Assembly (NCBI GenBank): GCA_943788505.1
Contig: CALSQR010000002.1
Coordinates: 633,213-697,212, forward strand
Source of the DNA: an uncultured bacterium
Lineage (GTDB): Bacteria; Bacteroidota; Rhodothermia; Rhodothermales; UBA10348
DNA length: 64,000 nt
Direction: 5' to 3'
Shown: piece after piece, positions 1 through 64,000 of the stretch
Layout: each line of letters begins with the position of its first letter
Numbering within the stretch: the stretch's first letter is position 1
Translations under genes and position numbers: made by a program
Notes under the pieces: model-generated
The model's input: the letters and a program-made list of their open reading frames with translations, nothing else
Databases searched by the model: none
Told to the model about the DNA's origin: nothing

Positions 1-153
1 AGTTGCAAAGGCCCTAGAAGGTTGATTCTTCGCCACTCACGAGCCGAACCGAATCGCCAAATGAGACTGAGTTTACTCTCATCTGCACGCATTTATACCG
101 CGCTACACATAATACGAGTGAAACCGCTTAACTAAATCCATAGGACCCTATGA

Positions 154-450
154 ATGCGGCACTCCAACATCACAGACGGAGCCAACACCACTCGTGGCGC
201 GACTGTATCGAACCAAACCAACTCAGATTCAACATCGGTATCTGCCGTTGAGCTAGATCAAATGCTCGACATGCACGATCTACTCTCGCGTCTACCGTTT
301 TCGCGCAAGATCGTATTGCGCATGATTCATGAGCAACGCATACCCGCCATTTACCTAAATGGAAAATGGGTAATTTCAAGAACACAATTCATCAAGGCGA
401 TGGAAGCCGGCTTCCCTATTCCAACAGGTCGAGTGAGGAAATCCAAATGA
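154..450 (+). CDS. Excisionase-like helix-turn-helix protein
   Basis: A 98-residue protein. The first 35 residues are Ser/Thr/Asn-rich and probably disordered. Residues about 38-90 resemble the HTH_17/excisionase fold: a helix ending LLSRLPFSRKIVLRMI, then a strand pair IPAIYLNGKWVISR, then a C-terminal helix. Small proteins of this type bend DNA or steer a partner recombinase. The next gene is a tyrosine recombinase whose ATG overlaps this stop codon (ATGA, 4 bp), so the two are translationally coupled. This supports an excisionase or directionality-factor role, but that role is inferred from context. It could also be a simple repressor of the integrase. No strong Shine-Dalgarno is seen. Confidence 0.7.
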   Translation: MRHSNITDGANTTRGATVSNQTNSDSTSVSAVELDQMLDMHDLLSRLPFSRKIVLRMIHEQRIPAIYLNGKWVISRTQFIKAMEAGFPIPTGRVRKSK

Positions 451-1685
451 GTCGTAAGCAAAAGCGACATTCGACAGTCCGGATTGGCAAAGGCTTTTCA
501 TTTCGGTTCCACCGTGGTACCTACCGCCTGCGCGTCTACGACCGGACCAAGACTCCGAAAGAGAAGACCATTTCCCTGAACACGGACGAGTACGCGTTAG
601 CAAGTATCAGGGCCACCGAGTACTTCCAGCGCTACGTAGCCAATCAGTGGGACCCGTGGGATGGGTCTAGGGCATTCTTCTGCCTATCAGATGCTCTTGC
701 TGCATTTCGATCAGCAAGGGGTGATCTACGAGCCAAGACTCTCCACGACTACACGAAAGTCGTGGAGTATCTCATTTCATCCGTTGGCGGGGATATTGGA
801 CTGGACAGTCTAAAACCGCCGGACATTCGACCAATCGTCCATCGCTCTGGGCTAACACGGTCCTCCCGACTCGCCTATTTTCGCCGTCTATCTGCTTTTT
901 TCAACTGGTGCATCAAACAAAGGCTTACAGAAAACAACCCTGTTGAAGGAGTAGAGACGCCAGCAACGCCGCGGGTCTTGCCAAATGGCTTAAACATGCA
1001 AGAACTGGAGCAGCTATTGATAGTCGCCGAGGACTATCAGTGGGCGAAAGAAGCGTTCGAGCTGCTTGCTTGGACTGGGCTTCGCCCATCTGAAGCCGCT
1101 CGACTTGAGTGGTCAGATATAGATGACCACGTTATCAAAGTCGTTGGTAGAACCAAGACAAATCGAGAACGAGCGGTCACCATCATTCCGCAGGCCCGCC
1201 GGGTCTTGGACAAACTCACAAACCGAGAAGGACTCCTACTTCGAGGCGCTTCAGAGGGCTCGCTGAATGTCGAATACCTATCAAAAGTGTTTCGCCGGTG
1301 CGCCAACATCGCCAAGCTACCGACTCGATACACTCTGTACTCATTGCGACATACGTTCGCAGCTGAGTACCGAAGACGCGAAGGAACGCTTTATGGGCTT
1401 CAGCATGAATTGGGCCACACTTCCATTCAGACGACTCAAAAATACGGTCACCTGGGGCAGGATGAGCGTCGGGCATACACGGTCAATCTGTTCACCGACG
1501 CGGATAGTACCGCACCCACTTCGGGAACCCCTTCGGGAACCCCTTCGTCGATCGTAGCCAAACGCAGCACAGTCCAAACCAAAAAACGCCGCTCCCGACA
1601 ACGGAAACGACGCTTTGATATGGAGCCAATGAGCGGACTCGAACCGCTGACCTGCTCATTACGAATGAGCTGCTCTACCAGCTGA
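447..1685 (+). CDS. Tyrosine recombinase/phage-type integrase
   Basis: A 412-residue site-specific recombinase. An N-terminal arm-binding region and a core-binding SAM-like domain (about residues 90-180) precede the catalytic domain. Visible active-site boxes are TGLRPSEAARLEW (Arg I), GRTKTNRER (beta-hairpin Lys), YSLRHTF (Arg II; Tyr stands where His is most usual), ELGHTSIQTTQKYGH (His/Trp position and nucleophilic Tyr). The ATG at 447 is chosen because it overlaps the upstream stop; the frame stays open further upstream to 366. The reading frame has no stop until it is inside the tRNA-Thr gene on the other strand, so the last 20 or so residues (from MEPMSG) are tRNA sequence read backwards. 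This is typical of an integrase abutting its own tRNA attachment site. The Pro/Ser/Gly-rich stretch near residue 360 comes from a 12-bp tandem repeat. Confidence 0.93.
   Translation: MSRKQKRHSTVRIGKGFSFRFHRGTYRLRVYDRTKTPKEKTISLNTDEYALASIRATEYFQRYVANQWDPWDGSRAFFCLSDALAAFRSARGDLRAKTLHDYTKVVEYLISSVGGDIGLDSLKPPDIRPIVHRSGLTRSSRLAYFRRLSAFFNWCIKQRLTENNPVEGVETPATPRVLPNGLNMQELEQLLIVAEDYQWAKEAFELLAWTGLRPSEAARLEWSDIDDHVIKVVGRTKTNRERAVTIIPQARRVLDKLTNREGLLLRGASEGSLNVEYLSKVFRRCANIAKLPTRYTLYSLRHTFAAEYRRREGTLYGLQHELGHTSIQTTQKYGHLGQDERRAYTVNLFTDADSTAPTSGTPSGTPSSIVAKRSTVQTKKRRSRQRKRRFDMEPMSGLEPLTCSLRMSCSTS
1520..1543. repeat. Two tandem 12-bp units inside the integrase gene
   Basis: The unit TTCGGGAACCCC occurs twice head to tail (1520-1531 and 1532-1543) and encodes a SGTPSGTP linker near the integrase C-terminus. 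It lies in a low-complexity tail after the catalytic domain, so length change would be tolerated. Confidence 0.75.
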
Positions 1686-1696
1686 GCTACATTGGC
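1621..1696 (-). tRNA. tRNA-Thr (anticodon CGT)
   Basis: The minus strand folds into a full cloverleaf. The acceptor stem GCCAATG/CATTGGC has 7 perfect pairs. The D arm is GCTC/GAGC, the anticodon arm GCTCA-TTCGTAA-TGAGC has CGT at positions 34-36 (reads ACG, Thr), and the T arm is AGCGG-TTCGAGT-CCGCT. The discriminator T and CCA are encoded. The 3' end at 1621 faces the integrase gene, whose frame runs 65 bp into the tRNA. This is the classic geometry of an integrative element at a tRNA 3' end, with the element extending leftwards out of the window. Confidence 0.97.
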
Positions 1697-1856
1697 CTGT
1701 ATTCAACCAGAAGAGCTTCGTAGAAGCGGCCCTAGTTATTACAGAGCCGCAAAATTACGCCTATCCGCCACCTCAGTCAAGGAAACGGATCGTGCCTGCA
1801 TGGCTGTTTTAGTCCCCTCAAGGCCGAATCATTGATTCTTCATTGCCACCCAAGGG

Positions 1857-1881
1857 TGGGGGAGCCGGAACGGCTCCCCCA
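1857..1881. terminator. GC-rich hairpin downstream of the universal stress gene
   Basis: GGGGGAGCC (1858-1866) pairs perfectly with GGCTCCCCC (1872-1880) around a 5-nt GGAAC loop; an outer T-A pair extends it. It sits 30 bp past the stop of the minus-strand usp gene and between it and the tRNA. There is no U-run on either strand, so it is either a U-tract-poor terminator or an mRNA-stabilising 3' hairpin. The rest of 1697-1910 shows nothing else recognisable. Confidence 0.5.
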
Positions 1882-1910
1882 ATACCCATCAATCGCACCA
1901 TGAAATCGTC

Positions 1911-2831
1911 TCAGGCAGCAGCTTCGAGCTGCTTGATGCCATCACCCGTATTGACCACAAGAACCGGGCAATGCGCAGACCGAAGTACTTTTTCTGAAAT
2001 GGACCCAACCATCATTCGATCAAACCCTGAACGTCCGTGAGATCCGATCACAATCAGGTCAAAATCATCCTCATCGGCTAGACTTCGAATCGTCTCGGCA
2101 GGATGTCCATCGACCGTTTTCCAGTTTGCGATGATACCTGCCGCCTGCAATTCGGCTGCAAACTCAATTAGTCGTTCCTCCGACGACTCGGTCATGTTCT
2201 TTGTGATATCCACTAGTGGATCAGACCCAAGGCCGTAGTACGGAAAAAAGGCCAAGTCTACAGCATGCATCAAGGTGATCGACGCGCCATAGTGTTCTGC
2301 AAAACGCGATGCAGACTCAATCACTTTCCTAGACCCACCGGAGAAATCAATCGGCACCAGAATCCTCTGAATCTGTGGTAATGGCCATGCCTTTCTGCTT
2401 GCTCGGACGGTAAATACTGGACATGGTGATCTTCGAACTACTTCTTCCGTCACACTGCCAAGCAGCATTCGGCGTGGTCCACGGCGTCCGTGCGTTCCCA
2501 TCACAATGAAGTCAGCTTCTGACTCCTCGGCGTATTGCAAAATCACCTCTGCTGCAGGCCGAGCAGGAATACCTGCAAGCACGGTCCGTTTGATTGGAGG
2601 TAGCTCGCCTTCCAAATCGTCCACTAGAGCTTTGAGCTCATTCATTCCCTGTTCCCAGGCAATATCGAACAGATCTGTTGGGAAATCGGGGATCGAAATA
2701 GTAGGTAATTCAGCTACATGCAGCAGATGTAATACGCCGTCAAACTTTCGAGCGAGAAACAAACCATGCTCAATGGCCAAATCGGCGCTCTCAGAAAAAT
2801 CAGTTGGTACAAGAATGTTATAGGTTTTCAT
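1911..2831 (-). CDS. Universal stress protein, tandem UspA domains
   Basis: A 306-residue cytoplasmic protein made of two UspA (Rossmann-like, HUP superfamily) domains, about residues 1-145 and 153-298. Each ends with the ATP-binding signature G-x2-G-x9-G-S: MGTHGRRGPRRMLLGSV in the first domain and IGSHGRSGFDRMMVGSI in the second, so both halves are probably nucleotide-binding. Both domains start with the usual ILVP-DFS strand. Tandem Usp proteins are stress-induced and modulate other proteins in an ATP-dependent way, but the target cannot be read from sequence. It is a single gene with no operon partner. Confidence 0.93.
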   Translation of the reverse strand: MKTYNILVPTDFSESADLAIEHGLFLARKFDGVLHLLHVAELPTISIPDFPTDLFDIAWEQGMNELKALVDDLEGELPPIKRTVLAGIPARPAAEVILQYAEESEADFIVMGTHGRRGPRRMLLGSVTEEVVRRSPCPVFTVRASRKAWPLPQIQRILVPIDFSGGSRKVIESASRFAEHYGASITLMHAVDLAFFPYYGLGSDPLVDITKNMTESSEERLIEFAAELQAAGIIANWKTVDGHPAETIRSLADEDDFDLIVIGSHGRSGFDRMMVGSISEKVLRSAHCPVLVVNTGDGIKQLEAAA

Positions 2832-3153
2832 GATGTCCTCCGGGCAGGGTCTGCGAAATGCTTCCTACCCAGACTCATCGTACGGTAGGCTAAGTGCCCA
2901 TAATGCAGGGTAAAGGCTCGCTATGCGCACCTACCTTTCCCGAAAAACGTGGAAGAAAAGGTCAAAATGAATGGAGGATGGATACCTACATGGACCTACA
3001 TGGACCGCTCATGGTGCAGGGTCTAAGGGGGAACGTCTTCATTCCGGTAGTGTCGAAGGAATGGACCTATGAACGCGTTTTCCTGAGTAGTCCCGCACCA
3101 ATGCGCGCCCTTGCGGACCTAGTTTCCAACAATACACCTCACTGTTTCCCCCT
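2832..3153. other. Intergenic region between usp and the M32 peptidase
   Basis: 322 bp separate divergent genes and should hold both promoters; no clear consensus was recognised. It contains a perfect 10-bp tandem duplication (ACCTACATGG at 2984-2993 and 2994-3003). An open frame (2894-3160, 88 residues) crosses the region, but it has no recognisable domain and its stop overlaps the peptidase start. I regard it as chance. Confidence 0.5.
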
Positions 3154-4626
3154 ATGTTAGACCTCAAGAACCGCCTCCAGCGCATTACTCACCTCAATCA
3201 AGCTGCAGCCGTTCTGGAATGGGATCAAGAGACACATATGCCTGAGGGAGCGGAAGAAAGTCGTGCCCGACAAGTTGGCACGCTCCGATCCCTAGCCCAT
3301 GAGATGCTGACCGCTGAAGAGACCGTCTCTCTTCTGGAGAAAGCCTCACCAGAATCTGACATCGACTCAGACCTGGTCCGGGTTGTTCGACGGGACATCG
3401 ACAAAGCAACCAGAGTACCGTCTTCCTTGATTGCAGAAATGGCAGAAGCATCAGGGCGGTCTAAAAGTGCTTGGATGAAAGCACGCGGCACTAATGACTT
3501 CTCGCTATTCGCTCCTCACCTAGAGCACATCCTCGAGCTCGCTGTTAAACACGCAGAAGCGCTGGGCTACGACGAGTCCCCCTATGATGCGCTGCTCGAC
3601 CAATACGAAGAGGGCATGACCACACGTCAGGTCAACGAGGTGTTCGAATCGGTCAAAAAGGATCTCATACCAATCGTAAAGCAAATCGCTGATGCCCCAC
3701 AGATTAGTGACGCGCCTGCCCACGGAGACTTCCCTGTAGATCGGCAATGGGACTTTGGACTTCGAGTGGCGCAAGAGTTGGGCTATGATCTGAATTGTGG
3801 CCGTCAGGACGTGTCAGCTCATCCGTTTTCAACGACATTTTCTATTACTGACGTACGCATTACGACTCGCTCCGATGAGCGCTTTTTCAATCCGGCGTTT
3901 TTCGGTACGCTCCATGAGGCCGGACACGCCATGTATGAGCAGGGTATCGACCTAGCCCTAGAAGGGTTGCCATTGGCAGATGGAACGTCCCTGGGTATGC
4001 ATGAATCGCAGTCTCGCCTATGGGAAAACCTTGTAGGACGCAGCGCTGACTTCTGGAAACACTACTATCCACAGGCTCAGCAACTATTTCCAGAAGCACT
4101 GTCCGGTGTGTCGGGGGATGCATTCTATAAGGCTATCAACTCAGTTTCTGCCTCCCCTGTGCGGGTCGAAGCAGACGAAGTCACTTACAACCTGCACATC
4201 ATGCTTCGCTTCGAGCTGGAGCAGGAGATGATCGCCGGGAGGATTTCGGTGGCGGACCTGCCCGCCGCATGGAACGATCGAATGGAGTCGTGGCTGGGCA
4301 TTCGTCCTGAGAATGACACAGACGGGGTTCTTCAAGATATCCATTGGTCGCTCGGAGCCATCGGATATTTCCCAACTTACGCACTTGGTAATTTGATGTC
4401 CGTTCAGTTGTTCAATGCAGCAGAGCGTGATATTCCCGCCTTGAACGAGCAAATTGCCACCGGCCAATTCGCTCCTCTGTTGGGATGGTTACGATCGAAT
4501 GTGCACCAATATGGCCGCCGCCGCTCTGCAAATGAGTTGCTGGAAAAGGCGACCGGCTCCACGCTCAATGCAGCACCTTGGCTTGACTATATCAGACAGA
4601 AATTCGGTGCGCTGTACGGGTTTTGA
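3154..4626 (+). CDS. Metallocarboxypeptidase, M32 family (Taq carboxypeptidase type)
   Basis: A 490-residue zinc carboxypeptidase that removes C-terminal residues from peptides; there is no signal peptide, so it is cytoplasmic. The zinc-binding HEAGH motif is near residues 254-258, followed about 25 residues later by HESQSRLWEN, which supplies the third ligand in this family. The N-terminus (LDLKNRLQRI...LEWDQETHMP) matches the helical start and the conserved WDQ-T-MP block of M32 enzymes, which supports the ATG at 3154. Length is normal for the family. The C-terminal W-IRPENDTDGVLQDIHWS and IGYFPTYALGN blocks are also present. Confidence 0.95.
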   Translation: MLDLKNRLQRITHLNQAAAVLEWDQETHMPEGAEESRARQVGTLRSLAHEMLTAEETVSLLEKASPESDIDSDLVRVVRRDIDKATRVPSSLIAEMAEASGRSKSAWMKARGTNDFSLFAPHLEHILELAVKHAEALGYDESPYDALLDQYEEGMTTRQVNEVFESVKKDLIPIVKQIADAPQISDAPAHGDFPVDRQWDFGLRVAQELGYDLNCGRQDVSAHPFSTTFSITDVRITTRSDERFFNPAFFGTLHEAGHAMYEQGIDLALEGLPLADGTSLGMHESQSRLWENLVGRSADFWKHYYPQAQQLFPEALSGVSGDAFYKAINSVSASPVRVEADEVTYNLHIMLRFELEQEMIAGRISVADLPAAWNDRMESWLGIRPENDTDGVLQDIHWSLGAIGYFPTYALGNLMSVQLFNAAERDIPALNEQIATGQFAPLLGWLRSNVHQYGRRRSANELLEKATGSTLNAAPWLDYIRQKFGALYGF

Positions 4627-4792
4627 TAACTCTAAGCCATTCCAGCACAAGAATATCCGGAAATCGCAATTCCCTACATCCAAGTAAGATTTGACCCTAC
4701 ATTTCCGTTGTTAGCCATTGATTAATTGAAGTAGGGGACCTATTTGTAATAGGACCCACATTTATAACCCAAGAACAGGACGGTGATTGCTC

Positions 4793-5176
4793 ATGGCAGT
4801 AAACCTCGAACTACATCTCGACCATCTACAGATTTCCACGGACCTTCAGGATTCGATCAAAACAAACCTGGAGAGACTTGAAGAAGGGCATCATGATATC
4901 ACGGGCGCGCATATGTCCGTGAAGCAGCTGTCAGGAAAACCAACGGTGAACGAGTACGAGGCCAAACTGACGCTTTATCACAAGCCCGACAATATTGTGG
5001 CTTCTTCCCGGTCCAGAAACATTCCTGAGGCAGTCCAAGGGGCATTTGGTTCGGTAGAGCGCCAACTCAGGAAAGCACGAACCGCCGTCAAAGATCGGCG
5101 CAGACGAGCTCGCAAAGTAATTCCATCCGTCTCAGAACTACCTCCACCAGGCCCAGGGGAGTTTGACGAAGAATGA
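4793..5176 (+). CDS. HPF/RaiA-type ribosome hibernation factor
   Basis: A 127-residue protein with the S30AE fold (beta-alpha-beta-beta-beta-alpha). It starts with the strand LELHLDHLQIS, then a helix, then two strands, and ends with a basic helix (VERQLRKARTAVKDRRRRARK). Family members bind the 30S decoding centre and inactivate or dimerise ribosomes in stationary phase. Only the short N-terminal domain is present, plus an acidic/Pro tail, so it is a short-HPF or YfiA-like form. ATG 4793 is preferred; an in-frame TTG at 4787 has better spacing to the AGGA at 4777-4780, so the start is uncertain by two codons. Confidence 0.8.
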   Translation: MAVNLELHLDHLQISTDLQDSIKTNLERLEEGHHDITGAHMSVKQLSGKPTVNEYEAKLTLYHKPDNIVASSRSRNIPEAVQGAFGSVERQLRKARTAVKDRRRRARKVIPSVSELPPPGPGEFDEE

Positions 5177-5236
5177 CCTGATGCAAATCAGCTTTCGTAC
5201 TTCTAAACCAGCGTTACCGAGTAGTGGTCGGCAGGA

Positions 5237-6145
5237 CTAAAACAATCTTGCCGTTCCGCTCGGAGCCTGATAATCTGGACTGAGAGCGTACGCAGTATCC
5301 GAAGCGGGATTAGCTGGCACCGATCCAGAAAGAATTCTGAATCCGAAAGGCTGACTACTGTCGTCCGGGAACGGCTCTACTGAGATTGATACCTGTGCAC
5401 CAGCTAGATCTAGAGGAAAAGTGAATCCTTCGGGTGGATTTTGGATAAAGTCTTCTCCAGGAAATGGGGGTGTATCTGGCAGAGAATAGAGACGAGAAAA
5501 ATCATGATCGTCCATTTGCTGGAAGGCACCGATACTGATTTGTCCATCAGCTGTCTCAACCCATCCCTCATAGGCCCATCCATCGGGAAGAGATGGCAAA
5601 TTTAATCCGGCCGACAAGGAGGACCGGGCACCTGTTGCAAACCAAAGTCCGGATGTTTCATTTCCACCCACGCCATCAGAAGGAGTCATTAGCATGAAGG
5701 TCCCTCCCCCGCTTGTCAGTGATGACCCTATTGCAAGCGGATGGGCAGGACTTAACGTCGCTTGGAAGGAGCTTAAATCACCGGCCATTAGGACCGTGCT
5801 AGAGGGGGTGTCATCAGAATCCCGTCGATCCTCAATCGTTATAAACAATGCCGTGGCAGCAGTGACATCAACTGGAAAAACAAACGATGGTTGAATAACC
5901 TGGCCTGATGGATTGATATACGACCCCGTATCGTTGATGTTAAATGTCTCACCCGCAATATTTGTAAAACCGTCCCGTGCCCAGACCTGATATTTAAAGC
6001 CTTCCGACAGTGGGGTTAACCCATCAAGGTCCAGCGTCACTCTGACTTTAGGGGCAACTAGTTCACTGCTGGACGTACTGTCGCATCCGGTAACCAAGGG
6101 TAGCAGGAGAACGAAAAGGAAGAAAACAGTGTAGGATGAGCGCAT
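5237..6145 (-). CDS. Exported lipoprotein of unknown function
   Basis: A 302-residue protein with a hydrophobic signal and lipobox LVTGC at about residue 21, so it is anchored to a membrane as a lipoprotein. The mature part is beta-rich and appears to hold two related halves. Each half mentions a wording pattern (FKYQVWARDG and WAYEGWVETADG) seen in anti-sigma-K-like/DUF-type beta domains, but I cannot name the family. It stands alone between convergent hpf and the divergent DAHP synthase operon. Confidence 0.75.
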   Translation of the reverse strand: MRSSYTVFFLFVLLLPLVTGCDSTSSSELVAPKVRVTLDLDGLTPLSEGFKYQVWARDGFTNIAGETFNINDTGSYINPSGQVIQPSFVFPVDVTAATALFITIEDRRDSDDTPSSTVLMAGDLSSFQATLSPAHPLAIGSSLTSGGGTFMLMTPSDGVGGNETSGLWFATGARSSLSAGLNLPSLPDGWAYEGWVETADGQISIGAFQQMDDHDFSRLYSLPDTPPFPGEDFIQNPPEGFTFPLDLAGAQVSISVEPFPDDSSQPFGFRILSGSVPANPASDTAYALSPDYQAPSGTARLF

Positions 6146-6325
6146 GGCGACTAACCGATTGGCGATGACAAACTCCCCTAAAGGGGATCTATTTTTAGAT
6201 AAGAGAGAACGATCCGGCTGCGCTGCGGTTCTGCTTCCTGTCGATTCGGATCAGAAAATGCCCTGCGCAGTGTTCTGGTCATTACCTTGCCTCACCTACT
6301 TTTAAGCCTCCATCCCCAGAGGAAC

Positions 6326-7708
6326 GTGCCTCACCCTTCCGATCCATCAACACCCCAGGAACTGCTCGCCAACTGGAGCCCTGAATCTTGGCGCGACTTC
6401 GATGCCTTGCAGCAGCCGGCATTCGATGAACAGGAGGATCTGGACCGCGTCGTTTCGCAATTAAGACAGTATCCTCCTTTAGTTACACCTTGGGAAATCG
6501 ACCGTCTGCAAGGCCAACTGGCTGAAGCATCTGTTGGGAAACGATTCTTGCTCCAGGGTGGAGACTGTGCGGAACGGTTTGATGAGTGCCGAGGGGACGT
6601 CATTGCCAACCGGCTTAAGGTCCTACTCCAAATGAGCCTTGTGCTCATCTACGGACTTAGATTGCCGGTCATCCGTGTTGGACGCTTTGCTGGTCAGTAT
6701 GCAAAGCCACGCTCTTCCGATTTCGAAGGCCGTAATGGTCAGCAGTTACCTGCCTACCGCGGCGATATGGTGAACGCTCCTGAATTCGGTCGTGAAGCTC
6801 GTCGTCCTGCTCCCGAGCGAATGCTCACCGCGTATGAACGCTCAGCTATGACCTTGAATTATATCAGGGCATTGGGAGAAGGTGGGTTTTCGGACCTTCA
6901 CCATCCCGAAAATTGGGATCTGGGATTTGTGACGTCCGACAAATTGCGAGATGAATACCAGGGAATCGTTGATTCAATATTAGAGGCCCTCCGTTTTATG
7001 GAGGCGGTCTCTCCAAGCCCAATCTCAGACACGGACAGAGTCTCTTTTTATACGAGTCATGAAGCCCTCATCTTGCCCTATGAAGAGGCCTTGACTCGAG
7101 AAGCAGATGGAAGTGCATGGAATCTGTCGACGCATTTCCCTTGGATTGGTAAGAGAACCAACGAGCCAGAGGGAGCTCACGTCGAATACGCCCGTGGCAT
7201 TCGCAATCCTATTGGCTTAAAAATAGGTCCTGACACCTCAAAATCAGACCTTCGAACGTTGTTAGATGTGTTAAATCCAGGGCATCTGCCTGGTCGGATC
7301 ACATTGATCACTCGCTTTGGTGCCAATGGTATCGAGGGTGTTTTGCCAGGACTCATTAAAGAAGTTAGATCGGCTGGTCATTCCGTGCTCTGGTCGTGTG
7401 ATCCCATGCATGGCAATACAGAAACTCTGTCCAACGGGCTGAAAACCCGCCGATTTGAAAATATATTGGCAGAGTTAGAACAGGCCTTCGACATCCACCA
7501 CGCTTGTGGATCAGTTCTAGGTGGCGTTCATCTCGAGCTGACCGGTGAGAATGTCACGGAATGCACTGGTGGTGCACGCGGATTGCAAGAGAAGGATCTG
7601 CTTGAGCATTACGAAAGCCGAGTCGACCCCCGGTTGAATGCCGAACAAGCGTTGGAACTGGCCTTCAGTATTGTTAGAAAATGTCGCTCCATGCGAAACG
7701 GATCATGA
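6326..7708 (+). CDS. 3-deoxy-7-phosphoheptulonate synthase, class II
   Basis: About 460 residues, condensing PEP and erythrose 4-phosphate to DAHP, the first step of the shikimate pathway. Class II (plant-type) signatures are clear: FLLQGGDCAE, the block KPRSSDFEGRNG with LPAYRGDMVN, SFYTSHEALILPYEEALTR, LWSCDPMHGNT and GGVHLELTGENVTEC. The frame is open from a TTG at 6287; GTG 6326 follows an AGAGGA stretch but with very short spacing, so the start is not settled. The stop overlaps the start of the DgcN-like gene (ATGA), making this the first gene of a coupled trio. aroQ, another shikimate gene, lies separately at 17.4 kb. Confidence 0.95.
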   Translation: MPHPSDPSTPQELLANWSPESWRDFDALQQPAFDEQEDLDRVVSQLRQYPPLVTPWEIDRLQGQLAEASVGKRFLLQGGDCAERFDECRGDVIANRLKVLLQMSLVLIYGLRLPVIRVGRFAGQYAKPRSSDFEGRNGQQLPAYRGDMVNAPEFGREARRPAPERMLTAYERSAMTLNYIRALGEGGFSDLHHPENWDLGFVTSDKLRDEYQGIVDSILEALRFMEAVSPSPISDTDRVSFYTSHEALILPYEEALTREADGSAWNLSTHFPWIGKRTNEPEGAHVEYARGIRNPIGLKIGPDTSKSDLRTLLDVLNPGHLPGRITLITRFGANGIEGVLPGLIKEVRSAGHSVLWSCDPMHGNTETLSNGLKTRRFENILAELEQAFDIHHACGSVLGGVHLELTGENVTECTGGARGLQEKDLLEHYESRVDPRLNAEQALELAFSIVRKCRSMRNGS

Positions 7709-8769
7709 CACCCATTCCTGCTGTCGTCTATTGCGCCCACTGTCTGGATTCAACGCGCGGCAAGACGGCGCACGGACTCATCCGTTTTACGGAAAGATTT
7801 GACGTTCGAGCCGTCGTGGATCCAGTATTTGCAGGCCAAGATGCAGGGATGTTCCTCGATGGTTCACCCAATGGTATTCCCATTCTGGCAACATTATCAG
7901 AAGCGATAGATCACATGCCAGATGAAGGCGGGGCCTTCGTGGTAGGACTCGCTACAGATGGTGGCGTGTTGCCAGAGCATGGACGAATCGCTGTTGCACG
8001 CGCAATCACCCACGGGCTTGATATCTACTGCGGCCTGCATGTTTTCCTGAACGAAGACCCCGAGTTTTCTGAACTCGCCCGGCAATACCAAGTAAAGCTG
8101 ATCGATGTTCGAAAACCACCACACCGATCGGACCTACATTTCTACGAGGGGCGGATCAAAGAGGTGCAATCGGTACGCGTGCTCATCCTAGGTACTGATT
8201 CTGCAAGCGGCAAACGAACGACCGCGTGGGTACTTCGAAATGCGCTGCGAGACAAGGGACTTTCCGCGGAAATGATTGGAACGGGACAGACTGCCTGGAT
8301 GCAGGGCGCCCGATTCGGCATCAGAATGGACTCTTTAGTCAATGATTTCGTGGCCGGTGAGATCGAGCATGTTGTGCGGCGGGCGTGGGAAGAAGCTGCT
8401 CCTGACGTGGTCGTTGTGGAAGGTCAAGGCGCTCTATTGCACCCCGCCTATCCGGGAGGGCTAGAGTTAGTGGCCGCTGTTCAGCCCGACATTCTCCTGC
8501 TTCAAGATGTCCCTGCCCGAAAAACCTTTGATGGGTTTGATGACTTACCGATGCCTCCAATGGAGCGACAGCTCCAGGCGTTGGAAGTGCTTTCCGGCCG
8601 GCCGGTCGATGCCCTGACTATCAATCCGAAAGGACTTACAGAGGGGGAAGCCTCCGATGTGTGCGCCAGGTATGAGTCGAGCTTCGACCGGCCGGCCGTG
8701 GACGTTTTCCGCGAAGGCTGTGATCGCCTGATCGCACTCATTGAATCCCGCCTCAGAACACGCTCATGA
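7705..8769 (+). CDS. dgcN: DUF1611/DgcN-like D-glutamate N-acetyltransferase
   Basis: A 354-residue protein with an N-terminal Rossmann-like part and a C-terminal P-loop domain (GTDSASGKRTTA near residues 163-174; later VVVVEGQGALLHPAY). This architecture is DUF1611. DgcN members acetylate D-glutamate, and DgcA then racemises the product to N-acetyl-L-glutamate. The next gene is a DgcA-like enolase-superfamily enzyme overlapping by ATGA, which is the pairing known for this pathway, so the call rests on family plus context. ATG 7705 is preferred because it overlaps the DAHP synthase stop; an ATG at 7681 would overlap by 28 bp. Confidence 0.75.
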   Translation: MTPIPAVVYCAHCLDSTRGKTAHGLIRFTERFDVRAVVDPVFAGQDAGMFLDGSPNGIPILATLSEAIDHMPDEGGAFVVGLATDGGVLPEHGRIAVARAITHGLDIYCGLHVFLNEDPEFSELARQYQVKLIDVRKPPHRSDLHFYEGRIKEVQSVRVLILGTDSASGKRTTAWVLRNALRDKGLSAEMIGTGQTAWMQGARFGIRMDSLVNDFVAGEIEHVVRRAWEEAAPDVVVVEGQGALLHPAYPGGLELVAAVQPDILLLQDVPARKTFDGFDDLPMPPMERQLQALEVLSGRPVDALTINPKGLTEGEASDVCARYESSFDRPAVDVFREGCDRLIALIESRLRTRS

Positions 8770-9869
8770 TCATTCTTGACGCACAAGTACACTCTATTCA
8801 TGTCCAACTGAAGGAGCCGTACACCATCGCTTACGAGACCATCACGGACGTCACAAACCACTATCTCGTGTTGCGCACGGACGATGGGCACGTTGGTGTG
8901 GGATGCGCTGCCCCTGCACAAGAGGTCACTGGAGAATCCGTTGAGCAGTCACTTCAGGCGCTAAAAGCATTTGCTCGCATCGCTGCCGGTAAGTCGACCC
9001 ACGAGCTTCCCTTTCCTCCTTCGAAATGCCCCTCGGCACGAGCAGCCATTGATCTTGCCTTGCATGATTTGGAGGCCCGCTCGCTTGGAATCACCGTCGG
9101 AGGCCTATTGGCTCGTACGCATTCCGACAGTTCCGTGGCAGATCCTACAAGTACGTCCGGTGCTGGCACCGTTTCCCGCGAGACAAGCGTCACTATCGGT
9201 ATCTCCTCCGTTGAGGACACGCTTAAGCGAGCGTCCAGCCTCGTGTCCGACGGATTCCGGTTTCTCAAAATCAAGGGAGGGCATGATGTAGCAATCGATC
9301 TGAGCAGATTGCAGTCCCTCAGAGAAAAATGGGGGGATGACCTGACCCTTGCTCTCGATGCTAATCAGGGGTATACCCTGGATTGCATCAAGCAGATCAA
9401 TCAACATCAGCCGGACATCGGCCTTGTGTACCTTGAGCAGCCCACCCCAAAAAGCGACCTGGCTTTACTATCGGAGGCGGCGCGCAGTACAGACATCCCT
9501 GTAATGGCAGACGAATCTGCACGAAATATTGCTGCCGTACGGCATTTGGCAGAATTGGGCGGCGTTCGTTTGATCAATATCAAACTGCAAAAAATGGGCG
9601 GTTTGGGTCCTGCCGTCGAGATTGATCGGATTGCGGCCGAAGGCGGGATGCGTACCATGCTTGGGTGTATGGACGAATCTGCTCTCTCAATTGCAGCTGC
9701 CCTACAATTCGGCGCGACACATTCAAATGTCGCTTATTTGGACCTTGATGGCCACTTCGATCTTATGGATGATCCGTTTGAGCAGCTTGTGACCTTGGAT
9801 GATCGCGGTCAGCTTGCCTCGAACGGGCTGCCGGGCCTCGGGTGGAGTTCGTTGCCTCCTGGCTTTTGA
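8766..9869 (+). CDS. dgcA: Enolase-superfamily epimerase/racemase (DgcA or L-Ala-D/L-Glu epimerase type)
   Basis: A 367-residue member of the muconate lactonizing/mandelate racemase group. Catalytic elements visible: FLKIKGG (acid/base Lys on the second strand), metal ligands in LALDAN, YLEQP and MADES, the opposite-face Lys in INIKLQKMGG, then MDES and the YLDLDGHFDL end motif typical of dipeptide epimerases. Next to a DgcN-like gene the likely substrate is N-acetyl-D-glutamate. The alternative is epimerisation of L-Ala-D-Glu from recycled peptidoglycan. The 3' end overlaps the convergent histidine kinase gene by 107 bp. Confidence 0.8.
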   Translation: MIILDAQVHSIHVQLKEPYTIAYETITDVTNHYLVLRTDDGHVGVGCAAPAQEVTGESVEQSLQALKAFARIAAGKSTHELPFPPSKCPSARAAIDLALHDLEARSLGITVGGLLARTHSDSSVADPTSTSGAGTVSRETSVTIGISSVEDTLKRASSLVSDGFRFLKIKGGHDVAIDLSRLQSLREKWGDDLTLALDANQGYTLDCIKQINQHQPDIGLVYLEQPTPKSDLALLSEAARSTDIPVMADESARNIAAVRHLAELGGVRLINIKLQKMGGLGPAVEIDRIAAEGGMRTMLGCMDESALSIAAALQFGATHSNVAYLDLDGHFDLMDDPFEQLVTLDDRGQLASNGLPGLGWSSLPPGF

Positions 9870-11580
9870 GCGACTCCTCGGAGTCAGACGCGCTTGCGTC
9901 ACTACTTGGAAACCTGATGGTAAACACCGATCCGTAACCGGGTTCGGACTGCATAGAAAGCTGACCGCCCAGTTCTTCTAAGAGTCCATTCGCGACTCGC
10001 AGCCCGAGTCCACTAGTTTTATCTAGTCCAAACTCTGCTAATGAAACGGTGTCCAATGGCTGATTAATACTCTCGACGAATCCGCTTTCAAAGCCTCGTC
10101 CTGTATCAGAAATGCGAATTACGACCTCCGACATTTCTGTTCGCATGTCGAACTGAATACTACCCCGTTCTGTGTAGCGGAATGAGTGATCTAGAAGGTG
10201 GGTCAAGGCATGGGCAAGGTGATTGGGGTCCAATTGGGCATACTTCGCCTCTGAAGGCAATGACATCCGAAATTCGAGTTCTTTCGTTGATGCTTCCCGC
10301 TCAAACTGAATGAGTACTTGCCGAGATAACTCAACCACGTCCGTCTTTTCTGTGTTCTGATCCAATTTGCCCGACGAGAGATGAGATACCGAAAGGATGC
10401 TATTGAGCAGTTTGAGCAGTCGATCTCCACTAGATCGGATCATTTCAGCAAGCTCCTGCTGGTCTCCTTCGCATTCCTCCACTAAGACATCAGCCAATCC
10501 TATAATACCGGATAGCGGTGTGCGGACATCATGACTCATATTAGAAAGGAATGCAGATTTTAAGCGTGAAAGCTCTTCGAGATGCCTTTTGGATTCAAGT
10601 ATCTGCAGCTCTGCCAATTTGCTTTCAGTAATGTCCCTCAGGAATATGAGCCGCCCTTGGGTGATTCCTTCATCACTCAATATGTGCTTCATTCGAAGGG
10701 CATACCACTTTGCTTCGGTGCTGGTAGTTAAATCTATTTCTGTCTCATAACCTGCTTTCTCCGCACCTGCGTTCCATTCCTGTGCTAAAAACGGGAAGCA
10801 TTCCTGAACCGGCATATCTATGATTTTTCCCCCTGTCTCTGACTTCATCGACCCGATCACCTCATTGGCCTCCATAATCAGGCCTCTTGGATCGGTCACG
10901 ATTACCCCATCATCCATATATCGAATGATCTGTTCTCGCGCGATCGGCATGAGATCTAGCATCCGATAGCGAAACATCCCGATAAAAAAGAAGACGCCAG
11001 ACAACGAAAATGAGATCGGAGTCAGATCAAGATGCAGAAAGAGATCTGGGTTGCTCAGATAGACCCCGTTAAAAAACATGGGCGTCAAAGATCCCAGCGT
11101 CATAATCAACGCTTGACTACGAATGTGTCCTTTAGATCTAAAAACATGACGCACGAATAACAGGACTCCAATTCCAACAAGGAGATAGGAATACAATGTG
11201 TGTACCCAGAACCATGGACCGTAGACACGGTCGATGGTCGCGAACTTGTCGGTAACCAATAGCTCTGAAAACTCGAAAAATAGATAGTGGGCGTCATTTG
11301 TTGCGATGAGACCTAACGTGACTACTGGCAATAATGAAATGATCATCAGCATTCGAGGCGTCAGTTTGATGCCAGTAAACGCACTCGCCAACGATAGCCA
11401 GGCAACGGGCAGAGCCGCCACGAAAATGAATTTGATATCGGATAACAGCAACTTGGCGTCAAATCCAGCGACTATCAAATGCAGACCTGAAAAGAGTGAC
11501 CAAAGCCCAGCCATCGACATAACAAACACAAACACGCGTGTAAAGGTACCACGATGACGGGTCCACGCGTGAATCACCAA
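9763..11580 (-). CDS. Membrane sensor histidine kinase (7TM-PAS-HisKA-HATPase)
   Basis: A 605-residue inner-membrane kinase. Seven hydrophobic helices fill residues 1-210, followed by a PAS domain (about 215-330), a short coiled coil, HisKA with phospho-acceptor His in SNMSHDVRTPL (about residue 348) and HATPase_c (about 440-560). G1 (ISDTGRGF) and G2 (GLGLRVANGLLEELGG) are good, but the N-box reads HLLDHSFRYT where NLLxNAxKYT is expected, so both Asn residues are missing and ATP/Mg binding may be altered. The last 45 residues (SSDASASDSEE onward) are low complexity and come from the antisense of dgcA. No response regulator is adjacent. Confidence 0.9.
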   Translation of the reverse strand: MVIHAWTRHRGTFTRVFVFVMSMAGLWSLFSGLHLIVAGFDAKLLLSDIKFIFVAALPVAWLSLASAFTGIKLTPRMLMIISLLPVVTLGLIATNDAHYLFFEFSELLVTDKFATIDRVYGPWFWVHTLYSYLLVGIGVLLFVRHVFRSKGHIRSQALIMTLGSLTPMFFNGVYLSNPDLFLHLDLTPISFSLSGVFFFIGMFRYRMLDLMPIAREQIIRYMDDGVIVTDPRGLIMEANEVIGSMKSETGGKIIDMPVQECFPFLAQEWNAGAEKAGYETEIDLTTSTEAKWYALRMKHILSDEGITQGRLIFLRDITESKLAELQILESKRHLEELSRLKSAFLSNMSHDVRTPLSGIIGLADVLVEECEGDQQELAEMIRSSGDRLLKLLNSILSVSHLSSGKLDQNTEKTDVVELSRQVLIQFEREASTKELEFRMSLPSEAKYAQLDPNHLAHALTHLLDHSFRYTERGSIQFDMRTEMSEVVIRISDTGRGFESGFVESINQPLDTVSLAEFGLDKTSGLGLRVANGLLEELGGQLSMQSEPGYGSVFTIRFPSSDASASDSEESLKSQEATNSTRGPAARSRQADRDHPRSQAAQTDHP

Positions 11581-11741
11581 ATAAAGGGCGATAAAACTAG
11601 AGGCAAAAAATGGCTAGGATATGCTGAGTCCGGCTGAGATCATGATCATAAGGCTTCTTGTCCTTATGGATCGGCCGTAATGCCTTGCGCTTTAACTGAT
11701 TGCAGGGATTAGGTGTCGCCTTAGGCGCAGATCCATCTATC

Positions 11742-12869
11742 CTACCTGCTCTCAACAGAGGTCGGCTCAACAACCTGTCTGATCCACGCGCCACCCAGGA
11801 CTTCTTCGCCTTCATATATGACGATGGCTTGGCCTGGAGTAATAGCTCGACGTGGTTCGGCAAAACGAACGTTTAGCTGCCCATCTTTTTCCCATACGAC
11901 ACATGGTGCGCCAGCATCCTTGTATCTGATCTTACCGAAGGCTTGCCGCTCTTCCGATAGATCCGCATACTTGACATAGTTGATCTGCCCAGCCGATAAC
12001 TGCTGACCGAGTAGTTCATCCTTGTCGCCCACCCAAACCGTGTTCGATTCGACATCGATACGCGTGACATAAATGGGTTCACCCGTCGCGAGTCCAAGTC
12101 CGTGCCGCTGTCCAATCGTGTAAAACGGATACCCTTCGTGCTGTCCAATGATCGTCCCATCCGTCAAGCGAAAGTTTCCTGGACCTGCACGTTCGTCCAT
12201 GTCTGGCACACGATCACGAAGGAATCGACGGTAGTTATTATCTGGGACGAAGCATATTTCGTACGAGTCCGGCTTGTTTGCTACCTCATCGAGTCCAAAA
12301 TCGGCTGCCATTTGGCGTATTTCTGGCTTGGTTAGGTTACCCAGCGGGAAAATCGTCCGGGACAGGTTTTCCTGCGAAACACCCCAGAGGGCATAACTCT
12401 GATCTTTGTTATGATCCAGCCCTTTCATCAAAATATGCCGACCCGTTTCCTCGTCCGTTCGCAGACGAGCGTAGTGACCGGTAGCAATAAACTCGCAGCC
12501 CAGATCGTCGGCCCGTCGCATCAACGACTCCCACTTGATGTGGGTATTACACAGTACACACGGATTTGGCGTGCGACCAGCCATGTATTCTTCGGTAAAC
12601 CGATCGATCACCCAGTCTCCAAATTCTTTTCGGATATCTACGATGAAGTGCGGGAAGTCGTATTTGATACCGATTGCGCGGGCATCATTCATGGACTCCA
12701 GCGTGCAGCAACCGACTTCTTTTCCGGTTTTTCCACCACTGCCCGTGTAATCCCAGGTTTTCATGGTTATCCCAACCACTTCGTAGCCCTGCTCTTTCAA
12801 GAGCACAGCTGCGACCGACGAGTCAACGCCGCCACTCATGGCCACAAGTACTTTCCCTTTTGAGCTCAT
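11742..12869 (-). CDS. mnmA: tRNA-specific 2-thiouridylase MnmA
   Basis: A 375-residue cytoplasmic enzyme that thiolates U34 of Lys, Glu and Gln tRNAs. The PP-loop SGGVDSS is at residues 12-18. The catalytic cysteine pair is in NPCVLCN (about residue 104) and YEICFVP (about 205). The ATGHYAR and KDQSYALWGV blocks and the C-terminal beta-barrel are also present. Its ATG overlaps the stop of the upstream regulator by one base (TAATG), so it is translationally coupled to it. The 161-bp gap down to the kinase gene holds only a short 4-bp-stem palindrome and no convincing terminator. Confidence 0.97.
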   Translation of the reverse strand: MSSKGKVLVAMSGGVDSSVAAVLLKEQGYEVVGITMKTWDYTGSGGKTGKEVGCCTLESMNDARAIGIKYDFPHFIVDIRKEFGDWVIDRFTEEYMAGRTPNPCVLCNTHIKWESLMRRADDLGCEFIATGHYARLRTDEETGRHILMKGLDHNKDQSYALWGVSQENLSRTIFPLGNLTKPEIRQMAADFGLDEVANKPDSYEICFVPDNNYRRFLRDRVPDMDERAGPGNFRLTDGTIIGQHEGYPFYTIGQRHGLGLATGEPIYVTRIDVESNTVWVGDKDELLGQQLSAGQINYVKYADLSEERQAFGKIRYKDAGAPCVVWEKDGQLNVRFAEPRRAITPGQAIVIYEGEEVLGGAWIRQVVEPTSVESR

Positions 12870-13540
12870 TATTCGTCTCCTTCTTCCTTTCCTGTGACAA
12901 TCACAGCACCCAAGATTTCATAACAGTTGGCAATTACCAGCTGCATTTCATTTAGAAAAGCATTCAGTTTTCTGAACATGCGTTGATTGGCTTCCGGCCG
13001 GCGCCTCGATACATCTGGCAAGACAACGGCTGATTCCAATATGTGGTCTCTGAAGAAGTTAACAGCCTTCAGTGCATCCTGAAGAGGAATGCCATTCCGA
13101 ACCACATTTTTAGCATAGACCCTAGCTACAATTCGAGCTTCTTCCAGCACTTCTTCATTTTCTGTCTCTTCGGCTCCCACATATTGAATGAGCAGACCCA
13201 TCAACCGACGCCCTAGCATTCGCTTCTCTTCTCGGTCCTGTTCTTCGAGGCCGGCATTCCAAGATGCCGTGTGATCTCCCAAGTCAGCCCGCGTGTACGA
13301 GAGCGCATTCTCCCGGAAGGACTCTTTGAAACTCTCCGACGTGACATCTTCGGATTGGTTCGTCAGTCTCTTCAATTCGGACTCAGGGAATCTACGATGG
13401 CCTCCCGGTGTCCGGACTGATTCGATTTTCCCGCTCTCGGCCCATCTCCGCAGAGTTACAGGGTGCACCCCGAGCTGGTCTGCCGCTTCCTTCAATGAAT
13501 AGAGACCTTCAGTCATGGATAACCTTGTTTTCTGGGTCAC
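12869..13540 (-). CDS. MerR-type DNA-binding regulator with helical C-terminal domain
   Basis: A 223-residue protein. Residues 10-60 are a MerR/BldC-like winged HTH (YSLKEAADQLGVHPVTLRRWAESGKI, followed by the RTPGGHRRF wing). Residues 85-215 are all-helical (GRRLMGLLIQYV, ALKAVNFFRDHILES, MFRKLNAFLNEMQLVIANCYE), resembling the helical domain of RsbR/sensor-type regulators, without Cys metal ligands. It is transcribed first and coupled to mnmA. Whether it controls mnmA, itself or the divergent haem-receptor gene 117 bp away is unknown; an ATG at residue 8 is a possible alternative start. Confidence 0.85.
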   Translation of the reverse strand: MTQKTRLSMTEGLYSLKEAADQLGVHPVTLRRWAESGKIESVRTPGGHRRFPESELKRLTNQSEDVTSESFKESFRENALSYTRADLGDHTASWNAGLEEQDREEKRMLGRRLMGLLIQYVGAEETENEEVLEEARIVARVYAKNVVRNGIPLQDALKAVNFFRDHILESAVVLPDVSRRRPEANQRMFRKLNAFLNEMQLVIANCYEILGAVIVTGKEEGDE

Positions 13541-13610
13541 TGCTTGACGAGCCTGAAGAAGCAGGCTGAACGTTCATGGTAAATTATACACACAATTATC
13601 GATCGATGTA

Positions 13611-13628
13611 TAGATTTGCTTAGATTTG
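13611..13628 (+). promoter_or_regulatory. Two TAnnTTTG -7-like elements upstream of the haem receptor gene
   Basis: TAGATTTG occurs at 13611-13618 and again at 13621-13628, matching the Bacteroidota -7 consensus TAnnTTTG. They lie 29-46 bp before the receptor ATG, a sensible position. No good TTG element was found about 20 bp upstream, so only one half of the consensus is supported. ATCGATCGAT just upstream is palindromic and could be an operator. Confidence 0.35.
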
Positions 13629-13656
13629 TTAAGTATTTGTCATGGTTTGGTAACCG

Positions 13657-15825
13657 ATGAACAACAAAATAACGAACAAAAGGGCACAAAAGAGCACAAT
13701 TACTCAGTATTTGACCCAAAGCTCATTCGGCGTGGTTCGATGGTGCTTCCTTTTGGGGTGGCTTTGGTTTGTGTCATCATCTCCAGCAGCTTCAGCCCAA
13801 TCGACCGATCGCTCGGTGAAATCAGATTCACTTAAAAGCTATCAGTTACAGACCGTCGTAGTGACGGCCCTCAAGTCCCCTTCTGTACTCGAGGACACGC
13901 CTATCCCGATAAGGGTCTTGGGCAGAGAACAGATTCGCCAACGGGGAGCCCTGCGTCTTTCAGACTTATTGGCTGAAGAACCCGGACTCATGCTGACCCA
14001 CTTCTTGGGCACCGGTATCCAGATGCAGGGATTGGATCCAGATTACACCTTGATATTGCTGGATGGTCAGCCCTTGGTTGGCCGCTCAGGTGGCACGCTC
14101 GATTTGGACCGACTGTCAGTCTCGGACATTGCTTCCGTAGAAATTGTTCAGGGTCCCTCCTCTTCCCTGTACGGAAGCGATGCTCTGGCCGGTGTCATCA
14201 ACCTGCGATCACGGGAAGCGGAACGCCCATTTGGCGTGGATGCCGGAGTCCGGTACCAGACGCACAACACGAGCAATGTCAACGTCTCTTTGGAAGGGCG
14301 CGCCTCCAAAACAGGTTGGCGATTGAGTCTTGATCGATTTGCATCGGATGGGTACGACCTGAACCCGGATTTACCTGGACAAACTGGTCCTGCATTCGTC
14401 AAACAGACCGTCTCCAGCCGATGGACTTCAAGCTTGCACGACGCAGTTGATATCAATTTGTCAGCCCGCTTTGCTCACGAAAACCTTGACAGCGACCAGT
14501 CCATCGTACTGAATGGAATAGCGTCCGCGTTTCAGGAGCAACAAAGGCAGACAGATTGGAGTGTGGCTCCAGAGATGAAGTGGAGAATCCAGCCTGGCCA
14601 CTCTCTCACCCTTAAAGGCTATACCACAGGATTCCGAACACAGTCTTCAGTTTCCATCCCAGACGCAGAATCAGACTCCGACTTCAGACAGTCTCTTGGA
14701 CGTGTAGAAGTACAGCACGACCTGGTTGCGGGCAGCTTTTTCATCCTGACCTCTGGAGCCGGGCTGTCCCGGGAAACAGTTTCTGCAGATCGTATCGCGG
14801 GAGGGCATCGCAGCAACCAAACGGCTCACGCTTTCTCTTAGCAGCAATTTCTGTTGTCCGAATCAGTGCACCTGGTGACCAGCTTCCGGGCTGACCATCA
14901 CACCGAATATGGTTGGCACATGAGTCCGAATGCAGCGGTGATGTTTTCCGCCAAAAATACCATGAGGTTTAGACTTTCAGCCGGTACAGGCTTCAAAGCG
15001 CCGAGCTTTCAACAGCTCTACATGGATTTTACCAATGCTGTGGCCGGTTACTCGGTCATCGGATCAGCAGATGCTCAGTCAAATCTCAAGCGCCTGGAGG
15101 AAAATGGCCTCATCACCAGGTACTTGGGTAATCCTTCACTGCTCCAAACGGTCGGACCAGAAACTGCCGTGTCTTACCAAGCCAGTTTCGATTCTGATCT
15201 CGGCAAACGGGTACACCTGCATGTCGCCCTGTTCCACAACCGGATCGGCGATATGATAGAGACACTTCCAGTAGCCCAAAAAACGAATGGGCAACAAGTG
15301 TTTTCCTATCTGAATCTCAACCGGATTTCATCACGGGGGATGAGTTTCGAAACCAGGTTTAGACCAAGTGACCTGATATCCATCCAGGCAGGGTACCAGT
15401 TCGTCCAGGCCCGTGATTTGGACGTCCTCGACCAAATTGCTGCGGGAACCCTGTATGGTCGGCGTGATGGAGTGGACTATCTGCTGAAGCGATCAGATTA
15501 CGGTGGATTGTTCAACCGCAGTAAGCACTCCGGAACGCTTCAGCTCGCAGTTAGCACTCCCCAAGGCACCACAGATGTGCGGCTTCGAGCCACTGCCCGG
15601 TCCCGATACGGATTCGGAGATCAAAATGGCAATCTGGTTCTGGATGCATCAAATGAATACGTCCCGGCCCAGATGCTTTGGAATCTCACCATCAACAGGA
15701 AGCTTACTTCTCTGGCAAATCTGCAAGTCGGCGTGATCAATTTGTTCGATCGCATGAATGCAGAGCGGATTCCCTCTTTGTCAGGTCGCCAGGTTTTTGC
15801 CAGTGTCTTGTTTTCCTCTGAATAA
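13657..15825 (+). pseudogene. HmuR-like TonB-dependent haem receptor split by one in-frame TAG
   Basis: An N-terminal half (13657-14838) with signal peptide, TonB box region (QTVVVTALKSP), complete plug domain (REQIRQRGALRLSDLL to IVQGPSSSLYGSDALAGVINL) and the first barrel strands is followed by TAG (14839-14841). The frame then continues, with no shift, through the rest of the barrel to a proper aromatic-poor end at 15825. Length without the stop is about 722 residues, normal for the family. The stop falls in F-S-stop-Q-Q-F where related barrels commonly have FAQ; a single CAG to TAG change would explain it. The following hmuY-like gene points to haem. It may be a recent nonsense mutation, a sequencing error, or amber readthrough. 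Confidence 0.85.
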
Positions 15826-15872
15826 CTCCTTTTTCAACCAATTCAACTTCGTTTTTAAATCAGACTGAGCCA

Positions 15873-16499
15873 ATGAAACGTTCCTTCTTTATCTACGCTT
15901 TCTTTTGCCTGAGTGCAGGCCTCATTGCCGGGTGTGACAGTACTTCCCCGAATGGGGCTTCGGATCCTGTCGTCGCGGAACGCGCATCAGACATCCCCTC
16001 TGATCCCATCATCGGGTTGGGTGGCGATGGTCGACCCGTCGGGACCAATACGTTTACGTTTTTCAATGTGAGAACGGGCGACGTCGTTGCTCAAACAGAT
16101 TCTGCAACCACCAAATGGGATCTCGGATTTCGTGGTACGACGATCATTGTGAACGGGGGTACTTCCGGTCCTGGTAACGGGGCGGCAAAAATCGTCGAAG
16201 GAGTGTTCGCTGACATCACCGACGCTGTGGCTGACGACATGCAAACGGATTCGGAATCTGGCTATGCCATTCCAGTGGGTTCTGGTAATGGGTGGTACAA
16301 CTACAACCCTGCATTGCAAACCGTTTCCCCGGTTCCTGGAAGAGTGCTGATCATTCGAACCGCAGATGGTCGGTACGCCAAAGTATCCATTATCAGTTAC
16401 TACAAAGGCGCCCCAACCACTCCATCCGCAAGCGATGAGGCCCGCTACTTGACCTTTGATTATGCGTTTCAGCCCGATGGTAGCCTTCTATTTGAATAA
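15873..16499 (+). CDS. HmuY-family haem-binding lipoprotein
   Basis: A 208-residue lipoprotein (lipobox LIAGC at about residue 21). The mature part carries the HmuY pattern: TFTFFNVRTGDVV, TKWDLGFRGTTIIVNGGTS, a WYNYNP block, VLIIRTADGRYAKVSIISYYKG and YLTFDYAFQPDGS at the C-terminus. HmuY proteins capture haem at the cell surface and hand it to the HmuR TonB receptor, which is the gene 47 bp upstream. This gene is intact even though the receptor frame is interrupted. Haem ligation by His cannot be confirmed here. Confidence 0.88.
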   Translation: MKRSFFIYAFFCLSAGLIAGCDSTSPNGASDPVVAERASDIPSDPIIGLGGDGRPVGTNTFTFFNVRTGDVVAQTDSATTKWDLGFRGTTIIVNGGTSGPGNGAAKIVEGVFADITDAVADDMQTDSESGYAIPVGSGNGWYNYNPALQTVSPVPGRVLIIRTADGRYAKVSIISYYKGAPTTPSASDEARYLTFDYAFQPDGSLLFE

Positions 16500-16515
16500 T
16501 CAGCCACCCGAATTG

Positions 16516-16555
16516 CTGAACAGAGTCATCTCATGATTGGGATGACTCTGTTCGG
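16516..16555 (+). terminator. Hairpin after the hmuY-like gene
   Basis: GAACAGAGTCATC (16518-16530) pairs perfectly with GATGACTCTGTTC (16541-16553) around a 10-nt loop, 18 bp past the stop. No U-run follows, but the 13-bp perfect stem and position make it the likely end of the haem operon. Confidence 0.7.
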
Positions 16556-16587
16556 GAAGTCTCAGACCCAACCTATCGCCGCGAACA

Positions 16588-17310
16588 ATGCCTGAACCTG
16601 TTCACTACCTGCCTATTCTGACCACCGTCGTGGCAGCCTGTTTTTCAGTCGTCCTGTACAGACACCTGCGACGGAAGCCCGGGACATTGTACATCCTGTG
16701 GTGGCTTATTGGCGTTGCGATGTATGGTGTCGGCACGCTGACCGAGAGCATCACAACGCTGTACGGATGGAATCTGATTACATTCAAAGCATGGTACATC
16801 AGTGGAGCACTCCTCGGCGGCGCACCACTTGCTCAGGGAACGGTCTACTTGCTGATGCCAGACCGTAGAGCACACAAATTGACTGCCATTCTTGTCAGTG
16901 CGATCTCCATTGCAGCGTTGTTCGTCATCTTGTCTCCAGTAAACCTTGATCTGGTGGAGCCCCATCGCCTGTCGGGATCAGTGATGACATGGTCGTGGGT
17001 GCGGATGTTTTCCCCTTTCATCAACATCTACGCTTTCATCTTCCTTGTGGGGGGAGCCATCTGGTCGGCTTGGCAATATGCGCGCAAAAACCTGTCCGAC
17101 AGGTCTCGGATGTGGGGAAATGTTTTTATCGCTGTTGGAGCACTGCTCCCCGGCATCGGGGGTACATCTGCTCGCATGGGTCATGTCGAGGTCCTCTATG
17201 TGACAGAACTGGTCGGATTACTGCTGATCTGGTGGGGGTACCACGTGATGACCAAGACACGTGTGCAGTCTATTCATAACAAGCAGCGAGAAGTCGAGGG
17301 AACGGCCTGA
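16588..17310 (+). CDS. Seven-transmembrane protein of unknown function
   Basis: A 240-residue integral membrane protein. Seven hydrophobic helices can be counted (starting at about residues 6, 35, 66, 96, 137, 173 and 200), with a short basic cytoplasmic tail (KTRVQSIHNKQREVEG). The overall look is like the 7TM sensor part of histidine kinases, but no kinase or other output domain follows. I do not recognise a family. It lies after the haem operon terminator and 60 bp before aroQ. Confidence 0.7.
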   Translation: MPEPVHYLPILTTVVAACFSVVLYRHLRRKPGTLYILWWLIGVAMYGVGTLTESITTLYGWNLITFKAWYISGALLGGAPLAQGTVYLLMPDRRAHKLTAILVSAISIAALFVILSPVNLDLVEPHRLSGSVMTWSWVRMFSPFINIYAFIFLVGGAIWSAWQYARKNLSDRSRMWGNVFIAVGALLPGIGGTSARMGHVEVLYVTELVGLLLIWWGYHVMTKTRVQSIHNKQREVEGTA

Positions 17311-17370
17311 TTTCATTCCGACAGGTGCCAACGTTATTTTGAGGACCCCCTTCAAAATCCAGGGAAAAGC

Positions 17371-17793
17371 GTGCGCATCCTCATCCTGAACGGCCCCAAC
17401 CTGAACATGCTCGGTGTCCGAGAACCGGACGTGTATGGCAGCGAGACGTTGAAAGACCTCCAGCTGGCCCTCTCCAACCGGTTTTCGGATGTCTCATTCT
17501 CATTTGCCCAGAGCAATCACGAAGGAGAGCTTATCGATGCCTTGCAACAGGCAAACGCCGACGGCATCGTACTCAATGGAGCTGGATTTACGCACACATC
17601 GGTCGCCTTACGCGATGCCATTGCATCGATCTCTATTCCGGTGGTTGAAGTGCACATCTCCAATATCGCAGCGAGGGAAGACTTCAGACACCATTCGCTC
17701 ACAGCGGGTGTGTGTGTCGGGGCGATTTCCGGTCTCGGAATCGAAGGGTACCACCTGGCTGTTCAGTACTTCGTATCCCGCCGCACGGACTGA
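17371..17793 (+). CDS. aroQ: 3-dehydroquinate dehydratase, type II
   Basis: A 140-residue enzyme converting 3-dehydroquinate to 3-dehydroshikimate. Type II signatures are complete: ILILNGPNLNMLGVREPDVYG (catalytic Tyr at the end, Arg on the lid), QSNHEGELID, LNGAGFTHTSVALRDA, and VEVHISNIAAREDFRHHS. Flavodoxin-like dodecamer subunit of typical size. It starts with GTG at 17371. The next gene begins 9 bp later, so it is probably cotranscribed with the flippase. Confidence 0.96.
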   Translation: MRILILNGPNLNMLGVREPDVYGSETLKDLQLALSNRFSDVSFSFAQSNHEGELIDALQQANADGIVLNGAGFTHTSVALRDAIASISIPVVEVHISNIAAREDFRHHSLTAGVCVGAISGLGIEGYHLAVQYFVSRRTD

Positions 17794-17802
17794 GCGCCGC
17801 CC

Positions 17803-19359
17803 ATGAGTTCAGGTAACCGCATCCGCCGTCTTGCATCGGAGACTGCCGTCTACGGCATTTCTTCTGTTGTCGGACGTCTGATCAATTTCCTGCTCTTTCC
17901 GCTCTACTCCCAGGTATTCCCTCCTGACGTGTATCAGCCTGTCGTGCTGATCTACGCAGCATTCATCTTTCTGAATATCCTGTATCAGCATGGGATGGAG
18001 TCGTCCTACCTCAAGTTTGCGACGGAACTTGATGAACGAACAGGGCGAAGCAGTGCTTTCTCAACGGCGGTGGTCTCTGTCACCCTGATTTCACTGTGCC
18101 TGTCGGCCATCGTGTGGCTCCTGCCAGAGCCGGTTTCCCGCCTGATGGAGCTGGATACACGATATCTGCCCCTGCTGATGTGGGGAGGCTGGATCCTTCT
18201 GCTGGACGCGTTGGCCGTTGTCCCGTTTGCTGACCTTCGACTTCAGAATCGCCCATGGATGTTTGCCGGTATTCGGCTGGCGAACATCACCGTAAATGTC
18301 GGGCTGAATATCCTGTTCATCTTCGGGTTGGGCTGGGGTATAGAGTCCATTCTTCTGGCCAATGTTGCTGCCTCTGCTGCCAGCTTGGTCCTGCTATCTC
18401 CTACCATCCTTTCGAGGATCACCGCTCCCGACTCCACACTGTGGCGGCGAATGATTCGTTTTGGACTCCCGTTCATTCCCGGCGGACTCGGGTACGCTGT
18501 CACTGAGCGCATCAATATTTTCTTTTTGGCCAGGATGGACCCGGAAACGGCTCGTTCATTGTACCACCTCACTCCCGAATCTCATCCCAACCTGTACGAC
18601 CGGGCCGTTGAACAAGGCCCCATTGTTTTTACCGAGTTCGTCGTGGGAACGTACGGGGGAATCATCAAGCTTGCTGTCCTGATGGCGCTTTTCGTACAGA
18701 TGTTTCGATATGCCTGGCAGCCTTTCTTCCTGCAACACCAGAAAGATGAGGACGCGAGTGAGCTGTTTGGAAAGGTATTCAGCATCCTGACGCTCGTGCT
18801 GCTAACCGCGTTTCTAGGCATCTCCTTCCTTGCTGATGAGCTGGTCCGCTTGCCTCTGCCTGGCGGACGAACATTGATTTCTAGTGGCTATTGGCTCGGA
18901 CTTCCAATCATCCCGATCGCACTCATTGGCTACCTGTTCCAGGGGTGGTACTATCACTTTTCGGCCGGTGCTTACATCAAGGACGTGTCGAAGTATTTCC
19001 TGCACGCAACGTTGGCAGGAAGTGTCTTGGCGCTCGTCTTGAATGCGCTACTTGTCCCCTCGTACGGAATGTGGGCCGCCGCAGCTGCCACTTCCGCTGC
19101 ATATGGCCTCATGTCTCTTACGCTGCTTCTGCTCGTGCGTGACAAATACTCTGTCCCCTACCAATGGGCACGAACAGGCTGGGCCGTTCTGACCGCCGGT
19201 GCATTTTACATTACCTGGAATCGGGTTGGGGCGCTACAGCACTGGTGGATAGAGACCATCCTCGTGGCCGTTTATGCCGTTCTGGCATCCAGACTTCTAG
19301 GCATCAGGCTCGATGCCGTACGAAACTCCTTCCGGAGACCTCACACCCGAAACAAGTAG
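17803..19359 (+). CDS. Wzx-type polysaccharide/oligosaccharide flippase
   Basis: A 518-residue MOP-superfamily transporter with 12 to 14 membrane helices. It opens with the usual RRLASETAVYGISSVVGRLINFLLFPLYSQVF amphipathic start and repeats the MviN/Wzx helix pattern. Such proteins flip lipid-linked sugars across the inner membrane for surface polysaccharide. No glycosyltransferase lies nearby, so the substrate is unknown. One long loop (about residues 245-285) between helices is unusual and contains a run of polar residues. Its 3' end overlaps the convergent DUF5916 gene by 19 bp. Confidence 0.88.
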   Translation: MSSGNRIRRLASETAVYGISSVVGRLINFLLFPLYSQVFPPDVYQPVVLIYAAFIFLNILYQHGMESSYLKFATELDERTGRSSAFSTAVVSVTLISLCLSAIVWLLPEPVSRLMELDTRYLPLLMWGGWILLLDALAVVPFADLRLQNRPWMFAGIRLANITVNVGLNILFIFGLGWGIESILLANVAASAASLVLLSPTILSRITAPDSTLWRRMIRFGLPFIPGGLGYAVTERINIFFLARMDPETARSLYHLTPESHPNLYDRAVEQGPIVFTEFVVGTYGGIIKLAVLMALFVQMFRYAWQPFFLQHQKDEDASELFGKVFSILTLVLLTAFLGISFLADELVRLPLPGGRTLISSGYWLGLPIIPIALIGYLFQGWYYHFSAGAYIKDVSKYFLHATLAGSVLALVLNALLVPSYGMWAAAAATSAAYGLMSLTLLLLVRDKYSVPYQWARTGWAVLTAGAFYITWNRVGALQHWWIETILVAVYAVLASRLLGIRLDAVRNSFRRPHTRNK

Positions 19360-21668
19360 CTCAGCTTCAGGAAAAACCCGTCTTCGCGGCGCTGCAGATC
19401 CTGGAATCGCTTCTGTCCGACGTCATCCATGGTGGATCCGTATCCGAGGTACAGAAGCGTTCCTGGATTCGGGCGATAGCTGAACAGCCAATCCGTCCGA
19501 AGGTCGTTGGATTCGCTGTCCGTGGTCAATTCGCCTCCGATCAGGATCGGATGGCCATTTCGGTCGACAAGTGCACTCCTGTCGCGAGCCGCGTACTGAG
19601 CAATCGCCCGAAAAAATATGTCCGGCGTGAGCTGGTATTCGACCTTCAAGCGAGGGATAATTTCCCTGGAGTACTGTGAGTCATCAAACGTGCGCCGCAA
19701 TGTGTAGTGCGTGACCTGGAATGAGGCCCGGATGCTTTGCGAAGGACGGGCATCAAGTACCACGCGATAGCTTCTGCTATACCCTGGAGCTGCCTCTGCA
19801 AAAATGGGAGTCTGCCCACCCGACCATGAGAGAGCGAGTGTGAAGAGCTGAAACGTCGGGGTCGTAACGCTAAATGAGCCGGCCACAAGATTATCTTCCT
19901 TTTCCTTCAACGCAAACGTGCCTGGTGATGGAAGTCCTGCGTCCTGCGTTGCATAGCCTTCGTAATCCGAGGCCAAGTATGAAAAGAAGCCGCGACTCAA
20001 TGATCCGTTCAGCCGCCATCCCCCACGCAACGTGGCGGATGGACTGATCGAGTCAGTCCCTTCAATGGGACCAGCCGCAGTGTCGGAATAGTCCCAGATC
20101 CGGATATTGCCGGTGAATCCACCAATCGTTTCCAGCAGTGCGCCTTCTTCACCATAGAAGGACAAACGGTTGTACGCATGCGAACTGACAATACCCGTCC
20201 GATTCACGAAGCCTGCAGCGGCACGAAAATCAGGGTCAATCGCGTTCAACCCGTAGTTGAAGCCCCATCGCCGACCGGTCCGGTCCCACGTGAGGTTCGT
20301 GAATGAACCATTGTTGGCCCCTGATCCTGCATCCGTCCAGGACTCAACGAACTGCGCCTCTAGATAGTACTTGTCGTGATGGTAAAACCGCCCATCGGCA
20401 CCGGCCAAGCGGGAGAATTGATCGCCATCTTCCCGTGTGGTCATCACGGCGCCCACCGTGTTGTTGCCGTTCAGATTGCTTCTGAGCCGAACTACCCCGA
20501 AGAGAGGCGAATCCGATCCCGTTGAGGAATAGGCTTCATCATCGGCGGCCAGGATGGTGGCAACATTCAGCTTGCCGACCTTGCCAGCAACCTTGGCACC
20601 GGCTATTGGCGACACGATCCGACGCGTGTAAATCATCTGGCCTGGCGTATCGAACAGCTCAAGTCCCTCAAGGAAAAATGGCCGTTTTTCCGGGAAAAAG
20701 AGAGCGAAGCGCTCATTCAGAACGACCTGTCCGATATCTGCTTCCACCTGGGAAAAATCGGGATTGATCGTGCCGTTGAGTGTCATGTTCTGCCTTATTC
20801 CCCACTTGACATCACCGCTCAATTGCGTGTCGTCGGAGTACTTCCAATTTCCATTGACATCCTCAGCTCCATTGAATGAGCTGGTGATCGTCGGAGTGAT
20901 GTCCAGTACGAGACCCCGGTTCATTTCGTGAAGACCGACCAGCATCCCTGACTGACTCAAAAAGGAAGCATTGGCCCTGATGGCAGGTGCCCACGTGTCC
21001 TGGAAGCCGGAATGCTGAACGCGTCTCAACACGTGAATTCCCCAATCCTGCACGTCAGCATCCTGATACCGAAGGCTCTTGAAGGGAATGCGGATCTCGA
21101 CCTCAAATCCATTTTCAGTCAGTCGCCCCATCGAATCAAAGTCGTAGTCGGGGTTCAGATCGAGGTTTCCTTCTAACGGGTTTATGTTGCTTGACCCCCC
21201 ACCGGTTGCAGACCGGCCTCCAGCACCACCGCCGAATTGATCGGATCGGGTCCCATCCTGCTGCACACCAAGTGCATTGACCCCAAACACGTAGCCAATC
21301 CGGTTGTCGTTCTGGGTATCGATCAGAATCTGAACATGGTCCTCACTGCCAATATTGTCCCGGTTTGCCTGAGTAGCCCGGACCACATTCCCGTGCAATT
21401 CCCCCGCACGGATTCCAAAGAAAATGGCATCGGGTGCGTAATAGACAAACACTTCCGTCGGGTCAGAGGCTGGACGACCATCTACCGGTTGATACTGGGA
21501 GAAGTCGGACAATAGCGCTGCATTCTGCCAGACTGAGTCCGACAGATCTCCATCGACCACCGCCTCCGTTTCGATGCGGGGGATATCAACGGTGATATTG
21601 CCTGACGTCCCGCTGTACGTGACAGCTTGTTGGAAGAACATCAGGGTAGCAAGAAGAAGGGCGTGCAT
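19341..21668 (-). CDS. DUF5916 protein with N-terminal CBM9-like domain
   Basis: A 775-residue exported protein. The signal peptide starts at ATG 21668 (MHALLLATLMFF); the frame continues upstream to 21749 but without a signal-like sequence. Residues about 20-210 match a carbohydrate-binding family 9-like sandwich (EAVVDGDLSDSVWQNA, then VFVYYAPDAIFFGIRAGE). The rest is DUF5916, predicted to form an outer-membrane beta-barrel (GDVKWGIRQNMTLNGTINPDFSQVEAD, FFPEKRPFFLEG, alternating strands to a terminal LKLSYLFRV). Members are widespread in Bacteroidota, often near peptidases or TonB receptors; the function is not established. Confidence 0.88.
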   Translation of the reverse strand: MHALLLATLMFFQQAVTYSGTSGNITVDIPRIETEAVVDGDLSDSVWQNAALLSDFSQYQPVDGRPASDPTEVFVYYAPDAIFFGIRAGELHGNVVRATQANRDNIGSEDHVQILIDTQNDNRIGYVFGVNALGVQQDGTRSDQFGGGAGGRSATGGGSSNINPLEGNLDLNPDYDFDSMGRLTENGFEVEIRIPFKSLRYQDADVQDWGIHVLRRVQHSGFQDTWAPAIRANASFLSQSGMLVGLHEMNRGLVLDITPTITSSFNGAEDVNGNWKYSDDTQLSGDVKWGIRQNMTLNGTINPDFSQVEADIGQVVLNERFALFFPEKRPFFLEGLELFDTPGQMIYTRRIVSPIAGAKVAGKVGKLNVATILAADDEAYSSTGSDSPLFGVVRLRSNLNGNNTVGAVMTTREDGDQFSRLAGADGRFYHHDKYYLEAQFVESWTDAGSGANNGSFTNLTWDRTGRRWGFNYGLNAIDPDFRAAAGFVNRTGIVSSHAYNRLSFYGEEGALLETIGGFTGNIRIWDYSDTAAGPIEGTDSISPSATLRGGWRLNGSLSRGFFSYLASDYEGYATQDAGLPSPGTFALKEKEDNLVAGSFSVTTPTFQLFTLALSWSGGQTPIFAEAAPGYSRSYRVVLDARPSQSIRASFQVTHYTLRRTFDDSQYSREIIPRLKVEYQLTPDIFFRAIAQYAARDRSALVDRNGHPILIGGELTTDSESNDLRTDWLFSYRPNPGTLLYLGYGSTMDDVGQKRFQDLQRREDGFFLKLSYLFRV

Positions 21669-21912
21669 AGAAAGAACGGAATTAATTTGAGCGCAAGCTA
21701 CGCAAAACTCTCCATCCGGGTCCGTTGAATCAGGCCATTTACCCTCCATTTCATGAGTGCTTCTGCAACCGCTTTACCCTTCGCTGCGCAATGACCTGTG
21801 GCTCAAACCCTGTCCGTTCAAGTTCGGGATACCCACCTGATACAGAAACGCCCTGACTTCCATGAAGGAAACCAGGGCGAATTGCCCACCGAATCCAAAG
21901 GATTCAGCAGAA

Positions 21913-22297
21913 TGGTGGAGATGCTGGGAGTCGAACCCAGGTCCGAATAGCTGTCCAGTCAAACGTCTACGTGTGTAGTCGACTTACTGAATTCTCGAGC
22001 GATTCCGTGGCCAGTCGTCTAGGGCCAGAACCACTTAAAGGCTGATCGAGTTTTGGATACGCTTATTCAGCCGGCATGGCGAATCCTATTCTATCAAGTT
22101 TGATGCCCAAATCAGCCGCCGATAGACAGGCAGACTGGAGGACAGATAACAAGCTTAAAGTTCGTATACGACTTAAGCGGCCATCGCGAATGCGTAATCG
22201 TTTGCATTTGTCTTTTTCTGGCGAGATTTACGAGCGTACCAGAAAGCTCGACACGCAGTCTGCTTTACATTCTACCCGTCGAAGCCGTGACATCCCC
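21913..22297 (-). ncRNA. ssrA: tmRNA (ssrA)
   Basis: 385 nt. The 5' end begins GGGGATG and soon has GGCTTCGACGGG, the hallmark of tmRNA; the 3' end is CATCTCC-ACCA and pairs with it over 7 bp (one G-U). The T arm CTGGG-TTCGACT-CCCAG is intact. The tag frame lies at 22173-22205: GCA start, encoding ANDYAFAMAA, then TAA. With the tRNA-borne alanine the tag is AANDYAFAMAA, ending in the usual AA degron. It rescues stalled ribosomes together with SmpB (not in the window). Confidence 0.96.
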
Positions 22298-22348
22298 ATA
22301 CTTGTAAAGAACGGACTGTTGGGCCTTGTTGTCTCGATTCTGACATTG

Positions 22349-22396
22349 TATTGAATACACTTGGTATTGAATACACTTGGTATTGAATACAATTGG
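22349..22396. repeat. Three tandem 16-bp repeats between tmRNA and ppc
   Basis: TATTGAATACACTTGG occurs at 22349-22364 and 22365-22380 without change, and at 22381-22396 with one change (C to A). The array sits 52 bp upstream of the tmRNA 5' end and 170 bp before the ppc start, so it lies in the shared divergent promoter region. The inner TATTGAATA is nearly palindromic. It could be regulatory binding sites or a plain slippage array. Confidence 0.85.
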
Positions 22397-22565
22397 CGGC
22401 TTGGTCCAGTCTTGTTGATACACCTGAGACGGCGATCACACCCTTCTGTTACGTAGTATCGACCCCAATTTGTTCCTGCTGAAGCGCTTTAACGTCTTGC
22501 TCGCGCCGCCCTGTCCAACCGTGTCTATATTGACCCCGCCCCTTTTTCCGGAAAAACCCGACCCC

Positions 22566-25127
22566 ATGGACCACGACGCACGCGTACGAGATTTTGAGAG
22601 ACTGGTAGCCAACAGGTTCAACGTCTACAACAGTCTTTTCTTGAGCCTACCCTTCCAACAGGTGCGCCGGATTGGCGTCCTGATTCCGTTGATGGAAGAC
22701 TATTGCGCACGGGGGCTTGAGGAGGGCAAGAATCCAATCGAGATTCTGGATGCTTTCTTTGCCCAACACACTGACATCGAAACGGAAGCCGATAAAATCG
22801 ACTTTATGTTTCGTGTCATTCAATATGTCGAACGGCAGGTCGTGCTCTTTGACAGCGTCGAAGACGCTGCCTTTCCCGAATTACTGGAGGACGACGACCA
22901 GCTCTCCTTGCGGGAAACTCTGCACCTGGGACGTGAGCGCAGCTCGTCAGCCAGCACGGAGGACGGCGAATTGTCGATGGACACAGTGAGCATGCTCTCG
23001 CGCTTTTCGGCTCGGATTGTTTTCACAGCCCACCCTACCCAGTTCTACCCCCCGTCTGTGCTGCAGATCATCGACATGCTGCGCGGCTCCATCATCGACA
23101 GCGATATTACGGGTATCGATCGCACATTGCGCCAACTTGGGCTCACTTCACTGATCGCATCGGAGTCTCCAACGCCTATCGATGAGGCGCGTAACGTCCT
23201 GCATTTCCTTCGGCACGTGTACTACGAGGCCGTCGGAGATCTGTACTCAGACATTAAACGCCACGCTCCCGAGGGCGTGTTTGACAACCCAGATATTTTG
23301 AAGATGGGTTTTTGGCCCGGTGGAGACCGTGACGGCAATCCATTTGTGACGTCCGAAACCACCATTCAGGTTGCCGATGAACTCCGGATGACGCTCATGA
23401 AGTGCTATTACGGCGAGATCAAGGCGCTAGAGCGGAAGCTGACGTTCCGCGGTGTGGAAGGGCAGATTGGCGCTTTGCGTGGACGGCTGTATGAGGCCAT
23501 GTTTGACGCCGATGTCTTGGTCACTTTCGAAGAGATGCGATCCTCACTGAGCATTGTGCGACAACGACTTGTAGATGATTATAGCAGCCTGTATTTAGAG
23601 GACCTCGATGCCTTCATCGACCGATCGCGCATCTTTCGAACGCACTTCGCAACCATCGACATCCGGCAGAATCATGCAGTGCATAAGCGGCTGGTGGAAC
23701 GCGTTTTGGCAGGCTTGGGCGTCGATATGGAGGGTTTGTCGGATGATGCTTTGGTTGAGGCTTTGTTGCGCACAGACATCGACGTCCAGGAAGAGGATCT
23801 GGGCGATGAGTTGCTTATTGACACGGTCCGCACGATCCGGGCGGTCGGGCGCATTCAGGAGCGTAATGGCGAGGAAGGCTGCGACCGTTATGTGATCAGC
23901 CACGCGGAGGACACATGGTCCGTACTCTTCGTTTTCGCTCTTTTCCGTTGGATCTGGAAGTCGGAAGACCTCCCCATCGACATCATTCCGCTGTTTGAGT
24001 CGATGACGGGAATGACGAATGCGTCGGACATCATGACGGACCTCTTTGAGCTTGCGACGTATCGCGAACACGTGACTAAGCGGGGCAACAGGCATACGCT
24101 GATGCTCGGTTTTTCGGATGGCACGAAAGATGGTGGGTATTTCCGCGCCAACTGGACGATTCAAAAAACGAAAGAGGAGCTGACGGCTGCATGCCTATCC
24201 CACAGTGTTGATGCCATCTTTTTCGATGGCCGAGGTGGCCCACCAGCTCGCGGCGGTGGTAAAACGCACCGTTTTTATGCGGCGCAAGGTGCTGACATCG
24301 CAAATAATGCCATTGAGCTCACGATTCAGGGGCAAATGATCTCAAGTAAATACGGGACCAATGCCCTATTTCGGCACAACTGCGAGCAACTGATCGCGGC
24401 AGGCCTGCACAGACACCTGTTTGGAGAGGAGCAGCGCATTGCGCCCAAACATCGCCGCATCATGGACGATATCGCTGATCGCAGTTTTGCGGCCTACGAT
24501 GCGCTCAAGAAGCACCCTTCGTTCGTGCCCTACCTAGAGAAAAAGAGCACACTCCGTTTCTACAAACTGGCCAAGGTTGGGAGCCGGCCGGCCTCGCGTA
24601 GTGCGGGAGGCGCATTATCATTAGACGACCTGCGCGCAATTCCGTTTGTCGGGTCATGGAGCCAGCTCAAACAGAATGTGCCTGGCTATTACGGGATCGG
24701 TGCGGCTTTTGAGGCACTGGCGAAAGAAGGGCACCTGGAGGATCTAAAGACGCTTTTTCATGAGGTACCGTTCTTTCGCACACTCATGCTCAACAGCATG
24801 ATGGCGCTTTCAAAGTGTAGTTTCGAGCTCACTGCATACATGGCAAAAGACCCTGAGTTCGGCGAGTTTTGGGAGCTCTTATACGACGAATATGAGCGTT
24901 CCCTTCGGATGCTACTCGAAGTGTCGGGCTGCGAACGGCTGATGCAAACGGAGCCAGTCTCGGGCGAATCGATCCGGATCCGGGAGGACCTCGTCGTTCC
25001 CCTTCTGGTCATTCAGCAGTATGCATTAATGAAGGTCGAAGAGGACGTTTCCGAGCGGGCGGTCTACGAGAAAATCGTGACCCGCTCGCTATATGGTAAC
25101 ATCAATGCTAGCCGAAACTCGGCATAG
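22566..25127 (+). CDS. ppc: Phosphoenolpyruvate carboxylase
   Basis: An 853-residue enzyme fixing bicarbonate onto PEP to give oxaloacetate (anaplerosis). Family blocks are recognisable but of a variant type: VFTAHPTQFYPPSV (catalytic His, with Q for the usual E), GFWPGGDRDGNPF, FDGRGGPPARGGGKTH and QGQMISSKYG; the C-terminus is GNINASRNSA. The TAHPTQ form is found in Bacteroidota-type enzymes. ATG 22566 is chosen; the open frame extends 32 codons upstream, but those codons do not look like protein. The allosteric aspartate site cannot be judged by eye. Confidence 0.93.
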   Translation: MDHDARVRDFERLVANRFNVYNSLFLSLPFQQVRRIGVLIPLMEDYCARGLEEGKNPIEILDAFFAQHTDIETEADKIDFMFRVIQYVERQVVLFDSVEDAAFPELLEDDDQLSLRETLHLGRERSSSASTEDGELSMDTVSMLSRFSARIVFTAHPTQFYPPSVLQIIDMLRGSIIDSDITGIDRTLRQLGLTSLIASESPTPIDEARNVLHFLRHVYYEAVGDLYSDIKRHAPEGVFDNPDILKMGFWPGGDRDGNPFVTSETTIQVADELRMTLMKCYYGEIKALERKLTFRGVEGQIGALRGRLYEAMFDADVLVTFEEMRSSLSIVRQRLVDDYSSLYLEDLDAFIDRSRIFRTHFATIDIRQNHAVHKRLVERVLAGLGVDMEGLSDDALVEALLRTDIDVQEEDLGDELLIDTVRTIRAVGRIQERNGEEGCDRYVISHAEDTWSVLFVFALFRWIWKSEDLPIDIIPLFESMTGMTNASDIMTDLFELATYREHVTKRGNRHTLMLGFSDGTKDGGYFRANWTIQKTKEELTAACLSHSVDAIFFDGRGGPPARGGGKTHRFYAAQGADIANNAIELTIQGQMISSKYGTNALFRHNCEQLIAAGLHRHLFGEEQRIAPKHRRIMDDIADRSFAAYDALKKHPSFVPYLEKKSTLRFYKLAKVGSRPASRSAGGALSLDDLRAIPFVGSWSQLKQNVPGYYGIGAAFEALAKEGHLEDLKTLFHEVPFFRTLMLNSMMALSKCSFELTAYMAKDPEFGEFWELLYDEYERSLRMLLEVSGCERLMQTEPVSGESIRIREDLVVPLLVIQQYALMKVEEDVSERAVYEKIVTRSLYGNINASRNSA

Positions 25128-25185
25128 GGGCTTTTAGACTGACTGCCTATCTTTGCGGAACCAAGGCCTAATCGATGCCGCTATT

Positions 25186-26085
25186 ATGACCGTACCTCCC
25201 CGCTTTGCCACTCCAGCCGGTGGCACGCCCACCCCAGCCATGCTGGATGCCTTCCAACGCGATGGCTTTCTAGTGCTCGAGCAATTCGTGACTCCCGACG
25301 CCTGTGACGAGCTTCGTGAGCGCGCGCTTACGCTGATGCGCTCGCCAGCCGCGACTGAGCACGCGACTATTTTCTCCACGACGTCCGATGACCACCGCGC
25401 CGATCGTTATTTCATGGAATCGGGCGATCAGATCCGGTTTTTCTTCGAAGATGGCGCTTTCGCAGACGACGGCACGTTGCGTTTTGAGCCCGAGGAGTGC
25501 CTAAATAAGATCGGTCATGCCCAACACGATCTGGATCGTGTGTTCGAGTCCTTTTCGTACAACCCCGATCTCGCCAAGCTTGCGGTGGGTCTAGGCTGGC
25601 AGGATCCGGCTCTGGTGCAATCCATGTACATTCTCAAGCCCCCCCGCATCGGTGGTGAGGTGCACTTGCATCAGGACGCAACGTTTCTGCATACCGACCC
25701 GGACACGTGCCTCGGCTTTTGGTTTGCACTTGAGGATGCCACCGAGGCCAACGGCTGCCTCTGGTTCCTTCCTGGCGCGCACAAGGGCCCTTTGCGAGAG
25801 CGTAACGTGCGAACCGGCGAGCTCACGACAGAACAGTGGAATCTTAGCTCGGCGCCCTGGCCCAACGTCGAACCCGTTTCGGTCGAGGCGAAAAAAGGCA
25901 CGCTCGTCGTCTTCCACGGGTACGCCCCCCACTACAGCGGCCCCAACCAATCGGACCGCTCGCGGCATGCATACACCCTGCACGCCGTCGACCAGGCAGC
26001 CCAATGGCTCGATTCAAACTGGATCCGGCGGCGTTCAGACCTACCATTTCGCTCCTTGCTGACGCACCGGCCTGAGGCGGGGTAG
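25186..26085 (+). CDS. Phytanoyl-CoA dioxygenase (PhyH)-family oxygenase
   Basis: A 299-residue Fe(II)/2-oxoglutarate-dependent oxygenase. The iron-binding facial triad is visible as H-x-D in LHQDATFLHTDP (about residues 162-164) and a distal His in GYAPHYSG (about 248); the 2OG-binding Arg is in SRHAYTLHAVD. FWFALEDATEANGCLWFLPGAHKG is the typical family core. The natural substrate is not predictable. ATG 25186 is chosen over a TTG at 25153. The stop codon lies inside an 8-bp tandem repeat, so the last codons are repeat-derived. Bases 25957-25985 recur exactly at 46960-46988. Confidence 0.92.
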   Translation: MTVPPRFATPAGGTPTPAMLDAFQRDGFLVLEQFVTPDACDELRERALTLMRSPAATEHATIFSTTSDDHRADRYFMESGDQIRFFFEDGAFADDGTLRFEPEECLNKIGHAQHDLDRVFESFSYNPDLAKLAVGLGWQDPALVQSMYILKPPRIGGEVHLHQDATFLHTDPDTCLGFWFALEDATEANGCLWFLPGAHKGPLRERNVRTGELTTEQWNLSSAPWPNVEPVSVEAKKGTLVVFHGYAPHYSGPNQSDRSRHAYTLHAVDQAAQWLDSNWIRRRSDLPFRSLLTHRPEAG

Positions 26086-26112
26086 CGGGGTAGCGGGGTA
26101 GCGGGGTAGCGG
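26077..26112. repeat. 8-bp tandem repeat GCGGGGTA, 4.5 copies
   Basis: Perfect copies of GCGGGGTA run 26077-26108, followed by GCGG. The first copy contains the stop codon of the phyH-family gene. The array lies between two convergent genes, a few bases before the glpT stop. Related CTAC-type octamers occur at 49831. Confidence 0.92.
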
Positions 26113-26133
26113 CACAAAATGATGCCTTCGATT

Positions 26134-27477
26134 TTACTCGTGCCCTAGAGAACGTTTCTCGGCTTTCCACGTCATCGCTATGAGGACAATGGCCGCAGCA
26201 CACGATCCCGCTATCAGCATAAACCCAGCGTCCCAGCCATAGGCGTCTACCAAAGCACCAATAGCAACATTGGCTGCCACGGCTCCTCCCACATAACCGA
26301 ACAGGCCGGTAAAACCAGCGGCCGTTCCAGCAGCTTTCTTGGGAACTAGATCCAGCGCATGGACGCCAATCAGCATAACGGGTCCATAAATAAGAAAACC
26401 GATCGCAATCAGCATGGCAATGTCCAGCGCAGGATTGCCTGGCGGGTTAAACCAATAGACAACCACGCAGACACCAGTCAATAACATATACACGATACTG
26501 ACGGGGGCGCGTCGTCCGCGGAAAAACTTATCTGACATCCATCCACACAGAAGCGTACCAGGAATTCCTGCCCACTCATAAAGAGCATAGGCCCAACTGG
26601 AATCGTCAAAGGAGAACTGTTTCACTTCCCCCAAATAGGTCGGTGCCCAATCGAGTACGCCATAACGCACCAAGTACACGAAGGCATTCGCTAAAGCGAT
26701 GCTCCACAAAAGTTTATTGTTAAGGACGTGGCCAAAAAAGATCTCTTTGGTAGAGAACTCCTTTTCATGGGTGGACTCGTATTCGAACGTTTTTGGATAG
26801 TCATTCCTGTACTCCTCGATCGCGGGAAGACCCTGGCTCTGGGGGGTATCGCGAACTTTAAGGAGAATAAAAACCACGACAAATAAGGAGAGTATTCCGT
26901 GGGTGTACAGAATAGCATGCCAATCTGCAAAAATTGCGACCCCCAGTATAGCAATGGGCCCTACTAGACCTCCTCCAACATTATGCGCCACATTCCATAA
27001 CGCCATTTTTGTACCGCGCTCATTGGTCGAAAACCAATGCACCATGGTTCGTCCAGATGGCGGCCATCCCATACCTTGAAACCAGCCGTTCAACAATAAT
27101 AGAGTGAACATTATGGTTACGGAAGAGGTCGCAATAGGCACGGTCCCCAGCACAATCATAATGACGGCACTCACGGCCAAACCCAGTGCCATGAATGTTC
27201 GGGCATTACTGCGATCAGAAACACTCCCCATCAAAAACTTTGACAGTCCGTAGGCAATGGCGACGCCAGATAAGGCAAATCCCAGTTCGGTCCTAGAAAA
27301 CCCTTCCTCGATGAGGTAGGGCATAGCAAGTGAGAAGTTCTTACGGACGAAGTAGTAGCCAGCGTAGCCGACAAAAACGCCCATGAATACCTGTAACCTG
27401 AGGCGCCGATATTCTTTGTCTGTCTCGGCTTCCGGAATCCGCTGCTTATGAGATGGAGGACGTAGTAATCCGATCAT
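26134..27477 (-). CDS. glpT: Glycerol-3-phosphate transporter (GlpT-type, MFS organophosphate:phosphate antiporter)
   Basis: A 447-residue inner-membrane protein with 12 helices. The N-terminal block [33 protein letters not shown] and the [28 protein letters not shown] loop are diagnostic of the organophosphate antiporter family, as are [20 protein letters not shown] and the final [21 protein letters not shown] 27477 overlaps the glpF stop (ATGA); the frame extends upstream into glpF. As the last gene of the operon it would import G3P made by the adjacent lipoprotein phosphodiesterase. Confidence 0.93.
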
Positions 27478-28190
27478 ACATTTGTCCCAATCAATACGAA
27501 GAGTCCGGCAGCTATCAATGCTCCAATACAGGGACCCACGACTGGAATCCATGAATAGCTCCAATCATTATCCCTTTTACCGGGAATAGGAAGCAGTGCG
27601 TGGATCAATCGCGGCGAAAGGTCACGGGCCGGGTTAATTGCGTATCCCGTCGTTCCCCCTAAAGCAATCCCAATAACAAGGACCAGCAAGGCAACGGGAA
27701 GTGCATCGAGGGCGCCAAGACCTACTTCAGGAGCTGCCAGGAGCAGTACACAGAAGACTAGTACGAATGTCCCCAAAATCTCAGATATCAAATTCGACAT
27801 TCTATCTCGAATTGCCGGAGCCGTACAGAATACTGCCAATTTGAAATCAGCGTTTTCTGTTGCCGCAAAGTGGGGGCGATAATGCAGCCATACCAGGAAA
27901 GCACCAATAGCTGCCCCTAGGAACTGTGCAGCCATATAGGACGGCACCAATGACCATGAGAATTTGCCAGCAGCAGCAAGGCCTAATGTCACAGCTGGAT
28001 TGATATGTGCGCCACTTATCGCCGCAACGGAGAAGACGCCTACAAAGACCGCCATTCCCCAGCCAACAGTTATAACGATCCAGCCACTATCATGTCCTTT
28101 TGTCTTACCCAGCAGGACGTTTGCAACGGTTCCATTTCCAAGGAGAATGAGAAGGGCAGTTCCAAGTATTTCAGCCAAAAAAGGCGTCAT
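27474..28190 (-). CDS. glpF: Glycerol facilitator (MIP/aquaglyceroporin)
   Basis: A 238-residue channel with six membrane helices. The two pore motifs are HINPAVTLG (Asn at residue 64) and [10 protein letters not shown] (about 185). Asp after NPAR, as in NPARD, is the mark of glycerol facilitators rather than water channels. It is coupled to glpT downstream and follows the phosphodiesterase gene by 45 bp. It provides free glycerol to GlpK, which traps it by phosphorylation. Confidence 0.95.
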
Positions 28191-28235
28191 CTGACTAAAT
28201 GGGTTTTATTGAAAGCAGCTACGAATTAAGATCAA

Positions 28236-29111
28236 CTACCGTTTGAGAACCGCTCCACGATCGGGATAGTCCGTGATAAGTGCGTCCACACCAAGGTAAA
28301 GAAGTTCTTTCATTCGGTCTGAATCGTTCACCGTCCACGGGACAATGGCCATTCCCAATCCATGCACGGAGTCAATGAGTGAGCGGTCAACAAGATTATG
28401 ATTAGGGCTGTAAGCCTGAGGAATAAAGCTCAACCGATCCATATTTGCCTCAAGGCCTAGCTCGTTGCTAACTAAAAATGCCAGTGTTACCTGCGAATCA
28501 ATCCGTCGAACGGCTTCCAGTGAACGAGGATCGAAAGACTGTATGGTAACCTGATTCAACAGGTCTTGCTCAGCAAGAACCTCATAAAGGAGCTCAGCAA
28601 AGGTATCAACGTCCGGATGGAATACGCCATCTCCGTCCTCCTTGGACTTGATCTCAATATTATACTGCAGCGTTCTTTCGGAATGATTCTCTATGGCCCG
28701 AAGAGCCTCGGAAAGAAGGGGTTTTTGTACAGCACGTGGTTCTTGATCTGGAAATCGAGGGTTTCCTCTTGAACCACAGTCAAAAGCTGCTATCTCTTCA
28801 TAGGACATCGTATACAAATTGAGCGACCGAGCTTCTTCCTCGGTGACGGGCGTGCCATCGGGATGGGAACAGATCTCTGAAGACATCCAAGGCTCATGCG
28901 ACACTACGATCTGAGAATCTGCAGCCACAACGACATCCATCTCGATTGTGTCCACTCCCAGATCAGCAGCCAGAAGAAATCCTGGAATCGAGTTTTCGGG
29001 AAGTAAGCCCCGTGCTCCGCGATGTCCTTGTAGATCATAATCAACCACTTGGGTGCACCCAAGCAAGCCAGTCAAAACTAGCAATGGGATAATTTCAGAT
29101 AGGTTATTCAT
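28236..29111 (-). CDS. Lipoprotein glycerophosphodiester phosphodiesterase
   Basis: A 291-residue GDPD-family enzyme with an N-terminal signal and lipobox LLGC (Cys about 19), so it acts outside the cytoplasm. Catalytic TIM-barrel residues are visible: HRGARGLLPENS (His and Glu-Asn), DTIEMDVVVAADSQIVVSHEP (E-x-D metal ligands and second His), YNIEIKSK and the C-terminal WTVNDSDRM. It splits glycerophosphodiesters into G3P and an alcohol. Placement between glpD and glpF/glpT fits periplasmic release of G3P and glycerol for import. Confidence 0.92.
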   Translation of the reverse strand: MNNLSEIIPLLVLTGLLGCTQVVDYDLQGHRGARGLLPENSIPGFLLAADLGVDTIEMDVVVAADSQIVVSHEPWMSSEICSHPDGTPVTEEEARSLNLYTMSYEEIAAFDCGSRGNPRFPDQEPRAVQKPLLSEALRAIENHSERTLQYNIEIKSKEDGDGVFHPDVDTFAELLYEVLAEQDLLNQVTIQSFDPRSLEAVRRIDSQVTLAFLVSNELGLEANMDRLSFIPQAYSPNHNLVDRSLIDSVHGLGMAIVPWTVNDSDRMKELLYLGVDALITDYPDRGAVLKR

Positions 29112-29157
29112 GTCAGTGATGCTATTTGTCTAAAGTGTCCAAATCCCTGAGTTTGAA

Positions 29158-30774
29158 TCAGGGTTGCAGCTGGTACCGAGAGGCTAAGGAAGTGAAGGAA
29201 GAAACCTGCTTCTCTATCCAATCGGAGTCTTTATCTAAGTAGGATGCCATTTTTTGCGCTACGGCTGGTGCCATTTCTATGCTGGCGGCCGCATTTAGAA
29301 AGAGAGCCCGCATGCGACGAGCCAGAACATCTTCTACCGTATGCGCCATTTCGTGTTTGAGTGCCCAGGTTACTTGCCCCATCACAAACGGGAGATCGGG
29401 ATGCAACGGCTCATCTCCTTGAGCATCTTCTTGAATAGTTTTGATCAAAGCCAGCCTATCTGAGCCGTACTCACTATACATGGCATCACGATCATTGTCA
29501 TCGCTGTAACCGTAGATAGGAAGATCACTCGTTACGCACATCCGGTCCGAAGCACCAATGCGCTGACATACCCGGTTTACAACTTGCTCGGCCATATATC
29601 GGTACGTAGTCCACTTGCCGCCCGTAATCGTTATCAGACCTGATTCAGACTCTAGAATCAAGTGTTCACGGGAGACTGATTTTGTGGGGCCTTTTGAATT
29701 GCCAATAAGAGGGCGCAGCCCAACAAATACGCTGAGCACATCGGAGCGGGAAGGGGCTTTTTTCAGGTATCTACCAGCATGTCCGATCAAAAATGCGATT
29801 TCCTCTTCAAATGCTCTTGGCTCGGTATCGATCGATTCAACAGGGGTATCCGTAGTTCCAAGCAGTGCGTGTCTTTTCCAGGGGATGCAGAACAATACGC
29901 GGCCATCATCCGTGCTGGGAACCATCACAGCTGCTGGTCCCGGTAAGAAAGATGCCGGCAACACCAAGTGTACGCCCTGACTTGCTCGGATTAAGCTCTC
30001 CTTTCTGGGGCCCTCCATCTCACGTACTTCATCAACAAATACGCCTGTCGCATTGATCACGGACCGGGCCGTAACGCTGAACTCTCCACCCGATTCTAAG
30101 TCCGTAACCTGCACTTCCATCAACATCTGTGCATTCTTTGAAAGTGCCTTCACGTTGCAATAATTGATGACTGTGCCTCCTTCTCGAACGCACGTCTGAG
30201 CCAAGGCGAGTGCCAAGCGAGAATCGTCAAACTGGCCATCGGAATACTCAATACCTCCAGCCAGATGAGTATCATTCACACCTTCCTGCTCACGAATGAC
30301 TGCGCTTCGACCCAGTACACGAGAGGACGGTAAACCGCGCCCTGATGCGAGTATATCATACAGCTTCAATCCTATGCCATAGAACCCAATTTGTGCGTAA
30401 TTGCGGCATGGGACCACAAATTGGCGGAGATTCACCAGATGTGGAGCATTTTTAAGTAGCAGGTCTCGCTCCCTTAGGGCCTTCATGACCATGCGTATGC
30501 GTCCTTGCTTCAAATAACGTACTCCGCCGTGAACAAGCTTTGTACTCCTGCTCGAGGTCCCTTTCGCAAAGTCTGAGCGCTCTAGGAGCAAGGTGCGTAG
30601 CCCCCTTGATGATGCATCCACAGCGGCTCCCAGCCCTGTTGCACCTCCTCCGATAATCACAACATCCCACACTCCTTCATTTCGCGCTTCAGCAAGGGCT
30701 TCAGTGCGATTTAGATGACCGGCCCGAGTAGAAGCCCGCTCATCTGAAGAATGCTGGTGGTTGAGACTAGGCAT
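29158..30774 (-). CDS. glpD: Aerobic glycerol-3-phosphate dehydrogenase
   Basis: A 538-residue FAD enzyme oxidising G3P to DHAP and passing electrons to quinone at the inner membrane. The dinucleotide fold is [21 protein letters not shown] (about 38-58), followed by [24 protein letters not shown], the substrate/FAD block. Further blocks are [25 protein letters not shown] and [16 protein letters not shown]-terminal helical domain is present. Its ATG lies 8 bp inside the end of glpK, so it is coupled. Confidence 0.96.
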
Positions 30775-32269
30775 TCGTTTCAGGCTCTATCCAGTCTCGA
30801 GACCGGTCAAGGGCTCGTTTCCAGGTGATTGTCAACGACTCACGATCTGTATCCGACATGTCGGAACGGAATGTTCGATCTTCAGCCCACAGGGCTCTCA
30901 ATTCAGGTATGCCACTCCAGAAGCCAACCGCCAATCCAGCCAAATAAGCAGCACCTTGAGCAGTAGTCTCCACGATGCTTGGTCGGACTACAGAAACGGC
31001 AAGAAGGTCAGCCTGGAACTGCATTAGAATGTTGTTGGCAGCCGCCCCTCCATCCACCCTCATACTGGCAAGCTCGATACCGGAATCAGTTTCCATGGCG
31101 CGAACTAAATCAGCACTCTGAAAGGCAATACTGTCTAGGGCAGCACGTGCGATATGAGCGGCTGAAGAGCCTCGGGTCAATCCAACAAGAATACCCCGAG
31201 CGTATGGGTCCCAATGTGGTGCTCCAAGTCCGGCAAATGCCGGTACCAGAAATACACCTTCACTTGACTCAACCTGTGCCGCGAGGGCCTCTACTTCATC
31301 AGAAGACTCGATTATTCCGAGGCCATCTCGAAGCCACTGAACCACTGCTCCCCCAATAAACACACTGCCTTCTAGCGCATAGGTTGTCTCATCTCCAATC
31401 TGCCAAGCAACTGTCGTAAGCAGATTGTTTTTTGATTCGATGGCCTTACTGCCGGTATTCATAAGCATGAAGCACCCCGTCCCATAGGTGTTTTTCACCA
31501 TACCGGGATCCACACACACCTGACCGAACAATGCCGCTTGTTGATCACCGGCAACGCCAGATATCGGTATTTTCGACCCAAAAAGAGCAGAATCACTTGT
31601 CCCGATGACGCCACTTGAGGGGACTACATTTGGAAGCATCGAGCGCGGTACTTCCAAAAGGTCAAGCAGCACATCGTCCCATGCCATCTCATGAATATTG
31701 TAGAGCATGGTACGCGAGGCATTGGAAGGATCTGTAGCATGGATCTTGCCCCCCGTCAGATTCCATATGAGCCAACTATCTACCGTCCCAAAGGCCAAAT
31801 GACCTTCGTTCGCTGCTTCCCGGGCTCCCGGAACGTTTTCCAGTATCCAGCGGACCTTGGTGCCTGAGAAATAGGCGTCGACAACGAGGCCTGTCCTGGA
31901 TCGAATATCACCTTCGACGCCTCTTCCCTTGAGGTCATCACAAAACCCTGCGGTACGACGATCTTGCCATACGATGGCTTTAGAAATGGGACGACCTGTT
32001 CTTCGATCCCACACGACAGTTGTCTCGCGCTGGTTGGTAATTCCTATCGCGGCTACGTCTGTTCCATCCGACCCAACGCGAGCGAGCACCTCTTTTGTCA
32101 CTTGAAGCTGCGTATTCCAAATCTCTTCTGCATCGTGTTCAACCCATCCGGGTTGAGGGTAGTGCTGGGTAAACTCTTGCTGTGCCATATCCACGATGGT
32201 ACCATTTCGATCAAAGAGAATGGCTCGGGAGCTTGTGGTGCCCTGGTCAAGAGAAAGAACGTATTTCAT
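30767..32269 (-). CDS. glpK: Glycerol kinase
   Basis: A 500-residue FGGY kinase converting glycerol and ATP to G3P. Signatures: [18 protein letters not shown] (ATP site), [38 protein letters not shown], the [13 protein letters not shown] block, [15 protein letters not shown], and [13 protein letters not shown]. Length is normal. It is the first metabolic gene after the export/uptake genes, 18 bp behind the SurA-like lipoprotein gene. Confidence 0.97.
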
Positions 32270-32287
32270 TTCAGCTTGGATCTAGAA

Positions 32288-33805
32288 TTATAGTCCGTAG
32301 TCAGTTACGGGCCACGCCGGACGTCCCGTACTGGCTTTGAACAATTGAACGGACGGCGAATGCATATCGAACGTGGAGTAATCCACTTGTTCAAGTGCTT
32401 TATAGTCTATCTCGATGGGTATTTGAAGCCGAAGATCTGTCAGTATCTGCTCCAATGCAGCAAGCGTCTTGGCCCTTCGAACTTGACTCTCAACCTCTGC
32501 CGAAACGGATTCTAGAGAGCTATCCTCAGGCCAGTCGGACCGATATCGCTCGAAATAGAGAAGAAGATCTTCCTCATGAACCGTAACTGTATTCTCCACC
32601 TGAAGCTTGAATACTTCATAGACCCATTTATCGGTCCAACGTTCGACTTCTGACAGCAGCTCTGGGGCCGCATCAAAGCCTTGATCAAGAGCTTTTTGAA
32701 TGAACAGCTGGTCCCTCACCAACAATCCGAATGCATCGTAATAGTCACTTCGAAATTCATCGCCCGATCGAAGAGAAAGTGGGTATCGGTCGTGAGGGTA
32801 TTCAGCTAGGAACTCAGCAACGGTCCACGACCGGTCACTCGTTTCCATGATCGGCTTGGCCTCCATATCCAAGATGGTCCTTGCAAAAGACGTCGAATCA
32901 ACCTCAAGACGTTGCCACAGAGTCAGAGCATCTTGGGTCCCCTCTTCCTCACTGATCGATAACCAATTCCACAGAGCCTGCTCAAGTCTTCCATACGCTT
33001 CTTTCTTCAGTCGAAGATCTCTGTCGGCCACCGTACGCCCAATTAATGAGCGAGCAGCTTGTCGAGATTTTTCAGCGAAAGCTACCTGCTCATAGCGTGC
33101 CTTCTCCTCCGCGCCGGGTTCGGCTGTAATGGGCGTCCTGAGAATGTCCAGCACCTCAACCAAGAGGAACCCCCCTCGAAAGGGAACTGGCAAAGAAATC
33201 TGTCCTACGGGCAAATTCCGGGTTGCCTCCCACACGATAGGATCTAAAGAAGCGGGTGAAACGAGATCGGTTTCAAGATCTTGAACTCGCACATGGCGCA
33301 TCCCCTCCTCGCTGGCCGAAAGCTCAGCAACTGCCTCTTCAAATCCGTTCTCGAGATAGACTCGTCGAAGTCGCTCAGCCGATTCTGAATTTGCAGCAGG
33401 CAGGAAGCGCAGGACGACTTGAATTGCGTCTAGCCTGCGGAGGGAATCAATGTCAGCAGCTGTTACCGCAACGGAACGGGCGGCATCCTCTTCAAATACA
33501 TGTCCCACTAGAAGCTCCTCGGTCAAACTTTCGACCTGACGTCGTATAGAAGAGAGCGAATCCAATCCCATGCGATATCCTGCCTGAGCGAGAAGCTGTT
33601 CAGCAATCATGTGTTCCAAATAGACCACCTTGGGATCTGGTCCCTGCTTCAGTCTGGGATGGCCTTGTTCAAAGTCTCGACTGAATTCCGTGATGGTAAT
33701 CGAAGCGTCTCCTACTCGTGCAAGTATCTGCGCTTCGTCGTCCTGAGACGAACACCCTAAGAAGACAAATAGAGCAATCCACAAATATGAGATCCGACGG
33801 CCCAT
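32288..33805 (-). CDS. SurA/PrsA-like lipoprotein chaperone (parvulin-type domain uncertain)
   Basis: A 505-residue lipoprotein (lipobox FLGC, Cys about 17). The mature start ILARVGDASITITEFSRDFEQG and the helical stretch after it are the SurA_N/trigger-factor-like peptide-binding pattern; a middle part (about 120-220) has the spacing of a parvulin rotamase but without clearly conserved catalytic residues. Such proteins escort beta-barrel proteins across the periplasm. Its ATG overlaps the stop of the preceding gene (TGATG). In this operon the natural clients would be the TonB receptor and PorV-like barrel, which is inference. Confidence 0.65.
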   Translation of the reverse strand: MGRRISYLWIALFVFLGCSSQDDEAQILARVGDASITITEFSRDFEQGHPRLKQGPDPKVVYLEHMIAEQLLAQAGYRMGLDSLSSIRRQVESLTEELLVGHVFEEDAARSVAVTAADIDSLRRLDAIQVVLRFLPAANSESAERLRRVYLENGFEEAVAELSASEEGMRHVRVQDLETDLVSPASLDPIVWEATRNLPVGQISLPVPFRGGFLLVEVLDILRTPITAEPGAEEKARYEQVAFAEKSRQAARSLIGRTVADRDLRLKKEAYGRLEQALWNWLSISEEEGTQDALTLWQRLEVDSTSFARTILDMEAKPIMETSDRSWTVAEFLAEYPHDRYPLSLRSGDEFRSDYYDAFGLLVRDQLFIQKALDQGFDAAPELLSEVERWTDKWVYEVFKLQVENTVTVHEEDLLLYFERYRSDWPEDSSLESVSAEVESQVRRAKTLAALEQILTDLRLQIPIEIDYKALEQVDYSTFDMHSPSVQLFKASTGRPAWPVTDYGL

Positions 33806-35811
33806 CAATTAGTGTGAATGACCGGCTTTACGGTCCGCCGAGACCCATTTTCCATCACAACGAAGTACATGCCTGAGGGAAATTGTGTGGCGTTCCATGT
33901 TATGGTCTTTGCTTCACCCGCTTGAATCTCTTCAGCCACCGTCGCTATACGACGTCCAAGCAGATCCATTACAAAAACAGAAACGACACGATCTGCACCA
34001 CCTGATAGTGAGATACTAAGTGTGTCCACAAATGGGTTAGGAAACACTTCAACATCGAAATTCAATCCAATGGGGGATTCGTCCCGCCCGGTAGATACAT
34101 GTGAACCCAGAATAGCCGATGCTGGAATACTATAAACGAATGGATAGTAGCTGGACCAAGCCCCTGTTGATTTACGCTGATAGTAGTCCGTACCGGATTC
34201 AGAATTGGTCCACAATGAACCATCTGGAAGGAAGGACAGGTCCTCTATGCCGTGTGGCATGATGACAATAGAATCAGGAGAAACAATACTCGTGGTTGAG
34301 AGCGCATCCAGACGATAACGAAGCAACTCTGCTGACGATGAAGACCGATTTCTTGAAAGAACCACGACTGTTCCCCTAGGAGTTTCGATGAGATCGACCC
34401 CCTGGATCCGTCTGGGAAGGGGAAACTTATAGACAGGGTCAGGATTCGGACGGCCATTTTCATCAATTGCGTGGGCAAACAGAAAAGGTGCCGTGTCCGA
34501 TGATGTTCGATAATCGCCCACCCAAAGTGTGTCCCTGAATGCAGAAACAAAAGAAGCCTTGGACGGCGTCTGAATCGTTCCTTCGGAGTCGGCTTCCAGG
34601 TCTACGTATTTAGCCGGATTTGACGGATCCCATTCGGGCAAGGGATATCGTTCGAGTACTCCTGCCGAGGAGATGTAAAGTGCATTATGAGAGTAGGCCA
34701 CACCACCTGCGTGGGAGAATCCAAGCTGGCCCATAAGTCGAAACGTACGTCGCACCAATCCGGTGCGCGCATTCATTTCAACGACAATTGAATGCTGTAA
34801 TTCAATGGTTCCTTGACGAGTGCGATGGTAGTACGAAACGAATACAAAGGGCACCTCTTCTCCGTCAACCTCCTCAATCCGTGTAGCGGTGCCTTGTGGG
34901 ATGTACAGGTCATTTGCATACGGGAGGAAAAAACGCTGATCTATATCGACCGGAGAAGATTGAATTCTGAGATCCGCTGGAAGACGCTGATCTTCAAGCG
35001 AATAATCGTGGTAAGAGGGTAGTCCGAAGTATGTACCTCCGTCGTGGGGAATACCAGAATAAAGATATTCCTCCCTCGCAGAATACCCTCTGATCAACGC
35101 AGCGAAGAGTTGACCCGTAAACGTGCCGGTCAGGGTCGGGCTCTCGGCATTTCCCGTGGCCGATGATCCAATCATCACGGGAAATGAGATGGGATATGGA
35201 CTGGGAATGGAGAGTTGCTCCACTAAATCATCTTGTAGGACTCCATCCACAAAAAGACGCAAGGTCAGCGCGCCTTGCCAATAAAAGATGGTGGCCGCCA
35301 CCCACGTATTTTCGTCAATCTCAACGGGCCTATCCGCATCCAAACGATAAGTCGAACTCTGCAGGTCAAACTCCAAGAATGGAATGTCATTTTCCAATCC
35401 TAGGCTAAAGCCTTCGCTCGCGGAAACACGATTGGAAAACAGCGTGGAAGTCTGATTTGATGTCTGACTGCGAAACCACACCTCTACCGTCATTTGCGGT
35501 CCGAGGGGTTGGGAAATATCCTCTGTTTCAAGGCTCCGAATCCGTGACTCAGGGGCCTCAAACTCGGCTGAGCTAGGCGCTGTCATTCCCCAGCCACCGG
35601 GGTTTCGCGCAGCAAATTCCACTGGGTCTATAAAAGGCCCTTCCTCGACATCCTCCAACAAAACCGAGGAGGTTAACTCGGCACCTTCTGGCAAATATCG
35701 GAACAGAACGGCCGCCGCCTGTCCGCTGGCCGCCTGTCCGCTGGCCTCTTGGCCAGCGGACAGGACGAACAGAACCATTACGAGGACAACTCTACTGACA
35801 ATGTGATCCAT
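33805..35811 (-). CDS. Secreted LamG-type protein with T9SS C-terminal tail
   Basis: A 668-residue protein. A signal peptide ends near SAGQEASGQ. Residues about 95-230 form a concanavalin/LamG sandwich (MTVEVWFRSQTSNQTSTLFSN ... RLFVDGVLQDD). The middle (about 240-560) looks like a beta-propeller with repeated strands. The end carries a T9SS type A sorting domain: EVFPNPFVDTLSISL, VMDLLGRRIATV, and the FPSGMYFVVME end. It is therefore predicted to be exported by type IX secretion and anchored or released at the surface. The ASGQA repeats at the signal cleavage region derive from a DNA hairpin. Ligand unknown. Confidence 0.8.
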   Translation of the reverse strand: MDHIVSRVVLVMVLFVLSAGQEASGQAASGQAAAVLFRYLPEGAELTSSVLLEDVEEGPFIDPVEFAARNPGGWGMTAPSSAEFEAPESRIRSLETEDISQPLGPQMTVEVWFRSQTSNQTSTLFSNRVSASEGFSLGLENDIPFLEFDLQSSTYRLDADRPVEIDENTWVAATIFYWQGALTLRLFVDGVLQDDLVEQLSIPSPYPISFPVMIGSSATGNAESPTLTGTFTGQLFAALIRGYSAREEYLYSGIPHDGGTYFGLPSYHDYSLEDQRLPADLRIQSSPVDIDQRFFLPYANDLYIPQGTATRIEEVDGEEVPFVFVSYYHRTRQGTIELQHSIVVEMNARTGLVRRTFRLMGQLGFSHAGGVAYSHNALYISSAGVLERYPLPEWDPSNPAKYVDLEADSEGTIQTPSKASFVSAFRDTLWVGDYRTSSDTAPFLFAHAIDENGRPNPDPVYKFPLPRRIQGVDLIETPRGTVVVLSRNRSSSSAELLRYRLDALSTTSIVSPDSIVIMPHGIEDLSFLPDGSLWTNSESGTDYYQRKSTGAWSSYYPFVYSIPASAILGSHVSTGRDESPIGLNFDVEVFPNPFVDTLSISLSGGADRVVSVFVMDLLGRRIATVAEEIQAGEAKTITWNATQFPSGMYFVVMENGSRRTVKPVIHTN
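35718..35764 (-). repeat. Direct plus inverted 14-bp repeat forming a strong hairpin at a gene start
   Basis: CCTGTCCGCTGGCC occurs at 35718-35731 and 35733-35746; its perfect inverted copy GGCCAGCGGACAGG lies at 35751-35764, separated from the second copy by only TCTT. The mRNA of the minus-strand gene can form a 14-bp GC-rich hairpin with a 4-nt loop, 47 to 79 nt after the first base of the ATG, with an alternative partner copy further on. It encodes the ASGQAASGQ repeat at the signal-peptide end. Confidence 0.9.
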
Positions 35812-35814
35812 GTG

Positions 35815-38772
35815 TTACTTGATCAGCATCATCTTTTTAGTCATGAAGGTTGTACCAGAACGTAGCGTGTAGAAATACAGCCCACTTGAATACCTCGAAG
35901 CATCAAAGGATACACGATGCACCCCAGGGGTGTGCTCACCCGAAACCAGCGTAGTAACCCGCTGACCCAAAAGGTTGAACACCTGGATCTCCACACTGGA
36001 TCTTGCAGGCACCAGGTACTCAATTGAAGTAGATGGGTTGAACGGATTAGGGTAATTCTGAGACAGCTCGAATTGTAGCGGTAGCTCACCCGTTTCGTTG
36101 GAGACCAACGTACTTATATCTACCCATCTCGGTGCCGAGTTCGCGTCCACGTTACCGTCTGAGTCGAAGCCACCAAGAGAGCCGACAAATCCGTTACCTG
36201 TTGCATCTACAGCTGTCTCACCGCTTCCCTCATCGAAATGCCATAATGCCAACGTCAGGGCATCTTCCACATAGGGCGCAGTTGGAAGAGCGAAGTCTTC
36301 GGTGTACCGCTCAACGACAGAAATACGAACTTCGTCGATCATACCCCGGAATCCTTCATACCGGTCATTCCATAGGTCTGCCGCACCGTTTCCGATGGCC
36401 ATTGCCATGGTTCCACCCAGAAGTGGGACTGCAGATTCAATAGCAGCCTGCTGTTTGCCATCTACGAAGATGCGCATCGAGTCCGCAGTGTTCCACGTTA
36501 CAGCAACGTGATACCACCGTGGGAAGTACGTTTCGTCGACTTTATCACTTTCTTCGAGGTTGACCGTGTCTACACCATCTTGCATGAAGAAGAGTAGGCG
36601 ACCCTCGCTGCGACGCCAGCCAAGTCCGAGATCACCTGGATTGTTACCGCCGAGATTTTTAGCAAAGAGGTAGGTCCAATCGGGGGCATGGGAATCATCG
36701 GTGAGAGCCGAATCCGGACGCATCCACAACTCGACCGTTCCCTGATCCATTCGCAATGGAAAGAGGGCAGCTGCATCACGAATCTCGACACGATCCCTCT
36801 CCCACCACGTGAAGTGTAGGGCATGGCCCGAACCCCACGGATGTTCGACGTCTTCAAAATCATCTAGCGAATCGAGTGCATCAATGGTCTGAGCAGGCGA
36901 ATAAACAGCAGCGCTTACCATTGAATGCAGGACAAATGGATCTTGAGCGAGAATGTTACCGTCTGGATTGCGCGTTATCGATGATTGCTGATCTGCAGCG
37001 GCTGTCGTTGACGTAGCAAACTCCCATTCTGCGCCGGGTGCATCGGCAATAACAGGATCACCTGTTCCCGCCTTCGAGCCGAACGAAACGTAGGCGTCGT
37101 ATGAACCATCACTTGAGGCCAGGACCGCAAAGTCTCCAGCTGCATCCATCCCGTCTCCAAGTGTACCGCTTGCTGCAAACACACGAGTCAACATTGGATC
37201 GGCAGAGTAGCCCGGTGCACCCGAAACATCCCCGCCACCGAAAACAGCAACCATAGCTTGTGGAGCCAACATGTAACCATCCGGGAAGGTAAAGGTCATT
37301 CCACCTTCATCTCCCACGTGCCAGCCGCCAAGATGTACCGGCGTCTCTTCGCTGGCATTCACGATCTCGATGAACTGATCCTCTGTTGCGCTGATAACAC
37401 CATCACCATTTGCATCGCCAGCTCCTGTGGCATCGGCCAATACCTCATTGATGACCACCGTTGTTTGCGGTTGCGGAGGAGGAACTGTCGTGCGCCCATC
37501 TATAGTCGTATTCGGCGAGAAAGCCGCATTGGCGACTGTCAAGTGCTGCACGAATGGGTCTACAATATTGACGTTACCATCTGGAAAGCGCGTGATACTG
37601 TTATCTGCATTGGCAGCAGCACTCACATCGATTTGGATCTCGTAATCATCTGTATTAGGAGGTCCGCCGGTAGCCGACTTACTTCCGTAAGCCAACCACG
37701 TATCGTAGGAGCCATCGGCTGAGTGAAGAAGAACGATTTCTCCTCCATTCGCCAGGCCATTACCTACTGTGCTGTCCGCGCTAAAGACCCGGGTCACGAG
37801 AGGATCGGCATCGTACCCTTCAACGCCTGTCACATCGCCGCCACCAAACACAACTAGAAAGCTGCGAGGAGCCATGACGTACCCATCGGGAAACGTGAAG
37901 TTAACAGCCTCATCATCACCTAATTGCCATCCGGAAATGTCTACCGGCTCCGACGACACGTTGGCCAGTTCAACAAACTCATCCTGAGAGGAGCTACGAG
38001 TACCGTCTCCGTTGGAATCACCAGGATCGCCAGATGGTGGATCTGCAAGCACCTCGTTAATGATCACGGTCAGCGTTGGAGGTGGCTTTGGAATGACATT
38101 CGTGCCATTGACCGTAACCCCAGGGGAAAAGAGCGCAGAACTGACAGTTGAATGAAGGGCCCAAGGCTCAGCGCCTGAGACGTTTCCGTCCGGAGACCGA
38201 GTTGCAGATTGGTCCGAATTGGCTGGCACATTTACATCCACACCATATTCGAATGTGATGCCTGTAGTTGCCGAAGTCGCAGGGGCACCAAGCCCAACTT
38301 TGGACCCATAAGCCGCATACGTATCAGCTGTCCCATCAGGCGACTTGAGAACGATATATTCTCCTCCATTCGCAAGACCATTGCCTACCGTGCTGTCCGC
38401 ACTGAAGACTCTCGTCACAAGCGGATCAGGATCGTATCCATCAACACCGGTTACATCCCCTCCTCCAAAAACAACCAAAAGGTGACGCGGTGCAAGCTTG
38501 TAACCATTAGGGAAAGTGAAGTTGATGGCTTCATCATCTCCAAGCATCCATCCCGTCAGATCCAATGAATCCGCACTCAAGTTCGCGAGCTCGACAAACT
38601 CATCTTGCGATGAACTTCGAATCCCGTCACCATTGGCATCACCGGGCAAATCTGCTGCCGGATCAGCATTAATCTCGTTAAAAAATAGTGCTTGCTGAGC
38701 ACTGGCTGCGGAAACCGTAGCCACGGCAAGCACCGCAAAAATGAATAGCCATCGTTTCATCGTCTTTCTCAT
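35815..38772 (-). CDS. Secreted protein with three lamin-tail domains, LamG domain and T9SS tail
   Basis: A 985-residue protein. After a signal peptide come three LTD (lamin-tail) domains, at about residues 28-190, 233-395 and 438-600. Each starts with an INEV/NEIN-ADP strand, followed by an Asp-rich GDxNGDG loop, then DEFVELAN and VVFGGGDVTG. A LamG/concanavalin domain follows (about 650-850: GTVELWMRPDS to ALWHFDEGSGETAVD), then a T9SS type A tail (FELSQNYPNPFNPSTSIEYLV, FNLLGQRVTTLVSG, SSGLYFYTL). The Asp-rich loops suggest calcium binding. LTD domains often accompany extracellular nucleases or phosphatases, but no enzyme is fused here. LTD1 and LTD2 are very alike, pointing to recent duplication. 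The stop is 3 bp before the next start. Confidence 0.85.
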   Translation of the reverse strand: MRKTMKRWLFIFAVLAVATVSAASAQQALFFNEINADPAADLPGDANGDGIRSSSQDEFVELANLSADSLDLTGWMLGDDEAINFTFPNGYKLAPRHLLVVFGGGDVTGVDGYDPDPLVTRVFSADSTVGNGLANGGEYIVLKSPDGTADTYAAYGSKVGLGAPATSATTGITFEYGVDVNVPANSDQSATRSPDGNVSGAEPWALHSTVSSALFSPGVTVNGTNVIPKPPPTLTVIINEVLADPPSGDPGDSNGDGTRSSSQDEFVELANVSSEPVDISGWQLGDDEAVNFTFPDGYVMAPRSFLVVFGGGDVTGVEGYDADPLVTRVFSADSTVGNGLANGGEIVLLHSADGSYDTWLAYGSKSATGGPPNTDDYEIQIDVSAAANADNSITRFPDGNVNIVDPFVQHLTVANAAFSPNTTIDGRTTVPPPQPQTTVVINEVLADATGAGDANGDGVISATEDQFIEIVNASEETPVHLGGWHVGDEGGMTFTFPDGYMLAPQAMVAVFGGGDVSGAPGYSADPMLTRVFAASGTLGDGMDAAGDFAVLASSDGSYDAYVSFGSKAGTGDPVIADAPGAEWEFATSTTAAADQQSSITRNPDGNILAQDPFVLHSMVSAAVYSPAQTIDALDSLDDFEDVEHPWGSGHALHFTWWERDRVEIRDAAALFPLRMDQGTVELWMRPDSALTDDSHAPDWTYLFAKNLGGNNPGDLGLGWRRSEGRLLFFMQDGVDTVNLEESDKVDETYFPRWYHVAVTWNTADSMRIFVDGKQQAAIESAVPLLGGTMAMAIGNGAADLWNDRYEGFRGMIDEVRISVVERYTEDFALPTAPYVEDALTLALWHFDEGSGETAVDATGNGFVGSLGGFDSDGNVDANSAPRWVDISTLVSNETGELPLQFELSQNYPNPFNPSTSIEYLVPARSSVEIQVFNLLGQRVTTLVSGEHTPGVHRVSFDASRYSSGLYFYTLRSGTTFMTKKMMLIK

Positions 38773-38800
38773 TGGTGGATGGATAGGGAGGACACAATTA

Positions 38801-39865
38801 TCAACGACCTACACCGAGCGTGAAGCGTTGGGCACTGCCCAGGAAACCCATGTCAGCGTAGGAGTATTCAGCAATTACTCGGACTCGATCCAGGAGGCGG
38901 CGATGAACACCGACTCCGAAAGAAAGTCCACTCACGCGATCGCGCTCAAACAGCGCAGCGTAGCCTCCCCGAAGAGAGAGGGTATTACCAAAAGTGTATT
39001 CTAACCCGAGATTTACCGATTCACTGTTGTCTGATGGATTTATCAGATCAGCAGCCAGTGTCACTCGGTGATAGTCGGATATGTTTTTCTCATAACCGAA
39101 TCCAAATCGAAACGTCAAAGGAACTGAAAACTTGTCCGTATCTAAGCTGACGTTTAATTGGTTATTGCTAAAATTTGATGGGTCATCATCAAAGGCGCGG
39201 CGTAAATCACGCCCCTCAAGCTGCATATTGCCTCCAAAATTGAGGATACTTGCAGCGAGGACAAAACCCTCGAGTCGGGTTTGGTACAGAATTCCAAGAT
39301 CAACAGCCATCGCTCTGGCGGTTTCATTCCACAATGTTTCTCGGATATATTTTCCTGTAATACCTGCCGAAAATCTGTTGGTTAATGAGGTTGCATACGT
39401 CAGGCCCAACATCACGTCAGAGGCGCTATAAAATTCACCGGTTCCCTCAGGTTGCAGAATCGTACGTACCGGCTGGTTGTCGACCGCATCGAACGCCAAA
39501 ACACTGATGCCAAGCGTGCCTGCACCAGGTATCCGAAACACCAGACCGACAAAATCTAAATTCGTATCAACCAACCAATCGGTATGATCGAATGTAACTG
39601 ATGCCTGAGCAGGTAGATTTGCTGCAGCTGCAGGATTCCAGTACAAAACCGTGGCATCTCGAACCAATGTTGTGCCTGCATTTCCCATCGCCATAGCCCG
39701 AGCACCCACTCCAATCTGAAGAAAAGCAGCGGCACTGGTCCCTGCATTGGACACGTCCTCAACGAAGTTCGCACTGGGAGAATCCACTTCCTGGGCCTGT
39801 ACAACAGGTGTCAAGTAGACCGCAATCAGCGCACATACAACGGGTATGATTCTACGGAAGGTCAT
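38801..39865 (-). CDS. PorV/PorQ-family outer-membrane beta-barrel protein
   Basis: A 354-residue barrel with an N-terminal signal. Its diagnostic start AAAFLQIGVGARAMAMGNAGTTLVRDATVLYWNPAA matches PorV/PorQ (UPF0164, FadL-like) proteins. Amphipathic strands run through to a final VGR. PorV shuttles T9SS cargo to the attachment complex; many lineages also encode PorV-like proteins next to a TonB receptor and a large exported protein, as here. ATG overlaps the stop of the large upstream gene (ATGA). Dedicated role for the two T9SS-tailed neighbours is inference. Confidence 0.85.
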   Translation of the reverse strand: MTFRRIIPVVCALIAVYLTPVVQAQEVDSPSANFVEDVSNAGTSAAAFLQIGVGARAMAMGNAGTTLVRDATVLYWNPAAAANLPAQASVTFDHTDWLVDTNLDFVGLVFRIPGAGTLGISVLAFDAVDNQPVRTILQPEGTGEFYSASDVMLGLTYATSLTNRFSAGITGKYIRETLWNETARAMAVDLGILYQTRLEGFVLAASILNFGGNMQLEGRDLRRAFDDDPSNFSNNQLNVSLDTDKFSVPLTFRFGFGYEKNISDYHRVTLAADLINPSDNSESVNLGLEYTFGNTLSLRGGYAALFERDRVSGLSFGVGVHRRLLDRVRVIAEYSYADMGFLGSAQRFTLGVGR

Positions 39866-42800
39866 TTGATCAGTGTGAATTTACCCGTTGCCTCTCCTGC
39901 ATCCGGCGTCTCTACATGAAAGAAGTACACACCGAAGGCAACTGTGAGGCCATCCTTGGAGACCAGATCCCAACTTTCGGATCCGTCTGCGAATGGGGAG
40001 TCATGGTCCAACACCTGAACCAATTTACCCGCGGTATTAAAAATCCGAATCGTGCATTGAGGTGGAAGATTTACGAAGTCAATGCGACGCTCACCCCTAC
40101 CGGTAGCGTTGAAAAGCGGACGCTCCCAAGAGGCGCTTGCCACATAAGGATCAGGTACGACGTAAATATCAGAGAGGTCGGCGCCAGCTTTCTCGCTCTC
40201 ATAACGCGTCTCTTGGGTGCCAAATGTTATAGTATCCAGTGACGAGTAGGGTTTGCTCACCTCCAATCGAAATACATCTCCGGGCTCAGGAAGTCGAGGA
40301 CTTTCGCCATCCGGACCACTGAAGGTGAAACGCCAGCCCAAGTTGAAGCGGAATCCAACAGGATCAAAGACAAGCGTTATCACATCACCTGCACTGAGGC
40401 GTCCATCAGGTGTACCCGTTTCATCCAGAATGAAGAGATACTTTCTTCCTGAGGTCGCGCCATAGATCTCGAAATCTACCGGCGTCCTCTGTTCAAAAGC
40501 GAATTGTACGAAAGATGAATCCACCCCGGGGGCACCCATTCTGATCTCGATGTCATCGGGCACCGGTATTGTTCGTCCGGATTCGACGATATCAATCGTA
40601 GCTCTGAGGTTAGAATTGCCTTCCGTCCATCCATAAGTGAGCGGAACTGGTTCGGGCGGGGTATAGACCCTAAAATTCAATCCCGATAGCAACCGACGAG
40701 AGAGATCAACACTGTCAAAGGCTGCAGCTTCAAAGACGGTGCGGTTGGTGCTCGTTTCCTCGATGCGAATTCCGCGAGTGAGCAGGGCTTTTGTCGTATC
40801 CGTGAAGGAAACCCTGAACTGTCCGCCGCGCTCGAGGCTATCAGGTACCACAACCTCTACCTCAATACTTCCCGTTCCCGGACCGTTATGGATGATCTCG
40901 CCGTCCAATCCTCCGAGTAAAACACCCGCTCCGGGAGCATTTGGCACGACTACGGCCGTATTTCGATCAACAAACGTCACGTTTCCAATGAGGTCTGTCT
41001 GGATGATTTTCGAGGCCTCGCTCGGGGAAATGGGAGTGAGTTTGTCTCGGGTCGATATACCGCGGTCAAAAAAGTCGACGTCATACCCAGTATCGTATGG
41101 GACGAGCGCATAGTAGTATGACCGCCCATTATCCAGGCCTGTGTCCTTGTAGTAGTAGCGAAGGCCTGAGTCGGTACCTGTATTGAACACAGCGCCGGTC
41201 TCTCCGATCTGGACGGGGTGAGGACCTTTCAATCCGTTGTCGAGATCAAATTGAGCTATTGGCTGCCACAGAATGGGGTTCCCAAATGCATCCGTAATCG
41301 TCTTGATGGAATTGAAAGACGGATCAGTCGCCCGATAGACCATGTATCCCTCAAAGTCCGTCCCGTAGATCGGATCACGAGAGAATTCCGCGACATTATC
41401 CCACATCAGAACAGCAGATTGATCACCCTGGACGGCCGTAAGGCGAGACTTGTTCGGCGGCTTCGCGAACGAGTAATCCGCGTCGTAAATCTTCTGCATT
41501 GTCCGCTTATTGCGAAGGATGTCATCGAAGTTGCGGCCAAACAGACATGCAATCGCAAATTTTCGGGTGGCCTCTCTCGGAAGGGAAAAATATCCTGAGC
41601 CGTAAACGAAGGCCAGATTACTTGGCATTTCGCCACCAAACCTGTTTGGCTCCATTTCAAGCCAGGTCCGCTCGTCATCACTTACGTTCCCGGCCGGACG
41701 CAATACATAGCTGGTCAGCCCGATCTGATCAGATTCATCGTTATCGGTCTTCCCAAAGTTCGGCTCGCCTTGATCTGGACGACCATTATCCTCTGTCCCG
41801 TCTGAGTCAGGTCCTGAATATCCATCATCATTGGGTCCCAGACCATCCGATCCTTTGTCGTCAACGAGGGGCTCGTCACTTTCCCTAACGCCATCCCCGT
41901 TCAGATCATTGAATGGCACCCAGTCAGCATCCTCATCACCCGTCCACCACACTCCGTATTCCACGGCGGGAAGAAGCGTTGGACTACCGAAGAAACTCTC
42001 AAAGTCGGTCATGAGATAGCGCGAAGACAATTCTGCTAAAATGGCTTCTTGACCCTCGATACGGGTACCCGCATCGTCGTCTTGCACTTCGTCTGAGATG
42101 CCGTTCTGATCGTTGTCTTCACCGTCGAGAGGGTCTCCAGGACTTTCCAGAAAAGCGAAGCCAAAGTACCCCACACCGGGACGACCCCGATTGTCGATAC
42201 CGTCTCGATCCCACATATAAACGATGTCATCCTGCCGCTCGAAATCCGCGAAATCATCCACGGAGTCTCCCTGTCCCCCCACTGCCGGGTCCACGTACAT
42301 TCCGAAAACGACCTTGGTCAAATCCTTGTCGCTGACATTTTCAATGTCGTATCGGACAATCAGAATATCCTCAGCTTGCACATTGACCCACTGGTATCCG
42401 CGCACTCCAACCTGCAAACCGATGCCTCTCCGACCCGTCGGGAAATCGGAGGAATCGGCCACACTACCTGAAAAGGGAAAGTAATCGAACTCGTCGTTGT
42501 TACGGTCGTCCATAACGTAATACGACTCTTGGTCCGCGCGGACAAAAGCTCCAAATTCGCCATTCCACAGTCCATCACGGGATCCTTGATCGCCGGGATA
42601 GTCAAATGGCCATGGCTCGGGCCACGTCTCTTCCAGATGACTCATGGCCGGGTATTCCAGTTCATTGAATGAGCCTGGATTTACGTAGCCTGCGAGAGGC
42701 TCCCATCCGTAGGTATGGGTACCGTCAGGACTCACGTCGAAAGAACCCGGGTTTGTATAGTTCTCGGATACGATCCGAATGTATCGACCCTCCTTGTCCT

Positions 42801-43131
42801 GAACTTCCGCACCCGCCATCATCACGAACTCGAAGCCATACCATTGGCCCGATCCCTTAGGCCACTCCATTTTCGGAGGCTCAAATCGACTGCCCAGGTT
42901 TCCGTAATTCGAATAGCGAGTAAACACCAAGTTTCCATCGTGAACTCCTGTTCGACGATACTCTCGACCTGCCTCTGCTCGATCCTGAGCCGAGACCGAT
43001 AGCGAAAAACATACGCTAGACAGCAACAGCAGAGCACCTGAGATACCTAGGCCCAGAAACCCATTCCTTGCCGAGTGGGCGGACGTCAATTCGCTCGACA
43101 TATTTTTCGGTATTTCTCTATCGCACATCAT
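39862..43131 (-). CDS. Large exported protein with Asp-rich repeats and T9SS-like C-terminal domain
   Basis: A 1089-residue protein with an N-terminal signal (GFLGLGISGALLLLSSVCFSLSVSAQ). About residues 330-470 contain many Asp/Asn/Gly calcium-loop-like runs (DGEDNDQNGISDEVQDDDAG; DLNGDGVRESDEP). A fibronectin-III-like part around residues 560-700 (AVLMWDNVAEF, YMVYRATDPSFN, YYYALVPYD) is followed by beta domains. The end, IYVVPDPYVA to GVYFFHVETPDAGEATGKFTLIK, has the T9SS or FlgD-like Ig-type C-terminal form. No catalytic motif recognised. ATG 43131 overlaps the receptor stop (TGATG). It is the middle gene of a receptor-protein-PorV triad common in this group. Confidence 0.8.
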   Translation of the reverse strand: MMCDREIPKNMSSELTSAHSARNGFLGLGISGALLLLSSVCFSLSVSAQDRAEAGREYRRTGVHDGNLVFTRYSNYGNLGSRFEPPKMEWPKGSGQWYGFEFVMMAGAEVQDKEGRYIRIVSENYTNPGSFDVSPDGTHTYGWEPLAGYVNPGSFNELEYPAMSHLEETWPEPWPFDYPGDQGSRDGLWNGEFGAFVRADQESYYVMDDRNNDEFDYFPFSGSVADSSDFPTGRRGIGLQVGVRGYQWVNVQAEDILIVRYDIENVSDKDLTKVVFGMYVDPAVGGQGDSVDDFADFERQDDIVYMWDRDGIDNRGRPGVGYFGFAFLESPGDPLDGEDNDQNGISDEVQDDDAGTRIEGQEAILAELSSRYLMTDFESFFGSPTLLPAVEYGVWWTGDEDADWVPFNDLNGDGVRESDEPLVDDKGSDGLGPNDDGYSGPDSDGTEDNGRPDQGEPNFGKTDNDESDQIGLTSYVLRPAGNVSDDERTWLEMEPNRFGGEMPSNLAFVYGSGYFSLPREATRKFAIACLFGRNFDDILRNKRTMQKIYDADYSFAKPPNKSRLTAVQGDQSAVLMWDNVAEFSRDPIYGTDFEGYMVYRATDPSFNSIKTITDAFGNPILWQPIAQFDLDNGLKGPHPVQIGETGAVFNTGTDSGLRYYYKDTGLDNGRSYYYALVPYDTGYDVDFFDRGISTRDKLTPISPSEASKIIQTDLIGNVTFVDRNTAVVVPNAPGAGVLLGGLDGEIIHNGPGTGSIEVEVVVPDSLERGGQFRVSFTDTTKALLTRGIRIEETSTNRTVFEAAAFDSVDLSRRLLSGLNFRVYTPPEPVPLTYGWTEGNSNLRATIDIVESGRTIPVPDDIEIRMGAPGVDSSFVQFAFEQRTPVDFEIYGATSGRKYLFILDETGTPDGRLSAGDVITLVFDPVGFRFNLGWRFTFSGPDGESPRLPEPGDVFRLEVSKPYSSLDTITFGTQETRYESEKAGADLSDIYVVPDPYVASASWERPLFNATGRGERRIDFVNLPPQCTIRIFNTAGKLVQVLDHDSPFADGSESWDLVSKDGLTVAFGVYFFHVETPDAGEATGKFTLIK

Positions 43132-45878
43132 CAAAAGCGAATGTCTATACCAAAAATGATACGGCGTGGTGGATCAAAGAAGTCAGGTCGTAAATCAACT
43201 TCTCCAGAAGTAAAATTCGGATTCAGAGCTAGCACCTCGGCCTCGCCGAGCGTTCGATAGGGATGGAATGCATTCCCTGTACTAGAATAAACCGATTTGG
43301 CGTTCAAGCGATCTAGAACATTGAACCCCTTCGCATAGAGACGCGTTTCGAGACCGGCAATTTGGATACGTCTGGATAAGTTGACGTCCAGATTCATGCG
43401 AACTGGCTTGGATTCACTATTGGCAAGCTGAGACGAAAGCTGACTTCCTGGATTAGACGGCGTGTAAGGCTGGCCGGTCGAGAAGCGTCCAATGATGCTA
43501 AACGTAAATCCACTTGGATCCCCCATGATCACAGATCCATTTAGAGAGTGCCGTTGGTCCCAGTTCAAAGGAATAACCTGCTTTTCAGGCTCTATGGGAG
43601 GCCTAGTCTGATTATTGAAAAAGACCGCGTTCGGGTCTGAAGCATTGCCCCTGGCAACCTGATAGGTATAATCAATCGTCAAACCAAACTGATCAGCAAA
43701 CTGACGCAATAAGGAAAAGGCGAAACCTCTCGTATTACCGTAATCCCTATTGATGTATCTCGCATAGACTTTCTTGTCGACTGTATTGATGATCTCCTGC
43801 CCCAGCAGGTTCTTGATATCCTTATAGTAGATCGTCGCTTCTATCTTCCATGACGACGTTAACGCATATTGCAAACCCAATTCATAGGCCGTCGTACGCT
43901 CAGGCTTGAGATCTGCGTTACCCATTATGGTCTCCAAATCTCCGAGTTCAACTTCAAATTCGGAGTTGGTATAAATGTAGGCGAATCGAGGGACCTGAAA
44001 GAAGCGTCCATAGGAGACGTGCAGAACACCCCGCGAGGAAATAGGGAAAGCAAGACCGACTCGTGGACTGAGTTGCATTGATCGCTTAGCATCAACGAAA
44101 CCCGTTGCCAATCGAATACCGTCATCTGGGTTGGTTATAGCTTGAAGGTCATCGGGTACTGGTGCATTGGGCTCCCAAAGGTCAAAACGCACACCAGCAT
44201 TCAATACGAGTTCGTCTATCTCCAACTTGTCTTGCACGAATAGCACGACTTCCCAGGGCTCTCTCGTGTATTGGTCGTTACCAGCCGTATTGCCCGCTGG
44301 AATACGCTGAGAAGGATCTAGATATACGGGGCCATCGGAAATAGTAGCCTGAGATGCCTCTTCTACACGATGTCTTTGCCACTCTATGCCAGCCTTGACC
44401 AAGTTATTCCTGTTTACCTGGCGCTCAGCTTGCAGCTTTACTAAAAATGTTGAATTGGAGGCTTCAGATCTCCCATTACTGGTTCCGCCAAAGGCAAATC
44501 CGTTTGAAGAAAAGGGCGTCCCTTGATAGCGAGAATCCAATGGGTTCTCGAAAAGTCGACTACCAACCTGATTATCCTGATAGGAAATGCCCAAGCGCAG
44601 ATAAGAGCGGGCATCCGGAGTAAGCGTAAATGAAAGCAAGTGATTTATGCCGCGCTCAGTTGTCGTGGGCAAGCCTTCCGGGGCGTAGCGTCTGTAATCC
44701 TGATACGACTTGCGCTCCTCGTCGCTATAGAAAGCTGCGTAGCTTGCTGTTAGCATCGAAGAAAGACGAAAAGAGAGACGCCCATGCAGAGATAACCGTT
44801 GCTTGGGGTTCATCGATACCAGCGACCGATCTCCGGATAGCAAAGAATCAGGAATTGGAATTCCGACTAGATTATCGATGTCAGAAGCCGTTTGCTGAGC
44901 TTCCTGGATATAGGACTGAATAGGCACCGTGTCGGATATCAAAGCACGCCGTTCTCCGTTCAACCAACCTGTATTGTCCGTAAAGCGAACATTGGAAAAG
45001 AAGGAACCCTCGCGAAGAAATCGAATCGGCCCCTGAAGACTACCCTGAAAATTGTACTCGTCCAGCGAAGGGTTGTCCTTTCCTGCAAAAATGTCTGACT
45101 TAGGGGTCAAAAAAGATCCACCATAAAACCCCACATCACCAGAAAAATGATCGACTGAACCCGTCTTTGTGACAATATTTATGACACCCGACTGCGCCTG
45201 TCCATATTCCGCATTGAAAACACCGCTGATGACTTGCAGCTCCTGAATCCAGTTATTTTCAATCTCAATCTTAGACCCCCCACTGTATTGATTGGTCACG
45301 GGAATGCCGTCAACCAAGTAAGCAACTTCACCGGAACGACCACCGCGCATGTGAAGTCGGCCTTGAGAATCGTAGGTCACACCAGATTGCAGCTGCAGAA
45401 GGTCTGAAACCTCCTGGACGGGTAAATTTGCTATCGATTCGGAATCTACGTAGGACGCCGAAGTCGTCCGATCAACTTCGATGATCGGACGAGTGGCCGT
45501 TATGAAAATTTCCTCGCCTTGAATGACTTCGACTGCCAGCTCAAAGTCCACTCGCGTTGTCCGATCAATAGAAACCCTGACCTCGCCCTGGCGAACCGTT
45601 CCAAATCCTATCATTGAAGCCCTAACCGTATACACTCCAGGAGCCACGTTTATGATGGCATAGCTGCCGTCTGGAGCTACAGCTGCTCCCTGGCCGGTTT
45701 CTTCTATATAAACGGTTGCTCCAATCAGAGGCTCACCGGTTTCCGCCTCTACGACCTGGCCCGCGATTTTCCCAGCAACATGTTCATCTGCAGTAGCTGC
45801 TTGGGACGGACTACTCCAAATACCCTGACACATACTGGCTACAACCAGGGTAAAGGTAAATTGGATGATTCCGCGCAT
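43131..45878 (-). CDS. TonB-dependent receptor with carboxypeptidase-regulatory-like domain
   Basis: A 915-residue outer-membrane receptor. Signal peptide, then a carboxypeptidase-regulatory-like domain (about residues 35-115: GKIAGQVVEAETGEPLIGATVY), the plug (about 125-245: EVSDLLQLQSGVT, RGGRSGEVAYLVDGIPV, GVFNAEYGQAQSGVINIVTK) and a 22-strand-type barrel ending in aromatic F (IIFGIDIRF). First gene of the operon that goes on to glycerol metabolism, so the transported substrate may be a glycerol-containing compound; the sequence alone does not show this. The start at 45878 is the only signal-compatible ATG. A Shine-Dalgarno-like AAGGAGGTGATC lies too far upstream (28 nt). Confidence 0.92.
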   Translation of the reverse strand: MRGIIQFTFTLVVASMCQGIWSSPSQAATADEHVAGKIAGQVVEAETGEPLIGATVYIEETGQGAAVAPDGSYAIINVAPGVYTVRASMIGFGTVRQGEVRVSIDRTTRVDFELAVEVIQGEEIFITATRPIIEVDRTTSASYVDSESIANLPVQEVSDLLQLQSGVTYDSQGRLHMRGGRSGEVAYLVDGIPVTNQYSGGSKIEIENNWIQELQVISGVFNAEYGQAQSGVINIVTKTGSVDHFSGDVGFYGGSFLTPKSDIFAGKDNPSLDEYNFQGSLQGPIRFLREGSFFSNVRFTDNTGWLNGERRALISDTVPIQSYIQEAQQTASDIDNLVGIPIPDSLLSGDRSLVSMNPKQRLSLHGRLSFRLSSMLTASYAAFYSDEERKSYQDYRRYAPEGLPTTTERGINHLLSFTLTPDARSYLRLGISYQDNQVGSRLFENPLDSRYQGTPFSSNGFAFGGTSNGRSEASNSTFLVKLQAERQVNRNNLVKAGIEWQRHRVEEASQATISDGPVYLDPSQRIPAGNTAGNDQYTREPWEVVLFVQDKLEIDELVLNAGVRFDLWEPNAPVPDDLQAITNPDDGIRLATGFVDAKRSMQLSPRVGLAFPISSRGVLHVSYGRFFQVPRFAYIYTNSEFEVELGDLETIMGNADLKPERTTAYELGLQYALTSSWKIEATIYYKDIKNLLGQEIINTVDKKVYARYINRDYGNTRGFAFSLLRQFADQFGLTIDYTYQVARGNASDPNAVFFNNQTRPPIEPEKQVIPLNWDQRHSLNGSVIMGDPSGFTFSIIGRFSTGQPYTPSNPGSQLSSQLANSESKPVRMNLDVNLSRRIQIAGLETRLYAKGFNVLDRLNAKSVYSSTGNAFHPYRTLGEAEVLALNPNFTSGEVDLRPDFFDPPRRIIFGIDIRF

Positions 45879-46177
45879 GAACTTAATGACTGCAAATTAC
45901 GGGTTCGATCACCTCCTTCTTAATGAGATTGTGACCAGGGCTCAACCGCAGCAAAACGAACGGTTGTGCACACACTACTCCAGAGCTTGGGGCGAATCGG
46001 CACAGAGGCCATTCTGTAAGTACTTAAAGGTGCCGATCACGATACACACTGAGTCAATTGCAATCAAGCTTGAGTACATAACAATCACGTATTGACTGTT
46101 TCTGATCGTTTTGCGTCTTATATAGGTGCAAAAGACTTTCAGCAGAAGTCTATATGCTCATACGAACATCAGCAGTC
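45879..46177. promoter_or_regulatory. Divergent control region of the glp locus
   Basis: 299 bp between the receptor operon (leftwards) and the glpR-like gene (rightwards). Features seen: an imperfect palindrome GCAAAAC-GAACG-GTTGTGC at 45951-45969, an inverted copy of its half (CGTTTTGC) at 46107-46114, a possible rightward -35 TTGACT (46092-46097) with a -10-like TATATA (46119-46124) at a long 21-bp spacing, and a full AAGGAGGTGATC on the minus strand (45918-45907). These are candidates for repressor operators and leader elements, found by eye. Confidence 0.45.
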
Positions 46178-46942
46178 ATGCAAAGTCCAGCAGAACGTCA
46201 CAATCATATCCTCAAAACATTACGGCAGCGAGGATTTGTTGCTGTTTACGACCTCCAAAAAGAGCTAAATGTATCCGAAGCTACGATACGGAGAGACCTC
46301 AGAAGTCTAGAAGGCCGAGATCTCCTTCATCGAACGCATGGTGGCGCCAACCCTCAAAGCCACTTATTATATGATCGCCCCATTTCTGAAAAGGCAAAAC
46401 GATACTCAGAAGAGAAAAAGCGCGTGGGCAGAACAGCCGCTGAAATGATTGAAAAGAATGACTCCATTATTCTTGCATCAGGCACAACCGTCCTTGAAGT
46501 CTCTCGGCATATCTCGCACAATGCTATAGTTACTGCCGTGACGGCCTGTGTTCATGCTGCTCTCGAACTTGTAGACCGGCCCGGTGTCGAGCTTATCCAG
46601 CTAGGGGGTATGGTTCGTGCCACCTCGACATCCGTTGTCGGGGCGAGCGCAGCAACAATGATGAATGCCATGTCTTGTCGAAAACTCTTCTTGGGAGTGG
46701 ACGGCTTGGACGTACACCATGGCCTAACAACATCAAGTCCCCTAGAGGCCCATCTAAACCAATGCATGATATCGGCCGCCCAAGAGGTAATTGTTGTGAC
46801 TGACCACTCAAAACTAAGTGTCCGGGGATTCAGCAAGATCTGCGCAATTGACCAAATCGATAAGATTATCACGGACAATCAGGCTCCTGCAGAAACGGTC
46901 CGCGCACTCGAGGACAGCGGGATCGAGGTAATCTGTGTCTAG
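46178..46942 (+). CDS. glpR: DeoR/GlpR-family transcriptional repressor
   Basis: A 254-residue regulator. N-terminal DeoR winged HTH (AERHNHILKTLRQRGFV; VYDLQKELNVSEATIRRDLRSLEGRDLLHRTHGG) is followed by the DeoR sensor domain (DSIILASGTTVLEVSRHI, GVDGLDVHHGLTTSSPLEAHLNQCMI, EVIVVTDHSKL). The sensor domain binds a sugar phosphate; in GlpR this is G3P. It is transcribed divergently from the operon carrying glpK, glpD, glpF and glpT, which makes it the probable repressor of that operon with G3P as inducer. ATG 46178 is preferred on family alignment; ATG 46154 adds 8 residues. Confidence 0.88.
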   Translation: MQSPAERHNHILKTLRQRGFVAVYDLQKELNVSEATIRRDLRSLEGRDLLHRTHGGANPQSHLLYDRPISEKAKRYSEEKKRVGRTAAEMIEKNDSIILASGTTVLEVSRHISHNAIVTAVTACVHAALELVDRPGVELIQLGGMVRATSTSVVGASAATMMNAMSCRKLFLGVDGLDVHHGLTTSSPLEAHLNQCMISAAQEVIVVTDHSKLSVRGFSKICAIDQIDKIITDNQAPAETVRALEDSGIEVICV

Positions 46943-46956
46943 CAGGGTTATTGCGA

Positions 46957-46998
46957 GAGCGCTCGCGGCATGCATACACCCTGCACGCAGGCGACCAG
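46957..46998 (+). pseudogene. Fragment of a phyH-family gene
   Basis: Reading the + strand here gives RSRHAYTLHAGDQ, the conserved 2OG-binding segment of the PhyH enzyme at 25186-26085 (RSRHAYTLHAVDQ). At DNA level 29 bp (46960-46988) are identical to 25957-25985, and 8 of the next 10 bases also match. No other part of the enzyme is present, so it is a remnant or a recombination scar. It begins 15 bp after the glpR stop, outside the glp locus. Confidence 0.75.
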
Positions 46999-47296
46999 AA
47001 TCCAGAGAATTCCGGCAACGCGATGTTTTTCGCTTTGAAGTGCTGCGGCTTTAAAAGCTGCAGAATTGATTTCAGTTCGTTTCATATCAGATACACAGCC
47101 TTTGTTTTCTTGATTCAATCATACGCCCTGATATCCAGTGCTAGATTCTGCACGAGCAAGATCGACCCCTTCCTGGGAAAATGCTCACACATTCGACCTG
47201 CGTAAATAGCCGCTCCCCTGTGCCCAAGTCCGGTTGGCGCAGATTTTTCCAAAGAGGGTGCGGGTATTGTGATTTACTTTGACTGGGCAAATTAGC
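46999..47296. other. Non-coding stretch between glpR and the S9 peptidase gene
   Basis: About 300 bp with no recognisable gene. A frame continuing from the phyH remnant to 47205 has no family likeness. No clear terminator was found for either glpR or the convergent peptidase gene. Confidence 0.6.
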
Positions 47297-49747
47297 TCAA
47301 TCGCCACTCGGACCATCAACCTCCATCACCCGCACTGGTGCATTCTTGACGTGCGTTTCAAGCCAGTTGTTGGTCTCCCACAGCATGTGGAGGAGGGATT
47401 CGCGGGCGCGATAGCCGTGTGATTCATGCGGCAGCATGACGAGGCGCGCGGTGGCACCGTTGCCTTTGAGGCCGTGGTAAAAACGCTCGCTCTGGATCGG
47501 GAAGGTACCCGAGTTGTTGTCCGCCATGCCGTGAATAAGCAGGATGGGCTCGTTGACCTTGTCGGCATGCATGAAGGGGCTCATCGCGAAGTAAATCTCG
47601 GGTGATTCCCAAAACGTGCGGGGCTCGGCTTGGAAACCGAATGGCGTCAAGGACCGATTGTAGGCGCCACTACGCGCAATACCAGCACGGAAAAGATCAG
47701 AGTGGGCCAACAGGTTGGCGGTCATAAAGGCTCCGTAGGAATGACCACCCACGGCCACTCTTTCTGGATCCACCACGCCGCGACGAACACCTTCGTTGAT
47801 CACCGCCTCAGCGCTCGTAACGAGCTGGCTGACGAACGTATCGTTGGGCTGTTCGTCTCCAAGACCTACGATTGGCATGGCAGCGCCGTCCATGACCGCA
47901 TATCCTTGTGTCACGTAGGGTACCGCGCCCCAGTAGGAAACGCGTTTGAACCGGTACGGTGACCCACTCACTTGACCCGCTGCATCAAGGCTCTTGAATT
48001 CGCGCGGGTATGCCCAGACGAGTGTCGGCAGCGGTCCATCGCGGTCTTTGTCATAGCCCGCCGGGAGATACAGGGTGGCAGTCAGCGGCACACCGTCTTC
48101 TCGCTCATAGGTGATCATCTCTTTCGACACTGCATCCATTTCTGGATATGGGTGCGCGAAATTGGTGACAGCCACAGATCCATCTTTTCCTTCTGTGCGA
48201 AGGAAATAATTCGGCGGTTCTGACGTGGATTCCCGCATCGTCAGATAGGTGCCTTTTTCCAAGTCTACCCATGCAAGAGGACGTTCGTAATACGGCGCTT
48301 CAGAGCGGAAAATCTCGGTCGTCTCGCCTGAAGACATGTTATATCGACGAAGGAACGGACGGTCTCCTTCGGGCGACGACCCGGTGCCTGTCAGGAAGAT
48401 CACATTCCCACCATCTTCCGTCATCAGCAAACGACGACCCGTTTCGTCGGTATCTGACATCGGCGATCCTGGATCGGCATAGCGATCCTCGTAGGAGTAA
48501 TCGAACACCGTCTGGATGGCGATACGCGTGCCGTTCGTCGGCACTTTGTACATCCTGAATTCGCGCGTGGGCGTCCACCGTTCACTGACAAGAGCATATC
48601 CTTCATCACTCCATTGCGTTCCTGCATAGCGAAGAGACAGTTCGATGAGCGTCATGGCCTCTCCGTCAAATGGCGCAGGCAGGATTTTCAGCGCGTCGCG
48701 ACGATCGGTTTCCAGGTTGCCATCTCCACCGTCAAGGGCTTCGACCCAAGCCAGCGTCGCATCGACATCTTGGCGCCATCCGATGCTTCGAATGCCCGTT
48801 GTAGTCGAGCCGAATCCCGTTGGCACGTTCTCCATGAGGGGCTGATCATCGATCAACCGAACCAGCGTTCCATCCGCGTTGAACACCTCGATCTTGTTCG
48901 GAAAACGGGAGTAAGGCACGAGGTAGGAGAAGGGACGATGGGTCGATTCCACCAAGATCATACTTCCATCCGGGGAGGGATCCATCGAATTGATCATCCC
49001 GGAAACTCCGAGATCTTGAGCGGCGCCATCAACACCAACCAAGAGAAGGTCAGATGACATTAGCCATTCAAAGACGTCTTCATCATAGGGTGTCGCAAGA
49101 AGGTCCTGATAGGTACGGACGGGGGCTGCCTCTCCATTGTTTTCCTGCACAACAGGTGTGGATGGAACGGCTGGCTCTTTCGGCATAGCGCCGCGGTCAG
49201 CAGCCGTAAATCGGCCTAAAATCTTATTTCCGTCAGGCATCCATGTAAACATCGAACCACCAACTCCATTGAGCGCACGGTCAACCAACCGGGTAGCTTC
49301 AGCCGTAGCAGGGTTCAGGGTCCACAGTTCAATACGATCATCGAAGGAGACGGAAAAGGCGTACTTGGAGCCATCGAGTGACCAGGACCCCGAGCCGATC
49401 AGCGCGCCGTCGGGTAGGCCGGTAACTGTCCGCTCCGATGCGCCATCGATACTCGTCAAGGTGAGGCGGATGTCGTATCCCGCACGACTCGGCCCATTGT
49501 TACGTGGGTTAATGCGCGTCCCGGCTAATCTTAGCTCCGGAGCTGCCATAAGAGCGATCGAAGGAAGGCCTTGGTCATGCTGCAGCAACATGGTTGAGCC
49601 GTCTGGGCTCAGAGAGACTGAAGGCGCGTTAGGCGCATCAACCAATGCCTGTAGTGCGTCATTCGGTACTTGGTAGCCATCCTGGGCAAAGGTGGAGGGA
49701 GCCATCAGGGCCAGAACAAGCAAAAACAAAGGCAGGAGGCGTTTCAT
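47297..49747 (-). CDS. Secreted S9-family prolyl oligopeptidase-type serine peptidase
   Basis: An 816-residue exported peptidase. Signal peptide MKRLLPLFLLVLALMAPSTFAQ starts at ATG 49747; the frame runs 12 codons further up without one. Residues about 40-530 form a beta-propeller that screens substrates. The alpha/beta-hydrolase domain has the nucleophile in VGGHSYGAFM (about residue 667), Asp in HGMADNNSGT (about 740) and His in PHESHGYRARES (about 774). Best fit is the glutamyl-peptidase/acylaminoacyl-like branch of S9. It probably degrades peptides in the periplasm. A CTAC-type 8-bp repeat lies upstream. Confidence 0.92.
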   Translation of the reverse strand: MKRLLPLFLLVLALMAPSTFAQDGYQVPNDALQALVDAPNAPSVSLSPDGSTMLLQHDQGLPSIALMAAPELRLAGTRINPRNNGPSRAGYDIRLTLTSIDGASERTVTGLPDGALIGSGSWSLDGSKYAFSVSFDDRIELWTLNPATAEATRLVDRALNGVGGSMFTWMPDGNKILGRFTAADRGAMPKEPAVPSTPVVQENNGEAAPVRTYQDLLATPYDEDVFEWLMSSDLLLVGVDGAAQDLGVSGMINSMDPSPDGSMILVESTHRPFSYLVPYSRFPNKIEVFNADGTLVRLIDDQPLMENVPTGFGSTTTGIRSIGWRQDVDATLAWVEALDGGDGNLETDRRDALKILPAPFDGEAMTLIELSLRYAGTQWSDEGYALVSERWTPTREFRMYKVPTNGTRIAIQTVFDYSYEDRYADPGSPMSDTDETGRRLLMTEDGGNVIFLTGTGSSPEGDRPFLRRYNMSSGETTEIFRSEAPYYERPLAWVDLEKGTYLTMRESTSEPPNYFLRTEGKDGSVAVTNFAHPYPEMDAVSKEMITYEREDGVPLTATLYLPAGYDKDRDGPLPTLVWAYPREFKSLDAAGQVSGSPYRFKRVSYWGAVPYVTQGYAVMDGAAMPIVGLGDEQPNDTFVSQLVTSAEAVINEGVRRGVVDPERVAVGGHSYGAFMTANLLAHSDLFRAGIARSGAYNRSLTPFGFQAEPRTFWESPEIYFAMSPFMHADKVNEPILLIHGMADNNSGTFPIQSERFYHGLKGNGATARLVMLPHESHGYRARESLLHMLWETNNWLETHVKNAPVRVMEVDGPSGD

Positions 49748-49830
49748 GGGGCAAACCAGATTCGTGTACACGGGAGAACCCATATATACTTCCGGTAGGT
49801 CGTCGGGTCAACCGGGATGGCTGCCTCGCG

Positions 49831-49862
49831 CTACAGGACTACAGGTCTACAGGGCTACGGCG
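49831..49862. repeat. 8-bp tandem repeat CTACAGGN
   Basis: CTACAGGA, CTACAGGT, CTACAGGG and CTACGGCG follow one another without gaps, in the space between the S9 peptidase start and the convergent end of a lipoprotein gene. The octamer period and the CTAC core match the reverse complement of the GCGGGGTA array at 26077. Confidence 0.8.
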
Positions 49863-49884
49863 CCACAGCTAGAACGCTGCCTGC

Positions 49885-50445
49885 CTACTTTCCTCGCAAT
49901 GCTTCTCGGTCACGAGACTGCATAAATCCAATGTTATGCAAGCCCTCCTCTTCAAACGAGGCGTGCAGATCTTTCAGGACCACGCGCGCAAGGCTTCCTC
50001 TTAAATAGCCAATCTTGCGCCGTTTGCCAGTGAAAAACTTCCTAAACGGGTGGATCATGAGCCGGACGTAATCCCCTCCGACGGGTGCCACCTCGAGTTC
50101 GACTTCAATCGAATAAATACCCCACTCTCGGAACTGGCGGGATTCGGCTGTCACCACATTATCCGTGATTGAGTCAATGACCGTCCAGCCAGCATTTTCA
50201 AGGCCTAGCCGGATGCGGTCCAGCAATTCGGCGTCATCCACAAAAGACTCATCCGCAGGTACGGTGTCCACATTCGAAGCGTTCGAAGCGTTAGAAGCGT
50301 TCGCATCGCCCACATCAACACTTCCTTCGTCCACAGCCGCTAGCCCCGGTTCCCGCACTTCATAATCCCGATACAGAGGGGACAAGGTCGGGCTACATCC
50401 GGCCAGAAAACTCGCTACAAGCAGTATGAATGGTAGGCGGTTCAC
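49885..50445 (-). CDS. Small lipoprotein of unknown function
   Basis: A 186-residue lipoprotein starting with GTG 50445 (VNRLPFILLVASFLAGC; Cys about 17). Residues 42-50 (NASNASNAS) come from a 9-bp tandem repeat; the rest has an alpha-beta look (LLDRIRLGLENAGWTV, then EVELEVAPVGGDYVRLMIHPFRK). I do not recognise a family. The GTG overlaps the stop of the upstream lipoprotein gene (GTGA), so the two are coupled and may work together. Confidence 0.72.
   Translation of the reverse strand: MNRLPFILLVASFLAGCSPTLSPLYRDYEVREPGLAAVDEGSVDVGDANASNASNASNVDTVPADESFVDDAELLDRIRLGLENAGWTVIDSITDNVVTAESRQFREWGIYSIEVELEVAPVGGDYVRLMIHPFRKFFTGKRRKIGYLRGSLARVVLKDLHASFEEEGLHNIGFMQSRDREALRGK
50273..50308. repeat. 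9-bp tandem repeat in a lipoprotein gene
   Basis: TTCGAAGCG at 50273-50281 and 50282-50290, TTAGAAGCG at 50291-50299, and a diverged TTCGCATCG at 50300-50308. It encodes the repeated Asn-Ala-Ser in the linker behind the lipobox. The period of nine keeps the frame. Confidence 0.85.
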
Positions 50446-50924
50446 TGAGCATCCCACGATACTGTCACAGATCCAGGGGTTGAATCCACGGGATGTAGAT
50501 GCATGATAAAGGGGGTATCCAACCATTCGACGAGTGGACTCGCGTCAATAAGTAGCGTCTCAGTTAACCATGCTTCGCACAGGTCACCGTTTCCATCGTG
50601 GACAGCATACACCGAGAGCTGTGGTGGTATGGAACGGGTAACCGCCTCAGCAGCGTAGAGCCGAAAATCATGATCAGCGCATCCTCCACTAAAGTAAACG
50701 TTCATCTCAAGTTGGTTGCCTATAAACCGCGCACTTTTGATAGCAAAGGCATCTCCTTGGAGTTCGGTTAGCTCAAATCCGCCGATTTGAAGCTTCTCGC
50801 TGCCGGCCGGTAGATCATTTGACTGCAACGACTCGCTATCGCAACCAGCCGCCGCGAAAACCAGGATCACAGCAATAACTGCGATCGGTACCAGTCGGCG
50901 AAAATGGACAACAATTTTATGCAT
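50442..50924 (-). CDS. Small lipoprotein of unknown function
   Basis: A 160-residue lipoprotein (ATG 50924; hydrophobic helix then lipobox AAAGC, Cys about 27). The mature part is a beta-sandwich-like domain of about 120 residues with two later cysteines (FSGGCADHDF and GDLCEAWL) that could form a disulfide. No family recognised. Coupled to the next lipoprotein gene by GTGA. Confidence 0.72.
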   Translation of the reverse strand: MHKIVVHFRRLVPIAVIAVILVFAAAGCDSESLQSNDLPAGSEKLQIGGFELTELQGDAFAIKSARFIGNQLEMNVYFSGGCADHDFRLYAAEAVTRSIPPQLSVYAVHDGNGDLCEAWLTETLLIDASPLVEWLDTPFIMHLHPVDSTPGSVTVSWDAQ

Positions 50925-51102
50925 AGCTAACAATACTCAGTCTGAGCCTAGTAAGGACACATGGATACGCTACATAATCTACGATCCGACGGCCCGTCCA
51001 GAGTCCCGTACAAGGCAAACGGTTGAAGGGGCTTGGTCAACCGTTGTGAACGTCGGATCTACAGCGAGAAGCACGTACCGGATCTGCAAACTCTGATCAA
51101 AA

Positions 51103-51909
51103 TCAGCCCGCGACAGCAGATGAAGGCGAACCGACTGTGCGCTTGAGGAAGTCAAGGTAGATGCCGTTGAAACCCTCGGGTTGTTCCATCATGGGCACGT
51201 GTCCACATTCGTCCAGCCAGCGAAGTTCAGCTCCCGTGATCCCTTCGTTTAATGTCTTAGCGACATCGGGCGGCGTGATTTCATCCTGCTTTCCCCATAC
51301 CAAGAGCGTCGGAGCCTTGATCTTGTACAGATCTGCCTTAATCGACCCTTTTTCAACGGCGCGCGCGAACTTGATGAGTCGAATGGCCTTTTCACGGTTC
51401 GTGATGATCTCGATGATGTCATCCAGAAGCTCATCGGTCACGTGCGAGGGATCAAAGAAGGTCTTTTCGACGCGAGGACGCAGGTAATTCTTGTCATTGC
51501 GTCGCATAACAGACGATGACATCTCTACTTCGTAAATGCCGGACGCGCCAGATAAAACGAGCGCTTCCACGCGCTCCGGGAATTGCATCGCGTAGAGAGC
51601 AGCAATGTGACCACCGAAGGAGTTCCCCGTGACAACAGCCTTTTCAAGCCCCGCTAAATTCGTGAAACGCAACACGAAATCCACGATGCCTTGGAGGTTA
51701 GCGTCCCTGAGCTTCACTGAATACATCGGAAGAACCGGGCAGACGATGCGGTATCCAGCTGCTGCGACCGCAGGAATCAACTTCTCCCAATTCTCGATAG
51801 TACCCATCATGCCGTGAAGCAAGAGAATGGGCGTGCCACCACATTCAGCGCCGGCCTCCGCATATGGGATTCCGTCGATCTCCTTCATTTCGTACGAACT
51901 GCCAGCCAT
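51103..51909 (-). CDS. Alpha/beta hydrolase
   Basis: A 268-residue serine hydrolase. Oxyanion block LLLHGMMGTIENW, nucleophile elbow TGNSFGGHIA, acid in VWGKQDEITPP and His in DECGHVPMMEQPEGF; cap domain in between (about 125-190). Substrate unknown; the look is that of ester or C-C bond hydrolases such as MhpC-like proteins. ATG 51909 gives a normal family length; the frame is open for a further 46 codons to 52047, with another ATG at 52029, but that part is Arg/Ser-rich and does not look like the family. No signal peptide. Confidence 0.88.
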   Translation of the reverse strand: MAGSSYEMKEIDGIPYAEAGAECGGTPILLLHGMMGTIENWEKLIPAVAAAGYRIVCPVLPMYSVKLRDANLQGIVDFVLRFTNLAGLEKAVVTGNSFGGHIAALYAMQFPERVEALVLSGASGIYEVEMSSSVMRRNDKNYLRPRVEKTFFDPSHVTDELLDDIIEIITNREKAIRLIKFARAVEKGSIKADLYKIKAPTLLVWGKQDEITPPDVAKTLNEGITGAELRWLDECGHVPMMEQPEGFNGIYLDFLKRTVGSPSSAVAG

Positions 51910-52271
51910 AAGCCGTTCCGAGTTTGCCTCGAAGGTATCCCTCCGAAAGCGTGTGCGTTCCGATGTCTGCCGCAGCGACGATGAGTTCGCCTCGTACCAC
52001 TGTAAGACCCTAAAGCGGACAGTAGTCATGCCTCGCTCAGGTCTCAACGGTAGACAGGATGTAAAAAATAGGTGATGGATGATTCAATCGCTCCGTATTC
52101 GCGCTGACTCATGCACATTTTGCGAGTTTAACCATCAAATGCGTCTTTTCTTCAAACAAGATCGACTCTTTGACCGCCCCGGCAGTTGCAGCAGGTGACG
52201 CAAGACCGTATTTTAGGTGTTCTGGCCTAGTTCCGAATGGACGGGTGGGCCGTAACCAGACAGTGAATACT
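51910..52271. other. Region between the hydrolase and the ribosomal microprotein gene
   Basis: 362 bp between divergent genes. It may include an N-terminal extension of the hydrolase (up to 52047). The remaining 220 bp holds no recognisable gene and must carry promoters for both sides; none was identified. Confidence 0.45.
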
Positions 52272-52367
52272 ATGCCCTGCGGTCGCAAACGTAAACGTCA
52301 TAAGATTGCCACGCACAAACGCAAAAAGCGTTTGCGCAAGAATCGGCACAAGAAGAAAGGGAAGTAG
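52272..52367 (+). CDS. AURKAIP1/COX24-domain small ribosomal protein (31 residues)
   Basis: A 31-residue, extremely basic protein: MPCGRKRKRHKIATHKRKK, then RLRKNRHKKKGK. This is the conserved AURKAIP1/COX24 (mS38/bS22-like) domain known as a small-subunit ribosome-associated protein in mitochondria and, as a stand-alone microprotein, in Bacteroidota. ATG 52272 is chosen because the conserved block starts there; an open frame reaching back to 52170 is not conserved-looking. A perfect hairpin follows the stop. Confidence 0.88.
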   Translation: MPCGRKRKRHKIATHKRKKRLRKNRHKKKGK

Positions 52368-52382
52368 TTTGACATGGTTTGC

Positions 52383-52412
52383 GGCCGGCTTCACGTATTC
52401 GTGAAGCCGGCC
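52383..52412 (+). terminator. Perfect 13-bp hairpin after the microprotein gene
   Basis: GGCCGGCTTCACG (52383-52395) and CGTGAAGCCGGCC (52400-52412) flank a TATT loop, 15 bp beyond the stop. No T-run follows. It is the likely transcript end of the microprotein gene. Confidence 0.75.
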
Positions 52413-52531
52413 AGCATGCACCTTGCCAATATTTCTCTAGAGTTCGGAGTTTTTCCGAAACTGCTTCAGACTGCCTGCGGTACAAGTGCCGTGGGCTTTT
52501 TTGTCGATACCAACTTTTCTGGAGGCGCATC

Positions 52532-52855
52532 ATGAGAGACAATTCTACGGGAAAAGCAATCAGGACCGGTTCCTGGGGATTACTCATCGGAGCAGCCGCG
52601 GGGTTTGCCCTCGGTGTGCTATTTGCTCCTGAAGAAGGGAAAAAGCTGCGCCGAAAAGTCGCCTACCAGTTGGACAACTTGGGCGGCACAGTTGCTGATC
52701 TGATCGACCAAGCCATCGGTGAGGAAGGTGAATCAGGCGAGGCACGAAAAGAAGCTGATGCGCTCGTCAAGGATGCGCGCGAAAAGGCCGATGTCATTCG
52801 TAATGACATTGATGCCCTGCTGGATGAAATCCGCCAGCAGCCTTCTGAAGGCTGA
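52532..52855 (+). CDS. YtxH-domain membrane protein
   Basis: A 107-residue protein. Residues 14-32 form a glycine-rich membrane helix (WGLLIGAAAGFALGVLFAPEEGKKLRRK), the standard YtxH/gas-vesicle-like start. The rest is a long charged helix or coiled coil. YtxH proteins are general-stress proteins of unknown mechanism. A real Shine-Dalgarno, GGAGG (52521-52525), sits 6 nt before the ATG at 52532, unusual in this window. It lies 3 bp upstream of yaaA and is likely cotranscribed. Confidence 0.88.
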   Translation: MRDNSTGKAIRTGSWGLLIGAAAGFALGVLFAPEEGKKLRRKVAYQLDNLGGTVADLIDQAIGEEGESGEARKEADALVKDAREKADVIRNDIDALLDEIRQQPSEG

Positions 52856-52858
52856 CTC

Positions 52859-53680
52859 ATGCCGAATTTCACGATCCTGCTCCCCCCTGCCGAAGGAAAA
52901 CAGGACGGAGGTAATCCCTTCGCTCCTGACATGTTCGATTACCGCACATCGAATACGTTCAACTACTTCCACCAGTTGAATCCGGAGCGCCGCAAACTCA
53001 TTGACCACCTGCAAAGCGTGATCAAAGGCGGCGAGCACGATCTAGAAGCACTCTTTGGCGTAAAGGACGACAACCTTGAGAAGGCTATTCAGGACAATCT
53101 GAACATCTACAAGGCACCCTTGATTTCTGCGCTGGACCGCTACTCTCCTGGTGTAATGTATCAGGCTATGGATTTCCCAGGCCTACCCACAGGAGCCCAG
53201 CGACGCCTCCTCGAAGAAGGTATCATCTTTTCAGGCATTTTCGGCCTCTTGCGTCCGGACGACCTGATTCCGATGTATAAGTTGAAGATGGATGCCAATT
53301 TGCCTGGCATTGGCAAGATATCCGCTTTTTGGCGCGAAGGCGTCAGCAAAGCATTGAACGACACCGTCACGGGTCGCTTCGTGTGGAATTTCCTCCCAGG
53401 TGTCCATGAGGACGCATGGAAGAATGAAGTGACCTATGAGGCTATGGTTAAGGTCAAGTTCTTCAAGCGAATCCGCAAAAGCGGCGAGCTACAAGCGGTT
53501 ACTCACGGCGTGAAGCCGCTTCGGGGTAAATTGGTGAACTACATCGTGAAGGAAACGATCGAAGATCTGGAGATGCTACTTGAGTGGAAGCACCCGGACG
53601 GTTACCGAATGGATGAGTCCCTATCTTCTTTCGACGAAGACACCCGTATCCACGAATTGGTGATGGTCAAGCGAGGCTGA
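52859..53680 (+). CDS. yaaA: Peroxide stress protein YaaA (UPF0246)
   Basis: A 273-residue protein. Family blocks: ILLPPAEGKQDGG at the start, KAPLISALDRYSPGVMYQAMD, the core IIFSGIFGLLRPDDLIPMYKLKM, and FVWNFLPG. YaaA limits iron-driven DNA damage under hydrogen peroxide and has a DNA-binding helix-hairpin-helix-like fold. Paired here with a YtxH stress protein 3 bp upstream. Confidence 0.93.
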   Translation: MPNFTILLPPAEGKQDGGNPFAPDMFDYRTSNTFNYFHQLNPERRKLIDHLQSVIKGGEHDLEALFGVKDDNLEKAIQDNLNIYKAPLISALDRYSPGVMYQAMDFPGLPTGAQRRLLEEGIIFSGIFGLLRPDDLIPMYKLKMDANLPGIGKISAFWREGVSKALNDTVTGRFVWNFLPGVHEDAWKNEVTYEAMVKVKFFKRIRKSGELQAVTHGVKPLRGKLVNYIVKETIEDLEMLLEWKHPDGYRMDESLSSFDEDTRIHELVMVKRG

Positions 53681-53737
53681 TCAGAGTAACTGATCTTTCC
53701 TGTCGCCCGGCTTTCCACCTGAACTGACCGTTGTATC

Positions 53738-54403
53738 ATGACGCGACCCGCCATTATCGGCCTTGCCGGCGGTTCCGGCTCCGGAAAAAGCACCATACTG
53801 CGACGACTCCTTGAGGATCTGGGTCCCAACAGAGTCTCAGTATTGGAGCACGATGCCTACTATCGCCCGTTGGATGGCTTATCTCTGGAAGAGCGATCCC
53901 GCATCAACTTCGACCACCCGGAATCCCTGGAATCGTCGCTGCTTGTGCACCATGTGGAGTCCCTTTTAAACGGGCAGGCAATCGCTAAGCCGGTTTACGA
54001 CTTCACGCAGCATACGCGGGCAGAGAAAACCATCCGGGTTTCTCCAACACCCATTATCATCGTAGAGGGCATTCTTGTCCTAGCCGAACCTGAGCTTCGG
54101 GAGAAAATGGACATCCGGCTCTTCGTCGACACCGATGATGATATACGGCTAATTCGTCGCATCCGACGAGACATGCAGGAGCGTGGCCGTTCACTGGAGT
54201 CGGTGCTTGATCAGTACGAATCGACCGTTCGCCCCATGCACATTGAGTTCGTAGAGCCATCAAAGCGGCATGCGGACGTGATCATTCCAAGAGGCGGTCA
54301 CAATGAGGTAGCTTTCGAAATGGTGTTGGCCAGAATCCTTTCTATATCCTACGAACACCGACTGGAAGACCTGGTCACGCCCCCAGACGAATCAGATCAC
54401 TGA
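53738..54403 (+). CDS. udk: Uridine kinase
   Basis: A 221-residue P-loop kinase phosphorylating uridine and cytidine (pyrimidine salvage). GLAGGSGSGKST is the P-loop (residues 8-19), followed by EHDAYYRPLDGL and NFDHPESLE (substrate), PVYDFTQHTR, VEGILVLAEPELR, VDTDDDIRLIRRIRRD and VEPSKRHADVIIPRGG. Length is normal. The 3' end overlaps the convergent coaX gene by 29 bp. Confidence 0.97.
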   Translation: MTRPAIIGLAGGSGSGKSTILRRLLEDLGPNRVSVLEHDAYYRPLDGLSLEERSRINFDHPESLESSLLVHHVESLLNGQAIAKPVYDFTQHTRAEKTIRVSPTPIIIVEGILVLAEPELREKMDIRLFVDTDDDIRLIRRIRRDMQERGRSLESVLDQYESTVRPMHIEFVEPSKRHADVIIPRGGHNEVAFEMVLARILSISYEHRLEDLVTPPDESDH

Positions 54404-55145
54404 TCCCTTTCAGCACAAGATGGCGGTCGAAGGCCCAGTCGACGCGCATTTCTTCGTTGATCCAAGCACCCCAGCCGCCGGTTGTAACGACGCGGAATGG
54501 GCATCCGTTTTCTTCTCCAATGCGGTAGACCATCCCACGTACCGCATCGAGTGTTCCATATAGAATGCCAGATTGCAATGCCTCTACCGTGCTTCGCCCC
54601 ATTGCGTGAGTAGGCAAAACCAGCTCAACTGGAGGCAGCTGCGCCGTGCCACTCTTGAGAGCGTCACGTATCAACCCCGGTCCCGCGGCTATAACACCTC
54701 CGGGATAGGTGCCATCTGGTAGAATAACCTCATAGTTGATGGCTGTACCGGCATCAATTACGATGACGCCGCACTGCTCAGGTTCTCCATGGCGCATCCA
54801 CCCAGCCACAGCAACCGCTATACGGTCATGCCCCATTGTGTGAGGGGTGTGGTAGGTCAACTTGATGGGAAGACTTGACTCGCTATCGAAAAAGGTCAGC
54901 TTGGCGCTACAAACATTGCGTACTGAATCCTCCCATAGCCTGCTCTGAACTGGTACAACGGATACGCCTCCGGCTCGAGAAACAGCATGATTGCCTACGA
55001 ACTCTCGTAATTCCGCGTCATGATGAGAGCCATGTTCAAGCCGTGCGGTGCGCACCACTTCCCCGGGCACACGACCAGTACCCGACATCGGATCAAAGAG
55101 TCCGACTTTGGATGAACTGTTTCCTATGTCGATTAGAAGCCACAT
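54375..55145 (-). CDS. coaX: Type III pantothenate kinase
   Basis: A 256-residue ASKHA-fold kinase for the first step of CoA biosynthesis. Signatures: LLIDIGNSSSKVGLFD (phosphate 1), GHDRIAVAVAG, VIDAGTAINYEVI (D-G-T-A), and GGVIAAGPGLIRDAL; also TGGWGAWI. Needs a monovalent cation in characterised members. birA lies 71 bp upstream in the same direction, a common pairing, so they may share a transcript. Confidence 0.95.
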   Translation of the reverse strand: MWLLIDIGNSSSKVGLFDPMSGTGRVPGEVVRTARLEHGSHHDAELREFVGNHAVSRAGGVSVVPVQSRLWEDSVRNVCSAKLTFFDSESSLPIKLTYHTPHTMGHDRIAVAVAGWMRHGEPEQCGVIVIDAGTAINYEVILPDGTYPGGVIAAGPGLIRDALKSGTAQLPPVELVLPTHAMGRSTVEALQSGILYGTLDAVRGMVYRIGEENGCPFRVVTTGGWGAWINEEMRVDWAFDRHLVLKGISDLIRLGA

Positions 55146-55216
55146 GGGACGCTGATTTGATGGGGCCCGAGAAGATACTCGATGCCTGACTGGGATAATG
55201 GCACGGAATGAATCGG

Positions 55217-56002
55217 TTATTGCCTCCTCAGCGTCACGTCTCCTGCAAAAAGTGTTTCTCGCCCCTTACTGGAGCGGACCAAAAGAGCGCCGTCGTCACT
55301 GACTCCTTCGACAGAAACAATTCGACCATCTTCGAGCACAGCTTCTTCGCCGACCCAAGCGAGATGATCCCGATATGAGGTCATGAACTTCTCTTTATCC
55401 AAGAGTGCGACCGATGCTTCTAGTGCATCCATCAACCGGATATATACCTCGGCGCGATCAACTGGGCGGCCCAATTCCAGAAACAGCGAGGTCGGTTCGG
55501 AAGCATACGATTCGGAAAAGTCTACTTGATTGACGTTCAAGCCGACTCCCACGAGATACACCCCTTCGCTAGGCGACTCAACGAGGATACCCGCCACCTT
55601 GCACCCGCCAATTAGAACATCATTCGGCCACTTTATCATCGGCCGTTCGCTTTCATCATCTGCCATAGAAAGCACGTTTGCTGCCACTTGTCGGACAGCC
55701 AGTGCGGCCGCTAGTGGAATGCGTGCTGGAAAACGTACTGTGCGCCGTAGCACAACTGTCAGTAATAAATTCTGGCCGGGTTGTGACCACCAAGTCCGGC
55801 TGAATCGACCTCGCCCGCTATGCTGATAATCAGCAATGACGACCAACCCATCTTCCGCTCCTTCGGACACCATTTCTCTTGCGACACGATTCGTCGAGTC
55901 ACACTCTGACAAATGGATGACTCGGCTGCCAAGCCCAGGCCCTTTGACATGGAATGGAGAGTCCTTGCGATGATCAGGATGGGATGGAAACTCGATTGCC
56001 AC
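55217..56002 (-). CDS. birA: Biotin--[acetyl-CoA-carboxylase] ligase
   Basis: A 261-residue enzyme that activates biotin with ATP and attaches it to the carboxylase carrier protein. Blocks: SECDSTNRVAREM, YQHSGRGRFSRTWWSQPGQNLLLTVVLRR (biotinyl-AMP loop), KWPNDVLIGGCKVAGILVE (catalytic Lys). A C-terminal SH3-like domain (EEAVLEDGRIVSVEGVSDDGALLV) is present. No N-terminal HTH, so it is not a repressor. Confidence 0.96.
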   Translation of the reverse strand: MAIEFPSHPDHRKDSPFHVKGPGLGSRVIHLSECDSTNRVAREMVSEGAEDGLVVIADYQHSGRGRFSRTWWSQPGQNLLLTVVLRRTVRFPARIPLAAALAVRQVAANVLSMADDESERPMIKWPNDVLIGGCKVAGILVESPSEGVYLVGVGLNVNQVDFSESYASEPTSLFLELGRPVDRAEVYIRLMDALEASVALLDKEKFMTSYRDHLAWVGEEAVLEDGRIVSVEGVSDDGALLVRSSKGRETLFAGDVTLRRQ

Positions 56003-56182
56003 GGAAGCGAATGTTCGAAAAGATAAAATGATAGAGGGATGGACGTAGAAGCCGGGTTCTGACCTACCTTAAAAATAGACAGTCCGTGTCCAATCTGCCC
56101 GAAAAAGCACACACCCCGTGAATACAACCTCCCGAATCATGTGGACTGGACACGAGGAATGATTCTTGCGTACTCTTACGAC

Positions 56183-56836
56183 ATGATTCGCTTCTTCATT
56201 TTGCTTCTTACATGCTCTCTTGCAGTCGGGGCCCATGCCCAAGATTTCAGGCCGCCCGAATTGAACGTTCAATTTCATCGGGCACGAACGGCGTGGAGCA
56301 CAGGCAATAGCCTGCTTGAGGCCAAGGCGCGTATTGATAGGGTTCTAGCCGCGCTGCCTGAAGATGTGGAAGCATTGAAGCTTCGTTCATCCATCCTTGC
56401 CGACCTTGGCCGCGATGACACAGCTTTTCTGGATGCTGCTGAGGCTGTAAAACTGGCGCCCGAAGACGGTGAAGCCCATCTTCTATTATGCGAATCCGCC
56501 GCCCGTCTTGACGATATACCCAAAGCCGATCAGGCATTAGAGACTGCCAGCAACCTGTTTTTGGATGGTATGGACCAGTATGTCCGACTCTCAGCATGTG
56601 CTTCTTCCATAGGGGCGCATACCAGGTCGGAGTCTCTCGCGCGCGTTGCTGTAGCCCAGGATGGCTCAGACCCAAGGGGGCATGTTCAATTAGCGCGGGC
56701 ATTTTTACAGGCGGGGCGGGGCGTGGATGCTCGAGCCGTTCTTGACCGCATGGTAGCTGAAAACTTACTCCCCATGCGAGCTGTCCTTGCAGATTCTCAG
56801 TTGGCTCAGTTGTACCGCGACGACAGCGATCAGTAA
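56183..56836 (+). CDS. Exported TPR-repeat protein
   Basis: A 217-residue protein. Signal peptide MIRFFILLLTCSLAVGAHAQ starts at ATG 56183. The rest is made of about four tetratricopeptide-like helical pairs (LPEDVEALKLRSSILADLGRDD, LAPEDGEAHLLLCESAARLDD, DPRGHVQLARAFLQAGR). TPR proteins are protein-protein adaptors. It is probably periplasmic; partner unknown. Its 3' end is 19 bp from the convergent lipoprotein gene. Confidence 0.85.
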   Translation: MIRFFILLLTCSLAVGAHAQDFRPPELNVQFHRARTAWSTGNSLLEAKARIDRVLAALPEDVEALKLRSSILADLGRDDTAFLDAAEAVKLAPEDGEAHLLLCESAARLDDIPKADQALETASNLFLDGMDQYVRLSACASSIGAHTRSESLARVAVAQDGSDPRGHVQLARAFLQAGRGVDARAVLDRMVAENLLPMRAVLADSQLAQLYRDDSDQ

Positions 56837-56855
56837 GACCGACCCTCGAGCTCAA

Positions 56856-57650
56856 TCACGGAAGAATGCGACGGTGGTCGGTGTACGTCGAAACCGTTCG
56901 AATCAGGTACGACCCCTTGAAAGGCGTCATAATCTTTGTTTGAAACCGCGTATTCCGAGGGACTAGTTCTCCGCCCACAAGCTGGATATGCATATAGAAC
57001 GTGCTCTCCTCACGAAATAGTAACCCCAGATCGATTCGCTCGAGATACATGGCAACAAGATCACGGGAGGATTGGTCGACGTAATATCTGACCTTTCTGA
57101 CATTCAGTCCATCAGCCACATCGGGTTTTGCTCGAACCTCAACGATCATTGCTGAACGATCCCACAGCAGCGTATCTCCCATCATTCGGAAAGAGTATTT
57201 GTCCTTATTCCTAGGATTTAAATACACCGGGTCTTCCCCCAAAAGCCACGGCACCAGATCAACTGGATCAGGATTATCCACGTTTTCCGACACGAACTGG
57301 TTGAAGAAGCCAAAATCAAACGCTCCCGCGGAGTCAGACTGCGTGACCGTCATCAAGCGACCATCGGGACCTGACTGGGCTTCGATGTCGTGTTCCATAT
57401 ACGCGATCAGGAAGTCGTCCCCATCATACTGCTCCGTTCGCAAGTATCGGGCATACTCATACTGCTCTAGTCGTTCGAACGCCGTCCTCATGGATTCCTG
57501 ATTGACCGTGCCGATGAAGGCGACGATTGAATCTCGCTCGGCTGCCTCAATAGGCCCAGCTGGTGCCACACTACTCCGGGAGCAGCCGCCGACTATTCCC
57601 AGTAGCAAGAGCCACAGTAAGGAAACGTGAAACAGGGGCGGACGGGACAT
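56856..57650 (-). CDS. Lipoprotein of unknown function
   Basis: A 264-residue lipoprotein (lipobox VGGC, Cys about 23). Mature part is beta-rich after a helical start (RDSIVAFIGTVNQESMRTAFERLEQYEYARY), a pattern loosely like LolA/outer-membrane-lipoprotein-sorting domains (DLVAMYLERIDLGLLFREES, NTRFQTKIMTPFKGSYLIRTVST). Not enough to assign the family. Divergent from the inositol-phosphatase gene across a 91-bp spacer that holds a palindrome. Confidence 0.72.
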   Translation of the reverse strand: MSRPPLFHVSLLWLLLLGIVGGCSRSSVAPAGPIEAAERDSIVAFIGTVNQESMRTAFERLEQYEYARYLRTEQYDGDDFLIAYMEHDIEAQSGPDGRLMTVTQSDSAGAFDFGFFNQFVSENVDNPDPVDLVPWLLGEDPVYLNPRNKDKYSFRMMGDTLLWDRSAMIVEVRAKPDVADGLNVRKVRYYVDQSSRDLVAMYLERIDLGLLFREESTFYMHIQLVGGELVPRNTRFQTKIMTPFKGSYLIRTVSTYTDHRRILP

Positions 57651-57692
57651 GAGGCGCTGAACCGGTGCAGTGGAAATGGGTAGACAAGCGTA

Positions 57693-57717
57693 CCAATGGC
57701 GGATGATACGCCATTGG
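57693..57717. promoter_or_regulatory. Perfect 9-bp inverted repeat between divergent genes
   Basis: CCAATGGCG (57693-57701) and CGCCATTGG (57709-57717) flank a 7-nt GATGATA spacer. Total 25 bp, about 43 bp from the lipoprotein start and 25 bp from the phosphatase start. Shape and place suit a dimeric regulator site; a hairpin acting in the phosphatase leader is the alternative. Confidence 0.55.
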
Positions 57718-57741
57718 ACCTAGCACGATCCACTCGAATCT

Positions 57742-58617
57742 ATGTCTTCGACTTCAAGCCCTCGTCATAATACCATTCCTGACTTCGCTACTTTGACACA
57801 AGCGCGGGATATCGCCTTGGAAGCCGCGGGTCGAGCGGCGTCCTTCATTCAGGCGCAGCGCGGGCGTCCTGAAGCGCAGGATATCCAGGACAAAGGCCTA
57901 AATGACTTTGCTACTTTTGTTGATGAAGGGGCCCAACAGCTCATTATTGCATCCATTCGATCGGCTTTTTCGGATCACGCTATTCTGGCCGAAGAAGGCT
58001 TCGAGGACAGCTCGCGATCGCTCGCCGACATCGACGGCTGGCTCTGGATCATCGACCCTTTAGACGGTACCACGAATTTTCTCCATGGCATACCCCATTA
58101 TGGAGTTTCTATTGGATTGCAGCATAACGGAACGACGGTTCTGGGTGTTGTCCGGGATGTGTGCCGCGGCGAGACCTTTCATGCAATTCGTGGCGCCGGT
58201 GCATTTCAAGACGGCCTGCCGTGCCATGTCAGTAAGGCGGCGCGCCTGTCAGATTCCCTGATCACAACCGGCTTTCCGTACAAACAATTCGACTACCTAG
58301 ACGGATATACCGATTGTATTCGCCGTTTTTGGCAGGATAGCCGAGGTGTCAGACGACCTGGATCCGCGTCCTTGGACCTAGCCTGGGTCGCTTGCGGACG
58401 GTTCGAAGGGTTTTTCGAGCAGGGACTCATGCCGTGGGACGTATCGGCTGGCGCCCTCATTGTAGAAGAAGCCGGGGGACGTTACACGGATTTTTATGGG
58501 CGCTCGCCCGGACCTGACAGTTCCACCCTCGGATCCGAAATCGTGGCATCAAATGCATTGATTCACGATGAAATGATTGCTCGACTTGGCCCTCTTCGGC
58601 ATCCCGATGCCGTTTGA
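57742..58617 (+). CDS. Inositol monophosphatase-family phosphatase
   Basis: A 291-residue Mg-dependent phosphatase. Motif 1 WIIDPLDGTTNFLHG (about 102-116), metal Glu in LAEEGF (about 90), and motif 2 WDVSAGALIVEEAGG (about 233). Members act on inositol-1-phosphate, histidinol phosphate or PAP; the sequence does not decide. No signal peptide. Next gene, fabI, starts 67 bp later. Confidence 0.93.
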   Translation: MSSTSSPRHNTIPDFATLTQARDIALEAAGRAASFIQAQRGRPEAQDIQDKGLNDFATFVDEGAQQLIIASIRSAFSDHAILAEEGFEDSSRSLADIDGWLWIIDPLDGTTNFLHGIPHYGVSIGLQHNGTTVLGVVRDVCRGETFHAIRGAGAFQDGLPCHVSKAARLSDSLITTGFPYKQFDYLDGYTDCIRRFWQDSRGVRRPGSASLDLAWVACGRFEGFFEQGLMPWDVSAGALIVEEAGGRYTDFYGRSPGPDSSTLGSEIVASNALIHDEMIARLGPLRHPDAV

Positions 58618-58683
58618 ATCCCCAGACTTCGCTACCTTTCACTCAATAAAATTTTTTTAGCTCACCATCAGCCCCTGCCAATC

Positions 58684-59502
58684 ATGAGCGGACACGGTCT
58701 CCTCAACGGAAAAAAAGGTGTCATTTTTGGCGCCCTCAACGACAGCAGTATCGCATGGAAAATCGCTGAGGCGGTCCATCGCGAAGGCGGAGAATTCATC
58801 CTGTCCAATGCCCCTGTTGCCAAACGACTGGGCGGACTCGATGAGCTTGCCGACAAAACGGGCGCCAAGATCGTCTGGGCGGACGCAACCAGCGAAGAAG
58901 ATCTGAACACGCTGTTCAGTGAGGCCAAGGCGGCCTATGGAGGCATTGACTTCATTGTTCACTCCATCGGAATGGGGATGAATGTTCGCAAGAATCGTGC
59001 GTACGAAGACATCAATTACGAGTGGTACAAAAAATCCCTCGACATTTCGGCCATGAGCCTCCATCGTGCCATTCATGCTGCGACAGAAACGGGCGCCTTG
59101 AAAGACGGTAGCTCAATCATAACACTGTCGTATATCGGAGCGCAGCGCACTTTTTCGAAGTACTCGGAAATGGGTGACGCCAAAGCACTGCTTGAAAGTA
59201 TTGTTCGATCCTACGGATATCGACTCGGCAAACGCGGCATTCGGATCAACTCGATCTCACAGAGCCCGACTATGACTACTGCCGGTGGCGGCATTACCGG
59301 ATTCGACGGCATGTTCAAGTTCGCAGAAAGCGTTGCCCCCCTCGGCAATGCAGACGCCGCTTCTTGTGCTGATTACACGGTATCAATGCTTAGCGACCTG
59401 ACGCGAATGGTCACGATGCAGAATCTATTCCACGACGGTGGCTTCAGCACAATGGGTATCTCGGACGAGTTGATCGAAGACCTCGCGAAGGCATACAGCT
59501 GA
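58684..59502 (+). CDS. fabI: Enoyl-[acyl-carrier-protein] reductase [NADH]
   Basis: A 272-residue SDR-fold enzyme for the last step of fatty-acid elongation. GVIFGALNDSSIAW is the divergent FabI cofactor loop (typical G-x5-SIAW), DFIVHSIGMG and TLSYIGAQR follow; catalytic Tyr and Lys are in YSEMGDAK (about 160 and 167), and PTMTTAGGGITGF is the substrate loop. Conserved FabI Tyr in IGAQRTFSKYSE context. Target of triclosan in other species. Confidence 0.95.
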   Translation: MSGHGLLNGKKGVIFGALNDSSIAWKIAEAVHREGGEFILSNAPVAKRLGGLDELADKTGAKIVWADATSEEDLNTLFSEAKAAYGGIDFIVHSIGMGMNVRKNRAYEDINYEWYKKSLDISAMSLHRAIHAATETGALKDGSSIITLSYIGAQRTFSKYSEMGDAKALLESIVRSYGYRLGKRGIRINSISQSPTMTTAGGGITGFDGMFKFAESVAPLGNADAASCADYTVSMLSDLTRMVTMQNLFHDGGFSTMGISDELIEDLAKAYS

Positions 59503-59513
59503 GCACTTCTAGC

Positions 59514-60239
59514 ATGATCCGCCTTTTTGTTGCAGACATCGATGGATGTCTGGCTATGCCATACGAGCCGTTCCGTCTAGACCGAATGCAGGAACTGGCC
59601 AAGCTGATCGCTCGGCCGGACACTCCTGATTTCGCGTTGTGCTCGGGCCGATCCTATGCCTACGTGGAGGCCATCACCCAGCTCTTGGCCCTTTCACAAC
59701 CAGTACTTTTTGAGTCAGGTGGGGGCATGTTTGATGTCACGACCGGCCTATCGAAGCTACACCCTTCGTTTACGCCTGCCGTCCGAAGCGAAGTATTGAT
59801 CATCCGGGAATATCTAGAGCAGCTCATCCGGGCGTATCCGGGGCTTTCTATAGACTATGGAAAGCAAACTCAAGCTGCTCTTGTGGGCGTTGAAGAAAAC
59901 GGCCTTTTCGAAGTTCTAGACCGCATCAAGCCTTGGGTACATGAGCGCTATCCTCAGCACCATACGTTCCATACGCACATCAGCATAGACGTTGTGCCCG
60001 AAGGACTGACCAAAGCTGAAGGACTTGCGTGGCTTGGTGATACTCTCGATCTGGAAGTATCTGAAATGGCGTATATCGGTGACTCAGATGGGGATTGGGG
60101 GGCTCTCGCCGTTTGTGGCCACTCCTTTGCCCCTTCCAACGCCGACCCAATCGTCAAAGAAGCTGTCGATCATGCCAGTGAGTTGCTCGATATCGATTCA
60201 GTGATTGAAGCCTATCTCCTAGTTAGTGAGCTGGTATAA
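59514..60239 (+). CDS. HAD-superfamily phosphatase, class IIB
   Basis: A 241-residue hydrolase. Motif I VADIDGCLAM (nucleophile Asp 8, acid Asp 10), motif II ALCSGRSYAY, Lys in GLTKAEGLAWL, motif III AYIGDSDGDWGALAV; the C2B cap lies between. Members include phosphoglycolate, sucrose-phosphate and mannosyl-3-phosphoglycerate phosphatases; substrate unknown. ATG 59514 is 11 bp after fabI, so it is probably cotranscribed with it. Confidence 0.9.
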   Translation: MIRLFVADIDGCLAMPYEPFRLDRMQELAKLIARPDTPDFALCSGRSYAYVEAITQLLALSQPVLFESGGGMFDVTTGLSKLHPSFTPAVRSEVLIIREYLEQLIRAYPGLSIDYGKQTQAALVGVEENGLFEVLDRIKPWVHERYPQHHTFHTHISIDVVPEGLTKAEGLAWLGDTLDLEVSEMAYIGDSDGDWGALAVCGHSFAPSNADPIVKEAVDHASELLDIDSVIEAYLLVSELV

Positions 60240-60356
60240 CTGGATCCATCCCGCGGATGCGGGGTATGGAAGCTGAACCCACTTCAGATGTATGTGAACC
60301 CGCGAATCCCGTACAGATCCGCCTTGAATTACGTTGCGACGTGCTCCGCACGAGCC

Positions 60357-61187
60357 ATGATTACGTCTGCAGCTACAGTCGCAGTTGTGCGATGCGTGCT
60401 CATCTTGTCGATCGTCTTTGGGGGCAGCGCGCAATGGGTGGGGGCGCAGCCGATGCAGCAGGCTTCGAGTACGACCGCCGCATCAAGCGTCGATTTATCA
60501 GGCGAATCGAGAAGCGACATCTACTATACGATCGTAGACCGCGCCACATTGTACCAGGCGTCGGATACCACACGCGCCTACATGAGTTTGCGCCGACGCG
60601 AACCCCTTACCTTTTTGCCAGGCGAAGACCCGGGATGGGAAGGATGGCGACGGGTCCGGACGTTTGATGGGGCAAATGGGGTGATTCGCGCGGAGGATGT
60701 CTCCAATGTCTGGATGCGCATATCTAAAACACGCCAGACCCTCTTTGTATATCGAGGAGCTAACCTCATCGCCAGAATCCCAACCGATCTGGGGTACAAC
60801 TTTTTTTCCGATAAAGAGCGGCGTGGAGGTAACGGAGATCCCGACCATTGGCGAACTCCAGAAGGCGAATTTTTTATCGCATCAAAGAATCCGAATAGTC
60901 AGTTTTATCGCGCCTTCGTGCTGAATTATCCCAATGCGGAAGATGCAGCCCGGGGCTTGGAAGACGGCTTGATTACGCAAGATCAGCATGATCAGATCGT
61001 TGATGCTGAACAGCGCTACGGCATACCACCTATGAATACTGAATTGGGTGGGTGGATTGAAATCCATGGCAACGGAACCGGACAGCGCAATAATTGGACA
61101 CAAGGGTGTGTCGCCATTCAGGATATTCAGATGGATCGCCTCTGGGACCTGGTCGATGTAGGCACCCCCGTATTGATTGACCCATGA
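60357..61187 (+). CDS. L,D-transpeptidase (YkuD family)
   Basis: A 276-residue exported enzyme. Signal peptide from ATG 60357 (MITSAATVAVVRCVLILSIVF); the frame is open to 60288. YkuD domain about residues 120-275: VWMRISKTRQTLFVY, RTPEGEFFIASKNPNSQFY, then the catalytic block IEIHGNGTG with NNWTQGCVAI (His about 236, Cys about 250; Thr where Ser is most usual). Such enzymes cross-link or anchor proteins to peptidoglycan. It overlaps the next gene by ATGA. Confidence 0.9.
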   Translation: MITSAATVAVVRCVLILSIVFGGSAQWVGAQPMQQASSTTAASSVDLSGESRSDIYYTIVDRATLYQASDTTRAYMSLRRREPLTFLPGEDPGWEGWRRVRTFDGANGVIRAEDVSNVWMRISKTRQTLFVYRGANLIARIPTDLGYNFFSDKERRGGNGDPDHWRTPEGEFFIASKNPNSQFYRAFVLNYPNAEDAARGLEDGLITQDQHDQIVDAEQRYGIPPMNTELGGWIEIHGNGTGQRNNWTQGCVAIQDIQMDRLWDLVDVGTPVLIDP

Positions 61188-62593
61188 GAGCACCTTTTTT
61201 AGCCGTTTTCACGGCGTTTCTACTGACATCCTTACTGATCCTCCAGCCCTCGGCGGGACAAGATGTAGTAGGTTCGGATCAGGACGCCTTCCCTCATCTT
61301 ACCTTCGATGCAACCCCAGAAGGGCCTGTATTCGTTATTCCCATTTCGGGGATGATTGACAATCCCTTGTCTCGATATGTCGAGCGCGCCCTTGAGGATG
61401 CATCTGCTCGTGGCGCCGGCTTGGTCATTTTTGATGTCGATACGTTCGGTGGGCTTCTAGACGCAGCAGACCAGATTCGAAAAGCACTCCTTGACGTCGA
61501 CGTTCCGACCGTTGCATTCATTGACAAGAATGCCGCCTCGGCTGGCGCTTTGATTTCCTACGCAGCTGATCGCATTGTGATGGTACCTGGAGCATCTATT
61601 GGTGCAGCCACAGTAGTCGAAGGTGTGGGCGGTGAAGCTGCTCCCGACAAGTATCAGAGCTATATGCGCTCCCTGATGCGGGCAACGGCTGAAGCGAATG
61701 GTCGGGATCCTCAAATTGCTGAGGCCATGGTTGATGAGAATCTTGTAGTGGAAGGAGTCAGCGAAGCCGGACAGGTTCTGACTCTATCAACTGGAGAAGC
61801 CATCAAATGGCGCGTGGCCGATGCCGAAATGGAATCCATCGATCAACTACTCGCCTTCTACCGACTGGAGAGTGCGGAGCGCGTTGAGCATCAGCTCAGT
61901 TCTACAGAGCGCCTGTTGCGCTTTTTTGCTTCTCCTGTCGTGCAGTCAATCCTAATGCTGATGATGCTAGGAGGCCTGTATTTCGAGCTTCAGTCCCCAG
62001 GTGTTGGGTTTCCAGGAATGATCGCGCTATTTGGAGCTGCGGTATTTTTCGGTCCGCACTACCTACTTGGGCTCGTCGAGAGCTGGGAAATCCTATTATT
62101 CGCAGTAGGCATAATTCTTTTACTAATTGAGATATTCGTCATTCCTGGATTTGGAATAGTTGGGATTTCAGGCCTCGCCGCTGTCATCGTCGCACTGGGT
62201 GTATCCCTGATCGGCAACATCGGGTTCTCCTTCCCATCAGGTGAGGACATCAGCTCCGCGATACTGACAATGGCGAGCACGATGGTGATGCTGGTCATTC
62301 TGTTGGCCTCAGCGGGTCGATGGCTACCCAAATCGGACCGCTTCGGCCAGCTTGTGCTGACTCCCACTCTTTCGCGAGAAACAGGTCATACATCCGCCGA
62401 TTCTCACGTCGAATGGATTGGCAGGAAGGGAACGGCGCTCACAGCCCTTCGCCCTTCTGGAACCGCTGCGATAGACAATGAGCGGATTGATGTTGTCACA
62501 TCGGGCGAATACATCGAAAAGGGTGAGGCCATTGAGGTTGTCGATGTTCACGGCTCCCGCGTGCGGGTGCGATCGGTGGCGCGGCTCACGTAA
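61184..62593 (+). CDS. NfeD long form, ClpP-class membrane serine protease
   Basis: A 469-residue inner-membrane protein. Signal peptide, then ClpP/SppA-like protease domain (about 40-240): PISGMIDNPLSRYVERAL, VIFDVDTFGG, catalytic Ser in NAASAGALISYAADRI, base Lys in DKYQSYMRSLM. Four or five membrane helices follow (about 255-385) and a C-terminal OB-fold NfeD domain (WIGRKGTALTALRPSGTAAID). These proteins cleave membrane-surface proteins such as stomatin/SPFH partners. ATG is within the transpeptidase stop. Confidence 0.92.
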   Translation: MRAPFLAVFTAFLLTSLLILQPSAGQDVVGSDQDAFPHLTFDATPEGPVFVIPISGMIDNPLSRYVERALEDASARGAGLVIFDVDTFGGLLDAADQIRKALLDVDVPTVAFIDKNAASAGALISYAADRIVMVPGASIGAATVVEGVGGEAAPDKYQSYMRSLMRATAEANGRDPQIAEAMVDENLVVEGVSEAGQVLTLSTGEAIKWRVADAEMESIDQLLAFYRLESAERVEHQLSSTERLLRFFASPVVQSILMLMMLGGLYFELQSPGVGFPGMIALFGAAVFFGPHYLLGLVESWEILLFAVGIILLLIEIFVIPGFGIVGISGLAAVIVALGVSLIGNIGFSFPSGEDISSAILTMASTMVMLVILLASAGRWLPKSDRFGQLVLTPTLSRETGHTSADSHVEWIGRKGTALTALRPSGTAAIDNERIDVVTSGEYIEKGEAIEVVDVHGSRVRVRSVARLT

Positions 62594-62660
62594 CACCTGT
62601 AACATTGGTGTATCTTTACGTAGACCTCTCAATATCCCTGTTCACAAGCTGGACCCCTTT

Positions 62661-63146
62661 GTGCTTCTTCCCATTGCCCTAATAATAGTCGGCGTCCTCC
62701 TGATTATTGCGGAGGTCTACCTGATTCCAGGGATGAATGTGGTGGGCATTTTAGGTGCGTTAATGATGCTCACCGCTGTGGGAATGTCCTACATGAACGC
62801 CGGACTAATAGGCGGGGTTATGGCGATGGCCGGCGCGAGCGTATTGACAGGTGGGGCCCTTTGGTTCCTCTGGAAGTCAGGCGCATGGGAACGTTTTGTA
62901 CTCCGCTCCAGCCTCAAAACCGATGAGTGTCTACTAGCCCGGGAAGGAGAACAACGAGCACGTTATCTGGGAAAACCTGGTATTGCCGTAACTCCGCTGC
63001 GACCAACGGGCGTTGCCGAGATTGACGGGGAACGAATTGAAGTAGTTACCGAAGGCGATTTCATCTCTGCCGGTAGTCGAATAAAAGTCGTCGCGATGGA
63101 TCGCAGGAAGTATTTCGTGCGCATCGCAACCGATGCACCGGACTGA
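62661..63146 (+). CDS. NfeD short form
   Basis: A 161-residue membrane protein: two or three helices (LLPIALIIVGVLLIIAEVYLIPGMNVVGILGALMM, then GVMAMAGASVLTGGALWF) and a C-terminal OB fold (YLGKPGIAVTPLRPTGVAEIDGERIEVVTEG), parallel to the end of the long NfeD just upstream. GTG 62661 is chosen because no ATG follows the end of nfeD in this frame; the open frame overlaps the long nfeD gene back to 62478. A SPFH/stomatin partner gene is not in the window. Confidence 0.82.
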   Translation: MLLPIALIIVGVLLIIAEVYLIPGMNVVGILGALMMLTAVGMSYMNAGLIGGVMAMAGASVLTGGALWFLWKSGAWERFVLRSSLKTDECLLAREGEQRARYLGKPGIAVTPLRPTGVAEIDGERIEVVTEGDFISAGSRIKVVAMDRRKYFVRIATDAPD

Positions 63147-63203
63147 TTCACACCCTGTCAGCCATTGCGGAGACATCCCTTCCGGACAAGATCCTTCCTG
63201 GAA

Positions 63204-63944
63204 ATGAGCCAACGTGGCATTCACATACTGCTAGTTATGCTGATCGGACTTCTGGCTGGATGTAGTCAGGAAGCACCTATTCCTGTCGAAATACCCAATG
63301 GATGGGCAGGAAATACGACCTATTGGTGGCAAGTGGGCGCCGACACATCTGGTGCATTTTGTGACCTGAACACCATGGACGACATGGGAGTACAGGGATC
63401 GTACTTATTATCCACAACGCTGGACGGGACATCTGCGGCCGACATGCAGCTAGCCCAACTCAAGTTTAATCAGTACGTAAAGGAGAGCCTCATTGAACTC
63501 TTCCGTAATGAGCCAACGATTGTCGACTCGTTGTTTGACCGATTTGTAGCGCCCCAGTTGGAAGAAGCAAATCTGAGCGGCGACGTTCAGCCCCAGATCA
63601 AAGAATACCAGCGCCGAGCTTATCAGATTATTGCCCGGCATTTCCGCTACCCAAGGACTCTCACACAGCTTGGAACGGACATTCCAATCATCGTTCCGGA
63701 CAGTCTTCAGAGCCAAAACATTTCGGGCGCTGTGTTCATTCAGGTTGCGCTCAACAAGGAAGGTGTTCCGATCACATTGACGCGATTGGAAGGTGTACAC
63801 CCCGTCCTAGACCGTATCGCCATGCGAGCCATCACTGAAATGAGATGGCAGCCGGCCTACGTACTTCGCGGCGGAAAATCCAGGCCCATTCCATCTTGGA
63901 CTCGAATGAAAGTTCGATTCGGCACAGGAAAAAATACTGAGTAG
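63204..63944 (+). CDS. Lipoprotein with TonB-type C-terminal domain
   Basis: A 246-residue lipoprotein (ATG 63204; lipobox LLAGC, Cys about 20). Residues about 165-246 match the TonB C-terminal fold: GAVFIQVALNKEGVPITLTRLEGVHPVLDRIAMRAITEMRWQPAY. No N-terminal membrane anchor helix or Pro-rich spanner, so it is not a normal energy transducer; a signalling or periplasmic binding role is possible. The middle has a long helical part (FNQYVKESLIELFRNEP). Confidence 0.85.
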   Translation: MSQRGIHILLVMLIGLLAGCSQEAPIPVEIPNGWAGNTTYWWQVGADTSGAFCDLNTMDDMGVQGSYLLSTTLDGTSAADMQLAQLKFNQYVKESLIELFRNEPTIVDSLFDRFVAPQLEEANLSGDVQPQIKEYQRRAYQIIARHFRYPRTLTQLGTDIPIIVPDSLQSQNISGAVFIQVALNKEGVPITLTRLEGVHPVLDRIAMRAITEMRWQPAYVLRGGKSRPIPSWTRMKVRFGTGKNTE

Positions 63945-63945
63945 T

Positions 63946-64000
63946 TGGCCGGGCGGAGGTTGGCCGGGCGGTAGCTAGCCAGGTGCTAGCTGGCCGGGCG
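63946..64000. repeat. Degenerate 15-bp GC-rich tandem repeat, running off the window
   Basis: TGGCCGGGCGGAGGT (63946-63960) and TGGCCGGGCGGTAGC (63961-63975) are followed by a diverged unit (63976-63990) and the start of a fourth (63991-64000). It begins right after the stop of the last gene. Confidence 0.8.

Follow-up and report, generated by a model that had tools for sequence, protein, structure and literature searches.

A single amber codon interrupts the TonB-dependent receptor gene of an HmuR/HmuY-type locus in Rhodothermales: probably a recent nonsense pseudogene

The closest known haem uptake systems to the locus described here are HmuR/HmuY of Porphyromonas gingivalis, encoded by a bicistronic hmuY-hmuR unit, and HfpR/HfpY of Flavobacterium psychrophilum (PMC9331221). 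As in both systems, a TonB-dependent receptor with Plug and barrel adjoins an HmuY-family gene in the window, which is the whole stretch of 64,000 nucleotides analysed. Unlike the P. gingivalis unit, the receptor gene here precedes hmuY. Furthermore, in contrast to HmuR/HmuY and HfpR/HfpY, the receptor is interrupted, haem is only its presumed ligand, and the NPNL-like box is not conserved across its relatives; in the same check of the FRAP/NPNL motifs, KAP (as FKAP or YKAP) was invariant. The literature on HmuY/HfpY systems supplied this background and nothing on this locus was found in it. The features of the locus are as follows.

13611..13628, forward strand: upstream of the receptor ORF, two TAGATTTG boxes (13611-13618 and 13621-13628) as candidate -7 promoter elements of the Bacteroidota type
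13657..14841, forward strand: 5' part of the receptor, from the N-terminal region through the Plug domain to about the tenth barrel strand, where the TAG ends it
14839..14841, forward strand: in-frame amber codon TAG replacing an invariant glutamine (frame reading, alignment)
14842..15825, forward strand: 3' part of the receptor, with the remaining barrel, in unchanged frame and free of further lesions
15873..16499, forward strand: intact HmuY-family protein of 208 aa (44.7 bits with Pfam PF14064, whose cut-off is 27)
16516..16555, forward strand: hairpin with an 18-bp stem directly 3' of hmuY (-33.4 kcal/mol, z -4.75)

The first ORF encodes 394 aa, and the TAG is codon 395 of a 722-codon TonB-dependent receptor ORF, which when read through the TAG gives 722 residues in one frame with no other stop. 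In the read-through protein Pfam matched Plug at residues 78-180 and the TonB_dep_Rec barrel at 348-696, the barrel match spanning codon 395. The two ORFs around the TAG are thus not a chance arrangement. The earlier note, made from the sequence, had described a single amber codon splitting a receptor gene with intact plug and barrel above an undamaged HmuY gene, and each of these points was borne out: the frame is identical on both sides, no second stop occurs, both domains are matched, and hmuY, which starts 47 bp downstream of the receptor ORF, is open and scores above the Pfam cut-off.

An AlphaFold model of the receptor (mean pLDDT 83.8, pTM 0.84) was closest to Cir and BtuB, and the haem receptors PhuR, ChuA and ShuA were matched too; Pfam and the model together identify a TonB-dependent receptor with a Plug and a 22-strand barrel. 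In the model, codon 395 falls within the strand at 384-399, about the tenth of the 22 barrel strands. The 394-residue product would therefore retain the plug together with less than half of the strands of the barrel. It would lack the C-terminal strand needed by barrel proteins for assembly, and assembly would be expected to fail. Because the rest of the barrel and the last strand are missing, the truncated receptor is predicted to be null, its function lost. Translation of the downstream part could resume only from an internal start, for example the in-frame TTG at 14854, four codons past the stop, and the resulting protein would carry no signal peptide.

To place the interruption among relatives, 60 related genomes, probably of the order Rhodothermales, were searched. 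Receptor matches were found in 38 genomes including this one, and in all the other 37 the receptor was uninterrupted. The column of the stop was occupied by glutamine in 24 of 24 aligned relatives (36-52% identical), so the earlier guess that this site normally holds glutamine was correct; a true gene boundary at this position was also looked for in the relatives, and none has one. The gene order receptor, hmuY and a 240-residue membrane protein was found in several relatives, and a MerR-like gene and mnmA lie on the opposite side of several of their loci, the same as in the window. Two congeners, G004 and G005 (about 96-97% complete), have neither the receptor nor a close HmuY and retain solely the distant HmuY paralogue. 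Since the HmuY-linked locus is absent from both, it is dispensable in the genus, and the interruption marks it as such. A scan of named genomes returned distant relatives only.

The name "haem receptor" given in the earlier note calls for qualification. An hmuY gene lies next to the receptor, as expected for an HmuR-type receptor, and hmuY orthologues adjoin the receptor in relatives as well. The score against the curated haem-receptor model (TIGR01785, TonB-hemin), however, was 130.9 bits, far under the cut-off of 316.85. Among solved structures, those nearest this HmuY were two hypothetical lipoproteins, followed by P. gingivalis HmuY. Haem would be the ligand judging from the adjacent hmuY and from family scores that are weak, and HmuR/HmuY-type is used here as a working label for the locus rather than as a demonstrated function.

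As expected of a nonsense pseudogene, the receptor is cut short by an in-frame stop at a point where the frame continues uninterrupted in relatives. Identity to the relative L003 was 52.2% both before and after the stop, and to L004 51.6% before and 54.0% after it, while the branch leading to the interrupted receptor (0.58) was no longer than those of its sisters (0.56-0.63). Because identity is alike on both sides of the stop and the branch is not lengthened, decay has not accumulated, and the lesion looks recent. The best reading, and probably the right one, is a nonsense pseudogene of recent origin, whether fixed or polymorphic. It agrees with the fresh loss of function offered among the meanings in the earlier note, given the single lesion, the intact relatives, the unlengthened branch and the two nearly complete congeners without the locus. 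The mutation looks like an ordinary recent loss of function, with sequencing error less likely. The locus would be an HmuR/HmuY-type uptake system for haem or an iron chelate whose TonB-dependent receptor was recently inactivated: a conserved glutamine codon presumably became TAG by a single-base change, and RF1, which is intact in a genome where no suppressor tRNA was found, would terminate translation there. HmuY is still encoded intact, and its expression may be lower through polarity.

The main rival is a base-calling, consensus or strain-mixture error, in which case the real or majority sequence would have a sense codon and an intact receptor; this is unlikely. The genome is on two contigs, is 96.9% complete and has no 16S gene, which fits a metagenome-type assembly, and apart from the stop the receptor is without any lesion. 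In this assembly (G000) no 16S rRNA match was obtained and no tRNA-Ile(GAT) or tRNA-Ala(TGC) was found, suggesting that an rRNA operon is missing; the assembly is incomplete because the 16S gene is missing. The normal tRNA-Cys has, about 11 kb away, a second and weakly scoring tRNA-Cys-like counterpart (30.8 bits; L064, G000:C2:1099651-1099719). Further single-stop genes could also point to error, and they were searched for in a sample of 864 kb (31% of the genome) as same-frame ORF pairs, from which natural boundaries were removed by eye and in which the main candidates were checked by family or homologue. Codon-usage log-odds was rejected as a detector of split genes, being too weak: the known receptor case fell outside its top 40. 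Besides the receptor, four genes split by a single stop were found, three by TAG and one by TAA.

L080:10849-12129, reverse strand: outer-membrane-type protein, split by TAG
L085:1568-2671, reverse strand: histidine kinase, split by TAG
L073:8419-9954, reverse strand: ComM/YifB ATPase, split by TAG
L089, forward strand: response-regulator receiver domain, split by TAA at 11131

Against error, the 16 TonB receptor genes of the genome (696-1017 codons) have no truncated frames, and ABC domains above E 1e-20 contain no stops. Because these receptor and ABC-domain frames are intact, the assembly is not riddled with errors. Compared by eye, the stretches surrounding the five stops share no obvious motif that would hint at a systematic miscall. 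The set resembles the single-nonsense pseudogenes of bacterial genomes, with a single early stop interrupting a gene that is open elsewhere, intact relatives and several cases in a genome; compared with these, nothing here is distinctive. The presence of the other split genes alongside the receptor also favours the pseudogene reading. As a separate observation, comM of a congeneric species (L146, G006:C16:6574-8619) is interrupted by a TAG elsewhere in the gene, following VIG; because the TAG positions differ, comM appears to have been broken independently in the two congeneric species.

Quite improbable is a further reading in which the amber codon, as a leaky stop or a standing polymorphism, keeps some of the population from making the receptor while HmuY is still made. 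If it were true, the stop could, for example, block the entry of phage or bacteriocin via the receptor.

Amber suppression or natural readthrough would have the TAG decoded as glutamine at useful levels, so that the full receptor is made. The residue replaced by TAG is a conserved glutamine, and TAG is the stop in four of the five nonsense-split genes. As in TAG-recoded or amber-suppressing genomes, the TAG lies inside a coding frame. However, from the codon usage here TAG is expected in 40-44% of random nonsense changes, so that four in five is unremarkable (probability about 0.10). Two of the checks proposed in the earlier note, for a suppressor tRNA-CTA and for other conserved in-frame TAGs, were both run. 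No CTA-anticodon tRNA was found among 38 tRNAs (covariance model, anticodons by ARAGORN) in an assembly about 97% complete, and other in-frame TAGs were found that have no shared residue in relatives: at the TAG of the outer-membrane-type protein 10 of 11 relatives have Tyr and one has Phe, and at those of the histidine kinase and ComM the relatives have no fixed residue, compared with Gln at the receptor. Since the residues differ between sites, one shared decoding of TAG does not fit. Unlike TAG-recoded genomes, this one encodes an intact, open RF1 with PAT and GGQ motifs (RF2, with SPF and GGQ, is also present and open), and TAG serves as a terminator: it ends 165 of the 713 chosen ORFs of at least 100 codons in the 864 kb sample, about a fifth, including some ahead of clear gene starts, e.g., just before recG. 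In addition, 15 of the 16 TonB receptors are without a stop. Readthrough is thus very unlikely. A TAG at a conserved glutamine together with other TAG-split genes invites a claim of recoding; tRNA content, RF1, terminator use and the identity of relatives' residues argue against that claim and guard against over-reading.

Two further readings are hardly credible. Reversible on/off variation of the receptor within the population, a possibility raised in the earlier note, draws on the fact that phase variation commonly targets surface receptors and on a 10-bp tandem repeat of 2.4 copies at the 5' end of the receptor ORF (13676-13699); that repeat, however, leaves the frame open, the lesion is of substitution type, and a search at the stop found neither a repeat, tandem or inverted, nor a slippery tract or an invertible segment. 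Separate translation of the two halves, which would assemble into one split receptor, could use the TTG at 14854, but the second part would lack a signal peptide, a boundary at this site occurs in none of the relatives, and in the model the stop lies inside a barrel strand. All three readings, recoding of TAG, phase variation and the split receptor, were considered and rejected on the evidence given for each.

As for the flanks, the position of the TAGATTTG boxes is suggestive of -7 promoter elements and statistically weak, the pattern TANNTTTG having three matches in L001 against 1.55 expected by chance. The hairpin behind hmuY is a possible transcript end and is not followed by a U tract. 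Elsewhere, matching 60-residue HmuY remnants were observed in two genomes of one genus (L147, G053:C57; L148, G043:C47); the hit in each contains one or two TAGs, and both were read as decayed fragments.

Follow-up and report, generated by a model that had tools for sequence, protein, structure and literature searches.

A gene cluster joining T9SS-type surface proteins to the glp pathway in the Rhodothermales, best read as a SusD-less PUL-like locus for glycerophosphodiesters or phospholipids

Introduction

In Escherichia coli, glycerophosphodiesters are converted to dihydroxyacetone phosphate (DHAP) by GlpTQ, GlpFK and GlpD under the control of GlpR, a DeoR-family repressor. To our knowledge, the E. 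coli glp genes are without a dedicated outer-membrane receptor or surface proteins. In Flavobacterium johnsoniae, the PUL-like loci PUSI-IV for organic phosphorus contain phosphodiesterases, and in PUSIII T9SS-type proteins occur with a TonB transporter (PMC8115612). Also in Flavobacterium, dedicated CTD/shuttle pairs (SprB-SprF and others) have been shown experimentally (PMC12618676), which provides an experimental precedent for a cargo gene beside its own barrel gene. In a full-text search that covered few subscription papers, neither the T9SS/PorV triad nor a union of T9SS proteins with glp turned up as a described system.

Here we describe a gene cluster within a stretch of 64,000 nucleotides (the whole of which is called the window) from an uncultured member of the Rhodothermales, whose genome is 2.75 Mb in two contigs. 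Our best reading of the cluster is a PUL-like locus, dependent on T9SS and without SusD, for the use of glycerophosphodiesters or phospholipids.

Results

Layout and regulation of the cluster

Eleven ORFs lie on the minus strand between positions 45878 and 26134, joined by overlaps or by gaps of at most 46 bp, and a gene for a DeoR-type regulator is transcribed divergently from them. An earlier note on this DNA had described this arrangement, and every ORF of it is present and tightly packed at the following positions:

46154..46942, plus strand: divergent DeoR/GlpR-type regulator (HTH_DeoR and DeoRC domains)
45879..46153, no strand assigned: promoter region common to the regulator and the TonB receptor, partly conserved in six family members
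43131..45878, minus strand: TonB-dependent receptor, 915 aa, putative outer-membrane importer of the triad (Pfam CarboxypepD_reg, Plug and TonB barrel)
39862..43134, minus strand: Asp-rich exported protein of 1,090 aa with a T9SS-CTD-like C-terminus (no Pfam or NCBIfam family)
38801..39865, minus strand: PorV/PorQ-family outer-membrane barrel (NF033709, 205.6 bits)
35815..38772, minus strand: surface protein of 985 aa with three Lamin Tail Domains, LamG and a T9SS tail (LTD x3, Laminin_G_3)
33805..35811, minus strand: surface protein of 668 aa with LamG, a beta-propeller-like region and a T9SS tail (Laminin_G_3, T9SS tail)
32288..33808, minus strand: SurA-like peptidyl-prolyl isomerase lipoprotein with an LGC lipobox (weak SurA_N_3/Rotamase_2)
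30767..32269, minus strand: glycerol kinase GlpK (TIGR01311, 730 bits, over the cut-off)
29158..30774, minus strand: FAD glycerol-3-phosphate dehydrogenase GlpD (DAO and DAO_C)
28236..29111, minus strand: lipoprotein glycerophosphodiester phosphodiesterase, GDPD (PF03009, 119 bits)
27474..28190, minus strand: aquaglyceroporin GlpF (MIP subfamily model TIGR00861, over the cut-off)
26134..27564, minus strand: glycerol-3-phosphate:phosphate antiporter GlpT (TIGR00712, 694 bits, over the equivalog cut-off)

The block is flanked by genes for PEP carboxylase, a PhyH dioxygenase and an S9 peptidase, which have no obvious connection to it. A search of region 45879..46153 for a GlpR-like operator gave no clear conserved palindrome, promoter and terminator scans gave scores not clearly above those of shuffled sequences, and no Rfam element was found near the operon. 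The regulator probably starts at 46178 and not at 46154, because same-family relatives begin MQ(S/T)PAERH. It belongs to the DeoR family, as first proposed, whereas its proposed identity as GlpR found no equivalog match; the best model is AgaR, below the cut-off, and the name GlpR therefore depends on context. That context favours the name: in relatives, homologues of the regulator adjoin glp genes, and one of them (50% identity) does so in genome G034, where the glp cluster lacks the surface genes.

The glp route and the surface proteins by family model

All members of the proposed route from glycerophosphodiesters to DHAP (GDPD, GlpT, GlpF, GlpK and GlpD) are present by family model, GlpD by its domains and best match only, with a score of 301 to the glycerol-3-phosphate dehydrogenase model, below the equivalog cut-off of 360. 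The GDPD, for which a solved homologue exists (3ch0, E 1.2e-65), is predicted to be an enzyme from its catalytic motifs HRG...EN and SH, and carries a signal peptide. GlpT probably starts at the ATG that overlaps the glpF stop codon. No lipase is encoded in the window's own cluster.

The families assigned beforehand to the surface genes (TonB, PorV-like, LamG/T9SS tail) were borne out by Pfam and NCBIfam matches. The barrel exceeds the 90-bit cut-off of the PorV/PorQ family model NF033709, scores below the cut-off for PorV and PorQ proper, and is matched by the PDB PorV structure 6h3i_F (E 4.4e-05). The 1,090-aa protein gave zero matches to Pfam and NCBIfam; its C-terminal end has a weak profile match to the PorU CTD (E 0.079). 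In both LamG proteins the T9SS C-terminal sorting domain is over the cut-off, and the genome itself encodes a T9SS, with SprA present and 37 T9SS-tail matches. Homologues of the 985-aa protein occur in every relative with sufficient contig. Those of the LamG-propeller protein were limited, in a scan of 84,980 species with two short peptide patterns that missed the other-class members, to MAGs titled Rhodothermales, Rhodothermaceae or Bacteroidetes/Bacteroidota, and a profile search of another class found homologues in 2 of 391 genomes. The structures predicted for the 1,090-aa protein and the LamG-propeller protein are of modest confidence (mean pLDDT 69 and 65) and matched generic folds only (Ig/FN3-like, LamG jelly roll, propeller, T9SS CTD), with PorU and PorZ among the matches of the former; neither gave a specific functional match, and no function was read from them. 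The earlier SurA-like call is weak for the window's gene itself, which scores below cut-off for SurA_N_3 and Rotamase_2, but the isomerase domain is clear in its homologues; the lipoprotein probably acts as a chaperone for the surface proteins.

The surface triad is a general module

Triads of receptor, large protein and PorV had been said to occur in this group, and they proved to be a general module that is not specific for glycerol. Of 395 genomes sampled from the phylum, 138 contain the 1,090-aa family, and at the loci examined the receptor lies upstream essentially always and PorV downstream wherever the sequence suffices. Other triads adjoin genes for two ABC permeases and a sugar-binding protein, as a rule together with GH130 phosphorylases; often a LacI-type gene, a SurA-like gene or a gene for a T9SS protein that bears a carbohydrate-binding domain is present as well. 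The ABC-linked locus of G295 has no GH130 within the stretch read. In a 1,090-aa family tree with 33 proteins, copies linked to glp and copies linked to ABC importers form separate supported groups (100/99 and 100/97), so that surface-protein phylogeny and neighbouring pathway agree, and one genome, G048, has both kinds of triad.

In many genomes (loci L116, L117, L150, L165-L169, L171 and L172) the triad is combined with GH130 phosphorylases, ABC permeases and a sugar-binding protein; no SusD was seen in these clusters, which probably represent a mannoside utilisation locus. The window's own genome has further triads beside a PPIase (L103), a T9SS-tailed amidase and a GHL10 protein (L104) and a TPR/multihaem-type protein (L105). 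At L106 it has a receptor and PorV, and there the 1,090-aa family is matched only weakly. SusD_RagB (PF07980) had no match in this genome or in G084, G088 and G104 and is present in other relatives, and a replacement of SusCD would therefore be valid for some lineages only.

It is improbable that the triad serves secretion or outer-membrane assembly and not nutrient import. The PorV family, the T9SS tails, the SurA-like chaperone, the resemblance of the 1,090-aa protein's CTD to that of PorU and the presence of PorU and PorZ among the fold matches of its model would suit such a role; however, the 1,090-aa tree follows catabolic pathways, with one clade beside a sugar-binding protein and ABC importer and mostly GH130, and SprA is already encoded in the genome. 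For a triad serving nutrient import, we infer that the 1,090-aa protein is its substrate-specific partner, and the PorV-family barrel is a probable dedicated shuttle or anchor for it. Taken further, the odds are about even that the triad is a widespread outer-membrane import complex replacing SusCD in several lineages, with the large protein as specificity subunit and one ancient subfamily for glycerol-3-phosphate (G3P) esters derived from glycerophospholipids.

The surface genes and glpD are linked across the order

Conserved linkage of the surface genes to glp genes was looked for in relatives, and it held across four families and in a second class. Twelve further genomes of the order have homologues of the 1,090-aa protein with ∼70-91% identity, and G088, a thirteenth, carries the rest of the block. 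Where contigs allow, the gene order is receptor, 1,090-aa protein, PorV, LTD/LamG, LamG-propeller, SurA-like, (glpK), glpD, and its recurrence in these 13 genomes from four families rules out chance for the gene arrangement. On contigs carrying the SurA-like gene, glpD comes next, directly or via glpK. The f1 and f12 genomes also have glpK, gdpd, glpF and glpT; in f3 and f15 the SurA-like gene is followed by glpD directly, and in three of the six genomes gdpd comes after that. In G085, G099 and G103 the block is divided between contigs whose ends fall inside a surface gene.

glpD is present in every one of the 14 genomes that carry the module and in 66 of the 100 that lack it (p 0.005), and within f1, f3 and f15 the counts are 13/13 and 10/36 (p 4e-6), these p-values being guides only, as species counts are phylogenetically non-independent. 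In genus g12 and family f15, glpD is confined to genomes with the surface genes, and in one genus glpD and the module are together in 3 genomes and both absent in 7. In g12 and f15, glpK is present regardless of the module (as is glpF where f3 surroundings were read), indicating that it is the oxidation step, glpD, that travels with the surface genes. glpK was dropped as a core partner, since in f3 and f15 it is unlinked with or without surface genes. The f3 and f15 genomes lack a true GlpT, and G3P import there therefore requires another route; three of them have a GDPD elsewhere.

In a tree of the 1,090-aa protein, the glp-linked copies form one group (100/100) in which G013 (f3) pairs with G108 (f15), and the tree of linked GlpDs repeats this cross-family pairing, which suggests that the block may have been transferred or inherited as one unit. 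The linked GlpDs are separate from most stand-alone GlpDs, with support of just 53/87 for a single clade. G101 has a second glp operon, glpK-glpD-gdpd-glpF (L139:3732-9167), without surface genes, besides the surface-linked one elsewhere in its genome.

A second class carries the same triad with dissimilar glp genes

Among the 395 sampled genomes of the phylum, two from a different class, G309 and G428, have the same triad with glp genes, and a class-wide search of 391 genomes found only these two. Their order is receptor, 1,090-aa protein, PorV, glpD, a GntR/UTRA regulator, LTD/LamG and LamG-propeller, followed by gdpd (after a SurA-like gene in G428), a GDSL acylhydrolase, two further genes and glpT. 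Compared with the window, the receptor is 50% identical, the 1,090-aa protein 56-58% and PorV 48-49%; GlpT is 42-43% identical, GlpD 28-30% and GDPD 25-28%. That these surface proteins recruited a GlpD, a GDPD and a regulator so unlike those of the window, and in a different gene order, speaks for selection on function. The LamG-propeller gene of G309 (L163:15655-17634) has an in-frame TGA ahead of the T9SS tail, and in G428 a T9SS-tailed calcineurin-type (purple acid phosphatase-like) phosphoesterase directly follows glpT (L185:6649-8658).

That the surface module and the glp operon are two unrelated blocks lying side by side is strongly disfavoured. As such a chance neighbourhood would allow, the f3 genomes have glpK and glpF unlinked, and glp operons that stand apart from any surface genes exist in G101 (C40) and G034, but linkage is found in two classes with differing gene order and with GlpD and GDPD just 25-30% identical, co-occurrence is strict in some genera, and the trees agree.

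Discussion

The most widely kept chemistry is that of GDPD and GlpD, joined in most cases by GlpT, with glpK and glpF as optional members; a G3P ester therefore fits better than free glycerol. The earlier note had proposed an uptake system for a glycerol-containing polymer or lipid; we retain the uptake system and refine its substrate to a G3P ester over glycerol polymers in general. With a probability of roughly 0.7, a dedicated locus takes a glycerophospholipid-derived G3P ester from the cell surface to DHAP, and the GDSL acylhydrolase of the other class points to phospholipid as the source of the glycerophosphodiesters.

For secretion, binding, complex formation, transport direction, the exact ligand and regulation, we infer the following scheme. 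The T9SS would secrete both LamG proteins and the 1,090-aa protein, and these would capture the substrate at the surface, with the SurA-like lipoprotein assisting the folding of surface proteins. The PorV-like barrel would shuttle or anchor the 1,090-aa protein, keeping it beside the TonB receptor, which would bring the ligand into the periplasm, such that the triad would fill the role of SusC/SusD. The lipoprotein GDPD would split the diester into G3P and alcohol, GlpT would import the G3P and GlpD would oxidise it to DHAP, while GlpF and GlpK would recover free glycerol and the DeoR-type repressor would govern the block.

The GDPDs and LamG proteins could equally have glycerol-phosphate glycans as targets, raising the possibility of a teichoic-acid-like or capsular substrate, a polymer or glycan of glycerol phosphate on which GDPD acts as an exo-phosphodiesterase at the cell envelope. 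We regard this as unlikely: the surface proteins are LamG/ConA-type and propeller-like, and the ABC importer served by the sister triads comes with GH130 phosphorylases and with T9SS proteins that bear CBMs, yet the cluster contains no glycoside hydrolase or glycosyltransferase, and the GDSL lipase-family acylhydrolase after GDPD in G309 and G428 suits phospholipid. Scavenging of phosphate instead of carbon is less probable still. It would resemble the PUS loci, in which phosphodiesterases are combined with TonB transporters and with either SusD-like or T9SS proteins (PMC8115612), and HAD and T9SS-tailed calcineurin-type phosphoesterases flank the other-class locus; the window, in contrast, is without a phosphatase, its regulator is DeoR-type, and GlpD, GlpK and GlpF feed central carbon metabolism.

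If a G3P ester is indeed taken up in this way, the PUL idea would widen from polysaccharides to phospholipid-type glycerol compounds, and a SusD-independent uptake complex would connect type IX secretion to nutrient import. The grouping of the 1,090-aa tree by neighbouring pathway could provide testable substrate hypotheses for many unannotated loci of uncultured bacteria.

Compared with SusC/SusD PULs, the locus likewise gathers in one block, together with a regulator of its own, the genes for binding at the surface, for TonB-dependent import, for degradation and for transport across the inner membrane, and its TonB receptor is co-located with enzymes and a regulator for one substrate. In contrast, a SusD-like PF07980 lipoprotein beside the receptor is absent from the cluster as from the genome, the partner being the 1,090-aa T9SS-tail-like protein and a PorV-family barrel, and the ligand would be a G3P ester and not a polysaccharide. 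The dedicated CTD/shuttle pairs share a T9SS cargo gene beside its own barrel shuttle gene, but have Type B CTDs, PorP/SprF shuttles and putative adhesins (PMC12618676), whereas the window's barrel is of the PorV family and accompanies a TonB receptor. The PUS loci, PUL-like and with phosphodiesterases, are the nearest published idea; unlike the present locus, PUSI and PUSII use SusCD homologues and the PUS loci are regulated by phosphate depletion, and the part of their description used here does not report a glp pathway (PMC8115612). The chemistry of GDPD, GlpT, GlpD and GlpFK under a DeoR-family regulator is that of the E. coli glp system, from which the window's locus differs in having a dedicated outer-membrane receptor and surface proteins.
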